A DNA stretch of 64,000 nucleotides from Trebouxia sp. TZW2008 (lineage: Eukaryota; Chlorophyta; Trebouxiophyceae; Trebouxiales; Trebouxiaceae): positions 1-64,000 of the forward strand of contig BDIU01000010.1 of NCBI GenBank assembly GCA_002118135.1, in the 5' to 3' direction. Position numbers and translations under genes: made by a program. This document shows positions 1 to 64,000 of this stretch, piece after piece. Under the pieces are notes generated by a model. It was not told the DNA's origin, ran no database searches, and saw only the letters and a list, made by a program, of their open reading frames with translations. Position 1 is the first letter of the stretch. Each line of letters begins with the position of its first letter.

Positions 1-72
1 GGGGGGGGGGATGGGGGTGACAGTTGAAATGAGGGGAGCAAGGAGCAAAAGGAGGGGGCCCGGGCAACATAC

Positions 73-3000
73 CCAGCTCAGGGCTGAGATCTGCTCCTCC
101 AGCTTCTCAGTAATGCCCTCTAGCGCAGCTTGCCTCTCTGGGCTCTCCAGCTGAGCATATACCTGCAAACAACACCATGCTGTCAAGCACAATAGCCAAA
201 GCTTGTTGTCATGCTTGCATAATGAATGCAATGTCTCACACAATCACAACACAACCAGCTCTGCATTCACCTGCAAACTAAGCAATGGTGTCAAGCACAA
301 GGCCAAAACCTGATCTGCTGCCTTATCTACATCATAAGCGCATTGCCTCTTGACAAGGGTCACAATTGCTCATGCACATTTTGCAACTTGCGCACAGCTC
401 GCAACTGCATGTGGGCAGATAGCACAAAACCAACTTCACCAGCAAGGCTGTGTCAGATGAGGGATGAGTGTATTCAGAGCTGCAAGCAGGAAAGAAAATT
501 CTACGCTGTCATGCGCCATGAAGGGAACTTCTGTCTATTGAAGCAGACCAAATCGCTGCTTGAAGAGCAGCCATCAGCATACAAGCGTCTGCTTGCAGTG
601 CTGGTGTGCATGCTGGCAGTGACTGACACCCCCAGGTCTGTCTGCTGTGCATGCTATGCATCTTGCATAACACTCAAGCCAAGCAGTGCAAAGCAGCATA
701 GGCTACACACCTCACGAAGCTCTTCTTCAGTTGCTTGAATCCTCTCTCTCATGTTGCGCTTGTCAGCAACAGCTGCCGCTGTGTTGATGTTCTTGTATAG
801 CAGCAGGGCCTCCTCAGCTGTAGCTGCCCTGCCCTCGACCTCAACTGCCATTTTCTGAGTCTTCATCAGCTGCCAGCTGACAAAGCCTTTCTCCTGTAGC
901 AGCATGCCAAACAGCACTCACTCACTGAGTGACACACAAGATTTGCAATGAAGGGCAATCCTTTGACATGCTATGCAGCGCAACGCACAATTGCTTGGCA
1001 AGTATACTTGGATGTGAGGACAGCACGCATGCTACCGTTTTGCCATGTAAGCACAAAGCTGTACGCAGGTGTCAAAGTGCTGTTGCCATAATGCCATCAT
1101 CCCTCACAGATGCTGTAGAACAGCGGCTGCTTGCTGTTTAAGCCGGCAAAAAGTGGAGCGACAAGTGAGGAGTGAAACGCCTAACTAACACAGCTATAAG
1201 CAAACAATCCTGGAGTGGTAGGGCCATGCAGTGAAAGCGGTCTTACCTCTCTGAGAGCATTCAGCTGCCTCTCATACTCGTCTGTGATGCCCTCCATGGC
1301 TGCTCGCCTCTCAGTTGAGTCCAACATCAGATCCGCCTGCACCCCAGCCACACCCAGTCATGTCATGCAAGCCTAGTCACACACACACTGTACAGAAAAG
1401 TATCAGTAAGCCAGCATGTGGTACAAAAGCAGTGAAGGTATGAGATATCAAGATACTCTCCAGGAGGGCTCCTCTCACAATGTCATCCAGCATCAAGTCT
1501 GCCTGCAGTCTAGCCACAATCAATCAGCTTAAGCAGGCCTGGTCACACACATTGTATAGAACAGTCTACGTAAGCCAGCATGTGTTCCAAAAGCGTGGTT
1601 GTGAACTGGCTTCTAAACAAGCAGCACACACGCATTGAAACGTTCCCACCAGCTTTTCATGCATGAATCAACTTTGTGCACATTGCAGTACCTGATCCAG
1701 CAGGTCTTGGGTGTACGACAGTTGAGCCTTGAGGTCCTCCTCCCTGACCTTGTAAGCCTCCTCAATGGTCTGTATCTCAGCCACTCTGTCAGCCTCCACC
1801 TGGGCCAAACCAGCAGTGGCAGCACTTGCTTGAGGGTTTGATTGCTGCAGCCGTGCCGTCGAGTCCTTCAAGAACTGCAGATGTAAGCAGAATTCAGTCT
1901 CAATAGCAGATTTGTGCATGATTGGAACATTCACAATACGCTTCAGAGTCATGTGCAAATGCTGTAGTACCAGCAACTGAGAAGCTGTGTATAGCAGACG
2001 CAATACAGAAAAGAACGCCCTGTACCTTCACCTATGGCATTTTTGGTGTTCAAAATGCCCACCAGAAGGCACTGATTGCAACTGGTGCAATGATGCTGCT
2101 ACAGCTTCTGAAGCGTCAGTGTTTGTAATTCTGCAAGGATACTGGGCTTTGGACACACAACACAGGATTCTGTAAAGAGCACTGAGTGTTGAACATGCTC
2201 ACCTCAACAACAGGACTGTTGCTAGCCAGGACCACCTGCTTGTTGTTATTGTCTACACTCCCCTCAGTAGTCAACTCCTGCAAGCAAGCCAATCTTGTCT
2301 GGTCGTGGGTTGCTGGGTCCCTATAAGCTGCATGACTTTGTGTACCAGCAAGCAAAGCATGTATGACTTGAAGTGACTAGGTCCCAGTCAAGCTCAGTCA
2401 TAGCGACATAGCGGCAGCATGGCACGTGACATCTGCAGTGACAGGACTCAATGAGATGTGGGCAAAAGCTGCGACGCAGATGCTGATGCAGAGTCTTGTA
2501 TCAGTGCGCACCCTTGTGGGTCCTTTGACAATTACGCTCTTGATCTTTGATTGGGCTTGACTTGTGTACACTGTGGCTGGCCTGGTGTCCATCTGCCACC
2601 TCATGTGCATACTCTCCAGGCTCTGGTTACACAGCCTGTCTTCCAACTCCACTGGGTCAGAGTCCCTCTCATGCTGCTGAGCGCTCCACCCTTTGTAAGT
2701 CTCAGCCAGAGGACTGAAGTCCTGTACGACGACATCAGTGTGAGTGGCTGTAAGCACACTGAGTTCAAAAGATTTGCAGATTCTTGTGGTGTGTAACTAT
2801 GCATGTGTGAGCTGCAGCACAAGAAATGCAGCGCCTTACCTGGCCCATAGCAGCTTGGAAGTGTGCTGCTTTGCTGTGCTCAGCGCCACTTGTCATAGGC
2901 ACCTGCAGCAAGGTCAAGAGTCCAATGAGTGTATGCTATCAGAGCTGTGGAAAACATTTACTGGGAATATTGCTGGTTTTTCTGCAGCAGACGCGCTTGC

Positions 3001-3283
3001 TTGCACGCCTGTTGGACGAGAGCTGTGTCCGATGCACAGCAGGGCGGGCATTCACGTCTGAGTCACAGCGATTGATCGCAGGAAGTTCACAAATGCAAGG
3101 AAAGCTCTACGTCAGGCAGTGGCCACCCAGAAAGGTCAGGGACAGCCAGCGGCAAAGCTATGCGTGACCGATGTCACGACTGTTGAGTTGAAGCACTGAT
3201 GTCACACTGAACGAGTTGCCTACCAGGTAGGCGTGACCAGGAATCGCATGAGGTTTCACGTAGACAGTGGAGTCTTGACTCAT
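73..3283 (-). CDS. Coiled-coil-rich protein of unknown function, 3' end outside window
   Basis: I do not recognise the family. Eight exons fit GT-AG sites and every one is a multiple of three in phase 0: 3224-3283 (start ATG at 3283), 2840-2902, 2536-2721, 2203-2277, 1692-1874, 1247-1336, 711-893, 73-162. The gene then runs off the left edge. The N-terminal part reads MSQDSTVYVKPHAIPGHAY, then a DFSPLAETYKGW segment. The later exons are rich in E, Q, A and K with heptad-like spacing (for example KVREEDLKAQLSYTQDLLDQ), so a coiled coil is likely. The 90-nt exons at 1247-1336 and 73-162 are related to each other (ERRAAMEGITDEYERQ versus ERQAALEGITEKLEEQ), an internal exon duplication. The first three exons have same-length counterparts in the plus-strand gene starting at 63250, which supports the model. 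The assignment of the 60-nt first exon is the weakest part. Confidence 0.6.
1484..1620 (-). repeat. Ghost copy of the acceptor side of exon 1247-1336
   Basis: This intron stretch is a diverged tandem copy of about 1310-1440. It includes the exon's first bases, the GCAG acceptor region (ATCAGATCCGCCTGCA versus ATCAAGTCTGCCTGCA) and upstream intron words such as TAAGCCAGCATGTG. On the minus strand it lies upstream of the real exon. Confidence 0.7.
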
Positions 3284-3710
3284 TTCGAACCACAAGATTT
3301 TGTTGCAGGTGCTAAGTGAACAGTCTTTGGTCAACCCTGAGGAGCAGCTAAGCAAGACTGATGCGAAGCTCCAAGCTGACAGGGCGCTTGGAGGTCAAGG
3401 GTTTAAGGCCAAAGCTACTGTAAATTTGACAGTTGATGAGCAACGATGATGTGCAAGACGCAGGGTGCACGCTGCGTCAGCTGTGAAAGTTCTGCTCTCG
3501 TCAACGTGCTTGCAGCTGTTGTGCCGTGTGTGGGAATTTTCGTACGTGAAGGTTAATTCAGAATCCGCCTGTCTGTCTAATCACATGTACACGACACAGC
3601 ATGAAGGTCGCATGTTCTTACATTTTCCTCCTCATGCCAAGCGCACAGCCTCTAAGGCGTTGCGACAGCCGACTCTTCAATGCTTTGCAAATAAAGAGCA
3701 CGGGCATGTG
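2536..3710. repeat. Left arm of a long-range inverted duplication
   Basis: This arm matches, in reverse complement, about 62850-64000 at the right end. Shared blocks include GTGCTAAGTGAACAGTCTTT (3309 here; reverse complement near 63220), the GCCTACCAGGTAGGC palindrome at 3219 and 63301, the 63-nt and 186-nt exons of the flanking gene, and the upstream block around 3500-3710. The arms are diverged but easily alignable by eye and lie about 59 kb apart. The right arm probably continues past the window. Confidence 0.85.
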
Positions 3711-3745
3711 GATACATGGGTATACCGCTATGCAGATTGTTAACG

Positions 3746-4009
3746 TCACCCCCAGAAGGCCCGAGAAAAGTGTAAGAAGGCGATTTTACATGCTTTAGCC
3801 AGCCAAGTCTGATCGCATGTGCCACAAAATGGCAATGACAATATGTCCACGAGGTTCAGGCAGTCTACGACATGGTAAAATATCCCCAAATAAGCATATG
3901 CATGTTGCGCAAAAAAAGTTCGCATGTTATGACCGCAGCCCTCAAACAAATGAGCGTACTTGGCTCGCACCCCAGCCAATGCTCCACATTCAAACACTAA
4001 GTGAGTCAA
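3746..4009 (-). mobile_element. 3' relic of a non-LTR retrotransposon
   Basis: The minus strand encodes an 87-residue open stretch beginning MTHLVFECGALAGVRAKY and continuing with HLFEGCGHNMRTFFAQHAY. This matches the C-terminal H...C segment that follows the reverse transcriptase in green-algal LINE-type elements (pattern HLVFECPAL..R..Y.HLF...MR.FFAQ). No reverse transcriptase or endonuclease remains nearby, so only the extreme 3' end is present, as expected of a 5'-truncated insertion. A second, shorter relic lies at 25215-25275. Confidence 0.7.
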
Positions 4010-4011
4010 TG

Positions 4012-4130
4012 CACCCGCAGCTGTCGTGCGTGAACGTTTTCGTACACGAAGCTGAATTCAGAATCCGTGTGTCCGTCTGACCACCTGTGCAGTGACACAA
4101 GATGACAAGCTGAAGGTCATTTGCAACGAT
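4012..4130 (+). repeat. Partial direct copy of the 3500-3710 repeat
   Basis: GCAGCTGTCGTGCGTGAACG, TTTTCGTACACGAAG and TTCAGAATCCG here match GCAGCTGTTGTGCCGTG, TTTTCGTACGTGAAG and TTCAGAATCCG near 3510-3570 and, inverted, 62950-63040. The retrotransposon relic sits between the two left copies. Confidence 0.7.
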
Positions 4131-4661
4131 CTTTCTTTGTGCCAGTTTCCTGTGCAAAATATCAGCAGCTTCTGTGCCATCTGCTGCCTTTGATAGTATA
4201 CAAAGGTCGGCTATCAACTTGAAATTGCCAGTGGTAAAATGCTGTCGAGGCTTGTTTCAACTCATCTCCTATTTCAACTATTCAACTCGTGTCCGCTTCA
4301 TGGCAGCGTCAGCAACAGAAGACTCAAGGAGCTCAGGGGACTCATGACGTGGCGAGGGTCTCTTGTTTCCCATCATGACCTGCAGGCATTGCATGCATTT
4401 GTTATACACTGTGAGGATGCAATCTCACGATGCAAGCTTCATGCTACATCGCTAATAGCTCAATAGGCCTTTTAGAATATAAAAAAGGGTGTAAACACCA
4501 GAAATAACAACAATAAAATGGCCAACAAAAAACAATCCTCAACCCTTTTTTTTCCAGGACCAATCGCGCCCATCTTGCAGACGACAGGTGACACAGCAGG
4601 AAGAGTACTTGGCAATGCACGCATATGTGCATATTGTCTGCTAACAAGTGTGTGATGAATG
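4131..4661. other. Spacer between retroelement relic and HEN1 3' end
   Basis: No supported gene. Contains an A/T-rich stretch around 4475-4555 with short homopolymer runs. It probably includes the HEN1 3' untranslated region (minus strand). Confidence 0.4.
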
Positions 4662-6242
4662 CTAACGGTCACGGACATTGCGACCTACGCTGTCTGCACA
4701 CAAGCAAATGAGCATTGTTGCTGTCACCTGAGGCTCGCCAGAGCTGTTGATGTCAGCAACAAGCCTTCCAAAGCCTGCACCAGGGTCTGTTCCCAATGGG
4801 GCTGCAATATTGCTTCTGCCTTGCACGTCTGCTGCTTTGCGCCGGAAGACAGCAACCTGCATTGACATGGCCCTGTGACCAGAGAGCAGCACCCGACTAC
4901 TTAGGGCAACAGCTGTATATCGCTGATGCCGTTGTAACTGTGACCTCTGGGCTTCCCCCTGTGACGCAATCTTGTGAATGCAAGCTGCTCCATAACATGC
5001 ATCTTTCAGTGCCCAAGGCTGAGTCCTACGGCCAGTTGCAGTGAATTGAAGCAATCGATATGCCAGGCACGGCCTTTTGGAGTGAACTGTGACGCCAACA
5101 CGAAGCACGAGTCTGTGCGGTATCATGCACTTCATGATAGAGGTTCCTGGGACGTTGTCAGCAGCATGCACCTCACATAAAACTGCAGCATACTATCAGC
5201 TGATGATGAACCCTGACATGTTCAAGCTTACTCACCTAAGAGGCAGAACCCTCTTGGCCCTGAATCTCCAGCGTGGCAAGGGCCCTGCCCTCCTGCATGG
5301 CCCTATCTGGCCCCCAAAACTGGACTGATACTGACATGCATATCAGACAACGACAATGATGAGCTTCACCTGAGAGGCAAAACCGAGGTCTTGCCCCTGC
5401 ATGCCCAGCGTGGCAATGGCCCTGCCCTCCTGCATGGCCCTACCGGCCCCCCAGAACTTGACTGAGTAGCCATGCTTCTCGGCCAGGCCCTGACCCCATT
5501 GCTGGAACTCCTGGCGGCTCCTGTACACCAGAAGCAAGCTGTTACAGTGGTCACCACAGCAGTCACTACAGTGCTCTCTGCAGTAGTCACTAATGGCTAG
5601 CAGGACAGAAAGCAAGACTCCACTGCTGAAACTCCTGGCAGGTCCTCTACATCAGCAGCAAGCTGTTACAGCAGTCACTACATCACTGCAGCAATCACTG
5701 CAGCAGTCTGAATGGGAGTCACCATGACACTTGCTACAAAATTCATCTTAATGATCACAGCGGTGGTCATCCCACCAATCACAAAATGCTCTTCTGGCAG
5801 GCAGTGCAGGCAGCCTGTCTCCATTCAAAGCAGTGACTCTTCATACACCATGCAAATGGTCACACACGGCCAGGCTGTTAGTCTACATCGGATGCACTTG
5901 TGAAACATTCGGTTGCTTCCGTCAAAAGCCTCAGCAAAACCTGCTTGGCCTGACTGTTCTAAACTATGACAAGTGTTACGCAACTTGTTGGGCAGCAGAG
6001 CGCTGTAATGTAAACAGCTGTCAGGGTATATAATATCGTGTGTCCTCTGAACATTGACTAATGCATGCATGGGAGACCAATCGCCTGTGCCAGACGTCAT
6101 CACAATCTTATCAAACACAACGGTGCAATTTTTCTACACCACCTTTGCTGAGGACTAACGCTCTTGCAGTGCCTTGACGTTACAAGCACGTCCCAATTGG
6201 TGCAGCACTGCATTAGCTGCGCCACTCAATGCAATGCTGCTG

Positions 6243-6317
<75 letters not shown>

Positions 6318-9300
6318 ATGAAGCTGGTCAGACACAACCATGCAGCATTGGCCATACCACTCAAAGCGATGATCAGTGGTATGCAGCTTGTTTGGCAGCA
6401 GAGCTTTTCCCAGCTGATGCAGCACTGCATTGGCACAACTGCATTGGCACAACTGCATTGGCATAGCTGCATTGGCATAGCTGCATTGGCACAACTGCAT
6501 TGACACAACTGCATTGGCATAGCTGCATTGACACAACTGCATTGGCATAGCTGCATTGGCACAACTGCGTTGACATGACTGCATTGGCCTCACCATTCAA
6601 AGCGGTGATCAGTGTTGCGTAGCTTGTTGGGCAGTAGAGCGATGCCAAGCTGTTGCAGCACTGCATTGTACTCTTTGTTGGGGGTGGTGACTACAAGCAG
6701 CTTGGGTTGCAGGCCCCCCAGTAGGGAGGGGCCCAGGCTCTGCAGGGGGGTGGGGTCCAAGTGCTCCACCACCTCGACCAAGGCTGCTGCTTCGATGCCA
6801 GCTAGCCCGCCCCAATAGCCTGCAATCACGATGATGTCTTGCAGCAGTCACAGCAGACCTTGAAAGTCAAGCATGGCTCTTGAGACAAACTCCAGCCAAG
6901 TTGGTGCAGCACTGCATTGTACTCTATGTTGGGGTGATGACATGGAGCATGCTGCTGCTTCAATGCCAGCCAGCCCACCCCAGTAGCCTGCACTCGCAAC
7001 AACAACTCAAAGCTGCAGTCAGAGATACTCGGCATCTTCTGAAGTGCCCGCAGCAAGGCTCTCATCCCGTGCCAAATCAATACACCCTAAGCTCTGCAAT
7101 CACAAGCAAGGCTTCAGTCGCAGTCGCGCTGGATGCCACCAGTCACTGTCTGCTTTCAAGACCATGTTCGAGTCAGGTATGGCTGTTGTGACTGTCTCCA
7201 CCAAGACTGCCGCTACAATGCCAGCCAGCCCTTCCCAGTGGCCCATACCCACAAGCGTGGCTGCATTTGAACGCACTGGGAAGAATCATGGAGCCTCGCT
7301 TGCCAGCATGTGTACGATGTTGATTCATGACCAGAGACGCTTACAGCTGCAGTCACAGCAATGCCACACTTCCCTGTTGGCTGTTGAAACCAGTAGCTGT
7401 TACATTTTTAGCTAGCCCAGAACCAACTTGATGGCTTGCAACAGTCACAGCAGATTTTGCAAGTCAAGCATGCTGGTCTGACTGCCTGCAGCAAGGCTTC
7501 ATGAAAGCCAGCTAAGCCATGTTGATAATCTGCAATGGCAAAGGTGTTTTACAGCATCTACAGCAGGCTTGCAAGTCAAGCGCGCTGTTGACACTCATTG
7601 CCCGCAGCAAGGCTGCTGCATCAGGATTAGCCAGCAGTCCCTGACTCTTCACAAGCGGTATATATACCGGTGCCATATCCCTCATCAAGCCCCACATGGA
7701 CTGTCAAACCACCTTGCCTTCATTCTGCGTTCTTAGGTGCCAGAGCATGTCATTTTCACTCAATTCCTTCATTCAAAACGCATGCTAGACAGGCTCGGCA
7801 GGCCCAGCTAGGTATGTACTGGAGAACTGGAGCTGCCAGATTGCCCGTTTCAGAAGCCTGTCGCCAGCAAAGCAGTTCAAGGCTATCTTCACAGCTTGAC
7901 CCACCAGGAATTGACCTGAGCCTGACAGATTGATGCCTTCGTGTATTTGCTTGTGCTTAGCATTGGATCACAGCTTGACCCATCACGAGATTAAGCTGAG
8001 CATGCCAGAATGTTGGCGTTGTGCACTTCCTTGTGCTCAGCATGTGCTCACAGCTGACTCACCAGGAAGTTGACCTGAGCATGACAGAATGACGGCTTGT
8101 GCATATGCTTGTGCTCAACATGTGACTGATGTTGCTGCACGTGGACACCTGCACTTCTGCTTTACAATCATCAACAATTAGCTTCATGCTTTGCAGCAAA
8201 GGCTAACATGAAAGGCAGCTGTTGATGAATGTGAAGGAGATATGCAAAGGACCGCAATCAGCAAGATTGACCTCATGCTGTAGCCCTTAGCAGAGGCACA
8301 AAGCAGTGAAGGTGACAGGCTGCGACTTGCTGGCTTTGCAAGCTATCACATGAACCTGTACCTGTTGCTGTTTTGTAGATTGCATGAAAATGATGGGGCG
8401 CTAAATCAAGAAAAGTTCTCTTTTTGTCGCTCATTCCTCTTTGCAATCCTTAGCGGTGTCAACAACTTTAACATCCAGGAGAGGGGCCCTACGGTGCTTC
8501 AGAGATAACTTTTCACATTCTTCGAACTGATCTAGTATAGCTCAATTACTAAACATTTTTAATTATCTTTGCAGATGAAAAGATGAGTTTTGCCTCATTT
8601 TCTCTATTGCTGATCTCATGGCAACAGCGTCAGGTATAGCTAGCTATGCTTACCTTTGCCATGGCAAACAGTAAAACCAAACAAAGTATGACATTTTGCT
8701 GCGGCAGTGGAGTTGATGTTCACCAATTCAGCAGATCACAACAGACGCAAATGCACTTACCAGATCCCATATGTCCACACATCACTGTGTGGATACGTAC
8801 ATACACAGCTGCTTGCTGCAGACTCAGTCTGTCAGCATGTGCCACCTGTCCAATGTTGCAGCTTGTGTGTGACTGCTGACATTATGCAGTGAGAAGAAGA
8901 CAATACTAACATGTTTGCGTCTATACAGGAGCGTCTGTGAGCAGACATAGCACAAGACATGCAACGCTATACTGACGATGTCAGATGACACCACATGCCT
9001 GAGTCTGCAGCGCTTGCAGTGGCAATGTCTCCATGGTACAGCTGGCTTCCAGGTAGCTGCTTGCTTGCTGGACCCCCACTAGGCTTTGAGGGGCCCTCAG
9101 CCAGACCCCCCCACTGCTGCAGGGGGTCGCTCAGGGGGTCGTCAGCCTGACGGTATGCTCCCAGTAGCTTACGCCCTGCCCTTGTAACAGCTTCTGCGGT
9201 GATGTCAACCCCAATCTGCATGCCCAATTTGATGACTAAGCCATTGTGACAATATGCACAAGCAAACCATCCCTTGTGACTCTTCTCCATTGATGTCGAC

Positions 9301-12300
9301 CCCAGTCTGCATGCCCAAATCAATGGCAGAGCCATTGTGATCAAAAATTACATGCTGTGCACAAATTAAACAGCCCTTGTGACAGCTTCTCGAATGTCGT
9401 CAACTCCAATGCTCATGCCCATGTGGAGAGAGTGAAGCCATTCACATTGAACCCATTAGTTGATGACTGAATTATTGCCATGACAAAGCAAATGCACAAG
9501 CAAATCAGCATGACCAGTACAATTGGGAATCCTCATACATTCACTCTGCTGGCGTGGACAACACCATCATGTGTTGCTTTTGTGGGGCTGCTGAATGTTG
9601 TCGCTTTTGTGGGGCTGCTGAATGTCGTCGCTTTTGCGGGGCTGCTGAACATTGTCGCTTTTGTGGGGCTGCTGCATGTTGTTGCTTGCATGCAAGGCAC
9701 AACGTGCAGCTAAAAAAGCTGAGCATGGCCAATAGTTCCTAAAGTCATGTGACTGCTGCTGTGTCACACAGCATGGTCTTACCAGTTGCTTGAGGGCTGG
9801 ACAGGATTGGGATCGGATGAGGTGCTCCAGTAGTTTGCCCTCCCCACAGCCCAGATCCACCAGCCTCTGAGCCCCACTCTGCTCCATCACACCTACAGCA
9901 TGCACCTGTCATGCTCTGAGACATTTATTGTCTTTATCCACAGAAAGCTGCTGTCATGCTTCAACAAGCTTGCAAACAGGGGATTCAGAGAATGACACTG
10001 TACCTGTCAGGAGTTATGCCTGGTCAGAAGCATGCAACAAGCGCTGTCGTGCACGCTGGCACTGATGGCCTAGTCATGCGCTTTCCTTTCAACAGCAGCA
10101 ATCAAACACAAGACACAGCACAAACAGTCCTGGCAAGCCCTGCAAAGCATTCACGCTTCTTGGAAAAGACAGACAGCATCCAAATCTACAGTAGCATCAT
10201 CAAAGCTGACTGTGCCTTGCTGAGCCAAGTCAACTTGATGCCACAGCACCACTTGGCAAGCAATGGGTCACACACACCTAGCGCTCATGCCAGCACCTGT
10301 GCCCATTGATATTCTGGTTCAAGCAATGGCTATGTAACAGGAGTTACCTGCCACCAAGGCATGCCTCTGAAGGGCCAAGGGGGGGTCAAAGAGGGCTGCA
10401 GCGGGGGCTGCAGGGGCGGGGTATCTGTGACCAAGGTAGGTGAGGCGCAGCTCACAGTGCAGCCGAGGGCAGGAGCCAGCCAGTAGCTGAGGCCCTCCTA
10501 CTGGCAGATGCACTGGCATTACTGCTTTGCCACCTGTTCCCAACCTGTACACCAGAGTTACCATTTTGTCAGCGTGATGTACAAAAGGGCAAACAAGTCA
10601 GAGACTGCCTGGACACAAACAATTGACGCTGGTTCTTTCCCCGTACAGAAAGAATACCACTTGTCAATGTTGTGTGCTACATTCCAACTCAAACAAGCGC
10701 ATGGCCTGAATAGGCACAGTTGCCCAGTCTGCACCTGTTTCCGAGCTGTTTACAAAAATGTCAAACTGTCGGTCTGATGGTCTTTCTGGCAAACAATCAT
10801 GGAATGATCTGACAAATGCGGTTTTGGGACCTGTTGCTAGCATGTACGCAAAACTGCTGCCAATCTGTGCACATAACGAGCCTGCTGTTCTTGGTAACAG
10901 CAAGTACTGTTTGTTGCTTGCTGCTTGCCTTTGTTTGCATATGCTCCTACGTCACTCATGACTGGCAAAGAACTCAGAGACTGGTCCAAAACACACAGAT
11001 GGCACATGAAGAGTGTATTGCAGGGATACGAAGCAGCCCACAGTACGGTCATCAATACACTTTCTGGGAGAAGGCATACATGAATGCATTTGTTGACATG
11101 AAGCAGCCCCATGCAATACAAGCATTGTACTTCAGGCAGAGCAGTGACAGTTGACCTGTAGACTGCATCTGAAATTTCAGGGATCACTCCTGCCCCGCCC
11201 CATTCAAATCTGAACATGCTGCACTGTTCCACTGTCTCATCATCAGCGTTTGCTTTTGGAGGACCTGCTGGCGCAAACATGGCGTGTTAGATCATGCCTT
11301 CAACAATGATGATGGTTTACCAGCATGCTGTGCCAAGGCGGCGCATGTTGTCTTTTGTAGCTTACACAAAGTGAGCAGTGGCACTGAGCTTTTGAGATGA
11401 CTGGACCTTGCCATGTGCACTTCAACATGGCAGAAGATATGAGTGACGTTATGCTGATAGGACTTTCTAAACGCATGCTAGACAGGCTCAGCAGGCCCAG
11501 GTAGGTGCGTACTGGAGCAATCAGCAGGAGACGGGACTTTGTCTCACACTTATGCATGCAACTTGTGGCAACATGGCAACACATGCTAAAGATTGCAGTA
11601 GCTCCAGCTTCAGCGTGTCATGCCAAGCAGCATTGCTACGTCTCACTGAGGTCTGCATTTGTGATCTCCATGTTTTCGGTAGCTTCAACATTGACGCTTT
11701 CACTATCTTTCTCAGTAGCTTCTTCAGTAGCTTCCTCAGGTCCATCAGGTGCCAAAATCTTCTCAGCATCACCCTTGAGCACCAGCTGATATTCCACCTT
11801 AACCACATTCCCAATCTCTGGCATGCTGTTCTCAACATCACCCTGGTGATGCACTATCAGAGCCTGATTGCTGTTGCTGTCTATGTCAGTGTGCATGGCT
11901 GCTGCATTAGCTTTCTCTGGTTGAGACACAGTCAAAATTGCAAGGACTGCATGCTGCAGTTGATGCACCATATCCAGTGCTGCTTGCTGCTTAGCTATGT
12001 TGGCTTCTCCAGTGTGCTGTGCTGAGGCTGTCAAGGTCTGTCCAGTGCCTTGCAGCATCACCTGGCACAGAACGTCTATCTCAATATAGGTTTTATACAT
12101 CAGAGACATCCCAGACACATTCTGAAACAGTAGCTAGGTGCGTGTGGCCCATCAAAGGATGTTCTGAGCAATTGTATGCCACAAAAGTCCTGGCCAAGCT
12201 TGCCTTTGGACATGGACAAGTGTTGCAGATGACGATGCTAGTTGATGCTACAGACTGTGCAGCTGCTACTGCGTCAATTGATCGACATTCCAAACCCAAA

Positions 12301-15300
12301 ATGCTTTGCTGCTCCGGGTCGAAATACTGCGATGAACATGCATTACACCATAGTAAAGCAAGGAAGCTGATGTTGCCTGTAGCTTGCAGCTGTGTACTGT
12401 CTCATCGCCAGCTTCATGACTGTCCTGCTGCATCTGAAGCTGTGCAGCAAGGCTGTGTTGGCCAACACTAGCCTTTGCTTTGGGAGGGTTGGCAGGCTGG
12501 GTGGCCAGGACTGAGGTGGGTGGGGGCGCAGGGGGGTTGACTTTGCACAGCCCTGGGGTGCACAGGTCTGACAGCATGCGCCAGGGGTCATGACCGTACC
12601 AAGCTTTGGGGTGCCTGCAATCATGCCACAGGTGATCTTCAATGACTTGAACTCAGGAGGCTGGGGGGGGGGGGGGGGGGGGGNNGCAGGGGGCATGTAT
12701 TATGCTCATCTGACAAGCCATGCTAGGCTGTGCTAGCTTGGGCATGCTATGAGTTGCAGTGCCTTGCAACAAGCACACATCCACAGCAATGCAGAAAGTG
12801 ATGCGCGTGCAGTCATGGACCCATTTCACAATTCAAGGTAACATTCAGTCAATTGAACATCTCTGTCTTTGACCATTGTTGGTGCCATGGTTTGCCTGCC
12901 TGATCAGTAGCTGGCCAAACCAACAACACCTGTATGAAGCATGCTCACCTGAAGACCGTGGGAATCCTGGTGACCAGGGCATGCAATCCTCTATTGACAT
13001 GCTCCACCTCAGGTAGCAGACCACGCACCCACTCCCAAAACAAGTCCAGGGTGAAGTCACTGCTCAACACCACAGCCGGCACCCGCCATGCATTTGATCG
13101 CTATTGCACTGTAGTGTGGCTGAGCCATCATGCCACACAACTAAAGACCTTTACACAGTGGGCCCACCTGAAGAATGTGGGCACCCTGGTGAGTCAGGCA
13201 TCCATTTCTCTGTTCACATGCTCCACTTCTGGCAGCAGACCATTCACCCAATCCCAAAACAAGTCCAGGGTGAAGTCACTGCTCAACAGCACAGACGGCA
13301 CCAGCCGTGCATTTGATTGCGATTGAACTGTGGTGTTGGTGTGGCTGAGCCATCATGCCACGCAACTAAAGACCTTTACACAGTGGGCCCACCTGAAGAC
13401 TGTGGGAAGTCTGGTGACTAAGGCATTCATTCCTCTGTTCACATGCTCCACTTCTGGCAGCAGACCATGCACCCACTCCCAGAACAGCTCCAGGGTGAAG
13501 TCACTGCTGAACACCACAGCCGGCACCAGCCAGGCGCAGTGGCGAATTTTGGTGTAGGTCAGAAGGGCATTCCCAAACACAGGCCTGCCAGCTAGCCAAC
13601 TGGCCCTTGCATTTAAGGCTGTTGGGTCAGTGCTCTGGGTCGTGCTGGTGTACATTGCTGGTGGGTTGATGGCTTCAAAGGGCAAAAGAGGGGTATTGGG
13701 TTTGTTGTCTGCTGGTGGGTTTGTTCCTTCAGAGGGAACAACAGGCGTGTTGGATTTGGTATTGGCTGCGGGGTCTGAGATGGTTTCAGTGCCTGGCTGA
13801 GGTGTGACTGGCCCCTCTGCTGGTTTCTCTTCTGACATGTGCTGACTGGTGTTTACTGGCTCCCCAAGGGCCTCTCTGAAGGCTTCCTGTGGCGCAAGTC
13901 AACAGGTTGTGATCAATCAACAGCTGCTCAATACTGGCTTGACTGGCTTGTGATAGCTTGCATGCATAAAGCTTGAATGGCATACTATGTCGAGGCACTC
14001 TTTGCATGCCTTGGAACTGCTGAAGCTCGCAGATAATGATGTCTCATTGTGCATGACCCCAGCTGGGTCATTGCTGACGTGCAAACTATTATAGTGTATT
14101 CTGAGATACATTGTAAAGGCACAAGGACGCAGCCAGGCAGAGGTGGCAGCTGCATTTGATGTGTGTGTATTCCGGGATGAAAACGCAAGGCATCCCATGC
14201 CTCAGCTGGTGCTGATGCTCAAACACTCACCAGCAGGGGTTGTGGCTTGTCTGTTGCTTTGTATCCTGGCAAGCGAGGTATATGCACAACCTTGCCAGGC
14301 TTCTCCCAGAACAGCAGGTCATGGGCCTCAACCCCTAGGGCCTTGGCAGTGGCATGCCAGGGGTCTGTCTTCCCGCCAATTTCTAGTGTTGTGACTGGTG
14401 CTCTACATGCCAATTTGCAGTATTGTGATTGGTGCTTTACGTGCAAAATAGATGGTGATGTGATGACTTGTAGCAAAGTTTTGAATACCTAGCTGTATGG
14501 CCAACTACCTACAGGCCATACAGCTATGGCCTATAGCTGTATGGCCATAGCCACAGCCATACATTAACATTACCAACAAGCTGCTTCAATAGTTGCTTCA
14601 GGGTAGGAAAAATGCTTGCAAGCAGCTTGAATGAATTAAAGCCAAGCACGCAGTCTTGCATGTGGTGGGCTGAGCATAACCAGTGGTTGCAGACACATTA
14701 GCAGTGTTGCCATGCATTGATACAGCTGCAGCCACAAAAGAATGTTCACATCCTCAATCCATGTGAGGTAGCTTCCCGCACCTGATGTCGACAGGCAGGA
14801 GGACGCCTCCATGGGCTGACCCAGATGCCAGTTGCAAGCCGATCTCAACAGCTTTGGTGGCTTTACAAAAGCCTTGCTCTGCTGCTGATAGTCTCTGGTA
14901 CTTGATTTTCCGTTTGATGTATTTGCCATCCTCACTCAAAGCCAGAACATCATCTGCAGTCAGAAAGGCTATTGGTTGCAATGCGACGCACGCTTTAGAC
15001 ATCCTGCATTCTGCAGTGGTCAGTGTACACATGCAGTATGCACTATACCAACCATGCCATGGCATCAATCAGCCTGCTGTGCATTAACAAGAGTAAGCAG
15101 GTGCTGTTTTTGGCATTTATTGCATGCCTAGTAGGGTCAGCGTCCATACTTTACAATACCCACTGTTGCGAATACTCATGTTTGCTTACCTGTGGCTGAG
15201 CTCTGTTGGTTGAGTTTTGTTGTGACGATTTGCAGCGCCTGTCCAGGATGCTGAGCAGCCTCTGGCTCATATTCCTTCAGCCAGGCTCGCACAGACCTGG

Positions 15301-15914
15301 CTGGCAAAAGCTGTTGCATTGGGAAATACCCATCATTGCAAAGTTGAGCCAAGATCACAAAAGCTTCCAGTTCATTGTCCTTGAAAAGGCTCTGCATCCA
15401 TTGCACAAGATGGCTTAGAAGGTCGATAGTGCCAAGCCCACGTCGCATGACAGTTACAAAGTGATCTCATTTGCCTAAGTGTTGGCAATGATACGGATTT
15501 CAGGGCACGGCGAGGACTGATCGATCAGCCTACGCGCACGCGATCAGGAGGTCTTTGGCGATACTGAGGCAGCATGTCGTGGCAAAGTGCATCGAGGTGT
15601 ACCTGATCTGACAAACTGCCTTTCACGGTCTCCCACAATGATTCTACAAAGGGCTTCTTGACGGCGAAAAGAGGTTGATGCTGTAAGAACTTGACAGCTT
15701 CGGCTGCCGCCGCCGCTTGACTTGCTTTCTTGTTGGCGCCTTTGCCGGTGAAGATTTGCAGTTCCACCGAAGCTTCCTCAGTGTATACAGAGGGGCACAC
15801 GATTGTGCACTTGAAACCCCCCTCGGCTTTCTTGACATCGTATCGGGGCAAAGGCGACTTGCACCTTTGATAGAACTGGTTCAGTTGGGATTTGGCAGCT
15901 GCTGAGGCTTCCAT
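4662..15914 (-). CDS. HEN1: HEN1 small-RNA 2'-O-methyltransferase
   Basis: HEN1 methylates the 3'-terminal 2'-OH of miRNA/siRNA, protecting them from uridylation and decay. Exons, 5' to 3': 15603-15914 (dsRBD, start ATG 15914), about 15190-15460, 14782-14953, 14231-14382, 13393-13886, about 12408-12614, 11647-12121 and 11156-about 11272 (FKBP-like region), 10348-10544, 9783-9892, about 9000-9215, 6594-6819, 5370-5520, 4662 or 4728-4856. Diagnostic motifs: SAM motif LVDLGCGEGKLLEHL, then IGVDITAEAVTRA, the metal-binding EVVEHL (E, E, H), LLVVTTPNKEYNAVL, and the fourth ligand in NTDHRFEW followed after splicing by SRQEFQQWG, then GFASQ-VAVFRRKA. This is the order of plant HEN1. Frame runs cleanly across 6594|5520 and 5370|4856. 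If the last GT is not a donor, the protein ends at 4662. Total is roughly 1,050-1,100 residues, somewhat longer than the plant enzyme. Exon 2's acceptor, the exon ending near 9000 and the exon around 12.4-12.6 kb are uncertain. Confidence 0.93.
5236..5323 (-). pseudogene. Decayed copy of a HEN1 exon
   Basis: This is a partial tandem copy of exon 5370-5520. It reads SVQFWGPDRAMQEGRALATL against SVKFWGAGRAMQEGRAIATL, has lost two codons near the end, and finishes in TCT-TAG|GTGAG instead of TCT-CAG|GTGAA, so the donor is kept but the last codon is a stop. It lies downstream of the real exon. Confidence 0.85.
5960..6010 (-). repeat. Weak ghost copy of HEN1 exon 6594-6819 (donor side)
   Basis: The block around TTACGCAACTTGTTGGGCAG corresponds to TTGCGTAGCTTGTTGGGCAG in the real exon (residues LLPNKLRNT). 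The histidine motif is lost (NTCHSLE). Confidence 0.6.
6243..6317. repeat. (CA)n microsatellite
   Basis: An uninterrupted CA run of about 75 bases in a HEN1 intron, flanked on both sides by ghost copies of a HEN1 exon. Confidence 0.98.
6352..6442 (-). pseudogene. Ghost copy of HEN1 catalytic-histidine exon end
   Basis: The minus strand encodes AVLHQLGKALLPNKL then HTTDHRFEW and a usable GAGTG|GTATGG donor, against AVLQQLGIALLPNKL and RNTDHRFEW in the real exon (6594-6819). It lies downstream of that exon. A shorter piece (AVLHQLGRA) recurs around 6186-6215. Confidence 0.85.
6427..6590. repeat. GCATTGGCAnAnCT minisatellite, ~15-bp unit
   Basis: About ten imperfect copies of a 15-bp unit (GCATTGGCATAGCT and variants). 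The unit begins where the exon-derived word TGCAGCACTGCATTG ends, suggesting it grew from the ghost exon fragment. Confidence 0.9.
6886..7260 (-). repeat. Upstream ghost fragments of HEN1 exon 6594-6819
   Basis: At 6893-6940 the exon's TTGGTGCAGCACTGCATTGT block reappears next to a copy of its acceptor side (6953-6995, ATGCCAGCCAGCCCACCCCA). Another acceptor-side piece lies at 7194-7250 (ATGCCAGCCAGCCCTTCCCA). All are diverged and interrupted. They sit upstream of the exon in transcription order. Confidence 0.7.
7885..8130. repeat. ~80-bp tandem repeat, three units
   Basis: Units start near 7891, 7971 and 8051, each with CAGCTTGACCCACCAGGAAT-like text followed by TTGACCTGAGC and a GTGCTTAGCAT-like end. 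It lies within a HEN1 intron and shows no exon similarity. The rest of the roughly 2-kb intron (about 6820-9000) has no gene I can support. Confidence 0.85.
9277..9425 (-). repeat. Two ghost copies of the acceptor side of HEN1 exon ~9000-9215
   Basis: The exon start (9185-9225 on the plus strand: GATGTCAACCCCAATCTGCA) recurs as GATGTCGACCCCAGTCTGCA near 9290 and as GTCGTCAACTCCAATGCTCA near 9395, each with the flanking CCCTTGTGAC word. The first keeps the acceptor. Both lie upstream in transcription order. Confidence 0.8.
9584..9695. repeat. 27-bp minisatellite, about four units
   Basis: The unit CTTTTGTGGGGCTGCTGAAT plus GTTGTCG repeats four times with few changes. Because 27 is divisible by three it leaves several frames open, which produces spurious repeat peptides. 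Confidence 0.95.
12662..12685. other. Poly-G tract ending in two undetermined bases
   Basis: A run of about 21 G ends in nn at 12684-12685, inside a HEN1 intron. It looks like an assembly gap or sequencing failure in a G tract. Confidence 0.95.
12949..13315 (-). pseudogene. Two tandem ghost copies of a HEN1 exon's 3' half
   Basis: The end of exon 13393-13886 (residues SSDFTLELFWEWVHGLLPEV then EHVNRGMNALVTRLPTVFR) is repeated at about 220-bp spacing: copy 2 ends at 13168 and copy 1 at 12949. All three keep the TTCAG|GTG donor. Copy 1 is open (GLHALVTRIPTVFR). Copy 2 has an in-frame TGA (MDA-stop-LTRVPTFFR). Both lie downstream of the real exon and lack its 5' part. Confidence 0.92.
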
Positions 15915-17160
15915 TGAAGAGTTGGCCGATTGTGTCTGGCAGCGAGATCATACAAGCGAGGTATTGCAAGGTTGGGCGGGGCTTTCTATTGCGTTTTGCA
16001 AAAAGCGCGCGCTCTGAAACCATGCAAAGTTTAGATGTGCAAGGCGGGCTGTCACCCTCAAGGCTTGCCTGCAAGCTGTGCACGGCACGCCAGCTGAACT
16101 CCGTGCAGAGTGTTACAAGCAGGCAAAATTTAGGACAAAAAGATATTTCAGCCTTGCAATTGGCCTCTCACCACATCTTTGCAAGCAGTGTGCAAAGCAG
16201 GGTACATTTTGAGCTGTGACATTGCACTTGCTGGCTCCTTGTCTATCAGATTCGCAGAGCAAGACCCCGGGCAAACGGTCGGGAATTATCAGCAAAATGA
16301 GTTGAGCACTGTGCGCAGTTTGTGCCATAGCCTCAGGAAGTGGCAGCAGCAACAAATGTAGACATCCCGCTGACATAAATGCTAGTCTCTTCATGGGATG
16401 ACAGACGAATAATGCAGCATCTCCCCCCGCGGACAGAGCTGTCCAATGATCAAGCTCCTGCTTCAGGGGCAACGTGCATGTTTGCCTCAGAAGCTCAGCA
16501 ATGCAATGTCTGCTGAAGCTGCAGGCTCTGCAAAGGTCACATAAGGCTGGATTTCTGCAACAATGGTGCTTGGGCTCACTGATCAAAGGAGCATCCAATT
16601 ACAGCCAAATCTGCATTCCTTGGCTGTCCAGCTGTTACTGAAGCCAGGAATGAGGGCAAACCTGGCACTGCTGCTGACGGCTTTTAGCTGGAGCGCCTGC
16701 TGACAGCTTAGCTGCTGCTGCTATTGCTGCTGCTACTGCTGCTGCTGTCGCTGCTGATGTTGCCACCTCCGCCACTGCTGCAAATCATACAGCTGCTGCT
16801 GCTGTCTCACAGGTCAAGCATGTTGGGCAAAGCAGAACGCAAGGCAAGGTTCTCAAAATTGACTCATCCTCAGCCACTGGGATGCCGCTGCTTTTTGCCT
16901 GTGCTGGTCATGCATCCATGCAGACAACTTATGACCCTTGGCTGTACACAATACACGACAAGAACTGTGTAAACAGATGAAACATGCCAGCGAGTCGGGG
17001 TAGATGCAGAAGTGTGCACTTTGCCTTTCTGACCTGCATTAGCCTACCAACTTGCTTACACAATCTGAGGTGCAAAATGTCTTCTTAAACACCCATGTCA
17101 GGTGAAGCAATCAGTAGGTTCCATTGCAGAAGCAACATGCAGAGGAGCAAAAGCTGCTAT
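15915..17160. other. HEN1 upstream region with CTG-rich tract
   Basis: Lies between the HEN1 start and the eS19 stop, both on the minus strand. It holds an imperfect GCTGCTGCT tract at about 16708-16805. A TTACA at 17056 (TGTAA on the minus strand), about 100 bases past the eS19 stop, could be the green-algal polyadenylation signal. No coding region I can support. Confidence 0.5.
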
Positions 17161-17904
17161 CTACTCTGCATCCTGTTCCTCATCTTCAGGCTCCTCAGTT
17201 GCCTGAATTCTGCCAGCAATCAGATCAAGATCTCTCTGCCCTTGGCTTGTGATCTTCCTGCCGCCCTTTTTGCCCTCATACTTCTCAACTAGACCTTCGC
17301 TCTCTAGCTGGATCAAGATATGCCGTATCAAGCCACCTGATGCCTTTGCAAAGTGCTCAGGTACTGCACCCTTCCTCTTGTTTCTGCCACCATACTGCCT
17401 TCTGAAGGCACCAACGCCTACACCCTGCCTCAAGTACACCTTTCGGGCCAGAGATGCTGCAGCACAAGTGAGGGCATTCAGTCCAGTGCACCTGAGACGC
17501 AAGCAGCGCAAGGTCTGATCAGCAGGTCCTTGCCCTTACAGTCAAAGCTTGAGCAACTGACATATGCAGCGTTGTGCAAATGTTGTTGCGTGTACAATGA
17601 TCAGGATGTCAAGAGCTGCACCTGCACGGACGTAGTACCAGTCTGGGTCATATGGTGCTAGCTCCTTGAAGGAAGCTGTCTTGACGATGTCTACCCACTG
17701 AGGTAGCTTGATCTGCGTAAGCACAATCAGGGCATCAACACAATGCACTCAATGCTGCTGGCCTGATTATCGAATTCATCTACTAAGACGATAGTCACGA
17801 GAAGTCGATGCTGCAGAACATACGTTGTCATTGGACTTCAAGTGAGCTGCGTAAGCCTTGATGAAAGCTTCTGCAGGCACGTCTCGCACGCCCTTGCCTG
17901 GCAT
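17161..17904 (-). CDS. RPS19: Ribosomal protein eS19
   Basis: Component of the 40S head required for 18S rRNA 3' processing. Three exons give an unbroken frame: 17824-17904 (27 codons, [20 protein letters not shown] start), 17622-17712 ([20 protein letters not shown]...YYVRA) and 17161-17456 ([58 protein letters not shown]). The splice 17622|17456 restores [12 protein letters not shown], as in the family. Length (155 residues) is normal except for a short acidic tail ([11 protein letters not shown]). The start is the only ATG matching the family N-terminus. It is divergent from DRC2. Confidence 0.97.
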
Positions 17905-18344
17905 GGCTCCTCTTTGCTCGACAAAGCCCAACGTTGTTTGGAAGACCCAGGCGAAAGACTCGCACGGCGGCGAGCAGAGGGACAAGAGGGATTACTGTTA
18001 CGTGCCGACATGACCGTAACACGCACCAGAGGTGAGGTCTTCTTCTTCGGGTCATTGCTCAGTTGCTGCGCGACTCAGTAGCGCAAGCTTGCCGGCCATT
18101 GTGCTGCTGACATTTCTCATCTTGCGAGCAGGAGCTGCTGCTAGAGCTGAGCTAATTTGGAGACTTGCCTGAACTTTTGTCCAGAGGATTAAGTTTGCTG
18201 CACCGAGTGTGTGCAAAGCGTTTTCGACAAAGCCATCGATTTTGGCTTTGCCATTGTCTGAAGAGGCAATTTGCCTGACAGCACAGCGTTACGCAGCTTT
18301 TGTCACCGCTTGCCAGCCAAAGGCTTAGCACCGCTTGAAGCAAG
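17905..18344. promoter_or_regulatory. Shared divergent promoter region of eS19 and DRC2
   Basis: The start codons of eS19 (minus) and DRC2 (plus) are 440 bp apart, so both promoters must lie here. I see no convincing TATA box. Confidence 0.5.
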
Positions 18345-21300
18345 ATGCCACCAAAGAAGGTATCGGGCATAAGCTATTAGCTGCTCGCAATTTATAGCTA
18401 GTGGATCCTACAAAGGCCAAAGCAAAACAAATGAAAGGCCTGCAGGGCAAGGGGAAGTCCAAGAAGCCTCCTGAGACTGAGGAGGAGAAGGCTGCTCGGC
18501 TTGAGGCTGAAGCAGTTGCTGCTAAAGAGGCAGCCAGAATGCGAGAAGAAGCTGCAAGGTAAGATATCCTCAAGCCTGCATGCTCTGTGATGATGAACAA
18601 TGTCACATATGCTCAACACAGCATTTGCATGCTGCACCTGCTTCACCCGTAAATGCCAATTGTAAACAAAGTTAAGATTTGTCTCTTGCATGCAGATTGT
18701 CAATGCTGGAGAAGCAGCAGCATGAACAGGATCATGGCCGCATGAATGCAATCAAGATTCACAACCAGTGGCGGCGCATAATGCGTATGGCAAAGACTGA
18801 GGAGCTCAAACAGGACATTGAGATCCTCAGCCAAAGTTTTGATCGCAATGTTGACCGCAAAGATGCTCTGATTCAGGTAAACAGCTGCCAGCCTATCTCA
18901 AATGCCAGGTCAACTTGTGCTGTATACCTTGCCAAGTGTTCCTATCCTTTGCCCACCACAATCAAACAGATCTCACGCAGCAGAAGCAGGTTTGGGTATC
19001 AGGATCTCTGGGTTGTACAGGCCCTTGACAGAGATCTAGAGGATGCAGAAGAGCAGTATGGCACAGCCTTGAGAGGGCACCTGCAGGTCATAGACAGCCT
19101 GCAGAACATGCAGTACGCACGCATGAAGGCTATGCAGGAGCAATTTCAGGCAAATCTCAAGGTCAGTTGCAAGGCTACCTCTATATCTGCATCTGGCATC
19201 TGATGTCATCTGCAGACCAACAGCGTTACAAGAAGTTTGTCAGCTGTACTGCTTGGCATTTCAAGTACTCCTGCAGAAGCTGTGACAGCACTCGCTCTGA
19301 AAGCAACAAACGAAGCCCTCAAATGCCCAAAGCCTGTGTGCTGCTTATTGAGCTTTGGTAGTGCACACTCTGTTGGACCAAGAACAGGCGCACTGCACAC
19401 ACTGTAACATCACAAGGGAAAGAAAGGCTTCTGTTGTGGTGTGCAGGCTTTGCAGGAAGAGTTTGACACTGAGCGTACAGACATGACATCCAGTCACAAC
19501 AGGCAGAAGAAGGAGATGGCCGACCTCATGACAGCCATGGAGGGAGAGTTTGCTGAGGCTGACTCAGAGGCGAGGCAGGAGTTTGAGGCGGCTAGGGAGG
19601 AGATCCGAAACAGAAGCAGTGAGGAGTACAATGTGCTGAAGATCAGCCTAGAAGGGCAGATTGAGGAGCTGGAACGCACTTTTGAGGCTGCCCATCAGGC
19701 GTATCTGCAAAACACAGGAGCCAGGGCAACAGCCTTCCAGACCCTGACAACCAATGACGCCGCGGCGGCGCGAGTCATTGAGCAGCGCATGAAGAAGCTG
19801 GTCCAGATGCAGGTGTGCCCTTGACAGCATCTGCTCAAGCTTGAGCCTCCATGCATGCCTCTGGCGTGACGTAATATGCCTGCACTGCTTGTAGCCTGTA
19901 TACAACGCTATGAAGAAGCTTCAACACAAGACAGTAGTCCATAGCCTGGTTGCCTGTGCTGTGAATGTCCCCTCAGCCTTTGGCGTGCAGCGTCCAAGGC
20001 AGCAGGCTTGCATTTGCTGCCACTGAGAATCAATGCTCAAAACACATAGGCAGTCAGTGAGCAGCCTCTATTCAGCATGCCCAGCATTGGCTAGGGTTGA
20101 CAGCACTGTCAAGCTTGTCCAATGCCAACGCTAAGATGCACCTGAAGCCAGCTCATGCACCCACATAAGTGCAGCCGCAGCAATTTTTCCTGCAGTCGAG
20201 TCGGTTCAAGTCAGTGGCGCACAATCTTGCCAGCACAGTCGTGTTCCAGAGGCAATTGCTGCTGTGAACATGGTTTGTGATCTCTGTGCAGTGTGGCTGC
20301 GTGAGTCAGCTCCAATGGTCAAGCTCGATGGCCTTTGGGGAAACACATCCTAAGGTTTGGGTAACGCCTCATCACTCAAATTGGTCTGTCACGCAGGATT
20401 CATTGAGTCAGTGGCGCACCAAGATTGGCAGCACTGGGCGGGAGTGGGAGGAGCGGCAGCGCGCCCTGCAGGCTGAGAAGGACATCATGGCGCGTCACTA
20501 CTCTGCCCTCAAGGCCGCAATGGAGCAGTTCAGGGCCCAGCAAAACACCCGCCTTAAGCACCTCTCTGCCCATAGGCGAGTAGCTCAGATGTCTGACATC
20601 TGGCGGCGTACCAACACTCTGTGTGCCTTTCTGCTTGCTTGTTGCAACAGTACAGTTGCGTTGTATCGCATGACAAAAAGACATAGTAGACAGAGCCCCG
20701 GAGCAGAGATGTGTTTTGTTTTGACCATACTCCCTTGAAAGTGCTGCTGTTCATGATTAAGTCCTTGTGTCTGTTGTCATAAGCAGCCCCACATTAAGGT
20801 CTTAAGGATTCCCGGTTTCATTGACACCAAGAATATGAGCAGCTGTATACATGAAAGCACAACAATTCAGCATGTGTGGAATGCTGTTCAGCATGATATT
20901 GACAAAACCCAGCATCATTCGATCTTTGCTGATTTGATTGTGTATGTATTGCAGTGCCAATGCCAACATGGAGCTGCAGAAGAAGCTGGCGTCAGCTGAG
21001 CGGATTCTGAAGCTGGGGGAGTTGTGTCGGAAGCTGGAGACAGAGCAGGAGAAGGTGCTGCCCTTCTGCAGCCCTGAGCAAGCCCTAGGGTTGCAGCCCT
21101 CCCACAACCAGGAGGAACCCCGCCAGGCAGAGGCGGAGCACAGTGGCAGTAGCCGCCATGCTCACGATGATGCAGACCACTCGGTATGATATCAGTTTTT
21201 TGCTGTTTCTCATGATATCATGCGCAGTGTATGTACCTGACAGGGCCAGCAGGGCCATGAATTTCAGTAGCAAATGTGTCAATGATGATGACATGCCACT

Positions 21301-22899
21301 GCAGCAGCTGTGCTCAGTGGCAGAAGCCGCCATCCTCACGATGATGCAGACCATTCGGTATGATATTAGTTTTGGCTGTTTCTCATGATATAATGCCTAG
21401 TGTATGTACCTGACAGGGCCAGCAGGGCCATGGATCTCAGTGGCAGATGTATCAACGATGATGACATGCCATTGCAGCTGCTGACCCTGGCGGCGATAGC
21501 CGCTATGCTCATGATGATGTAGATCTTGATAGTTCTCATGTTATCATGCATGGTGTATGACCGGGCAGCAGAGGCATGGATTTCACTAGCAGATGTATCA
21601 ACAATGATGACATGCCACTGCAGAGGCTGAGCACAGTGGCAGTAGCCGCCATGCTCATGATAATGCAGACTACTGGGTATGATATTAGTTTTTGTGATGT
21701 TTCTCGTGATACCATGCCTAGTGTATGTATTTGACAGGGTAGCAGGGCCATGAATCTCAACAGCAGGTGTATCGACAATGGTGACATGCCACTGCAGCGC
21801 CTGAGCTCAGTGGCAATAGCCGCCATGCTCATGATGATGCAGACCACTCGGTGTAAACTTGAGCATTACCTTTCACAGTCATGTGGAGCATGTCGTCTGG
21901 ACCTTGTTTCTTCAGTAACTTGCACAAAAACGACCATTGCTATGCAGGTTGTTGCATGGTATGCCAATGGACCTTGATGCATTTCACCATTCACAATGTC
22001 TATGTTTGGGCTGGTGGCATTGGACTGCCTTGCATACTGTTTGCACTCCTGGCGCTGCCAGCAACTTTGAGCATGTGGACATGTTGCCATCAGCAACATG
22101 TCTGTGCACAATACATTGATCTCAGGTATTGACTACAGTCAGTTGTGTCACAGGGGATGGGCAGGCTGCTGACCAGGAGGGAGACCAACTTCAAGCAGGC
22201 CAGCAGCCATGGACTAGACCCCGCTGGCACTCCCATAGCTGAGTGGGACTACCTGAACAACTTCTTCAAGCGCTACAACAAGGTGAGCTCAACAAGTTGC
22301 GCTACAGCAAGGTGAAGGTGTGTTTGTTGCACAGCCTGAGCTGACATATTCTGGTTGTGAAGCTAGCATGCTCACAACATAGATTGACACATTCACATCC
22401 AAGATCAGACCAATACACTGAGCCTTCTGCGCCGCGTAAGGCACAAGGCTTGCACTCTCCAAGCGCATATAACTACCAGCATGCCACTGACTAAGCACTG
22501 TATCCCCAGCCTTGCACTCTTGTCTTTCTGTCAGGTGCAATTTTGCCACTCTGAATGCCAATTGTGGCAATACTTGACCAGCATGTTTGACACTGCAGTA
22601 TTGTCTCGATTGCTATGCAGGCATTTCTGGACAAGTCAGCTGTGGACAAGGAGCGTGCCCGCTTGGCAGCTGAGAATGCAGACCTGCGCACCATTCTACA
22701 GCAATATCTGGATGGCATTTCAGTCAATGAGGCTGTCATGAACAACCCAGTCAACCCTCTGCTCGTAGTCAACCAGCGACTGCAGCTCACACTCGCTGAG
22801 CGCAACAAGCTGTATCAGCAGCCAGCAGTGCAGCCTGTGTCTCCCACCATCAAGGCAGTCAGGCCACAGCTTGTCGAGATCAATAGCTTCACAAGCTGA
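18345..22899 (+). CDS. DRC2: DRC2/CCDC65, nexin-dynein regulatory complex subunit
   Basis: DRC2 is a coiled-coil subunit of the axonemal nexin link that assembles with DRC1 and is needed for flagellar motility. Nine exons: 18345-18359 (MPPKK), 18398-18558, 18696-18876, 19021-19161, 19447-19812, 20397-20575, 20955-21183, 22154-22282, 22621-22899; the sum is 1680 nt, 559 residues, in frame. Family signatures: [114 protein letters not shown]. The 20575|20955 junction needs a GC donor (AG|GCGAGT) to keep frame; the nearby GT at 20580 would not. The residues after EKVLPF in exon 7 are poorly conserved and overlap a tandem array. Its presence implies the organism makes flagellate cells or retains axonemal genes. 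Confidence 0.93.
20190..20260 (+). repeat. Ghost copy of DRC2 exon 6 start
   Basis: CTGCAG then, 15 bases on, AGTCAGTGGCGCACAATCTT reproduces the acceptor and the AGTCAGTGGCGCACCAAGAT of exon 20397-20575. It lies upstream of that exon. Confidence 0.75.
21131..21861 (+). repeat. Exon-intron tandem array in DRC2: 53-nt exon tail x5
   Basis: The last 53 nt of exon 7 plus following intron are repeated with units starting near 21131, 21304, 21478, 21623 and 21799 (about 145-176 bp apart). Copies 2, 4 and 5 are each 53 nt between CTGCAG and a GTATGA or GTGTAA donor-like site and share GTGGCAGTAGCCGCCATGCT-type text. The third unit is shorter and more decayed. Since 53 is not a multiple of three, including one copy would shift frame, while three copies would not. 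Confidence 0.88.
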
Positions 22900-22929
22900 T
22901 TGCATCAAGAGTTGCAGCCCTGATGAGTC

Positions 22930-22987
22930 ATCAACCATTAAAGCAGTCAGGCCACAGCTTGTGGACATCAACTCCTTCACCAGCTGA
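22930..22987 (+). repeat. Ghost copy of the DRC2 C-terminus and stop
   Basis: Just past the DRC2 stop, the sequence encodes [17 protein letters not shown] and TGA, duplicating [17 protein letters not shown] and TGA of the real end (22849-22899). Confidence 0.9.
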
Positions 22988-23553
22988 AAGCACTCACTTG
23001 TTAGCAGCATGCAGCCTTTTCTGTTCAGTATCAGTCAGCCTTGCAAGTAAAGTCTGACTGATGTTTGTCTCAGGCTGAAAAGAAGCGCAGACGCTGCAAA
23101 GGCCTATCCCAGTTGAGATAAATGCCTTGAGTGCAGCGTGAATGATCTACAATTCATGTTATTTTTTACAACTTGAAAGCTCGCATCATGTCACAAAGTG
23201 CATACAATCTGCGTCTCATTGCAAGTGTGTCTCTGCATTTAGCTGGTCTACATCACCTTCACCATGGTCTCATATGTATCACCCCAAGCGGGAGATGCAA
23301 TTTGTAGCTGCAAGTTGACCAGCTTCACATGTCAAGTTGTACAATCAGCAAGGCTGATGGCATGCTGAGTTCATTCCCAGACTGCAGCAGCCAATCGCAG
23401 CTCAACCACTGTTCCCACAATAATGCATGATTGAGCGAAACAGGGTTCCAACCATCTGCGCCGGGCATGAAAGTGCAACAGGCGCCTTCTTGGTGCGGCA
23501 TCACATCATTGTTATCTGTGCCAAATGCGGCCTCTGGAGAATACTGGACTTAG
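22988..23553. other. Convergent spacer between DRC2 and SET gene
   Basis: Holds the 3' regions of two convergent genes. No coding region I can support. Confidence 0.4.
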
Positions 23554-25085
23554 TCACGAAGCATATTCTTCGGGAACAAAGCCGTAGTTGACAAAGCAGT
23601 CGCTTGCTTCTGGATAAGTTGCTTTTGCTCCATAGTTCAGCAGCAACTCTTGCCCTGCCGGCAACATGACTGGCTGCCCATACTGCTTGATTGTTCCTCG
23701 AACATAGGTTGCGCCATTGGGCATCTCAATCCTGAGCCAACAGCATCAAGTGCTGGTTTCCATACAGAAGCAGTCTTAGCAACAGTTGCCTTGGCATGCA
23801 AACGAGATGCAGAGCTTCGACGCTACCCTTACCCTTCAACAGTAGCAGCATGTTGGGAATGGTTGCACAGGTCAATCATCGGAAACATTTTGCTGGAATC
23901 TTGGCCAATGTATGCTCTTGATTGCACCTGCAGCATCCACAGAGTGTCATGCAGGCTTGAGCACTACAATAAGCAGTGAATGAGAACACCGATGCCTTCT
24001 GAGCAATAACTTGCAGGCAATACTTCTGATGCAGACCCTGCTTGGGTGGCAATTGGCATCCGGGCAAGAGCTCATCACCAGAAGCATCACCAAAGTTGTG
24101 AGATGCCAAAAATGCATGCTTACACTTACAGTGCCAAGGCCCCAAAGCAGATCTGCCGCAGACACCCCTAAAGTTCTGCCAAATTGCTTGGCATGCTTCT
24201 GTGCTGTCTTTTCACAAAGTTTCTGTTTGGCTTTTGCCTTAGCTTTGCAGCCTGAGCTCAGAGGACCTGCCAGCAGCACGCAGTCTGATCCAAGCCCGAC
24301 ACAACATGCTGTTATATGCTATTCAAGCGACAGTGACAGCCATTGCTACAGAGCTTGCTGAGAGAGACTTGCAGCAGCAGCGCCTGAGGCATGCTTTTAA
24401 TGCATGAAGATCAAGTCAAGTACAATCTTACCAAGCTCTTTGAAGATCAAGGCTGTCTCAGCTGCTTTCATGGACCAACCAGCTGATGGCTGTGCAGGGA
24501 TGGTGTCCAAGTAAGGGCGCCAGAAGGACTTAGACTTGCTGCGCTCATAGGCTAATAGTGTTGCCAGTAACCACCCATTTGCCTATCACAACAGCAGGGC
24601 ATGACTTGCAGGGGCCTACAGCACCTGGAAGTGAGAAGGTGCAGTCATTGGACTGCACTGGGTAACCTCAGCTGTGTTGTCTTTGATGTTGAGAATTTGC
24701 AATGAGCCACGGCTTGAACAGATGCTTGCCTGCAGAGCTTGAAGCGTGGTTGAGGACAGGTGACTCGCTAAAGTGGCCTCTGCGACTTCATCTGTAATCT
24801 GCAGTGCCGACGGTAGTACAACGACAGCTTGGCGTCCAAAGGCAGTATCTGAGACAGGAATATCTTGTGTACTCAGAATGCCCCTGTTTGACAACAGATA
24901 TGGCTATTGCAGCAACATTCCCGGTTGACAAGTTCGCGACGGCAAGAGTGCTGCAACACAGCCTACCTGCAGTCAAACTGTGTGCTACGTCCCAAATTCA
25001 AAGCAGGATGTATCCAGCCACCATGGGTCAAGAACCAATCCCTCAGAGAATCGAGGCTACGCAGGACTGGCGCGTGACGCTGCAT
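23554..25085 (-). CDS. SET-domain protein methyltransferase (Rubisco-LSMT-like class)
   Basis: Probable SAM-dependent protein lysine methyltransferase. Six exons give an intact 312-residue frame: 24967-25085 (ATG 25085), 24625-24883, 24432-24582, 24130-24266, 23833-23927, 23554-23731. Features in order: LRDWFLTHGGWIHPALNLG, typical of the N-terminus of the LSMT/SETD3/SETD6 class; RGILSTQDIPVSD; the helix ANGWLLATLLAYERSKS; SAGWSMKAAETA; MFPMIDLCNHS (the NHS motif); and ELLLNYG near the C-terminus, where the catalytic tyrosine of SET domains sits. It ends soon after (NYGFVPEEYAS), so the C-terminal substrate-binding helical domain of Rubisco LSMT is missing or very short. The target protein cannot be inferred. 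Confidence 0.8.
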
Positions 25086-25214
25086 CTGGAAGATATGGTG
25101 GCCGATGCTAATAGACTACAACGCGCAATGACGAGCGGAGCAGCTTCGTCACAGCTGGCCGAAGCTCGCTCAGCGACAATGCGAGTGTTGGATGTTGCAG
25201 CAGAGAGAGAGAGA

Positions 25215-25275
25215 GTAATTTTACATGCTTCAGCTAGACAACAAGTCTAATCGCATGTGCCACCAATGTGATGCC
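25215..25275 (-). mobile_element. Second relic of the non-LTR retrotransposon 3' end
   Basis: TTTTACATGCTTCAGCTAGA followed by AAGTCTAATCGCATGTGCCAC matches 3784-3826 (TTTTACATGCTTTAGCCAGC ... AAGTCTGATCGCATGTGCCAC). On the minus strand GTCD..CLAEACKI parallels GTCDQTWLAKACKI of the 3.7-4.0 kb relic. Confidence 0.75.
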
Positions 25276-26060
25276 CCAATGTGATGGAACGCTGATGCGA
25301 CGCGTGATGTGCAGTCATTGCTGCAGCGAGGAAGCAGCAGTCTTGCGCATGACTCCAGTCATTCACTGCTGCAGCGAGGGAATAGCAGTTGTGCCCATGT
25401 ACATGCAAAAGCTGGCATATACATCTAAGTCTAAAATGACATAACAGTGCAAGGAAAAGCCCAAAATTTGTCATCAGCACCCCAAGGCAAGCTGTTAGCT
25501 GCTGCCTGAGGTGGTCTGCAACTATATGGACACGACTACTGAAAGGATGTCATAGCAAGTAAGTCCTGTACACTGATGGGCAGGTTTAACCCAGTAATTG
25601 GAGGACTGTACTTGAGTGGATTCTTGGCCAATGCCATCTCAAAACAGAAGTCGGCACTCTGCTTGAACGAGGGCAGCAAGCAGCACAAAGCCCAAAAACA
25701 ACGTGTGATTCTTATGGCAACTTTGCAATGTACTGCAGGACAATTCGTTCATTGACATTTCTGTCACCAAGCAAAGGCTCATTGGGCCAGTGGGGATCTG
25801 AAAAGCTGGTTGAATTGCTGCTTAAGCTCATTTGGGGGATATGATCCTGATTCCATCTTCTGATTCTCCTTTTGCGTTCCATCAAAATGTTGCTGGCCTG
25901 CCTTCTTTTGAGGCTCCTCAGCCAAAATCAGATTACACATACACGACATTCACCATCAAAACCCATTCTCACTCCAGCATGTTGCCTGCAGCCTGTTGAC
26001 GATGCCGTGGATGGCGTCTCTCCCAGAAGCCAAAATTGTGGACAGACTAGCGTAAGCATC
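25276..26060. other. Mostly unassigned stretch, possible terminal exon near 25550-25680
   Basis: The minus strand has SFKQSADFCFEMALAKNPLK then YSPPITGLNLPISVYRTYLL and a stop near 25556, which could be the last exon of the cyclin-like gene. No splice junction could be proved. Confidence 0.3.
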
Positions 26061-26067
26061 AGGACTA

Positions 26068-26330
26068 CTCCTGAGACAGCTGAACAACTAGCAAAAGCAT
26101 CGGCGAGCGGCAGAAGGTTAGGTTAGTCCTGTCAGCCCATGCAGGGGGTCGAGACAGGTGAACAACTGGCAAAACCATAGAGTGAGCTGCAGAAGGTTCT
26201 GGCAAATCCTGTCTGCCCAGGAAGGCATTCAAGGCAGTTGAGACAGGTGAATGGTTGGCGAAACCATAGGTTGAGCCGCAGAAGATCTGGCAAAACCTGC
26301 CTGCCCAGGCAGGTACGCTATCAGTAGGAG
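26068..26330. repeat. ~85-bp tandem repeat, three units
   Basis: Units near 26068, 26148 and 26239 share TGAGACAGGTGAACAACTGG, ACCATAG.GTGAGC.GCAGAAG and CTGTCTGCCCA-type text, with indels. Confidence 0.85.
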
Positions 26331-29233
26331 TGGTGAGGGTGCAGGTCTGCAGAGGTGTACACAATGGTCATGAGGTTGCCGACCGCCGACATGGCAGAGC
26401 CGAAATCAGCTGCATGCTGTTCCCTGTAGCCTGTCAGGCTCTCGAGGGTTGCAGGCCAGAAGGGCACAATGCCGGCAGCACAGCGGCAGGAAGCCAGCAT
26501 GGCAGCCGCAGTGAGCGAGGGCTTGTACTCTAGCAGGGCTGGATCAGCTAGCCCTTGGTATAGTAGGTGGAAGGCATCACCTGCAGCATTGGGCGTTCTT
26601 TTAACTCACAGCAAGAAACTGTTGTGATGCACAATGACAGGAAGCCAGCATGGCAGCTGCGGTGAGGGAGGGCTTGTACTCTAGCAGGGCTGGATTAGCC
26701 AGCTCTTGACACAGTAACTGGAAGCGTCACCTGCAACATTGAACAAATGTCACACTGGCAGCAATAGATGATTGTGATGCAGAATGCAGAGCGTGGGACT
26801 GCATAGCAGCAAGAAGCCAGCATGGCAGCTGCAGTGAGGGAGGGCTTGTGCTCTAGCAGGGCTGGATCGGCCAGCCCTTGGTATAGTAGGTGGAAGGCAT
26901 CACCTGCAGCATCAAAGATTTTTGTTGATGTCCTGATGTGGATGTGCAAGGGGGTATTCACTTGCACACTCAATGAAAATTATAAAGCAAGTGAAACATG
27001 CACAGCATCAGCTGTTCCTAGCGGCGTAAATGCATGTAACTGTCATGATGCAGAATGCAAGGGCTCTTCAACATACACAATGCAAGTTATGCATAGCATG
27101 AGCGATTCCTGGCAGCATTGGCTAGGATGCCTGCACTAGCTCGCCTCTTCTGCAGTTCCAAACAGTGTATGCCAACCTGCAATGCGTTGCAGCTCTGAGG
27201 GGTTCTGGAAGTCGCAGCCCAGGCGCTCTAGGTACAGCTTGAGGCAGCGCAGGGTCGATATGGCGCTGGTGTCGGCGCCGAGCACCTGACGCACGCTCTT
27301 GTCCATACCCTCAACGGCCCGCAGCCTGACGCCCAGCACGCGCTCTATTTCAGCGTCGCCCGGCATCAGCTCTGCTTGCTCCCCTGCACACAGAACACAC
27401 TCATCAACAATAGACTTTGATGATGACCATCATGTTCCTGACAAGGTTTCCCTGGCATCAGCTGCTGACTACGCTAGCAGATGTGCACTGACAGTGACTT
27501 CAGCTCAATGAGATCAGCTTGACATGCAATCAATGAATCTGCATGTGCTCTCACAGCATGTGTGCATGGCACCAATCTGAGCCAATCCAGCAACAGAGAT
27601 TTTGTGTGCTTTGCAACTGGATCTACATTGTTGAGACCAAGGTGATTACATCTGGCAAGTCTGCCATTGAACGTGACATGCTTGCTTTTGCACATGCTGT
27701 TGACCACATGCAATGTGCAGCTGATTTTGCTTACTTTAATCGTGACTGTGCACAAGGTTGCACCAGCATTGAAAGGATTGTCAGCGCAAGCAACAGACTC
27801 ACTCGCATTGCTCAGCAGCAGCAAGACTGACCTTGTCGCGCAGAGATGAGAATGCAGGCAGCCACCAGCAAAGGCAGCATGGCAGGAGGAAGAGCAATGC
27901 CGCTGGACATGGTGCGGTCCACCAGTAGCACTGCATCATGCAGCACTTCATCCTTGAAGCCAAAGGCTGCAGCATGGCTCATGGCCAGCCTCACACATTC
28001 CTTGCGTCCTGCTGCATACTCTGCTGACATGCTCTGCACCAAAGCAGACTGTTGTCAAGACGTAACCATTTATGATTGTCAAGCGCCCACCAGCAACATT
28101 GCCGCGCTTCATCCTTGAAGCTGCAGCATGGCTCATGGCCAGCCTCACACACTCCTTACGCCCCGCTGCATACTCTGCTGACATACTCTGCACCGCAGCC
28201 AGCCATTGTCAATACACCATTACTCACAAGCATCAGAAGACCCCTAGCAGCACTGCATCATGCAGAACTTCGTCCTTGAAGCCAAAGGCTGCAGCGTGAC
28301 TCATGGCCAGCCTCACACATTCCTTACGTTCCGCAGCATACTCTGCTGACATGCTCTGCACATGAGCACACTCTCGTCAGTCCATCAGTCACTAATGATC
28401 GTCCAATGATCAGTGTCAACTATGTCTACCAAATATCTACAAGCAACTATCTACTGACTAGACAGGGACGACAATTGCTCACAGCTGTTGCGGGGCCTTC
28501 AGCACAACCTGCAACGAGGGACTTATCAAGCCATTCTGACGGCTTGAAACCGTTTTTGCCTCCACCAAATGATGGCGCTGGCTCCTGTTGGCCATGCCAT
28601 CTGACACACCTGTCGCCTCTGGCCCAAGCACTCATTCGACCACATCAAAGCCTTTGACGTTCAGAGTGCTGCATCAAAAGCTTCCATGACATCTACTGCA
28701 TGCTTGAGCTAGAATCAGCAAGCTTGATCAGATGCCACAATCACAGACTGGGGTAGTTAAGCCCATGCTGCAATACACAGCAGAGCATAGCAAGCTGCCA
28801 TTGCAGGCTGCCGCTGTGAATTGCTTTGCAAGCAGTCTTGTACAGTGTGATGTATGCCAGAAAACACAACAGATGACAGGAGATAAAGGCACAGCAACAA
28901 TACATGAAAAAAACCCGCAATTGCTACAAGAGGGGCCCACAAGAAAGGGCCAAAAGGGGAAAAAGCAAGTCTGGCAGCAGCAGCAGACTTTGGCATTTCA
29001 CCTTGGCAGCAACCTTGTGGCTTTCCTCAAAGCGTCTGACAGCAGCGAAAGCTTCTGAGCAGCGGCCCTCGACACTGGCGTCCTCCTTGAGGAGGACTTC
29101 TCTGTTGAGGCCCCTCAGCAGATCTGCCTTACAGTAGGGGCTGACTGCCCGCTCCAGCTCTGGACCCCTGAGCCACCCCCCTACTTCCCCTGCTGACCCC
29201 TCTAGCCGACACCCACATGCCACATCATACAGC
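26321..29233 (-). CDS. Cyclin-like protein, incomplete model
   Basis: Likely cyclin-box protein. Exons I can support: 29002-29233 (no family assigned), 27832-28033, 27177-27383 and about 26321-26580; a possible extra exon lies near 28450-28630. Exon 27832-28033 reads EYAAGRKECVRLAMSHAAA then FGFKDEVLHDAVLLVDRTMS and MLPLLVAACILISARDK, the helix 1-3 pattern of a cyclin box. Exon 27177-27383 includes STLRCLKLYLERLGCDF. Exon 26321-26580 reads LLEYKPSLTAAAMLASCRCA then FWPATLESLTGYREQHAADF, the C-terminal cyclin fold, and may end at the TGA at 26321. The N-terminus is unresolved; an ATG near 29463 or 29498 is possible. Without the complete N-terminal box I cannot assign a cyclin class. Confidence 0.65.
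26635..26910 (-). pseudogene. Two ghost copies of cyclin-like exon start
   Basis: The first half of exon 26321-26580 recurs at about 26640-26735 and 26815-26905. The second copy is open (GDAFHLLYQGLADPALLEHK then PSLTAAAMLAS) and keeps the CTGCAG|GTGATGCC acceptor; the nearer copy is more decayed. Both lie upstream in transcription order. Confidence 0.92.
28099..28365 (-). pseudogene. Two ghost copies of the cyclin-box exon start
   Basis: The start of exon 27832-28033 (CAG|AGCATGTCAGCAGAGTATGC...) recurs at about 28099-28195 and 28262-28365 with the same acceptor context. The far copy reads MSAEYAAERKECVRLAMSHA then AAFGFKDEVLHDAVLL. The near copy loses the frame after the first alanines. 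Both are upstream of the real exon. Confidence 0.92.
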
Positions 29234-29740
29234 CTGCATGGAGAGGAAGAAGGTTTCCGCGTTTCCTGGGCATAGTGTGCTTGCACATTGTGCATCATGT
29301 TGTTTTGTGCATGAAGCTTTGTCTGCAATCATCACGCTGCTGCAAACAAAGCTCGAGGGCTTTGATTGTTTGTCTGGGTTGGAACAGCATGCTGATGTTG
29401 AGTGCACCACGTGCTGACTGCTTGCTGCAGACGTTCCATCGCCAGCAGTCTAATTTGAGTTGGCCAGAATCCATTGCCTTCTCACCACCCAGCTTCAATG
29501 CGAGCTAGATGCACAGTTTTTTGCCTATGTATGTGTTAGAAGACAAACCCAAGCCTCAACAGCGCTTTCAGCGCCACCGGTATTTAAAACGCTCACAATG
29601 CTGTACAGCGAGGCCGGTGTCGCTTAGAAGACAACACCTTGGAGCCAACTAGGCCAAGTCGAGGGCAGTGAGTCACAGCTGTCCAATCTTTCCATGATTG
29701 TAACAGCTTTGAAGGTCACAGAACAGGATAGACTGTCGAC

Positions 29741-30040
29741 ATGGTTCTGCCTCAACTGTCAAAAGCCCGACCCCGTCTCACACATAACAATCAAGCGATT
29801 GAGAGAGGGTCACCGCTTCTGACCATCAGGCAAAACTGTGTCAACAGTCCAGCCCTTGCTGGTGCAGTCCAGCAATGTCATAACAACAGCACATCACATG
29901 CAGAAGACCCAGATAACAGTGCACAAGCTGTTTGTTGTCCCACCATCTCAAGGCCTGCAGCTGCCAGATCACCACAGGAACCTTTTGCAGACGCCTCATG
30001 CTTTGTGTTAGGCTCACTGCGCAGTAAGATTGTCTGTTGA
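29741..30040 (+). CDS. Unassigned 99-codon open frame
   Basis: An ATG-initiated frame starting MVLPQLSKARPRLTHNNQ, with no family resemblance and no supported splice partner. A TATTTAAAAC word lies at about 29580. It may be chance. The rest of 29234-30500 holds nothing I can support. Confidence 0.2.
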   Translation: MVLPQLSKARPRLTHNNQAIERGSPLLTIRQNCVNSPALAGAVQQCHNNSTSHAEDPDNSAQAVCCPTISRPAAARSPQEPFADASCFVLGSLRSKIVC

Positions 30041-30499
30041 ATCCCTTACGACAGTATATGAATCTTGATTGACAGCTTCTTGAGCCAAGCCAGCTGCTGC
30101 CTGAGATACAGACAGCTTGTCCAAACGTCAGGCGCTTTGGCAATGGTGTGAGTCCATTCTCCTTGTGAGCTTTGCACCAAGGCCGCCTGTAGCTTGATTG
30201 GCAGTGGTTTGATGATTGTCAGTGGCAAGTCAACTTCTCCTTACCTGTTGTTTGCAATTGTGCATATAGACATCCTATGGGCAGTTTGAGGCAGGGGAAG
30301 GGCAATAAAAAGCTCCCTTGATGCCAAAGCTGAGGGTAAGCTACCTTGCTATGCTGTTGTTTGAGTAAGGATGTTGTAGCTGAAAAAAGTGTGTCAGCTT
30401 GCAGCAGGAATATAGTTGCTGACATGGCTCTCAACATTGCAAAAGCTGCCTTGCCATTGAACAGCTTCCTGCCTGAAGGAGCTGAGGCAGCCTTACAGC

Positions 30500-30981
30500 A
30501 CGCGTGTTTCATCTGCTTTGATTTCGAGTGACAGCTTGCCTGCAAAGGCTGTGGCAGCCTTGCAGTAGGACGAATGTGCAGCCATAGAGATGTCACTACT
30601 TTTCTGTGTTGCGGCCTTGGTGCTGGGTGACAGCTCACTTGAAAGGGCTGTGGCAGCCTTGCACCAGAGATTTAATGGCTGCCCTGATGTTGGGATCATC
30701 ATGCTCTGTGCTGGGCTTTCCCATATTGACAACCATGCACACCTGCTGCCTCAGCATGGCTGACTGTAGAAATGATACAGTTGCCCTGATGCTGAATGAA
30801 GGCCTACCTTAAAGGGCTGTGGCAGCCTTGTAGTAGGGGCGTGATGGCTGCCTTGAGATTCGGGTAGGCGTGCTCTCTGCTGGGGTTCCCCTTGTTCAAC
30901 GTCATGCACACTTGCTGCCTGAGCATGGCCAGTGTGCCATACTGTTGAGACGATACAGCTGCCCTACTGTCAACTGCAGGC
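30500..30981 (-). pseudogene. Ghost copies of the PPR-SMR C-terminus including stop
   Basis: Downstream of the PPR-SMR stop, the last about 40 codons recur twice: copy 2 (about 30804-30935) LRQQVCMTLNKGNPSREHAY ... GCHSPLR and TAG; copy 3 (about 30635-30760) LRQQVCMVVNMGKPSTEHDD ... GCHSPFK and TGA. The real end is GCHSPFR and TAG. A still more decayed piece (CKAATAFAGKL) lies at about 30530-30600. Confidence 0.9.
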
Positions 30982-33900
30982 CTACCTGAAAGGGCTGTGG
31001 CAGCCCTGTAGTAGGGACGTGATAGCTGCCTTGATGTTGGGATAGGCATGCTCTCTGCTGGGCTTCCCCTTGTTGACTGTCATGCAAACCTGCTGCCTTA
31101 GAATGGCTGGGCCGTCTTTAGGCAGCCTGTCCCGCAGCTCTGACAGCCACCTAAGCAGGCTGATGACGGCAGCTCCCACTGTGAAGGCGTGCATGCCAAA
31201 GTCCACGCAGCCGGACTCGCCATTGGTGTGGACGGTCAGTCGGAAGTGGCCTTGCCTACAGGCTGTCTGGAACACCTGTAGACACAATGTGTTATGAAAC
31301 AGGCGTACTGGCATCTAAGCTTACAGCCACCCGAGCAGGTCAAACCATTTGTCAACAAGCACTTTCCATGTGAAATGCCTTGTCCTTAGGCAGCCTGTCA
31401 TGCAGCTGTGACAACAAGAATTGCACACAGAAGTCACTTGAGGCATGCATGTCAACTTGTGCAGTGCGCCCTCAGCCCAGTCATGTGGGCAGGCTGATGA
31501 CGGCAGCTCCCGCTGTAAAGGCATGCCAAAGTTGACATTGCCAGACTCGCCATCAAGGCTGGCGAGGCAGAAGTGGCCTTGTCCATAGGCTGTCTGAAAC
31601 ACTTGCAGGCAGGATCAGTTGTGAAACAAGCGTACGATCATCTGAACTGAGAGCCCCCTGAGTGAGCTAATGATGGCAGCAGGCCCACAAATGCAGCTGA
31701 CAATGAGCTGAGGTGGTCATGCTTTGCTGTTAGGTGGAGCCAAATACCTGACCAGCTGTAGCTTGAGCCCACACCACTCTAATGCTTCACAGGAAAGAGA
31801 GAAGGCAATGATGGAGTAGATGCCAGGATGGCTCAAACAGCCCTTGGGCCATGCACTCGAGAGCCCTCCTTGGAGGCTGATTGTCACTACTGTCAGTAAA
31901 GCTTTCAAAACATTGTTGTCAGGGTTGTTTGGAGGCAACTTTAGCCTTTTCAAGCAGGCCCACAGGACTTCACTGATCAGCAGGTAAATGCTGATGCAGA
32001 TGATGATGTCAGTGAAGCAGCCTACCTGAACAGCCTTGGCTTGAGCCCAAACCACCCCAGTGTTCCATAGCACCCCAACCACAGTGTTATACACCACACT
32101 ATCCGGCCTGCAGTTGTTGTGCTTCATCTGCTCAAAGGCTGCTAGGGCTCTTCGCCACTGGTCGCCCTTCTCGTAGGCCAAAATGAGACCGCCGTATGTG
32201 ACTGAGTCTGGCTTGCAGCCCTTGGCTTGCATCTGCTCAAATAGCTCTGCAGCTTTCTCCCATTGAGCGCCTGCAGTGTCCAGAAGCTTTCAGTTCATGA
32301 CAGCACTTATCTTTGGTGTACACTTCATGAACTCAAATCCTGTCTTCTGAAGAGTAATTTCAGTACATGCAGGGTGTACGTGCAAGGTATGCAACAGGGA
32401 GCTGACAGAATGGTCACTTGATCAAACTGGCTTAATGCCCTCCGCAATTCTTCACAAATGGTGTTGTTGTGACTCCTCACATGAGGGCATGCACCCTAAA
32501 ATGCCGCTCAAACAGCAACGCTGTCTGGACTGATGAAATGCAAACCATACTTGCTGTGAAGGTCAGAATGTTAAGGCCTTGCACAGCATGAAGTCTCTTC
32601 AGGCATTAGCTGCTGCAACTGCATCTTGACCACCAGCCAAATTTCAAGGGCTTTCTAAACCTCTTCAGCTTACTTCCTTGAGTTCAGGCTGGCTGTCAAA
32701 ATACAATTAAGGGCAAACAGACCGCCTTGCAAGAACACAGGTCTGCAGGTTCAGAACAAGCTTCCATGTGTGCAGGAAGGGGCAGGACGTGCTAAAGATG
32801 CCATTGCTTTACCCTATAGACCCTTGAAACCCTATTGAAAGTGTCAAAGTACAGGCATGTCTCTTTGCAAGGTGAACTGCTGATGCCACAGCCCACTACT
32901 GTCAAGAGGGCAGCTAGCCTGGCCATGAGACAGAAGCAACACAAACAATGACAGGTGTCTTGACACCTGATGCGAAAACTGTAACTGCTGTCTGCCATAA
33001 AGCGAGAAGTCCCTGTCAAGAGCCCAACACCTGCAGACAAAGCAATAGGACCAGCAACATAACCAATGATGGTGACAATGCTCTTCATTGGCAGCTGGGA
33101 CTAGGACGCTGTAGCATGCTGCTGTCAAGCCTTGAAAGCTTACACAAGTTGCCTCAAGTCACACTGCACAAATCTGCCAGCAACAAATCAGCCACATCTC
33201 GGCTTATCATAAGCAAACATGGGCATTATGAACAAAGATGCTGCGACACCTGAGCAGATCGACCCCCAGCATGCATAAACGCAGAACGAGAGACTTGTGT
33301 GCAAGCAACAGATCTTGCCATGTCAACAGCTGAAAAGCTGTTGGCAGCTGTTGCACATCCTGCAAGTGAGCCCAGTCAGCACCCTGTCACAAACCCAGAC
33401 AGCATACATGATACCGCTTTTGCGTGCATGCTATTTGAGCTCTGTGCAGGGTGCTGACTTGACTTTACATAGGGCTGCAAAGCTTATAACAGCATCTCAG
33501 CAATCTGCAGAGATATAACAGCTGCGCACAAGTGATAGCTGCAATAGCTCACATCATCGCTTCAGCAATTCGTAGAAAGCAACAGAAGCTTACAAGTAAT
33601 GGCTGCAGCAAGTCACTTCCAGCAATCAGGTGGGCCACAACATCAGCTGACACAGGGGAGCTCGAAGCCCTTGTAACAGCTACCAAGTTATCTGATTACT
33701 TGGATCCAGAAATTTGCAGATCAGCTGATGTTCTGGAGCAGATAACCCGTACCCTACATATACCCTGCTTCTGTATGTAACTAGCACAGCCATAGACCCT
33801 CACTAGCACGCATATAGAACATAATCAAAGGATGACATGCAACAAGAAGAAGGTGGACGTTGAGCACAGGAAACAATGAGAAGCTGTAAATGTGACCACA

Positions 33901-36900
33901 TTGGGCTTCATCAGTGACCCTTACAAATTTTGACACAGCACTGAACAGAACATTTGGGATGTTGGAGCATAATTATTAAGGAAAGAAGAAGGCATACCTT
34001 GAGCACAGGCAGCTATGAGGGAGTTGTAGGTAACCACGTTTGGTTTGCAGCCTTCCCGGTGCATCTCTCCAAACAGGTCCAGGGCGAGCTCCCACCTGCC
34101 TGCCTTCTCGCAGGCGCTGATCAGGCTGCTGTAGGTGATCACATTCCGCTCACACCCTCGTCTGATCTGCAGCACAGGCAAAACCCTTGATTCTTCCCAT
34201 TGTTTCCTCAATTTTGATTAATTAGGCTTACTGTAGGTGATGACATCACGATCACAGCCTTGCCTGATCTGCAACACAGGTAACAACCCTGAGTCAAGGC
34301 CTGCCTGCTTTGTCTGACAATGGCTTACTAGGACAGAACACGTCAGCTCTGCTACCTTGCATGGTTTTGCTGACCCTTGTCTTGCAGCAGCAGCAGTATG
34401 AAAGGCCACAATCTACTCTCAGCAGCACAAGCATAAGTCTGGGTGCATTGGCTCAGACAAAGCAGAAAGCAGACAGGCTTGAATTTGTGTTCCTCTTGCT
34501 CTACAAAATTGCTTTTATGATAGAAGGTGTACATCATGTACACAGTGTTCTCTTGGAAATGCTGGATACACAATACCACAGCCCTTCAACAGGGTCAAGC
34601 TCCTGTCGTCACACAGCACTCTCACTACACAAGATCTGCAGTGCCAGCGCAAACAGCGCTCTCACCATGTCATCAAAGATCTGCAGAGCTCTGTCTAGCT
34701 GCCCGTTCTTGCCATAAGCTGATATGAGGGCTGTATAGGTTGTGGCAGTGGGCAGTGCACCGGCAGTGAGCATACGCTCATACACTTTGAGCGCCTCCTG
34801 TGCCTGCCCGCTCATGTTGCAGGCAATGATGACGGTGTTATAGGTTCTGATCTCTGGCTCTATGCCCTGCAGTAGCAAAAGAGGATCTGAGCCCCACACA
34901 CACAGCACCTGAGACAAGTAATCTGATAGTGGTGTGTTGTGCTTTGCAATGCGATGCAGCCACTTGCTGAGCTTTTATGCGCATGTGCTGACAAGCAAGC
35001 TATCACACACACAAAGGGGCTGATTGCAGACTGTAATGCGACACCATGGCAACAACTGGGATGAGGCATGCCTGATTATGTGTGACCTGTGCAGAGTGGC
35101 GCTGACGACAATGTCCTGACATGCACAAGAATCGTCATAACAAGGCTTGTTGCAAACGCTGCAGCAGGCCCACACTGCATGATTGTATGCATGCAAGATG
35201 CATACTGAGCCAGCCAGACTATGCACAGCCGTCCTGACTCAAAGTTCAGCACTGCAAGTCTGAAAAGTGTGTGTGCTGCTGGTGTCCACGCATGCCAGCA
35301 AGTACAGGCAGGGGTTTAGCAATTCGTCAAATGCAGACATCTTAGTAAAGGCACTGACCTGATGTTCCAGGGCGTCCAGCACTTTGACAGCCTCCTCCCA
35401 CTGGCCAGTCTTGCCATACACGTCTATGAGGGTGTTGTAGGTAACAAGGTTGGGGGTGCAGCTGTCTGACAGCAGCTGCTTGTACACGTCTAGAGCCAGG
35501 TCCAGCTCGTTTGCTTTTATACACACATTCATGAGGGCGCTGTAGGTATGTACATTGCAGGCAATGCCTCGGCTGCGCATTTCTGCTACTAGTTCAAGTG
35601 CCCTTCGTAGCTGTTGATGGGAGCCGCACTGGGAGATCATTGTTGTGTAGGTGTATACATCACAGAGGCAGATCAGCTCATGGCCGTCTTCAAGGCCTCT
35701 GAGCCAGTCAAAGATCTCCATTGCTCGCTTGCCATGTCCGCTTTTGGCAAGCTCCTTCAGCAGCGCTGCCAAAGCCCCACTGCATAACAATAAGACAATA
35801 TTCATGACAATTTCTAGCATACATTGCTACACGTGTGTAACATATGAGTCCTGTCTTGCCAGGTGGCCTTGTCTTGAGCATAACAGAACAGACTCCTGAT
35901 GTTCAACTGTTGGGAGTCAGACAAAACAATGTCATTGCAGATCTGCAGGTACAATGTATCACATAATCGACACACCATGACTCTTGTTGTAGCGACCCAC
36001 TGAGCAGCGTACAGACAGTGTCCAGTTGACAGTCCTCTGGCACTGATGCCTCACTGTGACTGCAAAATAGGGTCCTGACTGGCTGATATAAGGAGTGTAT
36101 AAAGCGCAAAAGTGCACAGCGGGGTATGTGCCTGTGGCCGTATCTCGCAACATGTGGGGAAACTGCCCATGGGTTCCAGCTGGGTGCAGTGCTAATGTAA
36201 CATCTGTTTGTGGTGAAATGCTGACGCACCTGTCTAGGTAATACAAGCCCTCACTGACTGCTGCTACTGCACTGGCATCAGGTGCCAACCCACGGACAAT
36301 CTGCAACATGTCCTCCACACTACTATCTGGAAAGTTGCTATCACCATCGCCTAGTTTCTGTCCCCGGCCAACTTTAGTTACTTCGGCCCAAAGCCTGCGG
36401 TAATGGCCTTGTCCCCGTCTGGGGTCTGTCAGACCTCGGCCACCTCGGAATGCTCCCCGACCTCGAGCTGATGCTGGGCCTCTCCCTCTCGTATTTGGGC
36501 TGGAAGGACTGTATGCGCCGTCTTTGAGCTCGCCGTCGCGAAACAGAGCGCGAGGCTTGCCTCTGTTTGCCGGACCCCCTCGGTTTGGAGTATGCCAACA
36601 ACGGCTGCCGTTCACAGGTGCCGAGCTGGGGGATCGTCTTGCCAGATCAGCAAGCGGGACGCTGTTGCAGAAGGCAGCTTGATTGATGTGCGACGCTGCC
36701 TCAGGCGACCTTAGCAGGTGCAATCCGCACAGATCCATGCTGTGAGCTTTTGACATGGCGTGCGCTGACTGTCGCAGGTGCATGTCGGACATGAAACTGT
36801 CGAGGTCGCCCAGACTATACGCGTTGTCCAATGCAGGCGGGTACTCCGGCACAGGGACGCTGCGCGGAGGCGAAGCTAAGGTGCTTGCCATGTCAGGTCT

Positions 36901-36924
36901 GTGGGTAGGTTCGGCAACACTCAT
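30982..36924 (-). CDS. PPR-SMR protein with N-terminal RGG-like region
   Basis: Pentatricopeptide-repeat proteins bind organellar RNA; the PPR-SMR subclass (GUN1, SVR7 and relatives) acts in plastid gene expression. Six exons give 2025 nt, 674 residues, in frame: 36230-36924, 35359-35779, 34666-34866, 33998-34166, 32026-32270, 30982-31275. Residues 1-230 are low complexity with a RG-rich stretch (GRGPASARGRGAFRGGRG). Exons 2-5 hold about nine PPR motifs (for example CNVHTYSALMNVCIKANELD, PNLVTYNTLIDVYGKTGQWE, CKPDSVTYGGLILAYEKGDQ). Exon 6 is an SMR domain (VDFGMHAFTVGAAVISLLRW, ending GCHSPFR) in which the usual LDxH and TGxG motifs are altered to VDFGMH and VNKG. No clear transit peptide is visible, though an inner ATG exists at 36888. 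Which family member it equals is not decidable by eye. Confidence 0.9.
31470..31615 (-). pseudogene. Ghost copy of SMR exon start
   Basis: MFQTAYGQGHFCLASLDGES then GNVNFGM copies VFQTACRQGHFRLTVHTNGE then SGCVDFGM of exon 30982-31275. It lies upstream of that exon. A further decayed piece of the exon middle is at about 31385-31410. Confidence 0.88.
31734..31795 (-). repeat. Ghost copy of PPR exon 32026-32270 end
   Basis: GTGGTGTGGGCTCAAGCTAC then AGCTGGTCAG|GTAT matches GTGGTTTGGGCTCAAGCCAA then GGCTGTTCAG|GTAG. The donor is kept, and the copy is downstream of the real exon. Confidence 0.8.
33845..33915 (-). repeat. Ghost copy of PPR exon 33998-34166 end
   Basis: The plus-strand words GAAGAAGG, TTGAGCACAGG and CTATGAGGGAGTTGTAGGTA (33980-34031) recur as GAAGAAGG, TTGAGCACAGG and CAATGAGAAGCTGTAAATGT (33848-33893). 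Downstream of the real exon. Confidence 0.75.
34231..34275 (-). repeat. Ghost copy of PPR exon 33998-34166 start
   Basis: Minus strand CAG|ATCAGGCAAGGCTGTGATCG encodes IRQGCDRDVITYS, copying IRRGCERNVITYS of the real exon with its acceptor. Upstream of the real exon, so this exon has ghosts on both sides. Confidence 0.85.
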
Positions 36925-38446
36925 ATCACACCGATGCGCATGTCAAGCGATCAGCGCATCGGATGCGCTTGTCTAGTTGATGTACACGATTCCATCGAGC
37001 CATGACGGAAGGCCTGAAGTGGTTCTTGCTAAACTTCCCGGGTAGCATCTCACACTGATCAGTACATTACCTTTGGCATGTCGGAACTCCAATCGTGCAA
37101 TCTGTAACTTTGACTTGTACAAGACTGGACAAAAGTGTTCTGACTTTCAGCACAATTTGACCTTATGCACACGATACAGCTGGCACTCCGTGCAGGGAGC
37201 TACCCGCAACCGGCTTGTTCCTCTTGTTGGGTGCGGGCAGGCGTCCAGTGCCGGGTGCAGTTGCGATATACTCAGCACACGGTGTCGTGAACACTGTAAG
37301 GCACACTTTTTCAGAGAGCATGGTGATCTGTGTCGCTTGCAGACAGCGAAGGCGAAGTGTGCTGCTGAAGCTCAGCAATAGGCTTTACAGAGGGGTACTG
37401 TCAGAGGGCGCCATTGCTAGGAGTTGTTTGTAGAGAAGTGTTTGTTACCAAGCAACCTTGTTCATACTTTAATGCTGTGTGCAAAAAGCTGCTGCTGTCT
37501 GCAAGGCAGAGCCTAAGCTGAGAAACCTGCCAGTCTCTGCTAAGCACGTCGACAGCAGAACTGTAAGCAGGCGCAAGCAGGGGCAAGCAGGCTTCTATAC
37601 TCAACTTTGTGCTGTGCTCTTGGTCACACTGGGCTCAACGGTGACTCTGCACCTGACAGCTACAAATTTGTGTGCTGCAATGTCAACAACAGATAAGCGA
37701 TCATCTGCAAAGGCTCATTTGCTATGAACTGCCTCAGCATCAGCCTCAACAAGGCATACCTTTGGCTGTCTACACAGCTCAGCACTTTGTCACACATGTC
37801 ATTTTGTTGTCACAGAGACATGACGTCACTGACACCTCAACTCAGTGGCAACAGACAAGCGGGAGGCCATGTTGAGCAATACACTGCCAGGGCAGCAGAC
37901 TGGGGCTGGTTTGCACCTGGAAATCATGATTTGTTTGTGCTGAGGGGGGGCTGTCCATGCAGTCATGTCTACTTCAAGATTAAAATCTTGTCAAATTTGG
38001 AAGACCGAGGCTTGTCAAACTGTGAAAACTAAGAGCCCTAGGCCGCTGCATCACAAGTCTGTGTAGGACCAAGCCAGCTGCTCTTTTCAAAATCACTCTA
38101 GTCGCACAAGATGTAGCTGAGCTTTGAGATTTCCTTCATGCCTATGCATTGATCTGCGCAAGGCTTGACTTCATAGAGGTCTATAGCTGAGTTTTGCCAC
38201 ACAATTGGCAGAAGCTGATGCCTTGGATGATCCAACACTGCAAATCCGATCATTGCTGCAGATCGTTCAAACTGCTGCAAACGACGGTCAACAAGACTCT
38301 TAGGTTGTGCTGCAAGGGCAGCCGCTTCGTGTTCGTGATCAATTTGTCTGTCCCGTCCGAGCCATCAGCAGAGAAAGACTTTGTCATTGAGCGCTGTGAA
38401 TAGGACGTAGCGCCTGCAAGACCCCGACATTACCTCCGCGTATGGT
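36925..38446. other. Divergent spacer, PPR-SMR to starch-binding phosphatase
   Basis: About 1.5 kb between two divergent start codons; both promoters should lie here. Open frames here (for example 37073-37381) show no recognisable domain. Confidence 0.4.
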
Positions 38447-40414
38447 ATGAACGGCGTCCGAGGAGGTAGACTGGCAACACCGCTCAGTCATTGCCATACA
38501 TTCGGACCCAATTGCTCTGCCTTTGCGCATTTGGCACATCGACCGGAGCAAAGTCCCCGCCGTCGTCTAACCTGTCAAGCTTCAGAGGTATGCCGATCTT
38601 GCAAACCAGGCAGCGCTCACAAAGTGCCATGTCAAAAGTGATGCAGACACGCTTGCTGTCTTCTGCAATGTGCAAGTCTAAGCAAAGAGTTATAACCTGA
38701 AGGGTTTAGCAAACTGCTCATTCTGCAGGTGCAACAACAGCAGCAGCAGGAACAGCCAAAGACAAGGCGCGCCAAAGCACCTAAACAGCGAAAGCATCTT
38801 CAAACTTCTGCAAATGACACTGCAAGTAGTCAGCCGTCAGTAGTCCCCGCCACGTCAGTCTCACAAAGCGGCGACATTGTTCTGTACTATTGCACTGGTT
38901 GGCCTCAAGCAAAGCTTCACTGCTCTGTCAATGCTGGAGAGTGGCAGGACAGAGACTTTGAGCAGGTATCAGTAGCATTAGCTATTGCCTTTGCAGCTGC
39001 AGGCAACTTGGAAGCTATCCCCCCTCCTCCTTTGCAACGTTTTGCTTGATAATTGCAGATGCCGAGTTTTGGCGATGAGCGCTTGTCCTTGCCTGCTTTG
39101 CCAGCTTTTGCATTCTGATTGTAGGTCAACTCCTCCAGCGGTAAATGGTGTGTGGCTAAGATCCCCCTGAATGGTGCCCTGCAAAACGCCAGTGCAGCAC
39201 ATCCTCTACTAGAGTTTGTGGTGCACAATGGGCAAGGACAGTATGACAAGCCCCAAACAGGTACATGTGCAGCACAGGTACAATGCTTACTATCAGGACA
39301 TACAGTTCCGTTGGCAGCTTTGCTAGATCTAAAGGGGGATGCATCACTGCAGCTTTACTGCGGATGGCAAATGCAATCTGACATCTCGTTCACACATTGG
39401 TCTGGTGCTTGCAGTCTAGTGCACCTGGCGAGGTCTATCTTTGTCTTATCCTGTGCATCTTGCTTGACTTGTCAACTCAGACCTGCTCAGACTATCAATG
39501 GAGCCATTCTTGACTGTAGCCACCGCACCTGCTTGACGCATGCAGGCGACAACTACCAAATCAATGAGACAGGCATCTTCTCTTTGGCTTATGGGGAGCT
39601 TCAGAAGTCAGCTGGAGAGGCAGTTTTGCTGGTCAGCGATTTGGATGACACCATGATTGGTGATGACGCTGCAACAGCTGCATTCAGAGACTATTGGGAA
39701 AGAGAAGCACTCCCACGAGGGTCTTTGCTTGTTTACAACACAGGCAGAGCAGTTGACAAGTTTCAGGAGCTTTGTCAGCAGAAGCAGCACTGCTTAGCCA
39801 TGCCAGATGTTCTCATGTCTTCAGTTGGTACCAAGGTGTACAATTGGCAGCAAGGCAGCTGGAAAGAAGATGCCCAATACGCTAGCAGGCTTGACCATGC
39901 ATGGAAGCTTGACTCAGTGCGGGATGCAACATACGCAGCCTTAGCAGCAGCAGGGCGGGACAAGATGCATTTCAGGCCACCTGAGGAGCAAAATGCTCAC
40001 AAGGTCACATGTGGGGTCCATGTTGACGTCATGGAGCAAGTGCAGCAGCAAATTAGTGGTCAGTTGGCACATCAAGGCGTCCAGGCACGTTTGATCTTGT
40101 CTGGCAAGGGTGATTGGCGCTACTTGGACATTGTGGCCATCAATGCTGGCAAGCTCCAGGCACTGGAGTTTGTACGACAAAAGTATGGCTTTGCACACAA
40201 CAGGACAATTGCATGCGGTGATTCTGGGAATGACAAGGACATGCTGTCAGGGCAGAATCTGGCCATTGTTGTAGGCAATGCACAGCCTGATTTGCTAAAA
40301 TGGGTCATCAACACTCAGTTGAGGCCAAATGACGAAGCTGCCAGGTTGCTAGTGACTAATTCACACATGGCGCAAGGGATTCTAGAGGGGCTGCAAGCAT
40401 TTGGCCTGAAGTAA
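38447..40414 (+). CDS. Starch-binding module fused to sucrose-phosphatase-like HAD enzyme
   Basis: Four exons, 38447-38587, 38729-38965, 39125-39260, 39546-40414, sum to 1383 nt, 460 residues, in frame. Residues 1-47 look like a plastid transit peptide ending RRRLTCQASE. After a Q/K-rich linker comes a CBM25/53-type starch-binding module: VLYYCTGWPQAKLHCSVNAG, GKWCVAKIPLNGAL, LEFVVHNGQGQYDKPQTG, GDNYQI. The C-terminal 270 residues are an S6PP-type HAD phosphatase: DLDDTMIGD (motif I, D203 and D205), VYNTGRAVDKFQEL (motif II), DVLMSSVGTKVY, GKGDWRYLDI (K), and IACGDSGNDKDML (motif IV). True SPPs hydrolyse sucrose-6-phosphate; a plastid, starch-bound version suggests a sugar-phosphate or glucan substrate, which is inference. 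Confidence 0.9.
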
Positions 40415-42108
40415 ACCAGGCAAACGAACTTTTTGGACTCAGCACATCACCTATGGGGCTTGTCAGGCTGTCAGCATGCAGTTGGCATGTATATCGCTCT
40501 ACACTGCTTGCAAGTCCAAGGCATACGACCTAGTAATTACATAGAGTTGGTGACTTGAGCAGCTCAGGTTGACCTGGTTTTGCTTGCTGACAATTCAGTC
40601 TAATGTGTGACATAGTCTCCGCTCTACAGACTTTGCGTTGTGCTTGTCGAGGTGACGGAAGTCACTGAGTTGTATGATGGTGCTTTTGTATTGCAATCTA
40701 CCATGTCATGCAGCATGAGTCGGGATAAGTGCTGTCAGTATGCTGCATATATCGTCCAGGTCTGCTGACTGATATGATTGTGACGCTGGCTTTCTTGCGC
40801 ACCGCATTAAATGCTTTGTGATGGTCGGCTTGCTGCAAAATAAACCATAATATCACCTGACCCGCTGCAAAAAAGTAAATGCCCTGCAATGTGCTCAGGG
40901 GTACATCAGACAATCAGCAAGGACAGGCCATGGCCATTGTGGAACTGCAGGATTTGCTGCACCCTGCCTGTACTTAGACAGATACTCTGGGTGAGCATCA
41001 CCGTGACTTGAGTGTAAGCCAAAGCTGTGCAACTGTTTCAAAAGGTTGTCTGAAATGCATGCTGTTCATGGTGCAAGTGCTGTGTGTGTGCTGAGATCAG
41101 AGGTCCACAAAGCGTATGCTTCCGAACGGCTGGCCTAAGACTCATGAACATGAGCCCAGCAAGAGGTTGCCTTGCAGGGTTTGCCCAGCAGGTTGCCAGG
41201 TGTAAGTCAAAGACAGGACAGGGGCGGCTTCTGCCAATTTGAGCTCGGCGCGCACAGACTGCACCTCGACACCAGCAAAGAGCTCGAGCAGTCACAGCAT
41301 GGAAGGAAGAGTGTGGCACTTTGCTCAGACTGGGACTCACAGCTCAAAGCTTGTTTGATCTGAGTCTGGCGACTCCATCACGCCTTGCACGCCATTACTG
41401 CAATCATCACTTAACCCGCGACATCGAACATCAAGCATGCTGCGGGCTCCAAGCAGTTCCTGGAGCTTGCGCCCTGGGCAGGGGGAGGTGCGCAGGAAAG
41501 GCCTTTGAACGAGCTCAGCAAGGTTTGTGGTTGAACCCTATCTGACGAGTCATTGGCAACACAATACAGGAATTTCACTCTGAGCTGTGGCTAGCTGCAT
41601 GGCAAGCCAGCTGGCTACACTACGTCGGAGGCAGTTATAAGCATTTGAATAGCTGAGCGTAGCCGTTAAGCATGGCTTGGCTGCAAGGCCCCGACATATG
41701 TGGCAGACAGCAAGTAGTGATGGCGTTTGACTTACAGTAGCATGGACAGAGTAGTCGATTCAGCCGATTACAGACTCCAGCACGACCTGAGTTATAGCAC
41801 TTTGGCTGCGTATTGCTATAGCCTCGTCCAGTAGCCTGTCTGACTGTCCCAGACCATGCTGCTCGGGTTTGCGAGCGCTTAAATCGGGCTCTCCGGGCAC
41901 CGTTTTGGTCAAAGTTGTGAAACAGGCAGACGAGCCGCGGTGAGCACACCGCAGACAATACCAAGAGTCTCGCAAACGACATTGCAGCATAGTTGCAACG
42001 TACTCCTCACATTGTAAGCATTTCAAGCTGCTGCTAGTCTGGAAGATTGGACAATCCCCTTTGTTTGCAAAGCAAGGGACATCAGACCATTTCACTCTTG
42101 TTGCAGAA
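40415..42108. other. Spacer and probable 5' UTR of the MAP kinase gene
   Basis: No supported coding region. A TTGCAG acceptor ends two bases before the kinase ATG (42109), so a 5' UTR intron is likely. Confidence 0.45.
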
Positions 42109-45100
42109 ATGGACACCAAGGAGTTTTTCACTGAGTATGGTGAAGCCAACAGATACACCATCAAGGAAGTGATCGGCAAAGGCAGCTATGGCGTAGTCTG
42201 CTCAGCTGTTGACGTAAAAACAGGCGAAAAAGTCGCTATCAAGAAGATCAACAATGTCTTCGACCATGTATCAGATGCAACACGTATCCTGCGGGAGATC
42301 AAGTTGTTGCGGTTGCTCAGGCATCCAGGTGGCCTTGCAATCAGGCTTTCAATGCATATGCTGCTGGCATCTTGCTACTATGCTGCTCCATTAGCAGCAG
42401 CTTGAGCGAAGTTCTGTCTACAGATATTGTGGAGATCAAACATATCATGCTGCCGCCTAGTCCCCGTCAGTTCAAGGACATATATGTGGTGTTTGAGCTA
42501 ATGGAGACTGACCTGCATCAGGTGAGGAAACTTTACGTGCTGTGTTTCTGTAACGGCTTATTGCAAGCATGCGTGCCCTATGGTCTAGTGCTTCTGCCGG
42601 CATTGTGTTCCAGAGTGATCATAATAATTTAGTCTCAAACTTGCAGAAAGTGTCTGTGCCTGCAGGTCATCAAAGCAAATGATGACTTGACGCCTGAGCA
42701 TCATCAGTTTTTCCTGTACCAGATGTTACGTGGATTGAAATATATCCACACTGGTAAGTCTGCAATAGCACGAATTTGTGTTTTCATCAGCTTAAGCGTC
42801 GCTTTGCTTCTGCAAAGCATGTGCTGCTTTTCGCCGGTGTTTCATCAGCGTGTGCACAAGCAGCATCTTCTGTAGATAGTGATCTACCAGCCTGTTGCCG
42901 TCTTATAGCCAAGGAGATTATCAGTTGCAAGTCTCTACTGCACACTTCCCCTTTTCCTGACATGCTCAGTCAGCTAATGCCAGATGTACATATTTCTGCA
43001 GCCAAGGTGTTTCATCGGGATCTGAAACCCAAGAACATCCTTGCCAACTCTGATTGCAAGCTCAAGGTCTGTGACTTTGGCCTGGCCCGGCCCTCCTTCA
43101 ATGACATGCCTACCACCATCTTCTGGACAGACTATGTGGCCACTCGGTGGTACAGAGCGCCAGAGCTGTGTGGTTCCTTCTTTGCAAAGTACTCGCCAGC
43201 CATTGACATCTGGAGCATAGGCTGCATCTTTGCTGAGATCTTGCTTGGCAAGCCGTTGTTCCCAGGCAGGAATGTGGTTCACCAGCTGGAGCTCATCACA
43301 GACCTGTTGGGCACCCCATCACCGCAAGTAGTGGCTAAGGTGAGGCAGCTCATGTCTCCTGTGCACCAGCATCATTGGCATGCTGGCTTGTGAAGTGCAA
43401 TGACCCTGCTAGATGCATACAGAACTTTTGTTAAGCTTGCGCATCAAGGTGCTATTGAGTCATTTGCCCTCAATCTTGAGCTATTTTGCTTTGACAAGGA
43501 TGTTTAGATTCAGCTGACTTGCATATGAAGTCAATGCATAGTGCTGTGGCACCATGTCGCTTGAGTGCCCTTATTGCATGTTTGCATAAGCACTACAGCT
43601 GTGGTCATGCCAGACTGCCTTCATCAGTTTGGTCATGCATAATCTGACCTAGTTACTTGCAACAGCACAGCTGTGGCCCTGCAGCACACTGACATGTGTG
43701 CTGCATGGCCACAGGCTTGTTTGGGCTTGTGCTAGTGTATGCATGCTTGCAAGATTGGTTTTTATGACAGCATAGAAGTTTATACTATTTTCTTGACATG
43801 ACTTGTTGGAATGATTGTGGTGCTCTTGTGCATACAATTCCAGGCTTGCAAGCCCATTGAAGGTACCAAGCCATTATCTGTGACATGCTCAGCTGTCTGA
43901 GCTACAATCAGGTATAGCTGGAGCTTCCAACAAACCTTTGGAAAGTATTTTCATACATTATTGCAGCCCAAGCAGCTGATCATGTTGCACCCAAGAGCGT
44001 TTTTTGCTATCTGAATTGGCTTGAGCAGATGTAGTCAATCAAGACTGGCTCAGCAGCCTAGTCCAGCATGTCGATGTGCATGCAATTCTGCAGTGATCGA
44101 ACTGCTTACAATCACAAATGTCATGTCATGTCATGTCATTGTCTGCTGACTCATCAGGAAAGATGATGACCAGACTTGCATGACTTGCAGAGTTTCTGAT
44201 CACACAGGCTGTCTCACCACACAAGTACCAGCATCATATGTCCCAGCAGCAAACAGCGTGATGCATTCCGTTGGCTGTGTGTCAGCTTCCAGACATGCGC
44301 AGGCACTGGGATGGTTCATCGTCATCATTTACACACTTGCTGGCGAGCTCACGTGGCCCTGCTAGGTGCATACAGATACAATGAACTTCCTTTCAACAGT
44401 TTGATAATGGTGCAGGTGCGCAATGAGAAGGCACGCCGCTTCCTGATGAACATGCGTAAGAAGCCTAGGGTGAACTTTGAGAAGTACTTTGTGAAGGCGG
44501 ATAGGGGAGCGCTTCGCCTGCTGCAGCGCATGCTGGCTTTTGACCCTGTTGAGAGGCCAACATGCGAGGAGGCCCTAGCAGATCCCTACTTCAATGGCCT
44601 CAGTCAGCCAGGCAGAGAGCCTAGCGCACAGCCTGTCAGCAAGCTCAGCTTTGAGTTTGAGAGGCGCAAGCTCACAACTGATGAGGTGGGTGGTATATCC
44701 GCATCTGATAAGTTGCTGTTATGAAGCCTAATGTACAGGTCCAGCTCCATGGACGCTACGCTAATACACAAGCGTCAAACAGATGCCATACCCCTAAGGG
44801 GCGTCGACTCCTGGAATTTGTCTGCATTTCAGCTGCTGCAGGTTGCTGCATTTGCCGTGAAAACTATGAACAGTACGCCATGCAGCATACCTGACTCTGA
44901 CAGGCTCCTGCAGCAGCAGATCCTGCTGTCTTTTGTGCACAGTCTGCTAGGTCAACAGCAAGTCTTGTTCAGGAATCACTGGCTTGCTGGTGCTTGCTGC
45001 ATCAGGTCTGCATCATGTTTATGATTGTACTTTGTACAGGGATTGCACCGGGGCATGCAGGAACTGTGGCAACCCTTTGTACAGACAAACCTTGCTAAAT

Positions 45101-45631
45101 GAGTGCTGCATACAAGTACAATCTGATGCATGCAAATTTCCTTACAACATCAGCAACTCAGTCACTTTGTGAGACAAAATTGCATTCCAACCTTTGCAGG
45201 TGCGCGAGCTGATCTACAGGGAGCTGCTAGAGTACCACCCCCACATGCTGGCAGACTACCTGTCAGGCAACCGCCAGCAGCCCAGCTTCATGTACCCAAG
45301 TGCAGTGGACAACTTCAAACGCCAATTTGCACATTTGGAAGGCGGCGGAGCATATGGTGCTGGCATGGGCGGCCGCAACAACTTGGGTCAGGCAACTTCT
45401 CTGCCTAGGGAAAGGGTGAAGGAGTTTCAGAATGAGGCTCAGAGATATGCTCCAGGGCAACAGATTTCAGCACAGCCCAGCAGAGCTGTGGACTCTCTGG
45501 GGTCAGGAGTCAGGAACATGACAGTGCTGGAACAGCAGCAGAATGGCTACAGCAGAATGCAAGCAGAAGCTTTGGGCCGACCTCCCATGTCTCAGCAGCA
45601 GCAGTTGCTCCGGTCAAACAGCTTCCAGTAG
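42109..45631 (+). CDS. MAP kinase, TDY-loop (plant group D type)
   Basis: Ser/Thr kinase of MAPK cascades. Six exons: 42109-42328, 42424-42521, 42666-42753, 43002-43339, 44416-44685, 45200-45631; the sum is 1446 nt, 481 residues, in frame. The glycine loop IGKGSYGVV is at about 22-30, the ATP-binding lysine in VAIKKI at K45, [13 protein letters not shown] at about 139-151, DFGLARP at 160-166, and activation loop TDY at 178-180 followed by [16 protein letters not shown]. Then [25 protein letters not shown] spliced to [10 protein letters not shown], and [23 protein letters not shown] rather than TEY, together with the C-terminal extension [20 protein letters not shown], is typical of plant group D MAPKs. 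The Q/R-rich tail ends [20 protein letters not shown]. Introns 43340-44415 and 44686-45199 contain nothing I recognise. Upstream activators cannot be inferred. Confidence 0.95.
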
Positions 45632-46254
45632 CTGACAGTGTCTACTGACTGCTTATATGCATTCCACTCTTCAGCCTGTGTATTGCCCCATCTTCATCAG
45701 GAAATGTGGGAACTACTGTTTATACATATGTTCCTGCTATGCTGTATGCACTCGGTGTTCTATACCATTTCATCCAGGTTTTGCAGTTGAAATCCTTCCA
45801 ACAAATGAGGTTGCTACTTCCAGATTGCTCAAGTGTTTTTGTTGGAAAGACATCTGTGGTGAACGGGATTTCCAACTAAGTGATGCCGTTGCGCTGATTT
45901 GCGCTTGCTGATACACTACCCTACGCTCAGGCTTGTAAACGAATGTTCAAGTTCACATAGAAAATTCATGTCCCTAAAAATCTAATAGGCCAGTGACACT
46001 AAACTGCTGCAAGTTATTCCCATGCCACGCAGATACATGGACTACATGAAACTGAACAGAAGTTGCAGTGGGCTGTTACAACATACACAGAGAGAAAACA
46101 CAGATCACAAGCAAACTGACATGTGCCTGAATGCAAATCGACTGGATATCAGAAACAGATCAATCTAGCGAGACTGTAGATAATGGTACAGGGCGACAGA
46201 CATTTAACAACCACTAAAGAGGTCAGTCCTGAACGCTCATGACAATGACATGAC
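45632..46254. other. Convergent spacer
   Basis: 3' regions of the MAP kinase (plus) and chromodomain gene (minus). No coding region I can support. Confidence 0.45.
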
Positions 46255-49200
46255 TCATGAGATCAGACTATCTTCATACTCCTGTATAGCATCACGTGCA
46301 TGACGCAAACTAGTTTTTGACTCCCATGTATCATCTTCAGATCCATATCCCTTCCACCGAACCAGATACGATGTCCGTGAGACCCTGCCAGCCTTCCGAC
46401 ACCATTTGTCAAGTATTCTTCCAACCTCATATGCACCCTCATTCCCATCAACATCGGTGAAGGGCGGTGGTCGCTCGCAAGAGCCATCATCTGAATCTTG
46501 CGCTGACATGCTTTGGCTGCTGCTCTCTTGTAGCCCTGCCATATTCCCAGCACTTCTGTTCTGATCACAGGAAGCTTTGTCAGCGTCTTGAAGCAGCAGC
46601 AGGGCATCTTCAGCTTCTCGCTCATTGATGCGCCGCTTTTGTGACGAAGGTTGAGGCAGCTCTGGTTCATCAAGGCAATCATCTGCCCATGATGCACTTG
46701 CTACATCTTCAGCACGACCATCAGCTTGCTTCTGCTTGTCTGCCTGCTCAGAATCTCCCACAGCATCAGCAGCTTGACCCTCTGTTATGCTTTGAGCCTG
46801 GAGAGCACTGGGAGCTGCTTTTGACAATGCAGCTTCTGGTACAGTTACAGCTTCAGGTGCAACTGCAGCTTCTGGTGGATTCTGAGTTGCACCATCTGAC
46901 GGTTGCACCTGCTTGTCAACTGCAGACTGAGCCCTGAGTGTGTCTGCAGATTCTGCCAAACCACTGGGCATTGCTGCCGCTTGCTGGGCACTGGCTTCAG
47001 CTTGAGCCTGGGGTGCTGCTGCATTGGGGTTGCTTGACAATCTGGCTGCATCACGGACTCCGTGCTCCTCTGCTTGATCACCATGTGCTCGGTGTGCTGT
47101 GCCCAATGCCTCAGCTTCAGCAACAATGTCAGGCATGCTGGCCACGGCATATTCTCTTGTCTTGCCATCAGCTGCTGAAGGATTTGTTACTGGATTTGCC
47201 CTAGGACTGCCAGCATCTTTTGCAGTGGGTGTGGCAGTCAGTTCCGCTCTGGCCCGCTTGACACCCCTGTTGCTCAGCCTGTTGACAGCCGTCCTGTTTG
47301 CACCTGTTCCTCGTGCTGAAGCCTTAGCAGCTCTTGGAGAGTCTGACGCCCAAACTGATGTAATGGCAGCTGAGAGTGGTCCAGGCAAAAAGCTCCATGG
47401 AGAGTCTTCTGGTGCACCGCTCTGACTAGCACCCTGATCAGAGCTGGCAGAAGGACTTGAGGCGGTGAGTTCTGCCTGTTGCTGCTGACCCTTGTCTTGG
47501 TTTGCGGCCAGCTGCTGCTGCTGCTGCTGCTGCGGTCTCTGTGCAAGCACAGCTGATAGCTTGCGCTGTGCCGCTGCTGCTGCAGCTGAGTACTCCAGCC
47601 TCTGTTGCTGTGTGCTTGGTTGCAGGGCAGCTTCATTCAAACGAGCATTGATCTGTGCTGTCATCTCCACCTGTCGCAGCAGCCTGTGCAGATGCTGTGA
47701 TTGGGGTCCCAGCAGCAATGGTGAGCAGGCAGGTGACAGCTGTCCTGTCGGGACATTGCTTGCAGCCATTGGTTCATGCCCAGCAGGGACATTGAGCGCA
47801 CCCTGTGCTTGCTGTGACTGTCCAGTTGATAATGGAGGCAATGCAGTCTGAGGGGCTGCTGACACTGCCGCGTCATGACAGCTTGTTAGGCCTGTAGCAG
47901 GTGCTTGGGTCGGCAGACGCTGCTGCTGTGCTTGCAGCACCCTACTTGAAGCTGCTTGCATCCAGTCCTGCCTTGCTGTGACCTGCGCCTGAGTCTGGGC
48001 AGCTGACTGAGGCACAGACTGTTGTGGCTGTGTCAATGCCTGTCTGAACACTCCCCCAACCGGCTGTGGTGGTCTTGCTGCTGTTTGTGCACTAGGAGCA
48101 GCATCTGAAGGGGTTTCAGCATCAGTTGCTGGCTGCGCAGTTCTAGCAAAGGAGGTCTGTGCAAGCCTGTGAAGACCTTGACCATGAGACAGTTGGCTTG
48201 CAGCTGTGGCACCTGGTGCTAGAGCAGCAGATCGCTTAGCAGCAGCAAGGGCTTCTGCTGCTGATTCCAAGACTGCTGGAGGGGGTAAAGAGGCGGCCCG
48301 CCTTGAAGGGTCAACCCTCTGCTGTAGAGCAGAAGCCAACACTGGTGAAGCTGTGCTGCTACGAATTTGTGTCCAGAGCGGGCTGGTTGCCTTTGTCTGC
48401 TGCAACCTGTCTGCTGCATCCTCAAGTGCTTCTGCTTGCAAGGCAGGGCTAAGAAGGACAGGTGATGGTGGCAGTGAGGCTGCTGCTTGTGAATTTGCAT
48501 GCAGCCTTGAGCTCAGCAACCTGCATGCGCAAGCTGCTTGAGCCAGGCACAATGATAACAACCAGAGTACAAATATCGATAGCAATATTGACAACACTGA
48601 TACTTCTGACAATCCTCAACCATTTTCTAGCAGTGTGCTGAGGGTGTGTAGCATTTTGTCTTGGCTTCCTATACTTGTCGAGGCCAGGCACAGAGAGCAT
48701 GGGAATGTAGACAGCTTTGCTGACCTGTCATTTGGCAAGGGCATTGTGGGCGATGGCTGATGCTCAGCTTGTGAAACCTCGCTCTGCTGCTCTGCTGCTG
48801 CCTGGCTGACATTGACTTCTTGCTGCATACTGGGGGGTTGGACATTTCCCTGGACTAGGTGCGGCCTGACAGTTGAAGACCTCCCATTTGCCTGAATTGG
48901 CTGCGGCTTGACAAATGTAGGCCTTTCATTGGCCTGCCCACACCTTGGATTTCCCCCTATCGGATCATGCAGGCCTGATAGGCGTTGAACTGGTGCAGCT
49001 ACGCTGGTGGCAGCTTTCTGTAAAGGAGCAGTTGCTTGGATGTCAGCTGTGAACTGTGAACCGGGCAAAGACTCTCTGCATGTTAGGCTGCTGGCTGCTC
49101 TGGGCAGCTCTCTTTGGCTGTGCTGCTGAGCATGCAACAGGTGCTGTGGGCCGCCAGCCAGCCCAAAAATGTCATAGAGCTTCGCTTTTGTTAATCTGGT

Positions 49201-50468
49201 CTCCAGGAGATGCCTTAAATTGGCTAGTGTGCGGCTAATGCTCTCAGAAGAGACTCCAAAAATACTTGTCAGTACATTGACAGCCATAGGGACCTGCAGA
49301 AGATAGAAACATGAGAGTGACATGCGACCTGCACTCTCTTGCAGCAAAACTGTATGTCCAAAAGCATGAGCACTGTTCCCTGTGCAAGTATGTATATGCA
49401 CCTAGGAACCAAGCATCAGCACGCGTGCTGTACAGACATGTCCTTCAAAGCATAGCATTTGTGTACTGACATGTCCTTCAAAGCACAACATCTGCAACTT
49501 GCTCTGCATGAATGCATGACATCTGTTCATCCTCACCTTCATAGTACCTGCTGCATATTGAAAAGCAGCAGCAGCCCAAGTCCCTGTATCTGTGTTTATG
49601 CCGAAGTTTGTTGACTGCAGCCATGCTGTTAGCCCAGAATACCTGCGCAACACCTGCACAGCATGCTTAGGTTGGCAGACAAATAGTAGCAGAGCATGCT
49701 GTTGCCATGCAACAGCTGCAGGATCCAGTGGCAGGCCTGGACATGCCTGACTGAGCAGCAGCCAGCGTTACCAATTGTAACACAGCACAACACTCACTGG
49801 ATGGCCTGTGTTTGTTGTGCAACTCAAGTCACCAATTTCTTTGCGCAGATGCACTGCTGTGTTTTACTGACAGTCAGCTTGTTTGAGACACATTTGGCAA
49901 TTGTGGCAAAATGCCTCCTACACTAAGTTGCAACATATGATGTGCGCTGAGTCACCTGGACTTTGAGCCTAGCCTCTACACCTGGCATCAACGACAAACT
50001 GCGGACCCCAAAGTGCGTCCAATTGATGGTAGGCACTTTGAGCTGACAGGCATCTGCTACTGCTAGGAGAAGCTCGCTAGTCAGCTTCAAATTTGGCTCG
50101 ACGACTGAAAGCACGCTGTGCAGGCTGACAGGTAGCTGGTGCTGTCTTATAGTCAAATACAAGCAGGCAGCTGCCAAGGCTGTTGCCTTTGTGGCTTGGA
50201 CATCATGTGCACACTCCAGGTAAAACACTGCTTCATCTTCCAACAAGTTTCCCATTTGCAATATCTTCGCAGCGAGTCGCAAGGTAATCTCCGCATTGCG
50301 GGGCTGCTGCACGGGAATAGCTTGAGGGGCTGCTGGTGCAGTCAGCAGTTTATCTACATATGCAGCAAACTTTGCTCGCACCTGTGGGCCTTCAGGGGTC
50401 TGTCGAGCCATGCTTACTGATGGAGAAGGTAGCACAAACTCATTGCAGCCATTGGGTGACGTGTTCAA
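46255..50468 (-). CDS. TFIIB/cyclin-fold protein with C-terminal chromodomain
   Basis: Four exons sum to 3465 nt, 1154 residues, in one frame: 49956-50468 (first ATG 50468; ATG 50411 is an alternative start, MARQTPEG), 49537-49653, 48725-49293, 46255-48520. Residues about 50-165 form a first all-helical cyclin-like fold (RNAEITLRLAAKILQMGNLL, ALAAACLYLTIRQHQLPVSL), and about 172-260 a second (GTWAAAAFQYAAGTMK, VNVLTSIFGVSSESISRTLA), as in TFIIB-type proteins. No zinc ribbon precedes them. About 800 Q/A/S-rich residues follow, then a chromodomain at the end: YEVGRILDKW, SYLVRWKGYGSEDDTWES. The aromatic-cage positions (Y, W, Y) are present, so methyl-lysine binding is plausible. Known TFIIB-family proteins lack a chromodomain. 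The role, perhaps linking transcription initiation to marked chromatin, is inference. Divergent from the next gene (342 bp). Confidence 0.8.
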
Positions 50469-50810
50469 ACGGTTTGCCTGTATCCACGGCCACCCTTATC
50501 TCGAAACAAGCGAGTTTGGATGAAGCATCGGACAAGTTTCACAGATTGCAAAGTTGACTGATCAAGCAGCCTTGCTGAGACGCCAGCATCTGCCAATGCC
50601 GCACCTGCACAGTGCAACACGCACGATTTGATACAACCTCTGTAGTCTGTGCAGGTGAGGCCATAAACTCAGATCTGAAAGTCATTAAAGCGCAGAGCCT
50701 GTGGCAAAAGGCAGGAAGAAGAAGCGCCCCGTTCAAACACAGTATGACTCTCGCAAAGTGCTCTGCAACGCGAGACTTCCGCGCAATCAGTCAAGACAGC
50801 TTGACAGAGC

Positions 50811-53800
50811 ATGGCCAGATCTCGCAGCCGATCCAGGGATCGCCATCGCAGCTCGCACAGCCATCGCCAGGAGCATTCAGATAGAAGAAGAGACGATAGG
50901 TGTAGAGACTCGCACAGGCAAAGCACCAGGGACCGAGACAGGGAACGCTACAAGTCAGAAAGGCACAGCAGGCATGATGATGATCATACAAGTGATCATC
51001 GCAGGAGGTATTCTGCAGAAGAAAGGTGCTTTCGCAGTTTCACCCCACCATTGTTGCCTTGCTGCGGATCATTTAGAACCAAAACAGTATGCTTTCCATC
51101 ATCAGGTATCGAGAGGATGTTGGTGACCGAGAAGATGGAAGCAGGTGAGCTGACGCCCGCGCAGCATCATGCACAAACAAGCTTTGCTGTCCGGACCTGA
51201 GCAAGCATGGTGTTGAAAATGCCCACTGCCATCATCACATATGGTTGCTTTTCATGCAGAAAGCGTGCTGCTGAAGCGCCAGCACAATCAGAGGAGGAAG
51301 TCAAGCGGCAGAGATTGGCAAAGCTTGCAGCATGGAGACAGCAACAGAATGGCCCGCAAGTCAAAGCAGAAGAGCCCAGCAATCCGCCAGTGTTTGATGC
51401 TTTTGCTGACGATGATGACGAAGAGGATGAGAAGCCTATCAAGCATGAAGCCCAGTCAACTGCTTGGTAAGCTATACCTTTTGCCCCATTGCCTGTGACC
51501 CTTTCATCACATGCAACACACAGTGATGAGCCTATTGTTGTGCACATGAGGAGGACTTGGTACATTGAAGCTATGTTTGAAAGTTTAGACCAGCAAATCA
51601 GCAATGCATACTCTGAACTACAGGCACTTCTTATACCAGCGCCACCATGTTGCGTACATCACATGTTGCACTGCATCTCAGTATTGCACACTCTCATGAT
51701 TGTGCGTTTTGCACATTACACGTTCTGTATTGCACACCAAGTATCATGTACGGTGATTCACCAACTTTGCCCATTCTCAGGATGCCCTGGGAGGACCCAG
51801 CCACAGCCTTCAGATCAGCCAGTCACGTCATTCCTCCTGAGATTGCAGCCAAAAAGGCTGCAGCTGCTTTAGCAGAAGCACAAGCTGTCGCTGATCAAGC
51901 ACAGGTATCTCGCATGTTCTAAGCATGTCTTGATTCAGATTGTCGGTAGTGTACCATAGATGTTGCATCAACCCTGCGTTAGCTCAGGTGCTGAGCTGGT
52001 TGCGCTCTCACTTTCAAGTAATTTGGCACTCAGCATCAGACGTTTATGCTCAAGTGTCCTTGGTAATCGACGCTGCTGTCATGTCAAAATTTGCTGTATG
52101 TGCTGATCGCTCACATGCAGCATGGCATTTACATTCACCTCATGCATTCACCTCTAGCTGCCTATACAGCAAAGCATTCAAAGACAGTTCGACGAGCAAT
52201 ACCACACAGTCAAGTGAAGTCCTGCTGTTTCATTTCAATCACGACAAGGTCCAAGTTTCATGACATGTTCAAGTATCATGACATGTTCCAAGAGTCATGC
52301 TGTGTTGGGAACGTTGGGTCATGTTGGAAAACTCACGGCATGATTCAAGGTCCACAACGTGTTTCAAGGGTCATGACACGGTTCAAGTATCATGATGTGA
52401 TGGAAGTGTCGGGTCTTGTTGGAAGACTCACGACATGGTTCAAAGTCCACGCTGGTTCAAGGGTCATGACACGTTTCACGTATCATGATGTGATGGAAGT
52501 GTCAGGTCATGTTGCAGAATTGATGACATGGTCCATGACATGTCCCAAGGGTCATGACACTTCTGTTGCTGCAGGAAGATGATGATGTGGATCCCTTGGA
52601 CGCCTTCATGGATGCTGCTGTCAACCCAGAAGTGGCAGCAGCTGAAAAGGCAGAAGCAGCTCGCAAGGAGGAGCTACGCAAGCAACAAGCCAAGGCACTC
52701 GCGGTATGCTGCCTGCATTGCCATGTGTATCGTTTGAAGTGTTCGCGCACTGGTTGTATGCTGCCGTCTCCATATGTGCTGTCTGCATTCCCATGTGTAT
52801 TGTTAAAAGTGTTCGTGCACTGGTTGTATGCTGCCATCTCGATATGTGTTGTCACTGTTCATGCACTTGCCATATGCAGCCTCTATCTCAAATGTGTGAG
52901 GTGCACATGCACTCTGGCATAATGTGCCTACAATGCTGCAATGCATTTCAGATTCATCACCCGCTCAAACAGTTCAGTGAGAATGAGCTGTTTGTCATAC
53001 TTTGCGGTGTTCAGGCTACTATGTTGAATTCGCCTTTCCTAAATTGCAGTTTGAGTGCCACAGGCTCAAAGCAATGTGTGGCACATGTCTACAAGCATGC
53101 TTGGCGCTTGAGCCCTATGCTGCGCTGCAGCTGCAGACTGTTTGACCGAGTCATTGCAGCATCTCATGTGTCATGCAGAAAGGCAACTGGCAGGGCCATT
53201 CCAGGCATCGTGACATTATGAGCGTGCTTGCTTGCATGCAGGATGGCAAGCAGCCATGCCGGTCTTGAATCAACTGTGGGCTCCTGACAGGAAAAGTCGC
53301 CACTTCTGTTGGGGAACGAGTTCATTGCTTGGCGTACAATGCTAGTGTAAGGTGCCAACGCCATCACTAGGCTAATGCCATGACATTGAGAGCATGATGG
53401 CCTGCAGGATGGCAAGCAACCTGCCATTCCCAAACTGGATGAGCTCTTGGCTCCTGACAGTGACAGTGAAGAAGAGCCAGACCTTGAGCTGCAGCTGCCA
53501 GCCAACAAGGTGAAGTACATGGTGGGCCAAGGGGGCGACAAAATCAAGTACATCCAGCGCAAGACCAAGTGTCGGATACAGGTGACTGCGCTTTCTGCAG
53601 ATCAGACCTTTGCAGACAGCCTGTTGCCATGAAGTGACTGGTTGTGCACTTGCAGTGTAGGATTGTACTCGCTCTCGGAATCTTTTGGCGCTCATGTCAT
53701 CTGCATCAAATCAATACTATAGTCATTACTATGTCGTAAAGAGCGATGGAGTGCTACAAAAGCTTATCCCAGTCAGGGTTGAAGGCACTGCATTCCTGCA

Positions 53801-54853
53801 GTGGAGTATGCATTGAAGGGCAAGAGGCTGCAAGGGGGGCTATCTCTCGAACAGGCGGTGATTGCAGGGCTGAACACAAAACATGTGCCGTGGCAAGACA
53901 CGACTTGGGCCACACACATATTGCACTGGTCTCAGTATTAGCATCAACATCATTGTCATCATTGATATTGTTATTGTCATTGCCACCACCATTGCCATCA
54001 ATAATACAAAACACATGTGTACAGGTCAAGAAAGAGCAGGCTGAGCTGGCAAGGGCTTTTGGCAGCGGCCCTCAGCTTCTGCCTGGGAAGGGAATGCCCT
54101 TGCCAGACGGTCAGAAACGAATGGTGACAGTCATGCTGTTTGGCAGTGCGTCTGAGTGTGAGAATGCACGACGACTTATCGAAGAGGCTTGTGACAATAA
54201 AGAGCAGAAAGCAAAGCAGCGAGCCAAGGAGTATGAGAAGAAGAAGGATGAGAAGCGGCGAGACAGGCAGCTCTATCACATGCGTCATACTCATGACTAT
54301 GAAGCATTGGAGGTGCCTCTTGGAGCTAGCAAGGTATCGTATTGTGCTGCAAGGCTGCATTGCTGCTTGACCTCAGTCTCTGCATGAGACCAGATGCATG
54401 GCCATCACACCGTCGTCTCATTGCTTCTGAAATCAAGATTTGTCATTTCAGAAGCAGAAAACTGTGGTTTTTATAATCAATACTTATTATCGTCACTCAT
54501 GCTTGCAAGGCTTATTCCTGCCAGGAGCAGCAAATGCAGCTAAATAATTTTGGCTTGCATTTCATTGATGTCTGATTTGAGCAGCAACCTGCAGTGCTGC
54601 ATCTGGTACATTCAGGACATCTGTTGCATCATGATCTGACAAGCTGGGATGTTTTGTGCTGCAGGCTGATATTAAGAAGGCATTCCGACTTTTGGCCAAG
54701 AAATGGCATCCTGATAAGCATCCTGACAACCAAGAGGAAGCCAAAACGAGGTTCCAGGCTATACAAAAGGCGTTTGAGAGCTTGATGAGCACTGATGAAG
54801 ATGCCAGGATTGAAGCATTGACAGCAGCTGCAAACGAGGCGCATATGCCATAA
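50811..54853 (+). CDS. RS-domain, KH and J-domain protein (probable splicing-associated co-chaperone)
   Basis: Eight exons, 50811-51025, 51106-51144, 51260-51466, 51781-51904, 52575-52703, 53408-53581, 54025-54333, 54665-54853, sum to 1386 nt, 461 residues, in frame. Order: an RS/RD-rich N-terminus ([20 protein letters not shown]); [19 protein letters not shown] and an acidic stretch; [20 protein letters not shown], which resembles the N-terminal region of the spliceosomal helicase Prp5/DDX46; a KH-like domain ([25 protein letters not shown], then [20 protein letters not shown]); a basic helix; and a C-terminal J domain ([20 protein letters not shown]) with the HPD motif intact. No helicase core is present. 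Binding RNA through KH and recruiting Hsp70 through J in the spliceosome is inference from the domains. Confidence 0.87.
52259..52560 (+). repeat. ~95-115-bp intronic tandem repeat rich in TCATGACA
   Basis: Three imperfect units, starting near 52270, 52385 and 52478, share AAGTATCATGAtgTGaTGGA, GTTGGAA.ACTCAC and GGGTCATGACAC. The words TCATGACA/TCATGATG are near-palindromic. It sits immediately before exon 52575-52703. A separate ~78-bp duplication follows that exon's donor (52703-52840). Confidence 0.85.
53195..53300 (+). pseudogene. Ghost copy of KH exon start
   Basis: GCAG|GATGGCAAGCAGCCATGCCG and GGGCTCCTGACAGG copy the acceptor and start of exon 53408-53581 (GCAG|GATGGCAAGCAACCTGCCAT, TGGCTCCTGACAGT) together with upstream intron. 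The frame is broken by a stop ([12 protein letters not shown]). Upstream of the real exon. Confidence 0.88.
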
Positions 54854-55519
54854 TCATTTTCTGCGTTACATTCACAACCAAAGCGGTGTGTGCTTTTCTG
54901 TCATGATTCTGCAAGCGTATGCATTGCTGCAATTGCAGCATATTGCTGTCAGCCTCACGTGTGTCACTCAATCAAAAGCAGGAGGTCCGTGTGCAAGTAA
55001 GACATTCTGCCACATTTCTGTATATTGTCAGTATAGCCTTCATTGTTTGACAACAGCCGGCATGATTTGTGCCATGAGCTCTACCAGCTGCGAATCTACA
55101 TTTCCTTTCAATGTTTGTGGAGTCTGAAATGTACTCAAGTGCCTACTGCTAATCAGACTGCTGAATCGCTTCAGACGGTTTCAAGTCCCGATCAAAGCCG
55201 CAACCACTCGCTGCGTGATGGCCAGCGGCGAGCAGCATTGGATCGCGAGCAGCTTTCAAGGCGTATCTTGCCCGCAGATCAACAGACAAACGCAGGAACC
55301 TTTTGACGCGGGTGGAAAGCTGCGTCTGGGCCTCGGGGTCAAACGTATGAGCAGTAGCAGCGGCTGTTCTCCCTCTTCAGCTGCTCCCGGATGATTGACG
55401 CCTGAGCCCAAGTTGAGCCTGTGCATAAGGCCCTGGCTGATCACAGGCGGCAGATTCCTCTCGATCAGGACACGGTCAGCGCAGGCAAACTTGCAAGACG
55501 TGTCAGAACTTTCATTGCA
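54854..55519. other. Spacer upstream of the LRR gene
   Basis: Contains a 59-codon open frame from 55208 (MASGEQHWIASSFQG start) that could be an upstream ORF of the LRR transcript. Nothing else is supported. Confidence 0.35.
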
Positions 55520-58500
55520 ATGAGAGACCGGCGCATCGTTCACCGTCTCTTGCTCTTGACTGTATCAGTAGGTAATCTTACCGGGCATGCACAGACACAA
55601 GCCTCAAGTCCAAGCATCTCATCTAATTCATCAGCTGCTGCTTCTACAACCCTACCACAGCTAGCAAATGCTTCACATTTACAAGCATCTGGCTGTGAGC
55701 TGGAGATCCTGACCAGTCTCGGGTGGCAGCAATTTTACAACCCCGCCGGCTATTCAATCTTATCAACAATACCAAACAACACAAACGCCAGCACCTGGAA
55801 CTCCTTGGGATGCTTGGCAGGTCTGACAAATCTCACAATCACGCAGCATGTACTGCCGCTCCCAGATGCTTGGGCGCAGCCTGGAATGTTTCCTGCTCTC
55901 AGGTCACTGAACTTCTCCAGTACTGATTTGACTGGCACACTCCCGGTTAGCTGGTCACAGCCTAGTGTCTTTCCATGCCTGGACAGCCTAGACTTGAGTC
56001 TCACACAGCTCTCAGGGACTCTTCCAGCAGAGTGGGGACAGCGAAATGCATTCAGCCAGTTGACTTATCTTCGGCTGTACAACACCAGCATCTCAGGTTA
56101 GATGATTACAGATAGAACTTGGCATGGTTGACTTCTGCCAGTTTTGCATGGCGCATCAAGCCTTGGGGCCATTGACCTTGCTGCATGCATGCAAGCGTTG
56201 CGTCAATCCCTATGACACATCTGTACACCTTCACCTGTACACCCAAGATCAGCACTTAGCTTGCTGGATCCTGTTGCCTGGCTGGCTCGCTAGCTGTGGT
56301 CAATACGCTGATGGTGGGACTGGATACCAACAATATAGATGCCAAATCATGACCCAAATCATTGAGGGTAACTGACAACAATGAAAATGCAGGCACATTG
56401 CCTGACCAATGGGGCAGCCCTGGGGCATTTCCTGCCCTGTCAAGCTTGATACTATCAAACACCGCTCTCAATGGTTCCTTGCCAAGCGTCTGGGCAGGCA
56501 ACAATTCCCTGCTCTCTCTCAACAGACTGTTCCTTGGGGCAGAGTTCCCAGGGATTAGCAAGTTCACAGGCCCCCTTCCAGCAATTTGGGGGAGCCCAAG
56601 TGCATTTCAGCAGCTGACATTCTTGTGGATGGGCAACACTACCTTCTCAGGTGACTCAAGCTGCAACGACCAATTGTGGAATGTCATATCTGGTCGTGCA
56701 TTGAATGCACTGTGCACAAGTGAGTAGGCAACTGCTGCTGCATGCAATGTGTCGCATGACTAGGCAGCTTTTGTACATCTGAAAGGTCGAGCTTCCATTT
56801 GTTGCTGAAGCTGGCTCAACTGTCAAACTTGTTTGAATGCTGCTGCCATCACTGAAATATGATCAAACCAACCACACAGGTGCTAAAGTGTGTGTAGAGC
56901 TGAGGAAGGATCTTGACTTGTTCACTGACCTGACAGCCTCAGACAGCATGAGCGCCTGGATGCAAAACAGCACCAAGCATGCATGCTTTTCATGTTGCCA
57001 TGCAAACTGTTGTCATGAGCGGATTGAAGATGTCAAACAACTGATCTGTTGCCCTGCTACCAGTTTTTGCCAAAAGCCATCAGTCTTGCCAGATGTTGTA
57101 TGCTCAAGCGGGCAGACCTTCTCCTCTCCCACAAACAAATGCTGCAGCCCTGTGAAAGATGTAACAGAAGCGTGTGGCCAATGTAAGCAAGCTAATTGCA
57201 GAGCCCATCATATAGCCAGTCACTACATGCTGAGTTGGAAGTCCACCCTGCAAATCCTGAGTTCGGACTGATTTGTCAGACCCTAGACTCTGGACTTTGG
57301 TCCCATAGTTCCCGCCTTGCAGGGACCCTCCCACCATCATGGGGCAGTGACGGTGCCTTTCCAGTATTGGACGCCCTTTACCTCGATAGTACCAGTGTGT
57401 CTGGTGCGCTACCAGCACAATGGGGCGACGCAGCCTTCCCACAGCTTACAAAACTTCGTTTGATACTCCCAGGCGTCACAGGTAATCAGTTTATCTCAAG
57501 CACCAATTAAGCGATCAAGCAATAAGTAGAACCTCACTGTCACCGGTCACAATTGGGGGGCCATCAGACAGTTGAGGATGACACAATTGCAAGCACTGTA
57601 TCAGTCATGCTCATGTGCATGCAAAATTGTCAAGCACCAGGAACCTCACGCTAGCATTACACGTGATGAGCCAATTGCTGCCTAGCTGTCTCTGGTTTCA
57701 AAATGCTTCACAGGCTGTGAATGAACAGCCTTTGTGCAGCATTGCCTTGAAAAGCAGCATCAGCAGCTTTGTGCTTGTGCACTCTGATGCTGAGACTTGC
57801 AAGCGCTGCAAGTACCTGGCCCTATTAGTACACAGATGTTCTTGCAACACAGCGTGCAAAATCAGCAATAACTCATTGGCTTTCACTATCAAGGCAATTG
57901 CTGCTGCTTTTCACAGCATTGCCGTCATCCCTGTCCCCAGACAAGCAGAAGATGCTCAAGGGTGTTGTCCTTTCAGGTCCAATTCCTCCTTCATGGTCAA
58001 GCCCTGGGACATTCTCCTCTCTCATCTATCTGGGTCTTGAGAACATAACCATTCAAGGCAGCTTGCCAGAAGGTTGGGGAAGCGCCTCTATGCCCTTTCT
58101 GACAGAACTTGGTTTGCGCCACTTGAGGGTTTCAAGCACCTTGCCAGCTCAATGGGGCAGCAAATTGGCCTTCACCCAACTTGACCAATTTACCATTGAA
58201 AATTGCACATTCACAGGTGAGAGGACATGCATGAAAGCTGCATGTCAGCACCCGGTCTTGACCTGCATTTGCTTGCCACTCACTGACACACATAAGTTGT
58301 AAGTGGCGACACTTGCATTTGCGTCTGCAAGGTTGCACTTCACCTTTCATGCTGTGGGAGCAAGGATGACATTTTGCCCTGCAAGCACACTGCCAATCTC
58401 TTTACATCAGGTTGACGGTGCCTGCTTGACATTGGTTGGGAATAGCTTGCATCATTCATGATGCAGAGTCAGCATCACACTTTCAACTGCAGGCACCTTG

Positions 58501-61500
58501 CCGGCCTCTTGGGGCTCGCCCGGATCCTTTCCCCAGCTGACAGAACTCTTTCTGGACAAGATACCTGTCACTGGGAGTCTGCCAGTCAACTGCGTCTTTC
58601 CTCAGCTGACTGATCTGACGATTACCAACCTGCCATTGACCGGAAGCCTGCCACACACATGGGCCAAACCGCGTTCCCTTTGCTTGAGAGCTTGTATATG
58701 GGTGCTGACTCGTTTCGCTTCATGCTCACGGGCACTCTGCCTGCCAATTGGGGCAGCGCTGGGGCTTTCCCGCAACTGCAACGCTTGCAACTGTGGAACT
58801 GCAGCATCACTGGTAAAGCAAGCAAATGATGCTGGCACTTGTGAGCTTGTGCTGTTGATAGGGTTGAAGTATTGACCCTCGATAAGCTAAAATTGGTGTG
58901 ATAGCTAAGCCTGGTAAGCATTTGAGTCAGCTGTGACCACATGAGTCATCAAATGCACCAGAAATCCTCTGATAAGAGGCTTTCAAGTCCATGACTAAAG
59001 TTCGGTAACAGGCTAGTAAGGGAATGTGTCAACCTGACTATCACTGGGGTTTCCAGCACCCACCGTACTGAACCAACCAGCAATTGCTTCGTCTAGATTT
59101 GATAAGCGCAGCATTGGTGTGGATGCAGCATTGTGCTGATTCAATCCCTGGCATGCGTTGATTCGGCAATAGGCTCAATATGCTGCTCAACATTCAGCGA
59201 ATTTGCATTATGCCTTCAAGGCTCACAAGAAGAGGATGGCTTGGCAAAAACAGCTTTGCTGCAAGTGTGCTCCACTCATGCCATGTTTGACTAGATTCCC
59301 CTGCACACAAAACTGTCTGATGAGTGAGTCACATGCCACAAGTGTTTGTTTTGGCCTTGCATCAGGAGGATGTGTGTCTTTTCTCTGTTGATGGACCCCT
59401 GGTCCTTTGTCCTCCCCCATCCAAACCTGTAGGGAAGTCTAGCACATCATGTGGCTTCTCCTTGAATTGATGCCGAGAGTTGCAGGGGGTTTCTTGTTCC
59501 TGGTCATTGATTGAACTTTCATCATTGCTTCTATGTTTTGCTCCCCTGCAGGCTCACTGCCTCCTTCCTGGTCATCACCCGGCGCTTTCCCTCAGCTTGT
59601 TCATTTGTCGCTGACTGACATGGCTTTGACTGGAAGCCTACCGCCCAGCTGGGCCCCTGACTTGACTTCTTCTGCCTCAGGTGATGCGTGCTACATCTGC
59701 CACGAAAGCATCACATGCATTCCTGTCGGCTCCCTGTTCTGTCACACACAATGTACAGCTACATGGACAACTTCTTTTAAGTTGTGCAGTTGCAGTCTTG
59801 AACAAGCAAAAAGGTGAGCTGCCTGAAGGGCCTAGTGTCATAGTTCAAAAGATTGTGCAAGGCAGCACAACAGTCGGGTACAGTACAATACACAGCTGCA
59901 TTTTATCAAGCTGCTTTGTTTTGCCATATGTACACCATGTATATGGTTGTCATACTGAATGCTATGAACAACATAACAATCTGACGTAGTGGGTGGGCAT
60001 TCAGGCTCAACAGTCATGCAAGATGGAGCAAATAGCAGCTTCCCATCAAGCCTGCAAGATCTTCTCATTATGAACACCTTCGTTACTGGTAAGACCTTTG
60101 CTATGGCAACATCTTGGTCATCCCTTGCAGTATGGGCACAAGCATGGCCATGATACATACTCATGTAGTTCTAGCAGATTCATTGCAATGCAGCTTGATG
60201 TGCTGACTTGTCCTGACGTGACAGTGCGTGTGGTAGGTTGAATCAGATATGCAAGTGAGGCTGTTAAGTGCGTTGGAGACACAAGCTAGCTTTTAAACCT
60301 ATGCAGCCTGAATTTGGTATGATGAGACGCTTGCCAGGTACTAGTTCCTGCCTGGTCATGGTTTAGACCTGTCAATGAATCCTTTGCGCTTCTATTGGCG
60401 CAGCGGCCTGACCATGGCGCGTCGAGTTGATATACATGTTATACAAGTTGGCAATGATAATGTGTGCACATTTTAGGCGACAGCTACATTGTGTTGACAT
60501 TACTCCGCCTCTTGTCTGGGCCTATGCTGTGCATAGGCAGCTTGTTTGCTGACAACACAAGAATTCCTGCCACAACTGCTTCAGGCTGTGACTGTGTCAT
60601 ATGCATATCTGAGCAGTGTGCAAATGCTATGCCAGCAAAAGTCTCTTTGAAATGCAGGCACGTTGCCGTCATCTTGGGGCAACGGAGCTTTCTCAGCTCT
60701 AAGCTTTCTGTACCTAGTCAGTAATGCTCTAACTGGCCCCCTTCCTGATGCTTGGAGCAAAGCAGATGCTTTTCCAGAGCTGTTTGGTCTGGAGCTGGAC
60801 TACAATCGACTGACAGGGACCTTACCAGAGGACTGGGCAGCTACAGGTGTCTTTTCCAGGCTTCAAGTTCTCTCAGTGGCCTATAACAAAATCAGTGGCA
60901 GCATTCCTGACAGCTGGGGGTCGTCAGCTGCGTTTCCGTCTCTTCAAGCGCTAGGTCTCGGCGGTACCAAGCTGCAAGGCGGTCTGCCGGCCTTCGACAA
61001 CATCAACCTGCAGTTCCTGTACCTTGCGCGCAACAGCCTGAACGGAAGCCTAGATGCTTTCTGGTCTAGTTCGGCTCCGCTCCAGCTTGTCGAGCTTTCC
61101 GAGAACTCCCTCAGCGGGAGTTTGCCAGAAGTTGGCAGCGCACTCAGTCAGCTTATCTTTTTGAATTTGAACCTCAATCAACTGCATGGGTCCCTGCCCC
61201 TGACTTGGCTCCAAGCAGACAGCCTCATGTCACACGTGACAGTGCTCAATGTAGGCAACCTGTGGAAAGCCTCTGTTAGATCATCTGTGTGGCGAAAGCA
61301 GCTGTGCCTGCAGTCAAAATTGTATGATGCGGATGTCACGGGGCAGAGCCAAGCCCTACTGCTGCAGCAGCAAGGCTATTTGCAAAGCGTGCAGGGAAGT
61401 CTGCCCAAAAACGCTACACAGTATCGCCTGAACCCTGACAATGGGTTTGGTCTAAGCATGCAAGCGTCCTTTGTGTTAGCTGCTTTAGACTACAACCAGC

Positions 61501-62522
61501 TGGCGTCAGTCAGTGCAATCTGTGCAAACAGCGGGGCACACAACATCTTGCTCATTGCATGGCTGGTCTTTGGAGTATGCTGTGCGTTGGCGATTGCTAT
61601 GTACATCTTGGGTAGCTACTGTTTCACCACCACACACAGCAATAAACATGCAGTCAGGCTCAGAACAGGACTTCTGGCATGGCTGTTGCCTCTTTACAAA
61701 GTTGCATCAGTGCTGCGGGAAGCATTTTGGGGGCTGGCAATGCTTGCCTTCTATTACTATGACCTGGTGTCAAACATCATCGTCCTCAAGCATGTATGGG
61801 GAAAATGGCCCGGCAACATTCTTGCAGCAGTCTTCTTCTTTCATTTCGCTTTTGTAGGCGCAGTAGTTGCTTATCAGGGACTGCGTCACAGGGCAATTGC
61901 CAAGCATGCTTCAATTAGCAGAAACTTTGACATTGTGACAGCCGTGTTGGCTGTTGTTGCAAGCCCATTCATGATTCCAGCCATTCTTTTCCTGGACACT
62001 CTGATTTTTGTCAGGCAGGTGTTTCTGTGCGCAATGCACATTGTACAGTGGCCCACACTCAAGTGGTTATGTCCAGTGTACATGAGCATGTTTGGACAAT
62101 ACCAGTGTGTACGTGCTGACAATCCCCTGGGCCTCAATTGGCTTGACCTAGAAGAGTATGAGGGCACACACAATTTGATTGCAGCTTTGTTTCAGAGTCT
62201 CCCCACAGCTGTGCTCAACTCTATCTTGTTGGCTTTAGGCAACAAACCCAGTCATGGGGAGTTTTTATCCAATCAGCTGTTTATAGTTGCGTTTGTTGCT
62301 TCAGCGCTGGCCATGTGGCGGAGTCTAGCAATGATACTGTGGAAAGCATACAGCACCACAGAGCCAGCTATCCAGTCTGCATGCAGTGTTGCTTTCGGTG
62401 GCACATTGGCACCAGATCAAGTCAAGACAACACATGGCAATAGTAGTGTTGCATGCTTGGTTGACAGATATCAGTCATCAGGCTTGCAGACATTGGGTGC
62501 TCCTGGCACTGGGACAGCGTAA
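55520..62522 (+). CDS. Secreted/membrane LRR protein with polytopic C-terminus, frameshifted
   Basis: Nine exons: 55520-56096, 56393-56719, 56880-57182, 57323-57481, 57977-58216, 58493-58812, 59552-59680, 60005-60088, 60658-62522. The start MRDRRIVHRLLLLTVSVGNL is a good signal peptide. Leucine-rich repeats follow, of the form GTLPxxWGxxxAFPxLxxLxL (for example GTLPAEWGQRNAFSQLTYLR). Almost all internal introns split the G codon before T/S-LP in phase 1, so each exon carries whole repeats. Exon 56880-57182 inserts a cysteine-rich segment (KHACFSCCHANCCHERIEDV). The last exon ends the LRRs and adds about six hydrophobic helices from 61540 on (NILLIAWLVFGVCCALAIAM, AVFFFHFAFVGAVVAY, LIAALFQSLPTAVLNSILLA). 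Exon 58493-58812 is one base short at about 58669-58671, where HTWAKP must shift to AFPLLESL; the exon phases also require one extra base. About 1334 residues if corrected. The overall layout suggests a cell-surface protein. Confidence 0.85.
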
Positions 62523-62850
62523 ACCCAGCTTCTCATAGCACTGAGGTACATGTATAGCTTATGGTTGGTCTTTGAGACGGTGGCTGTAGCTTTGTCATTG
62601 TGTCATGACCAGTCACTATAGTTAGTATTGGTACCATAGCATGTGTACGTCAGTGCTAGCCTTATGACGTTGTCATTCTTGAAATATGTTGTGCTTTGAT
62701 CACAAATTGACACCGTACAAGTCCAAATATCAGACATGGCATTGCTATGATGATATTCGCATGACATGATTACATTGAAATTCACTGATTGAGCAAGCAC
62801 TGATTGAATCAGCAACAACCTGCACAGCGGTTTGCATCTCCGCTCACGCG
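62523..62850. other. LRR gene 3' flank
   Basis: No coding region I can support. Confidence 0.4.
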
Positions 62851-64000
62851 TTTTGTTTGCAAAGCTGTGAAGGGTAGGCTGTCGCAACACCTTGAGGCTA
62901 TGGGCTTGGCGAAAATGTGAGAGCATGCCACCTTCATGCTGTGTCATGCACAGGTCATCAGACAGGCAGGCGGATTCTGAAATGACCTTCACGTACGAAA
63001 ACTCTCACCCACGGCACAACAGCTGCAAGCACGTTGACCCGAGCAGCACATCAAGAGCGCACACGCACCGTGCATCCCAGCTCTTGCAGCTTTTCACTGC
63101 TCGTCAGCTGTTCAATCAAAGGTCGCGTGATTGTTGTGATTCCAAGCGTGCTGTCAAGTTGGAGCTTTGCATCAGTATTGACTGGGAGCTCTTCAGGGTT
63201 GACCAAAGACTGTTCACTTAGCACCTGCAACAAGTTCGTTTGTTACAACATGAGTCAACACTGCAGAGTCTACATCAAGCCTGATGCGGTTCCTGGTCAC
63301 GCCTACCAGGTAGGCAACTCGGTCAAAGTGACATCAGTGCTTCAAGTCAACAGTCGTGACATCGGTTTCGCAAAGCTTTGCCGCTGGCTGTACTTGACTT
63401 TCTGGGTGACCACTCCCTGAAGTTTTCCTTGCATTTGTGTACTGCTGCGCTTAATCGCTTCGACTCAGACGTGGCTGCCCGCCCTGCTTTGCATCGGATA
63501 CAACTCTTGTCCATCTGGCGTGCCCAAGGGCCTGCTGCTGAAAGACCATCAGAATTTGCAATAAATACTGTCCGCAAGCTCTGAGCGTATTTGTGGCACA
63601 CTCACCTGCTTCTTGACCTTTCTGCAGACTCCTTTGACATCAACTGCTGAACACAGCAAGGCAGCATACTTTGAAGCCGCTGTGGACCAGGTAAGGCATA
63701 CTTACTCTTGTGCTGCAGCTCCCAGTTGCAATGTCACACACTAAGAGGATCTGCAAATCTTCTGACCTTGTCTCAGAGTGCCTACAGCCACTCACACTGA
63801 TGATGTCCTACAGGATTTCAGTCCTCTGGCTGAGAGTTACAAAGAGTGGAGCACTCAGCAGCACGAGAGGGACTCTGACCTTGTGGAACCTCTGGAGGGG
63901 CTGTGCGCCCTGAGCCAGGAGAATATGTACACAAGGTGGCAGATGGACGACAGGCCAGCCACAGTGTACACAAGTCAAGCCCATTCAAAGATCAAGAGCG
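62850..64000. repeat. Right arm of the long-range inverted duplication
   Basis: Reverse-complement counterpart of about 2536-3710. It starts with the block shared with 3500-3710 (for example GTTTGCAAAGCTGTGAAGGG against its left-hand counterpart) and runs to the last base of the window. Confidence 0.85.
63250..64000 (+). CDS. Paralogue of the left-end coiled-coil gene, 3' end outside window
   Basis: Family unknown. Exons 63250-63309 (MSQHCRVYIKPDAVPGHAYQ), 63628-63690 (TPLTSTAEHSKAAYFEAAVD) and 63814-63999 (DFSPLAESYKEWSTQQHERD ... ARPATVYTSQ-like end, SKIKS) have exactly the lengths (60, 63, 186 nt), phases and splice-site contexts of the left gene's first three exons. The final base, g at 64000, would be the first base of the next donor. 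Conservation of reading frame across both copies argues that both were coding for some time. The first exon is the least certain. Confidence 0.6.

Follow-up and report, generated by a model that had tools for sequence, protein, structure and literature searches.

Dense local direct duplications and diverging partial copies of exon ends in the genome of the green alga Trebouxia sp. TZW2008

In mutually exclusive duplicated exons, an intron next to the exon harbours additional exon sequence. Introners form dispersed families and insert short sequence, about the size of a nucleosome, into introns on a mass scale. Vaughn & Bennetzen 2014 and Schiml et al. 2016 are reportedly the references for patch-mediated repair duplications, as Gao & Lynch 2009 and Hellsten et al. 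2011 are said to be for intron gain by tandem duplication.

As reported for rice, short duplications are highly enriched at 50-200 bp and are not made by transposons; tandem duplications constitute 70% of the insertions at first and 5% by 200 bp, and are ascribed there to patch repair (PMC7971508). Fill-in by CST/Pol alpha-primase at staggered breaks, combined with end-joining, is described as yielding small direct duplications, with the overhang determining their size; these accounts concern Cas9-induced nick pairs in cell lines, in the second of them in mouse embryonic stem cells (PMC8355091; PMC5730883). Tandem duplication of exon segments is also described as a known route of intron gain (PMC4974935).

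Extent of the local direct repeats

By self-BLAST, about 20 local direct-repeat loci were found in the window, i.e. the whole stretch of 64,000 nucleotides analysed here (contig BDIU01000010.1). At E<=1e-4 there were 18 loci covering 11.8% of its bases, compared with none in one order-3 Markov shuffle. Together with 19 outside stretches, which were picked non-randomly by contig number and position (one of them, L013, from the window's own contig), we analysed 20 stretches comprising 254 kb of the 68.5 Mb genome. These contained 87 local direct-repeat arrays occupying 37,308 of 254,000 bases (14.7%), whereas the shuffles (order-3 Markov, one per stretch) contained 0, which excludes chance similarity as the cause. 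Locus counts vary slightly with the E cut-off (1e-3 or 1e-4) and the offset limit (260 to 1000 bp). With 87 arrays across 20 stretches, the window is not exceptional by chance, and the general local duplication process proposed in the initial annotation, with exon copies as its recognisable subset, is borne out genome-wide at DNA level in this sample.

The offset was at most 200 bp in 79 of the 87 arrays, with the bulk at 60-200 bp, and the counts of repeated 14-mers drop beyond 200 bp. Direct 14-mer repeats exceeded inverted ones by 263 to 11 (about 24:1), and BLAST returned 201 direct rows versus 4 non-palindromic inverted pairs. The units are mostly locus-specific: only 4/87 arrays had a match elsewhere in the 254-kb sample, and a transposon or introner family is excluded for most arrays since their units match nothing elsewhere in that sample. 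Three stretches of the window (holding four arrays, two of them in part) had no genome match beyond themselves in a search that skips very common words, and no related locus was found in scans of viral contigs. A single pair of copies was present at 47/87 loci, and regular arrays of three or more copies occurred as well. Copies within arrays were mostly 10-30% divergent, and only 6/87 arrays reached at least 90% identity, leaving current activity of the duplication process unproven.

Exon-end copies in the window and their fate

Exons were predicted by a self-trained HMM without RNA, which was seeded with a generic splice consensus and gave a wrong frame in at least one place. Per-site rates, the mean spacer z, the tally over four window loci and the neutral splice-dinucleotide expectation given below are our own arithmetic on printed values. 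Partial copies of exon ends were present in all six genes for which they had been claimed, the loci being assigned to the gene names by place. Also as claimed, the side retained at the window loci was that of the acceptor where the copy lies upstream and that of the donor where it lies downstream.

On the minus strand, the acceptor end of predicted exon 1247-1336 of the coiled-coil gene (named so in the initial annotation) and its upstream copy form the locus 1320-1594, with copies at 1320-1430 and 1486-1594 (offset 166, 77% identity) and a retained TGCAG acceptor. Predicted exon 5370-5520 of the same strand is accompanied on both sides: its donor end has a downstream copy at 5232-5328 (locus 5232-5465, offset 134, 84%), in which GTGA is retained and a new stop has arisen, and its acceptor end an upstream copy at 5616-5708 (locus 5492-5708, offset 124, 78%). 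Short copies at 6345-6432, 6895-6941 and 6951-6995 cluster round predicted exon 6594-6819 (5941-7472, minus strand), and a period-92 array with a frameshifted copy lies at the acceptor end of predicted exon 8999-9215 (9179-9421, minus strand). In the HEN1-like gene (12943-13535, minus strand), the final 143 bp of exon 13393-13886 together with the donor are followed by two downstream copies, one at 12949-13091 that is open in frame (87%) and one at about 13165-13312 that contains a stop (89%).

On the plus strand, the final 57 bp of predicted exon 20955-21183 of DRC2 and adjoining intron sequence occur in five copies spaced about 150-174 bp (21127-21852); one of them is strongly diverged and the last ends at a donor-like GT. 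The donor end of another predicted DRC2 exon, 22621-22857, has a frameshifted downstream copy (22829-22987, offset 84, 79%). A period-78 array at 26073-26313 lies at the donor end of predicted exon 25992-26121, its copy carrying a frameshift and a stop. In the RS-KH-J gene (again a name from the initial annotation; 53226-53460), a weak copy at 53226-53290 (E=0.007) with a gapped reading frame corresponds to the start of predicted exon 53408-53581.

Listed separately before, 'PPR-SMR' and 'cyclin-like' are probably one gene, as suggested by the colinearity of their exons with single proteins from other sources (P0124 and P0121); SMR is the label of the initial annotation. All loci of this putative gene are on the minus strand. 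The acceptor end of its last exon, 26321-26580, has two upstream copies at 26629-26739 and 26801-26912, both with the acceptor retained (locus 26478-26912). The start of predicted exon 27832-28011, whose acceptor by eye lies near 28033, likewise has two (27924-28379), at about 28100-28193 with a deletion and at 28246-28379, the latter followed by a stop. An exon end at 30988-31101, inside the P0121 match 31194-30988, is followed by two downstream copies at 30810-30923 and 30641-30754 (30528-31109); P0121 matches all three, and here the frame of the HMM gene model is wrong. A frameshifted upstream copy at 31489-31662 (locus 31155-31662, offset 334, 75%) belongs to the start of predicted exon 31090-31275, and in the PPR part the acceptor end of predicted exon 33998-34166 has a frameshifted upstream copy as well (34120-34290, offset 101, 81%).

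Three arrays without exon content and without assigned strand complete the set. Two had already been noticed, namely a 79-bp array of 3 copies at 7889-8124, which has no further genome match, and a 94-bp array at 52239-52560; the third is a 70-bp array of 2.1 copies at 52707-52853. The earlier range of periods, about 80-220 bp, fits the offsets of the main arrays (about 70 to 225 bp), but some pairs lie further apart.

In a polarised three-copy test at 25 exon ends, the exon-joined copy had accumulated 0.046 changes per coding site and a detached copy 0.090; the corresponding values in the non-coding parts were 0.076 and 0.097. Thus the exon-joined copy is under coding constraint, whereas the detached copy drifts approximately like intron or flank sequence. 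The opposite was seen at L006 7682-7752, with 9 changes in the joined copy and 1 in the detached one. The suggestion that the copies are retained as a reservoir of alternative or decoy exons is therefore mostly unsupported, and we regard it as very improbable. A number of copies have an open frame, and most of their differences fall at third codon positions (0/3/10 changes by codon position in the copy at 6345-6432, 0/1/7 in that at 28246, 3/0/13 in that at 30810). Pairs in which both copies were called coding in the same frame had mismatches of 0.078/0.078/0.191, this class being one chosen by the coding model itself. A splice dinucleotide was intact in 37/54 detached copies, but this survival (0.69) is below the 0.73-0.83 predicted by drift alone. 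Over 61 pairs the mismatch by codon position was 0.146/0.139/0.208, against 0.183 in the non-coding part; 23/61 detached copies were frameshifted and 8/61 had a new stop, and each duplicated cyclin segment is present once in four related proteins. Third positions were in excess among the changes of detached copies in the three-copy test (121/93/148), which leaves room for a minority that once coded for a time; four window loci gave 21/20/44, with gap columns counted as changes. From these sequence comparisons, the ghost exons appear to be by-products which would in general be functionless.

Origin of the arrays

The arrays are probably the outcome of densely acting, short-range, error-prone break repair that resembles the 'patch' duplications below 200 bp in rice, exons being bystanders. 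Paired nicks or staggered breaks would lead through error-prone repair to direct local duplications, the distance between the breaks would set the 200-bp limit, and later exchange between copies could produce arrays of three or more. Where the duplicated stretch straddles an exon end, the joined copy remains constrained and the detached copy drifts. The 64 exon ends inside arrays comprise 30 donors, 32 acceptors and 2 gene ends, a parity of donors and acceptors as expected of a process at DNA level; 0/87 arrays lie wholly within one exon (expected 3.3-4.8). The bystander role is nevertheless an incomplete description: 61/87 arrays contain the end of an exon that runs on outside, about 1.6 times the 34.7 (sd 4.4) or 38.8 (sd 4.6) expected under random placement. 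A mutation process aimed at exon-intron junctions, for instance via chromatin, R-loops or co-transcriptional nicks, might account for this excess, which persists when 44 bp (56 vs 31.3) or 74 bp (40 vs 25.3) of exon are demanded outside the array but weakens at 104 bp (28 vs 20.1). Detection bias is excluded as the full cause, as two simulations reached just 0.47-0.50 compared with the observed 0.69 (60/87), and the excess is also seen among the most similar arrays (18/25); slower loss of exon-anchored arrays might contribute. Coding sequence makes up 0.40 of the 30 bp adjoining arrays and 0.16-0.25 at a distance of 100-300 bp; its share in all sampled sequence outside arrays, however, is 0.326. 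A precise tie of array ends to splice sites, hinted at by DRC2 and HEN1, was rejected, as the fraction within 20 bp over all arrays was 0.138 against 0.137. The excess also depends on the self-trained gene models. We consider junction targeting quite unlikely.

A second departure from the simple model concerns spacing. The copies are direct and local, as the initial annotation had it, but many pairs have the form copy-spacer-copy and are not strictly tandem. Spacers of at least 25 bp were found in 30/47 two-copy loci, including 11/16 at 85% identity or more, whereas a simulation in which head-to-tail duplicates acquired point changes and small indels gave spacers in 4% of cases at 85-90% identity and in 28% below 75%; this counts against simple head-to-tail duplication unless outer parts were lost later. 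It might instead point to local copy-and-insert, in which template switching in replication or repair would place a second, directly oriented copy of a nearby segment (about 25-130 bp) no more than about 200 bp away. In line with this, 28/31 spacers lack clear homology when compared at the offset of their array; the remaining 3/31 reach z >=2.7, and the homology is weak overall (mean z about 0.5), hinting at old homology in some. Regular arrays of three or more copies, however, require tandem duplication or unequal exchange. False spacers could be created by large outer deletions or where later duplications overwrite earlier ones, beyond the point changes and small indels simulated, and inserts templated from either strand would not be expected to show so strong a bias to direct orientation; we consider copy-and-insert rather unlikely. 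That this lineage has a distinct same-orientation copy-paste process of at most 200 bp, which often leaves spacers, starts preferentially at exon ends and has over time turned much of the introns into diverged copies of the exon ends next to them, is a doubtful proposition. Growth of a seed array in the manner of minisatellites would agree with the locus-specific units, their direct orientation and the presence of arrays with at least three copies, but predicts neither a 200-bp ceiling nor the many spaced two-copy loci, and seems fairly unlikely. Misjoined haplotypes or reads could be suspected from two-base N runs (12684-12685 in the window, others in L007 and L008) and from the scarcity of arrays at 90% identity or more, of which young ones may be collapsed. 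Since copies are mostly 10-30% apart and their coding and non-coding parts have different fates, such an assembly artefact is extremely improbable.

Significance and comparison with known systems

If the density holds, 87 arrays in 254 kb correspond to roughly 23,000 in 68.5 Mb, by simple extrapolation from a non-random sample. Thousands of exons would then have look-alike pieces adjoining them, and much intron length, perhaps together with some 'unclassified repeats', would represent local duplication in such genomes. Detached copies are a source of false exons in annotation, several having been called as exons by the HMM predictor. Since an exon's splice sites have decaying copies close by, these loci offer a natural test bed for how the splicing machinery ignores such copies.

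The Trebouxia arrays resemble introners in that introns gain short pieces of about nucleosome size in large numbers, but their units are mostly unique to the locus. A minisatellite nature might be suggested by the arrays with at least three copies, but 47/87 loci consist of a single pair, in most cases with a spacer. As with mutually exclusive exons, extra exon sequence lies in the adjacent intron, but the Trebouxia copies are partial and change at nearly the non-coding rate. Coding constraint on both copies does not hold in general but, in view of the third-position excess, may do so at single loci.

Local duplication together with splice signals is common to our loci and to intron gain by exon-segment duplication as described, but here existing introns are affected. 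As a main route, intron gain is excluded: 64 exon crossings in 61 arrays allow at most 3 arrays with an exon at both ends. Fill-in by CST/Pol alpha-primase is a candidate enzyme route by analogy, although on our reading of the published descriptions it would predict head-to-tail copies. Close to our arrays is rice patch repair as reported, which shares direct local duplications and an upper size near 200 bp. The rice duplications are insertions scored against an outgroup, whereas those in Trebouxia are diverged copies that make up 14.7% of the sampled bases, are often spaced and lie at exon ends.

Local direct repeats in the window and in the genome sample

Self-BLAST and Tandem Repeats Finder together detected about 20 local direct-repeat loci (arrays) in the window. 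At E<=1e-4, self-BLAST gave 18 loci covering 11.8% of the window length, and 0 loci in one order-3 Markov shuffle of the window. The initial annotation had described partial copies of exon ends for six genes (labelled coiled-coil, HEN1, DRC2, cyclin-like, PPR-SMR and RS-KH-J). Matched by place, all six carry such copies, the one of RS-KH-J being weak (E=0.007). The retention of the acceptor side in upstream copies and of the donor side in downstream ones, also noted there, is visible in the alignments. It follows from geometry, because whichever copy remains attached to the exon body counts as the exon, and the other one falls in the intron or flank.

The window also contains a perfect CA run of 36 units (6244-6316), a 14-bp repeat in about 12 copies (6424-6588) and a 27-bp repeat in about 4 copies (9572-9687). 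A 1.2 kb sequence occurring twice in opposite orientation near both window ends (2535-3695 and 62852-64000, 79% identity) is probably a dispersed repeat.

Exon-end copies are more widespread than initially claimed. The window opens a 196 kb contig in a genome of 68.5 Mb (527 contigs, GC about 50%). Size and GC agree with those given for Trebouxia genomes in the consulted parts of two papers (63-74 Mb and 50% GC; PMC11523091, PMC12712428), so the source is probably a Trebouxia-like lichen alga. Together with 19 further 10-kb stretches the window formed a sample of 254 kb, in which we found 87 arrays comprising 37,308 bases. Their load was uneven, with no array in stretch L002 and 52% and 43% of the sequence in stretches L006 and L020. 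Offsets did not exceed 200 bp in 79 of the 87 arrays (median 135). Direct 14-mer pairs amounted to about 9 per 10-bp bin at 110-199 bp versus about 2 at 200-249 bp, and showed lesser increases at about 260 and 320. A 53-bp direct repeat with 91% identity (7772-7824 and 11465-11517) lies 3.7 kb apart, far outside the usual 200-bp range.

Shared 14-mers were direct in 263 and inverted in 11 cases, and BLAST gave 201 direct versus 14 inverted rows, 10 of the latter being palindromes matching themselves. The units are mostly locus-specific: only 4 of 87 arrays had matches elsewhere in the 254 kb sample, and three window stretches searched against the genome, in a search that skips very common words, gave no match beyond their own array. 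Young arrays were scarce across all 20 stretches (at least 90% identity in 6/87, at least 95% over at least 40 bp in 0). This may reflect a slowing of the process, or a collapse of recent copies in the assembly. Runs of exactly two N inside otherwise complete sequence (12684-12685, as well as 3823-3824 of stretch L007 and 8632-8633 of stretch L008) are possibly scaffold joins; 12684-12685 is near the HEN1 array.

Gene models and gene identities

Exons were predicted from sequence alone by a gene-finding HMM trained on the 254 kb sample, with long reading frames and a generic consensus for splice sites as its starting point. The HMM converged on the acceptor TGCAG/G (slash, splice site), whose TG was absent from the starting consensus, and on exons and introns with medians of 127 and 279 bp. 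The models contain at least one frame error, since the predicted exons between 30540 and 31025 conflict with the frame in which P0121, a protein related to the cyclin part of the window, aligns. Such errors blur codon-position counts toward no difference.

The initially separate PPR-SMR and cyclin-like genes are, judged from sequence, probably one PPR-cyclin gene (26321-36891, minus strand), because single proteins from elsewhere match both the PPR and the cyclin exons in colinear order. In tblastn, the hits of the related P0124 (a partial protein of Ostreobium quekettii) were colinear and extended from a PPR exon at 32127 to the final cyclin exon at 26372; those of P0121, also colinear, covered the later portion of this region. 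Between 30641 and 31194, P0121 matched not only the real exon but also its two copies. The PPR assignment rests on Pfam, that of the cyclin part on PF02984 and PF00134, cyclin families whose Pfam accessions are listed for the related proteins.

The DRC2 gene (18431-22857, plus strand) was confirmed by the exons flanking its array exon on both sides; a Pfam search of the array exon itself (20955-21183) gave no hit. DRC2 takes its name from the dynein regulatory complex of motile cilia, and the gene occurs here in what seems a lichen alga. For HEN1 the basis is a dsRNA-binding domain that passed the cut-off, together with a Hen1 La-motif match that fell short of its own. Pfam gave nothing informative for the exons 51261-51464 and 54025-54333. 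A long LRR exon had one match at 94% identity; Trebouxia strains C0009, C0004 and C0006 matched at 39-44%.

Constraint on exon-joined and detached copies

Of the 87 arrays, 61 contain the end of an exon whose body extends beyond the array. The 64 exon ends in arrays comprise 30 donors, 32 acceptors and 2 gene ends. Mismatch in the 61 exon/copy pairs was 0.146 at the first, 0.139 at the second and 0.208 at the third codon position, compared with 0.183 in the non-coding part; this is consistent with one copy being constrained and the other free. Changes were polarised at three-copy loci (25 exon ends, 2,008 coding and 1,480 non-coding sites). The exon-joined copy had 92 unique coding changes (24/23/45 by codon position), the two detached copies together 362 (121/93/148); the non-coding part had 113 and 288, respectively. 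Per copy and site this corresponds to 0.046 in the exon and 0.090 in a detached copy for coding sites, and to 0.076 and 0.097 for non-coding sites. Detached copies hence drift at about the non-coding rate.

The proposal of a reservoir of alternative or decoy exons is therefore mostly unsupported, the more so as 23/61 detached copies are frameshifted, 8/61 have a new stop, and the splice dinucleotide is retained in 17/25 donors and 20/29 acceptors, not above the neutral expectation. Coding constraint on both copies, the mark of alternative exons, was not found generally. The four proteins related to the cyclin part (P0121, P0122, P0124 and P0127) contain each duplicated cyclin segment once, indicating that the extra copies lie outside the shared protein. 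A minority of detached copies may nevertheless have been used for a time. Changes in the detached copies are not spread evenly over codon positions (121/93/148 in the three-copy test; 21/20/44 at four window loci, gap columns counted), and some single copies appear coding (6345-6432, 28246-28379 and 30810-30923). Pairs with both copies called coding in one frame showed mismatches of 0.078/0.078/0.191, in a class picked by the coding model itself, and one three-copy case (7682-7752 of stretch L006) runs opposite to the trend of a constrained exon-joined copy.

Excess at exon ends, spacers and possible origin

On the predicted gene models, exon ends are struck more often than by chance. Against the 61 arrays catching exon ends, circular shifts gave an expectation of 34.7 (sd 4.4), and placing stretches of the same length outside arrays gave 38.8 (sd 4.6). 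A looser count of any predicted exon end inside (70/87 versus 59.2) is too high because some copies were themselves called as exons. When at least 44, 74 or 104 bp of exon had to lie outside the array, 56, 40 and 28 arrays were observed versus 31.3, 25.3 and 20.1 expected, so that the excess weakens under stricter demands. When random duplications were simulated and only the exon-joined copy was constrained, the exon-end share was 0.474, or 0.501 with older events, versus 0.69 observed (60/87); among the most similar arrays the share was 18/25. A mechanism directed at exon ends is possible on these models. The coding share was 0.40 within 30 bp outside arrays, 0.16-0.25 at 100-300 bp and 0.326 over all non-array sequence, and array ends were not clustered near splice sites (0.138 versus 0.137 for distances of up to 20 bp). 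No array was contained in a single exon (0 versus 3.3-4.8 expected), as purifying selection would give.

Single pairs make up 47 of the 87 arrays, and in 30 of these 47 the copies are separated by a spacer of at least 25 bp. Spaced arrays accounted for 4/6 below 75% identity, 8/14 at 75-80%, 7/11 at 80-85% and 11/16 above 85%. In simulations of head-to-tail duplication that allowed point changes and small indels, the spaced shares were 28%, 23% and 8% in the lower bins versus 4%, 3% and 0% above 85%. Either the outer parts were eroded by large losses and overwriting, or many events were copy-and-insert rather than head-to-tail. The spacer clearly resembled the sequence one offset away at 3 of 31 loci (z >=2.7), and the mean z of about 0.5 over the 31 spacers points to a faint homology overall.

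An origin in DNA-level repair or replication errors is suggested by the direct orientation, the limit at 200 bp, the locus-specific units and the equal numbers of donors and acceptors. The initially suggested local duplication process is right in outline, with the exon-end excess and the spaced copies still needing explanation. Among the literature matches listed, mostly outside subscription papers and seen in part, none described dense exon-end copies for an alga of this kind. The word 'tandem' had 0 occurrences in the main-text portions consulted of the two Trebouxia genome papers (PMC11523091, PMC12712428) and the Asterochloris genome paper; the latter, in the portion consulted, describes one array of 141-bp units absent elsewhere in that genome. 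Among described processes, patch repair comes closest; for rice, the consulted part of PMC7971508 ascribes to it tandem duplications whose share is 70% of events at first and drops to 5% by 200 bp. A possible enzyme route would be fill-in by Pol alpha-primase, guided by CST, at staggered breaks, as outlined in parts of PMC8355091 and PMC5730883. In our reading, neither of the two predicts spacers.
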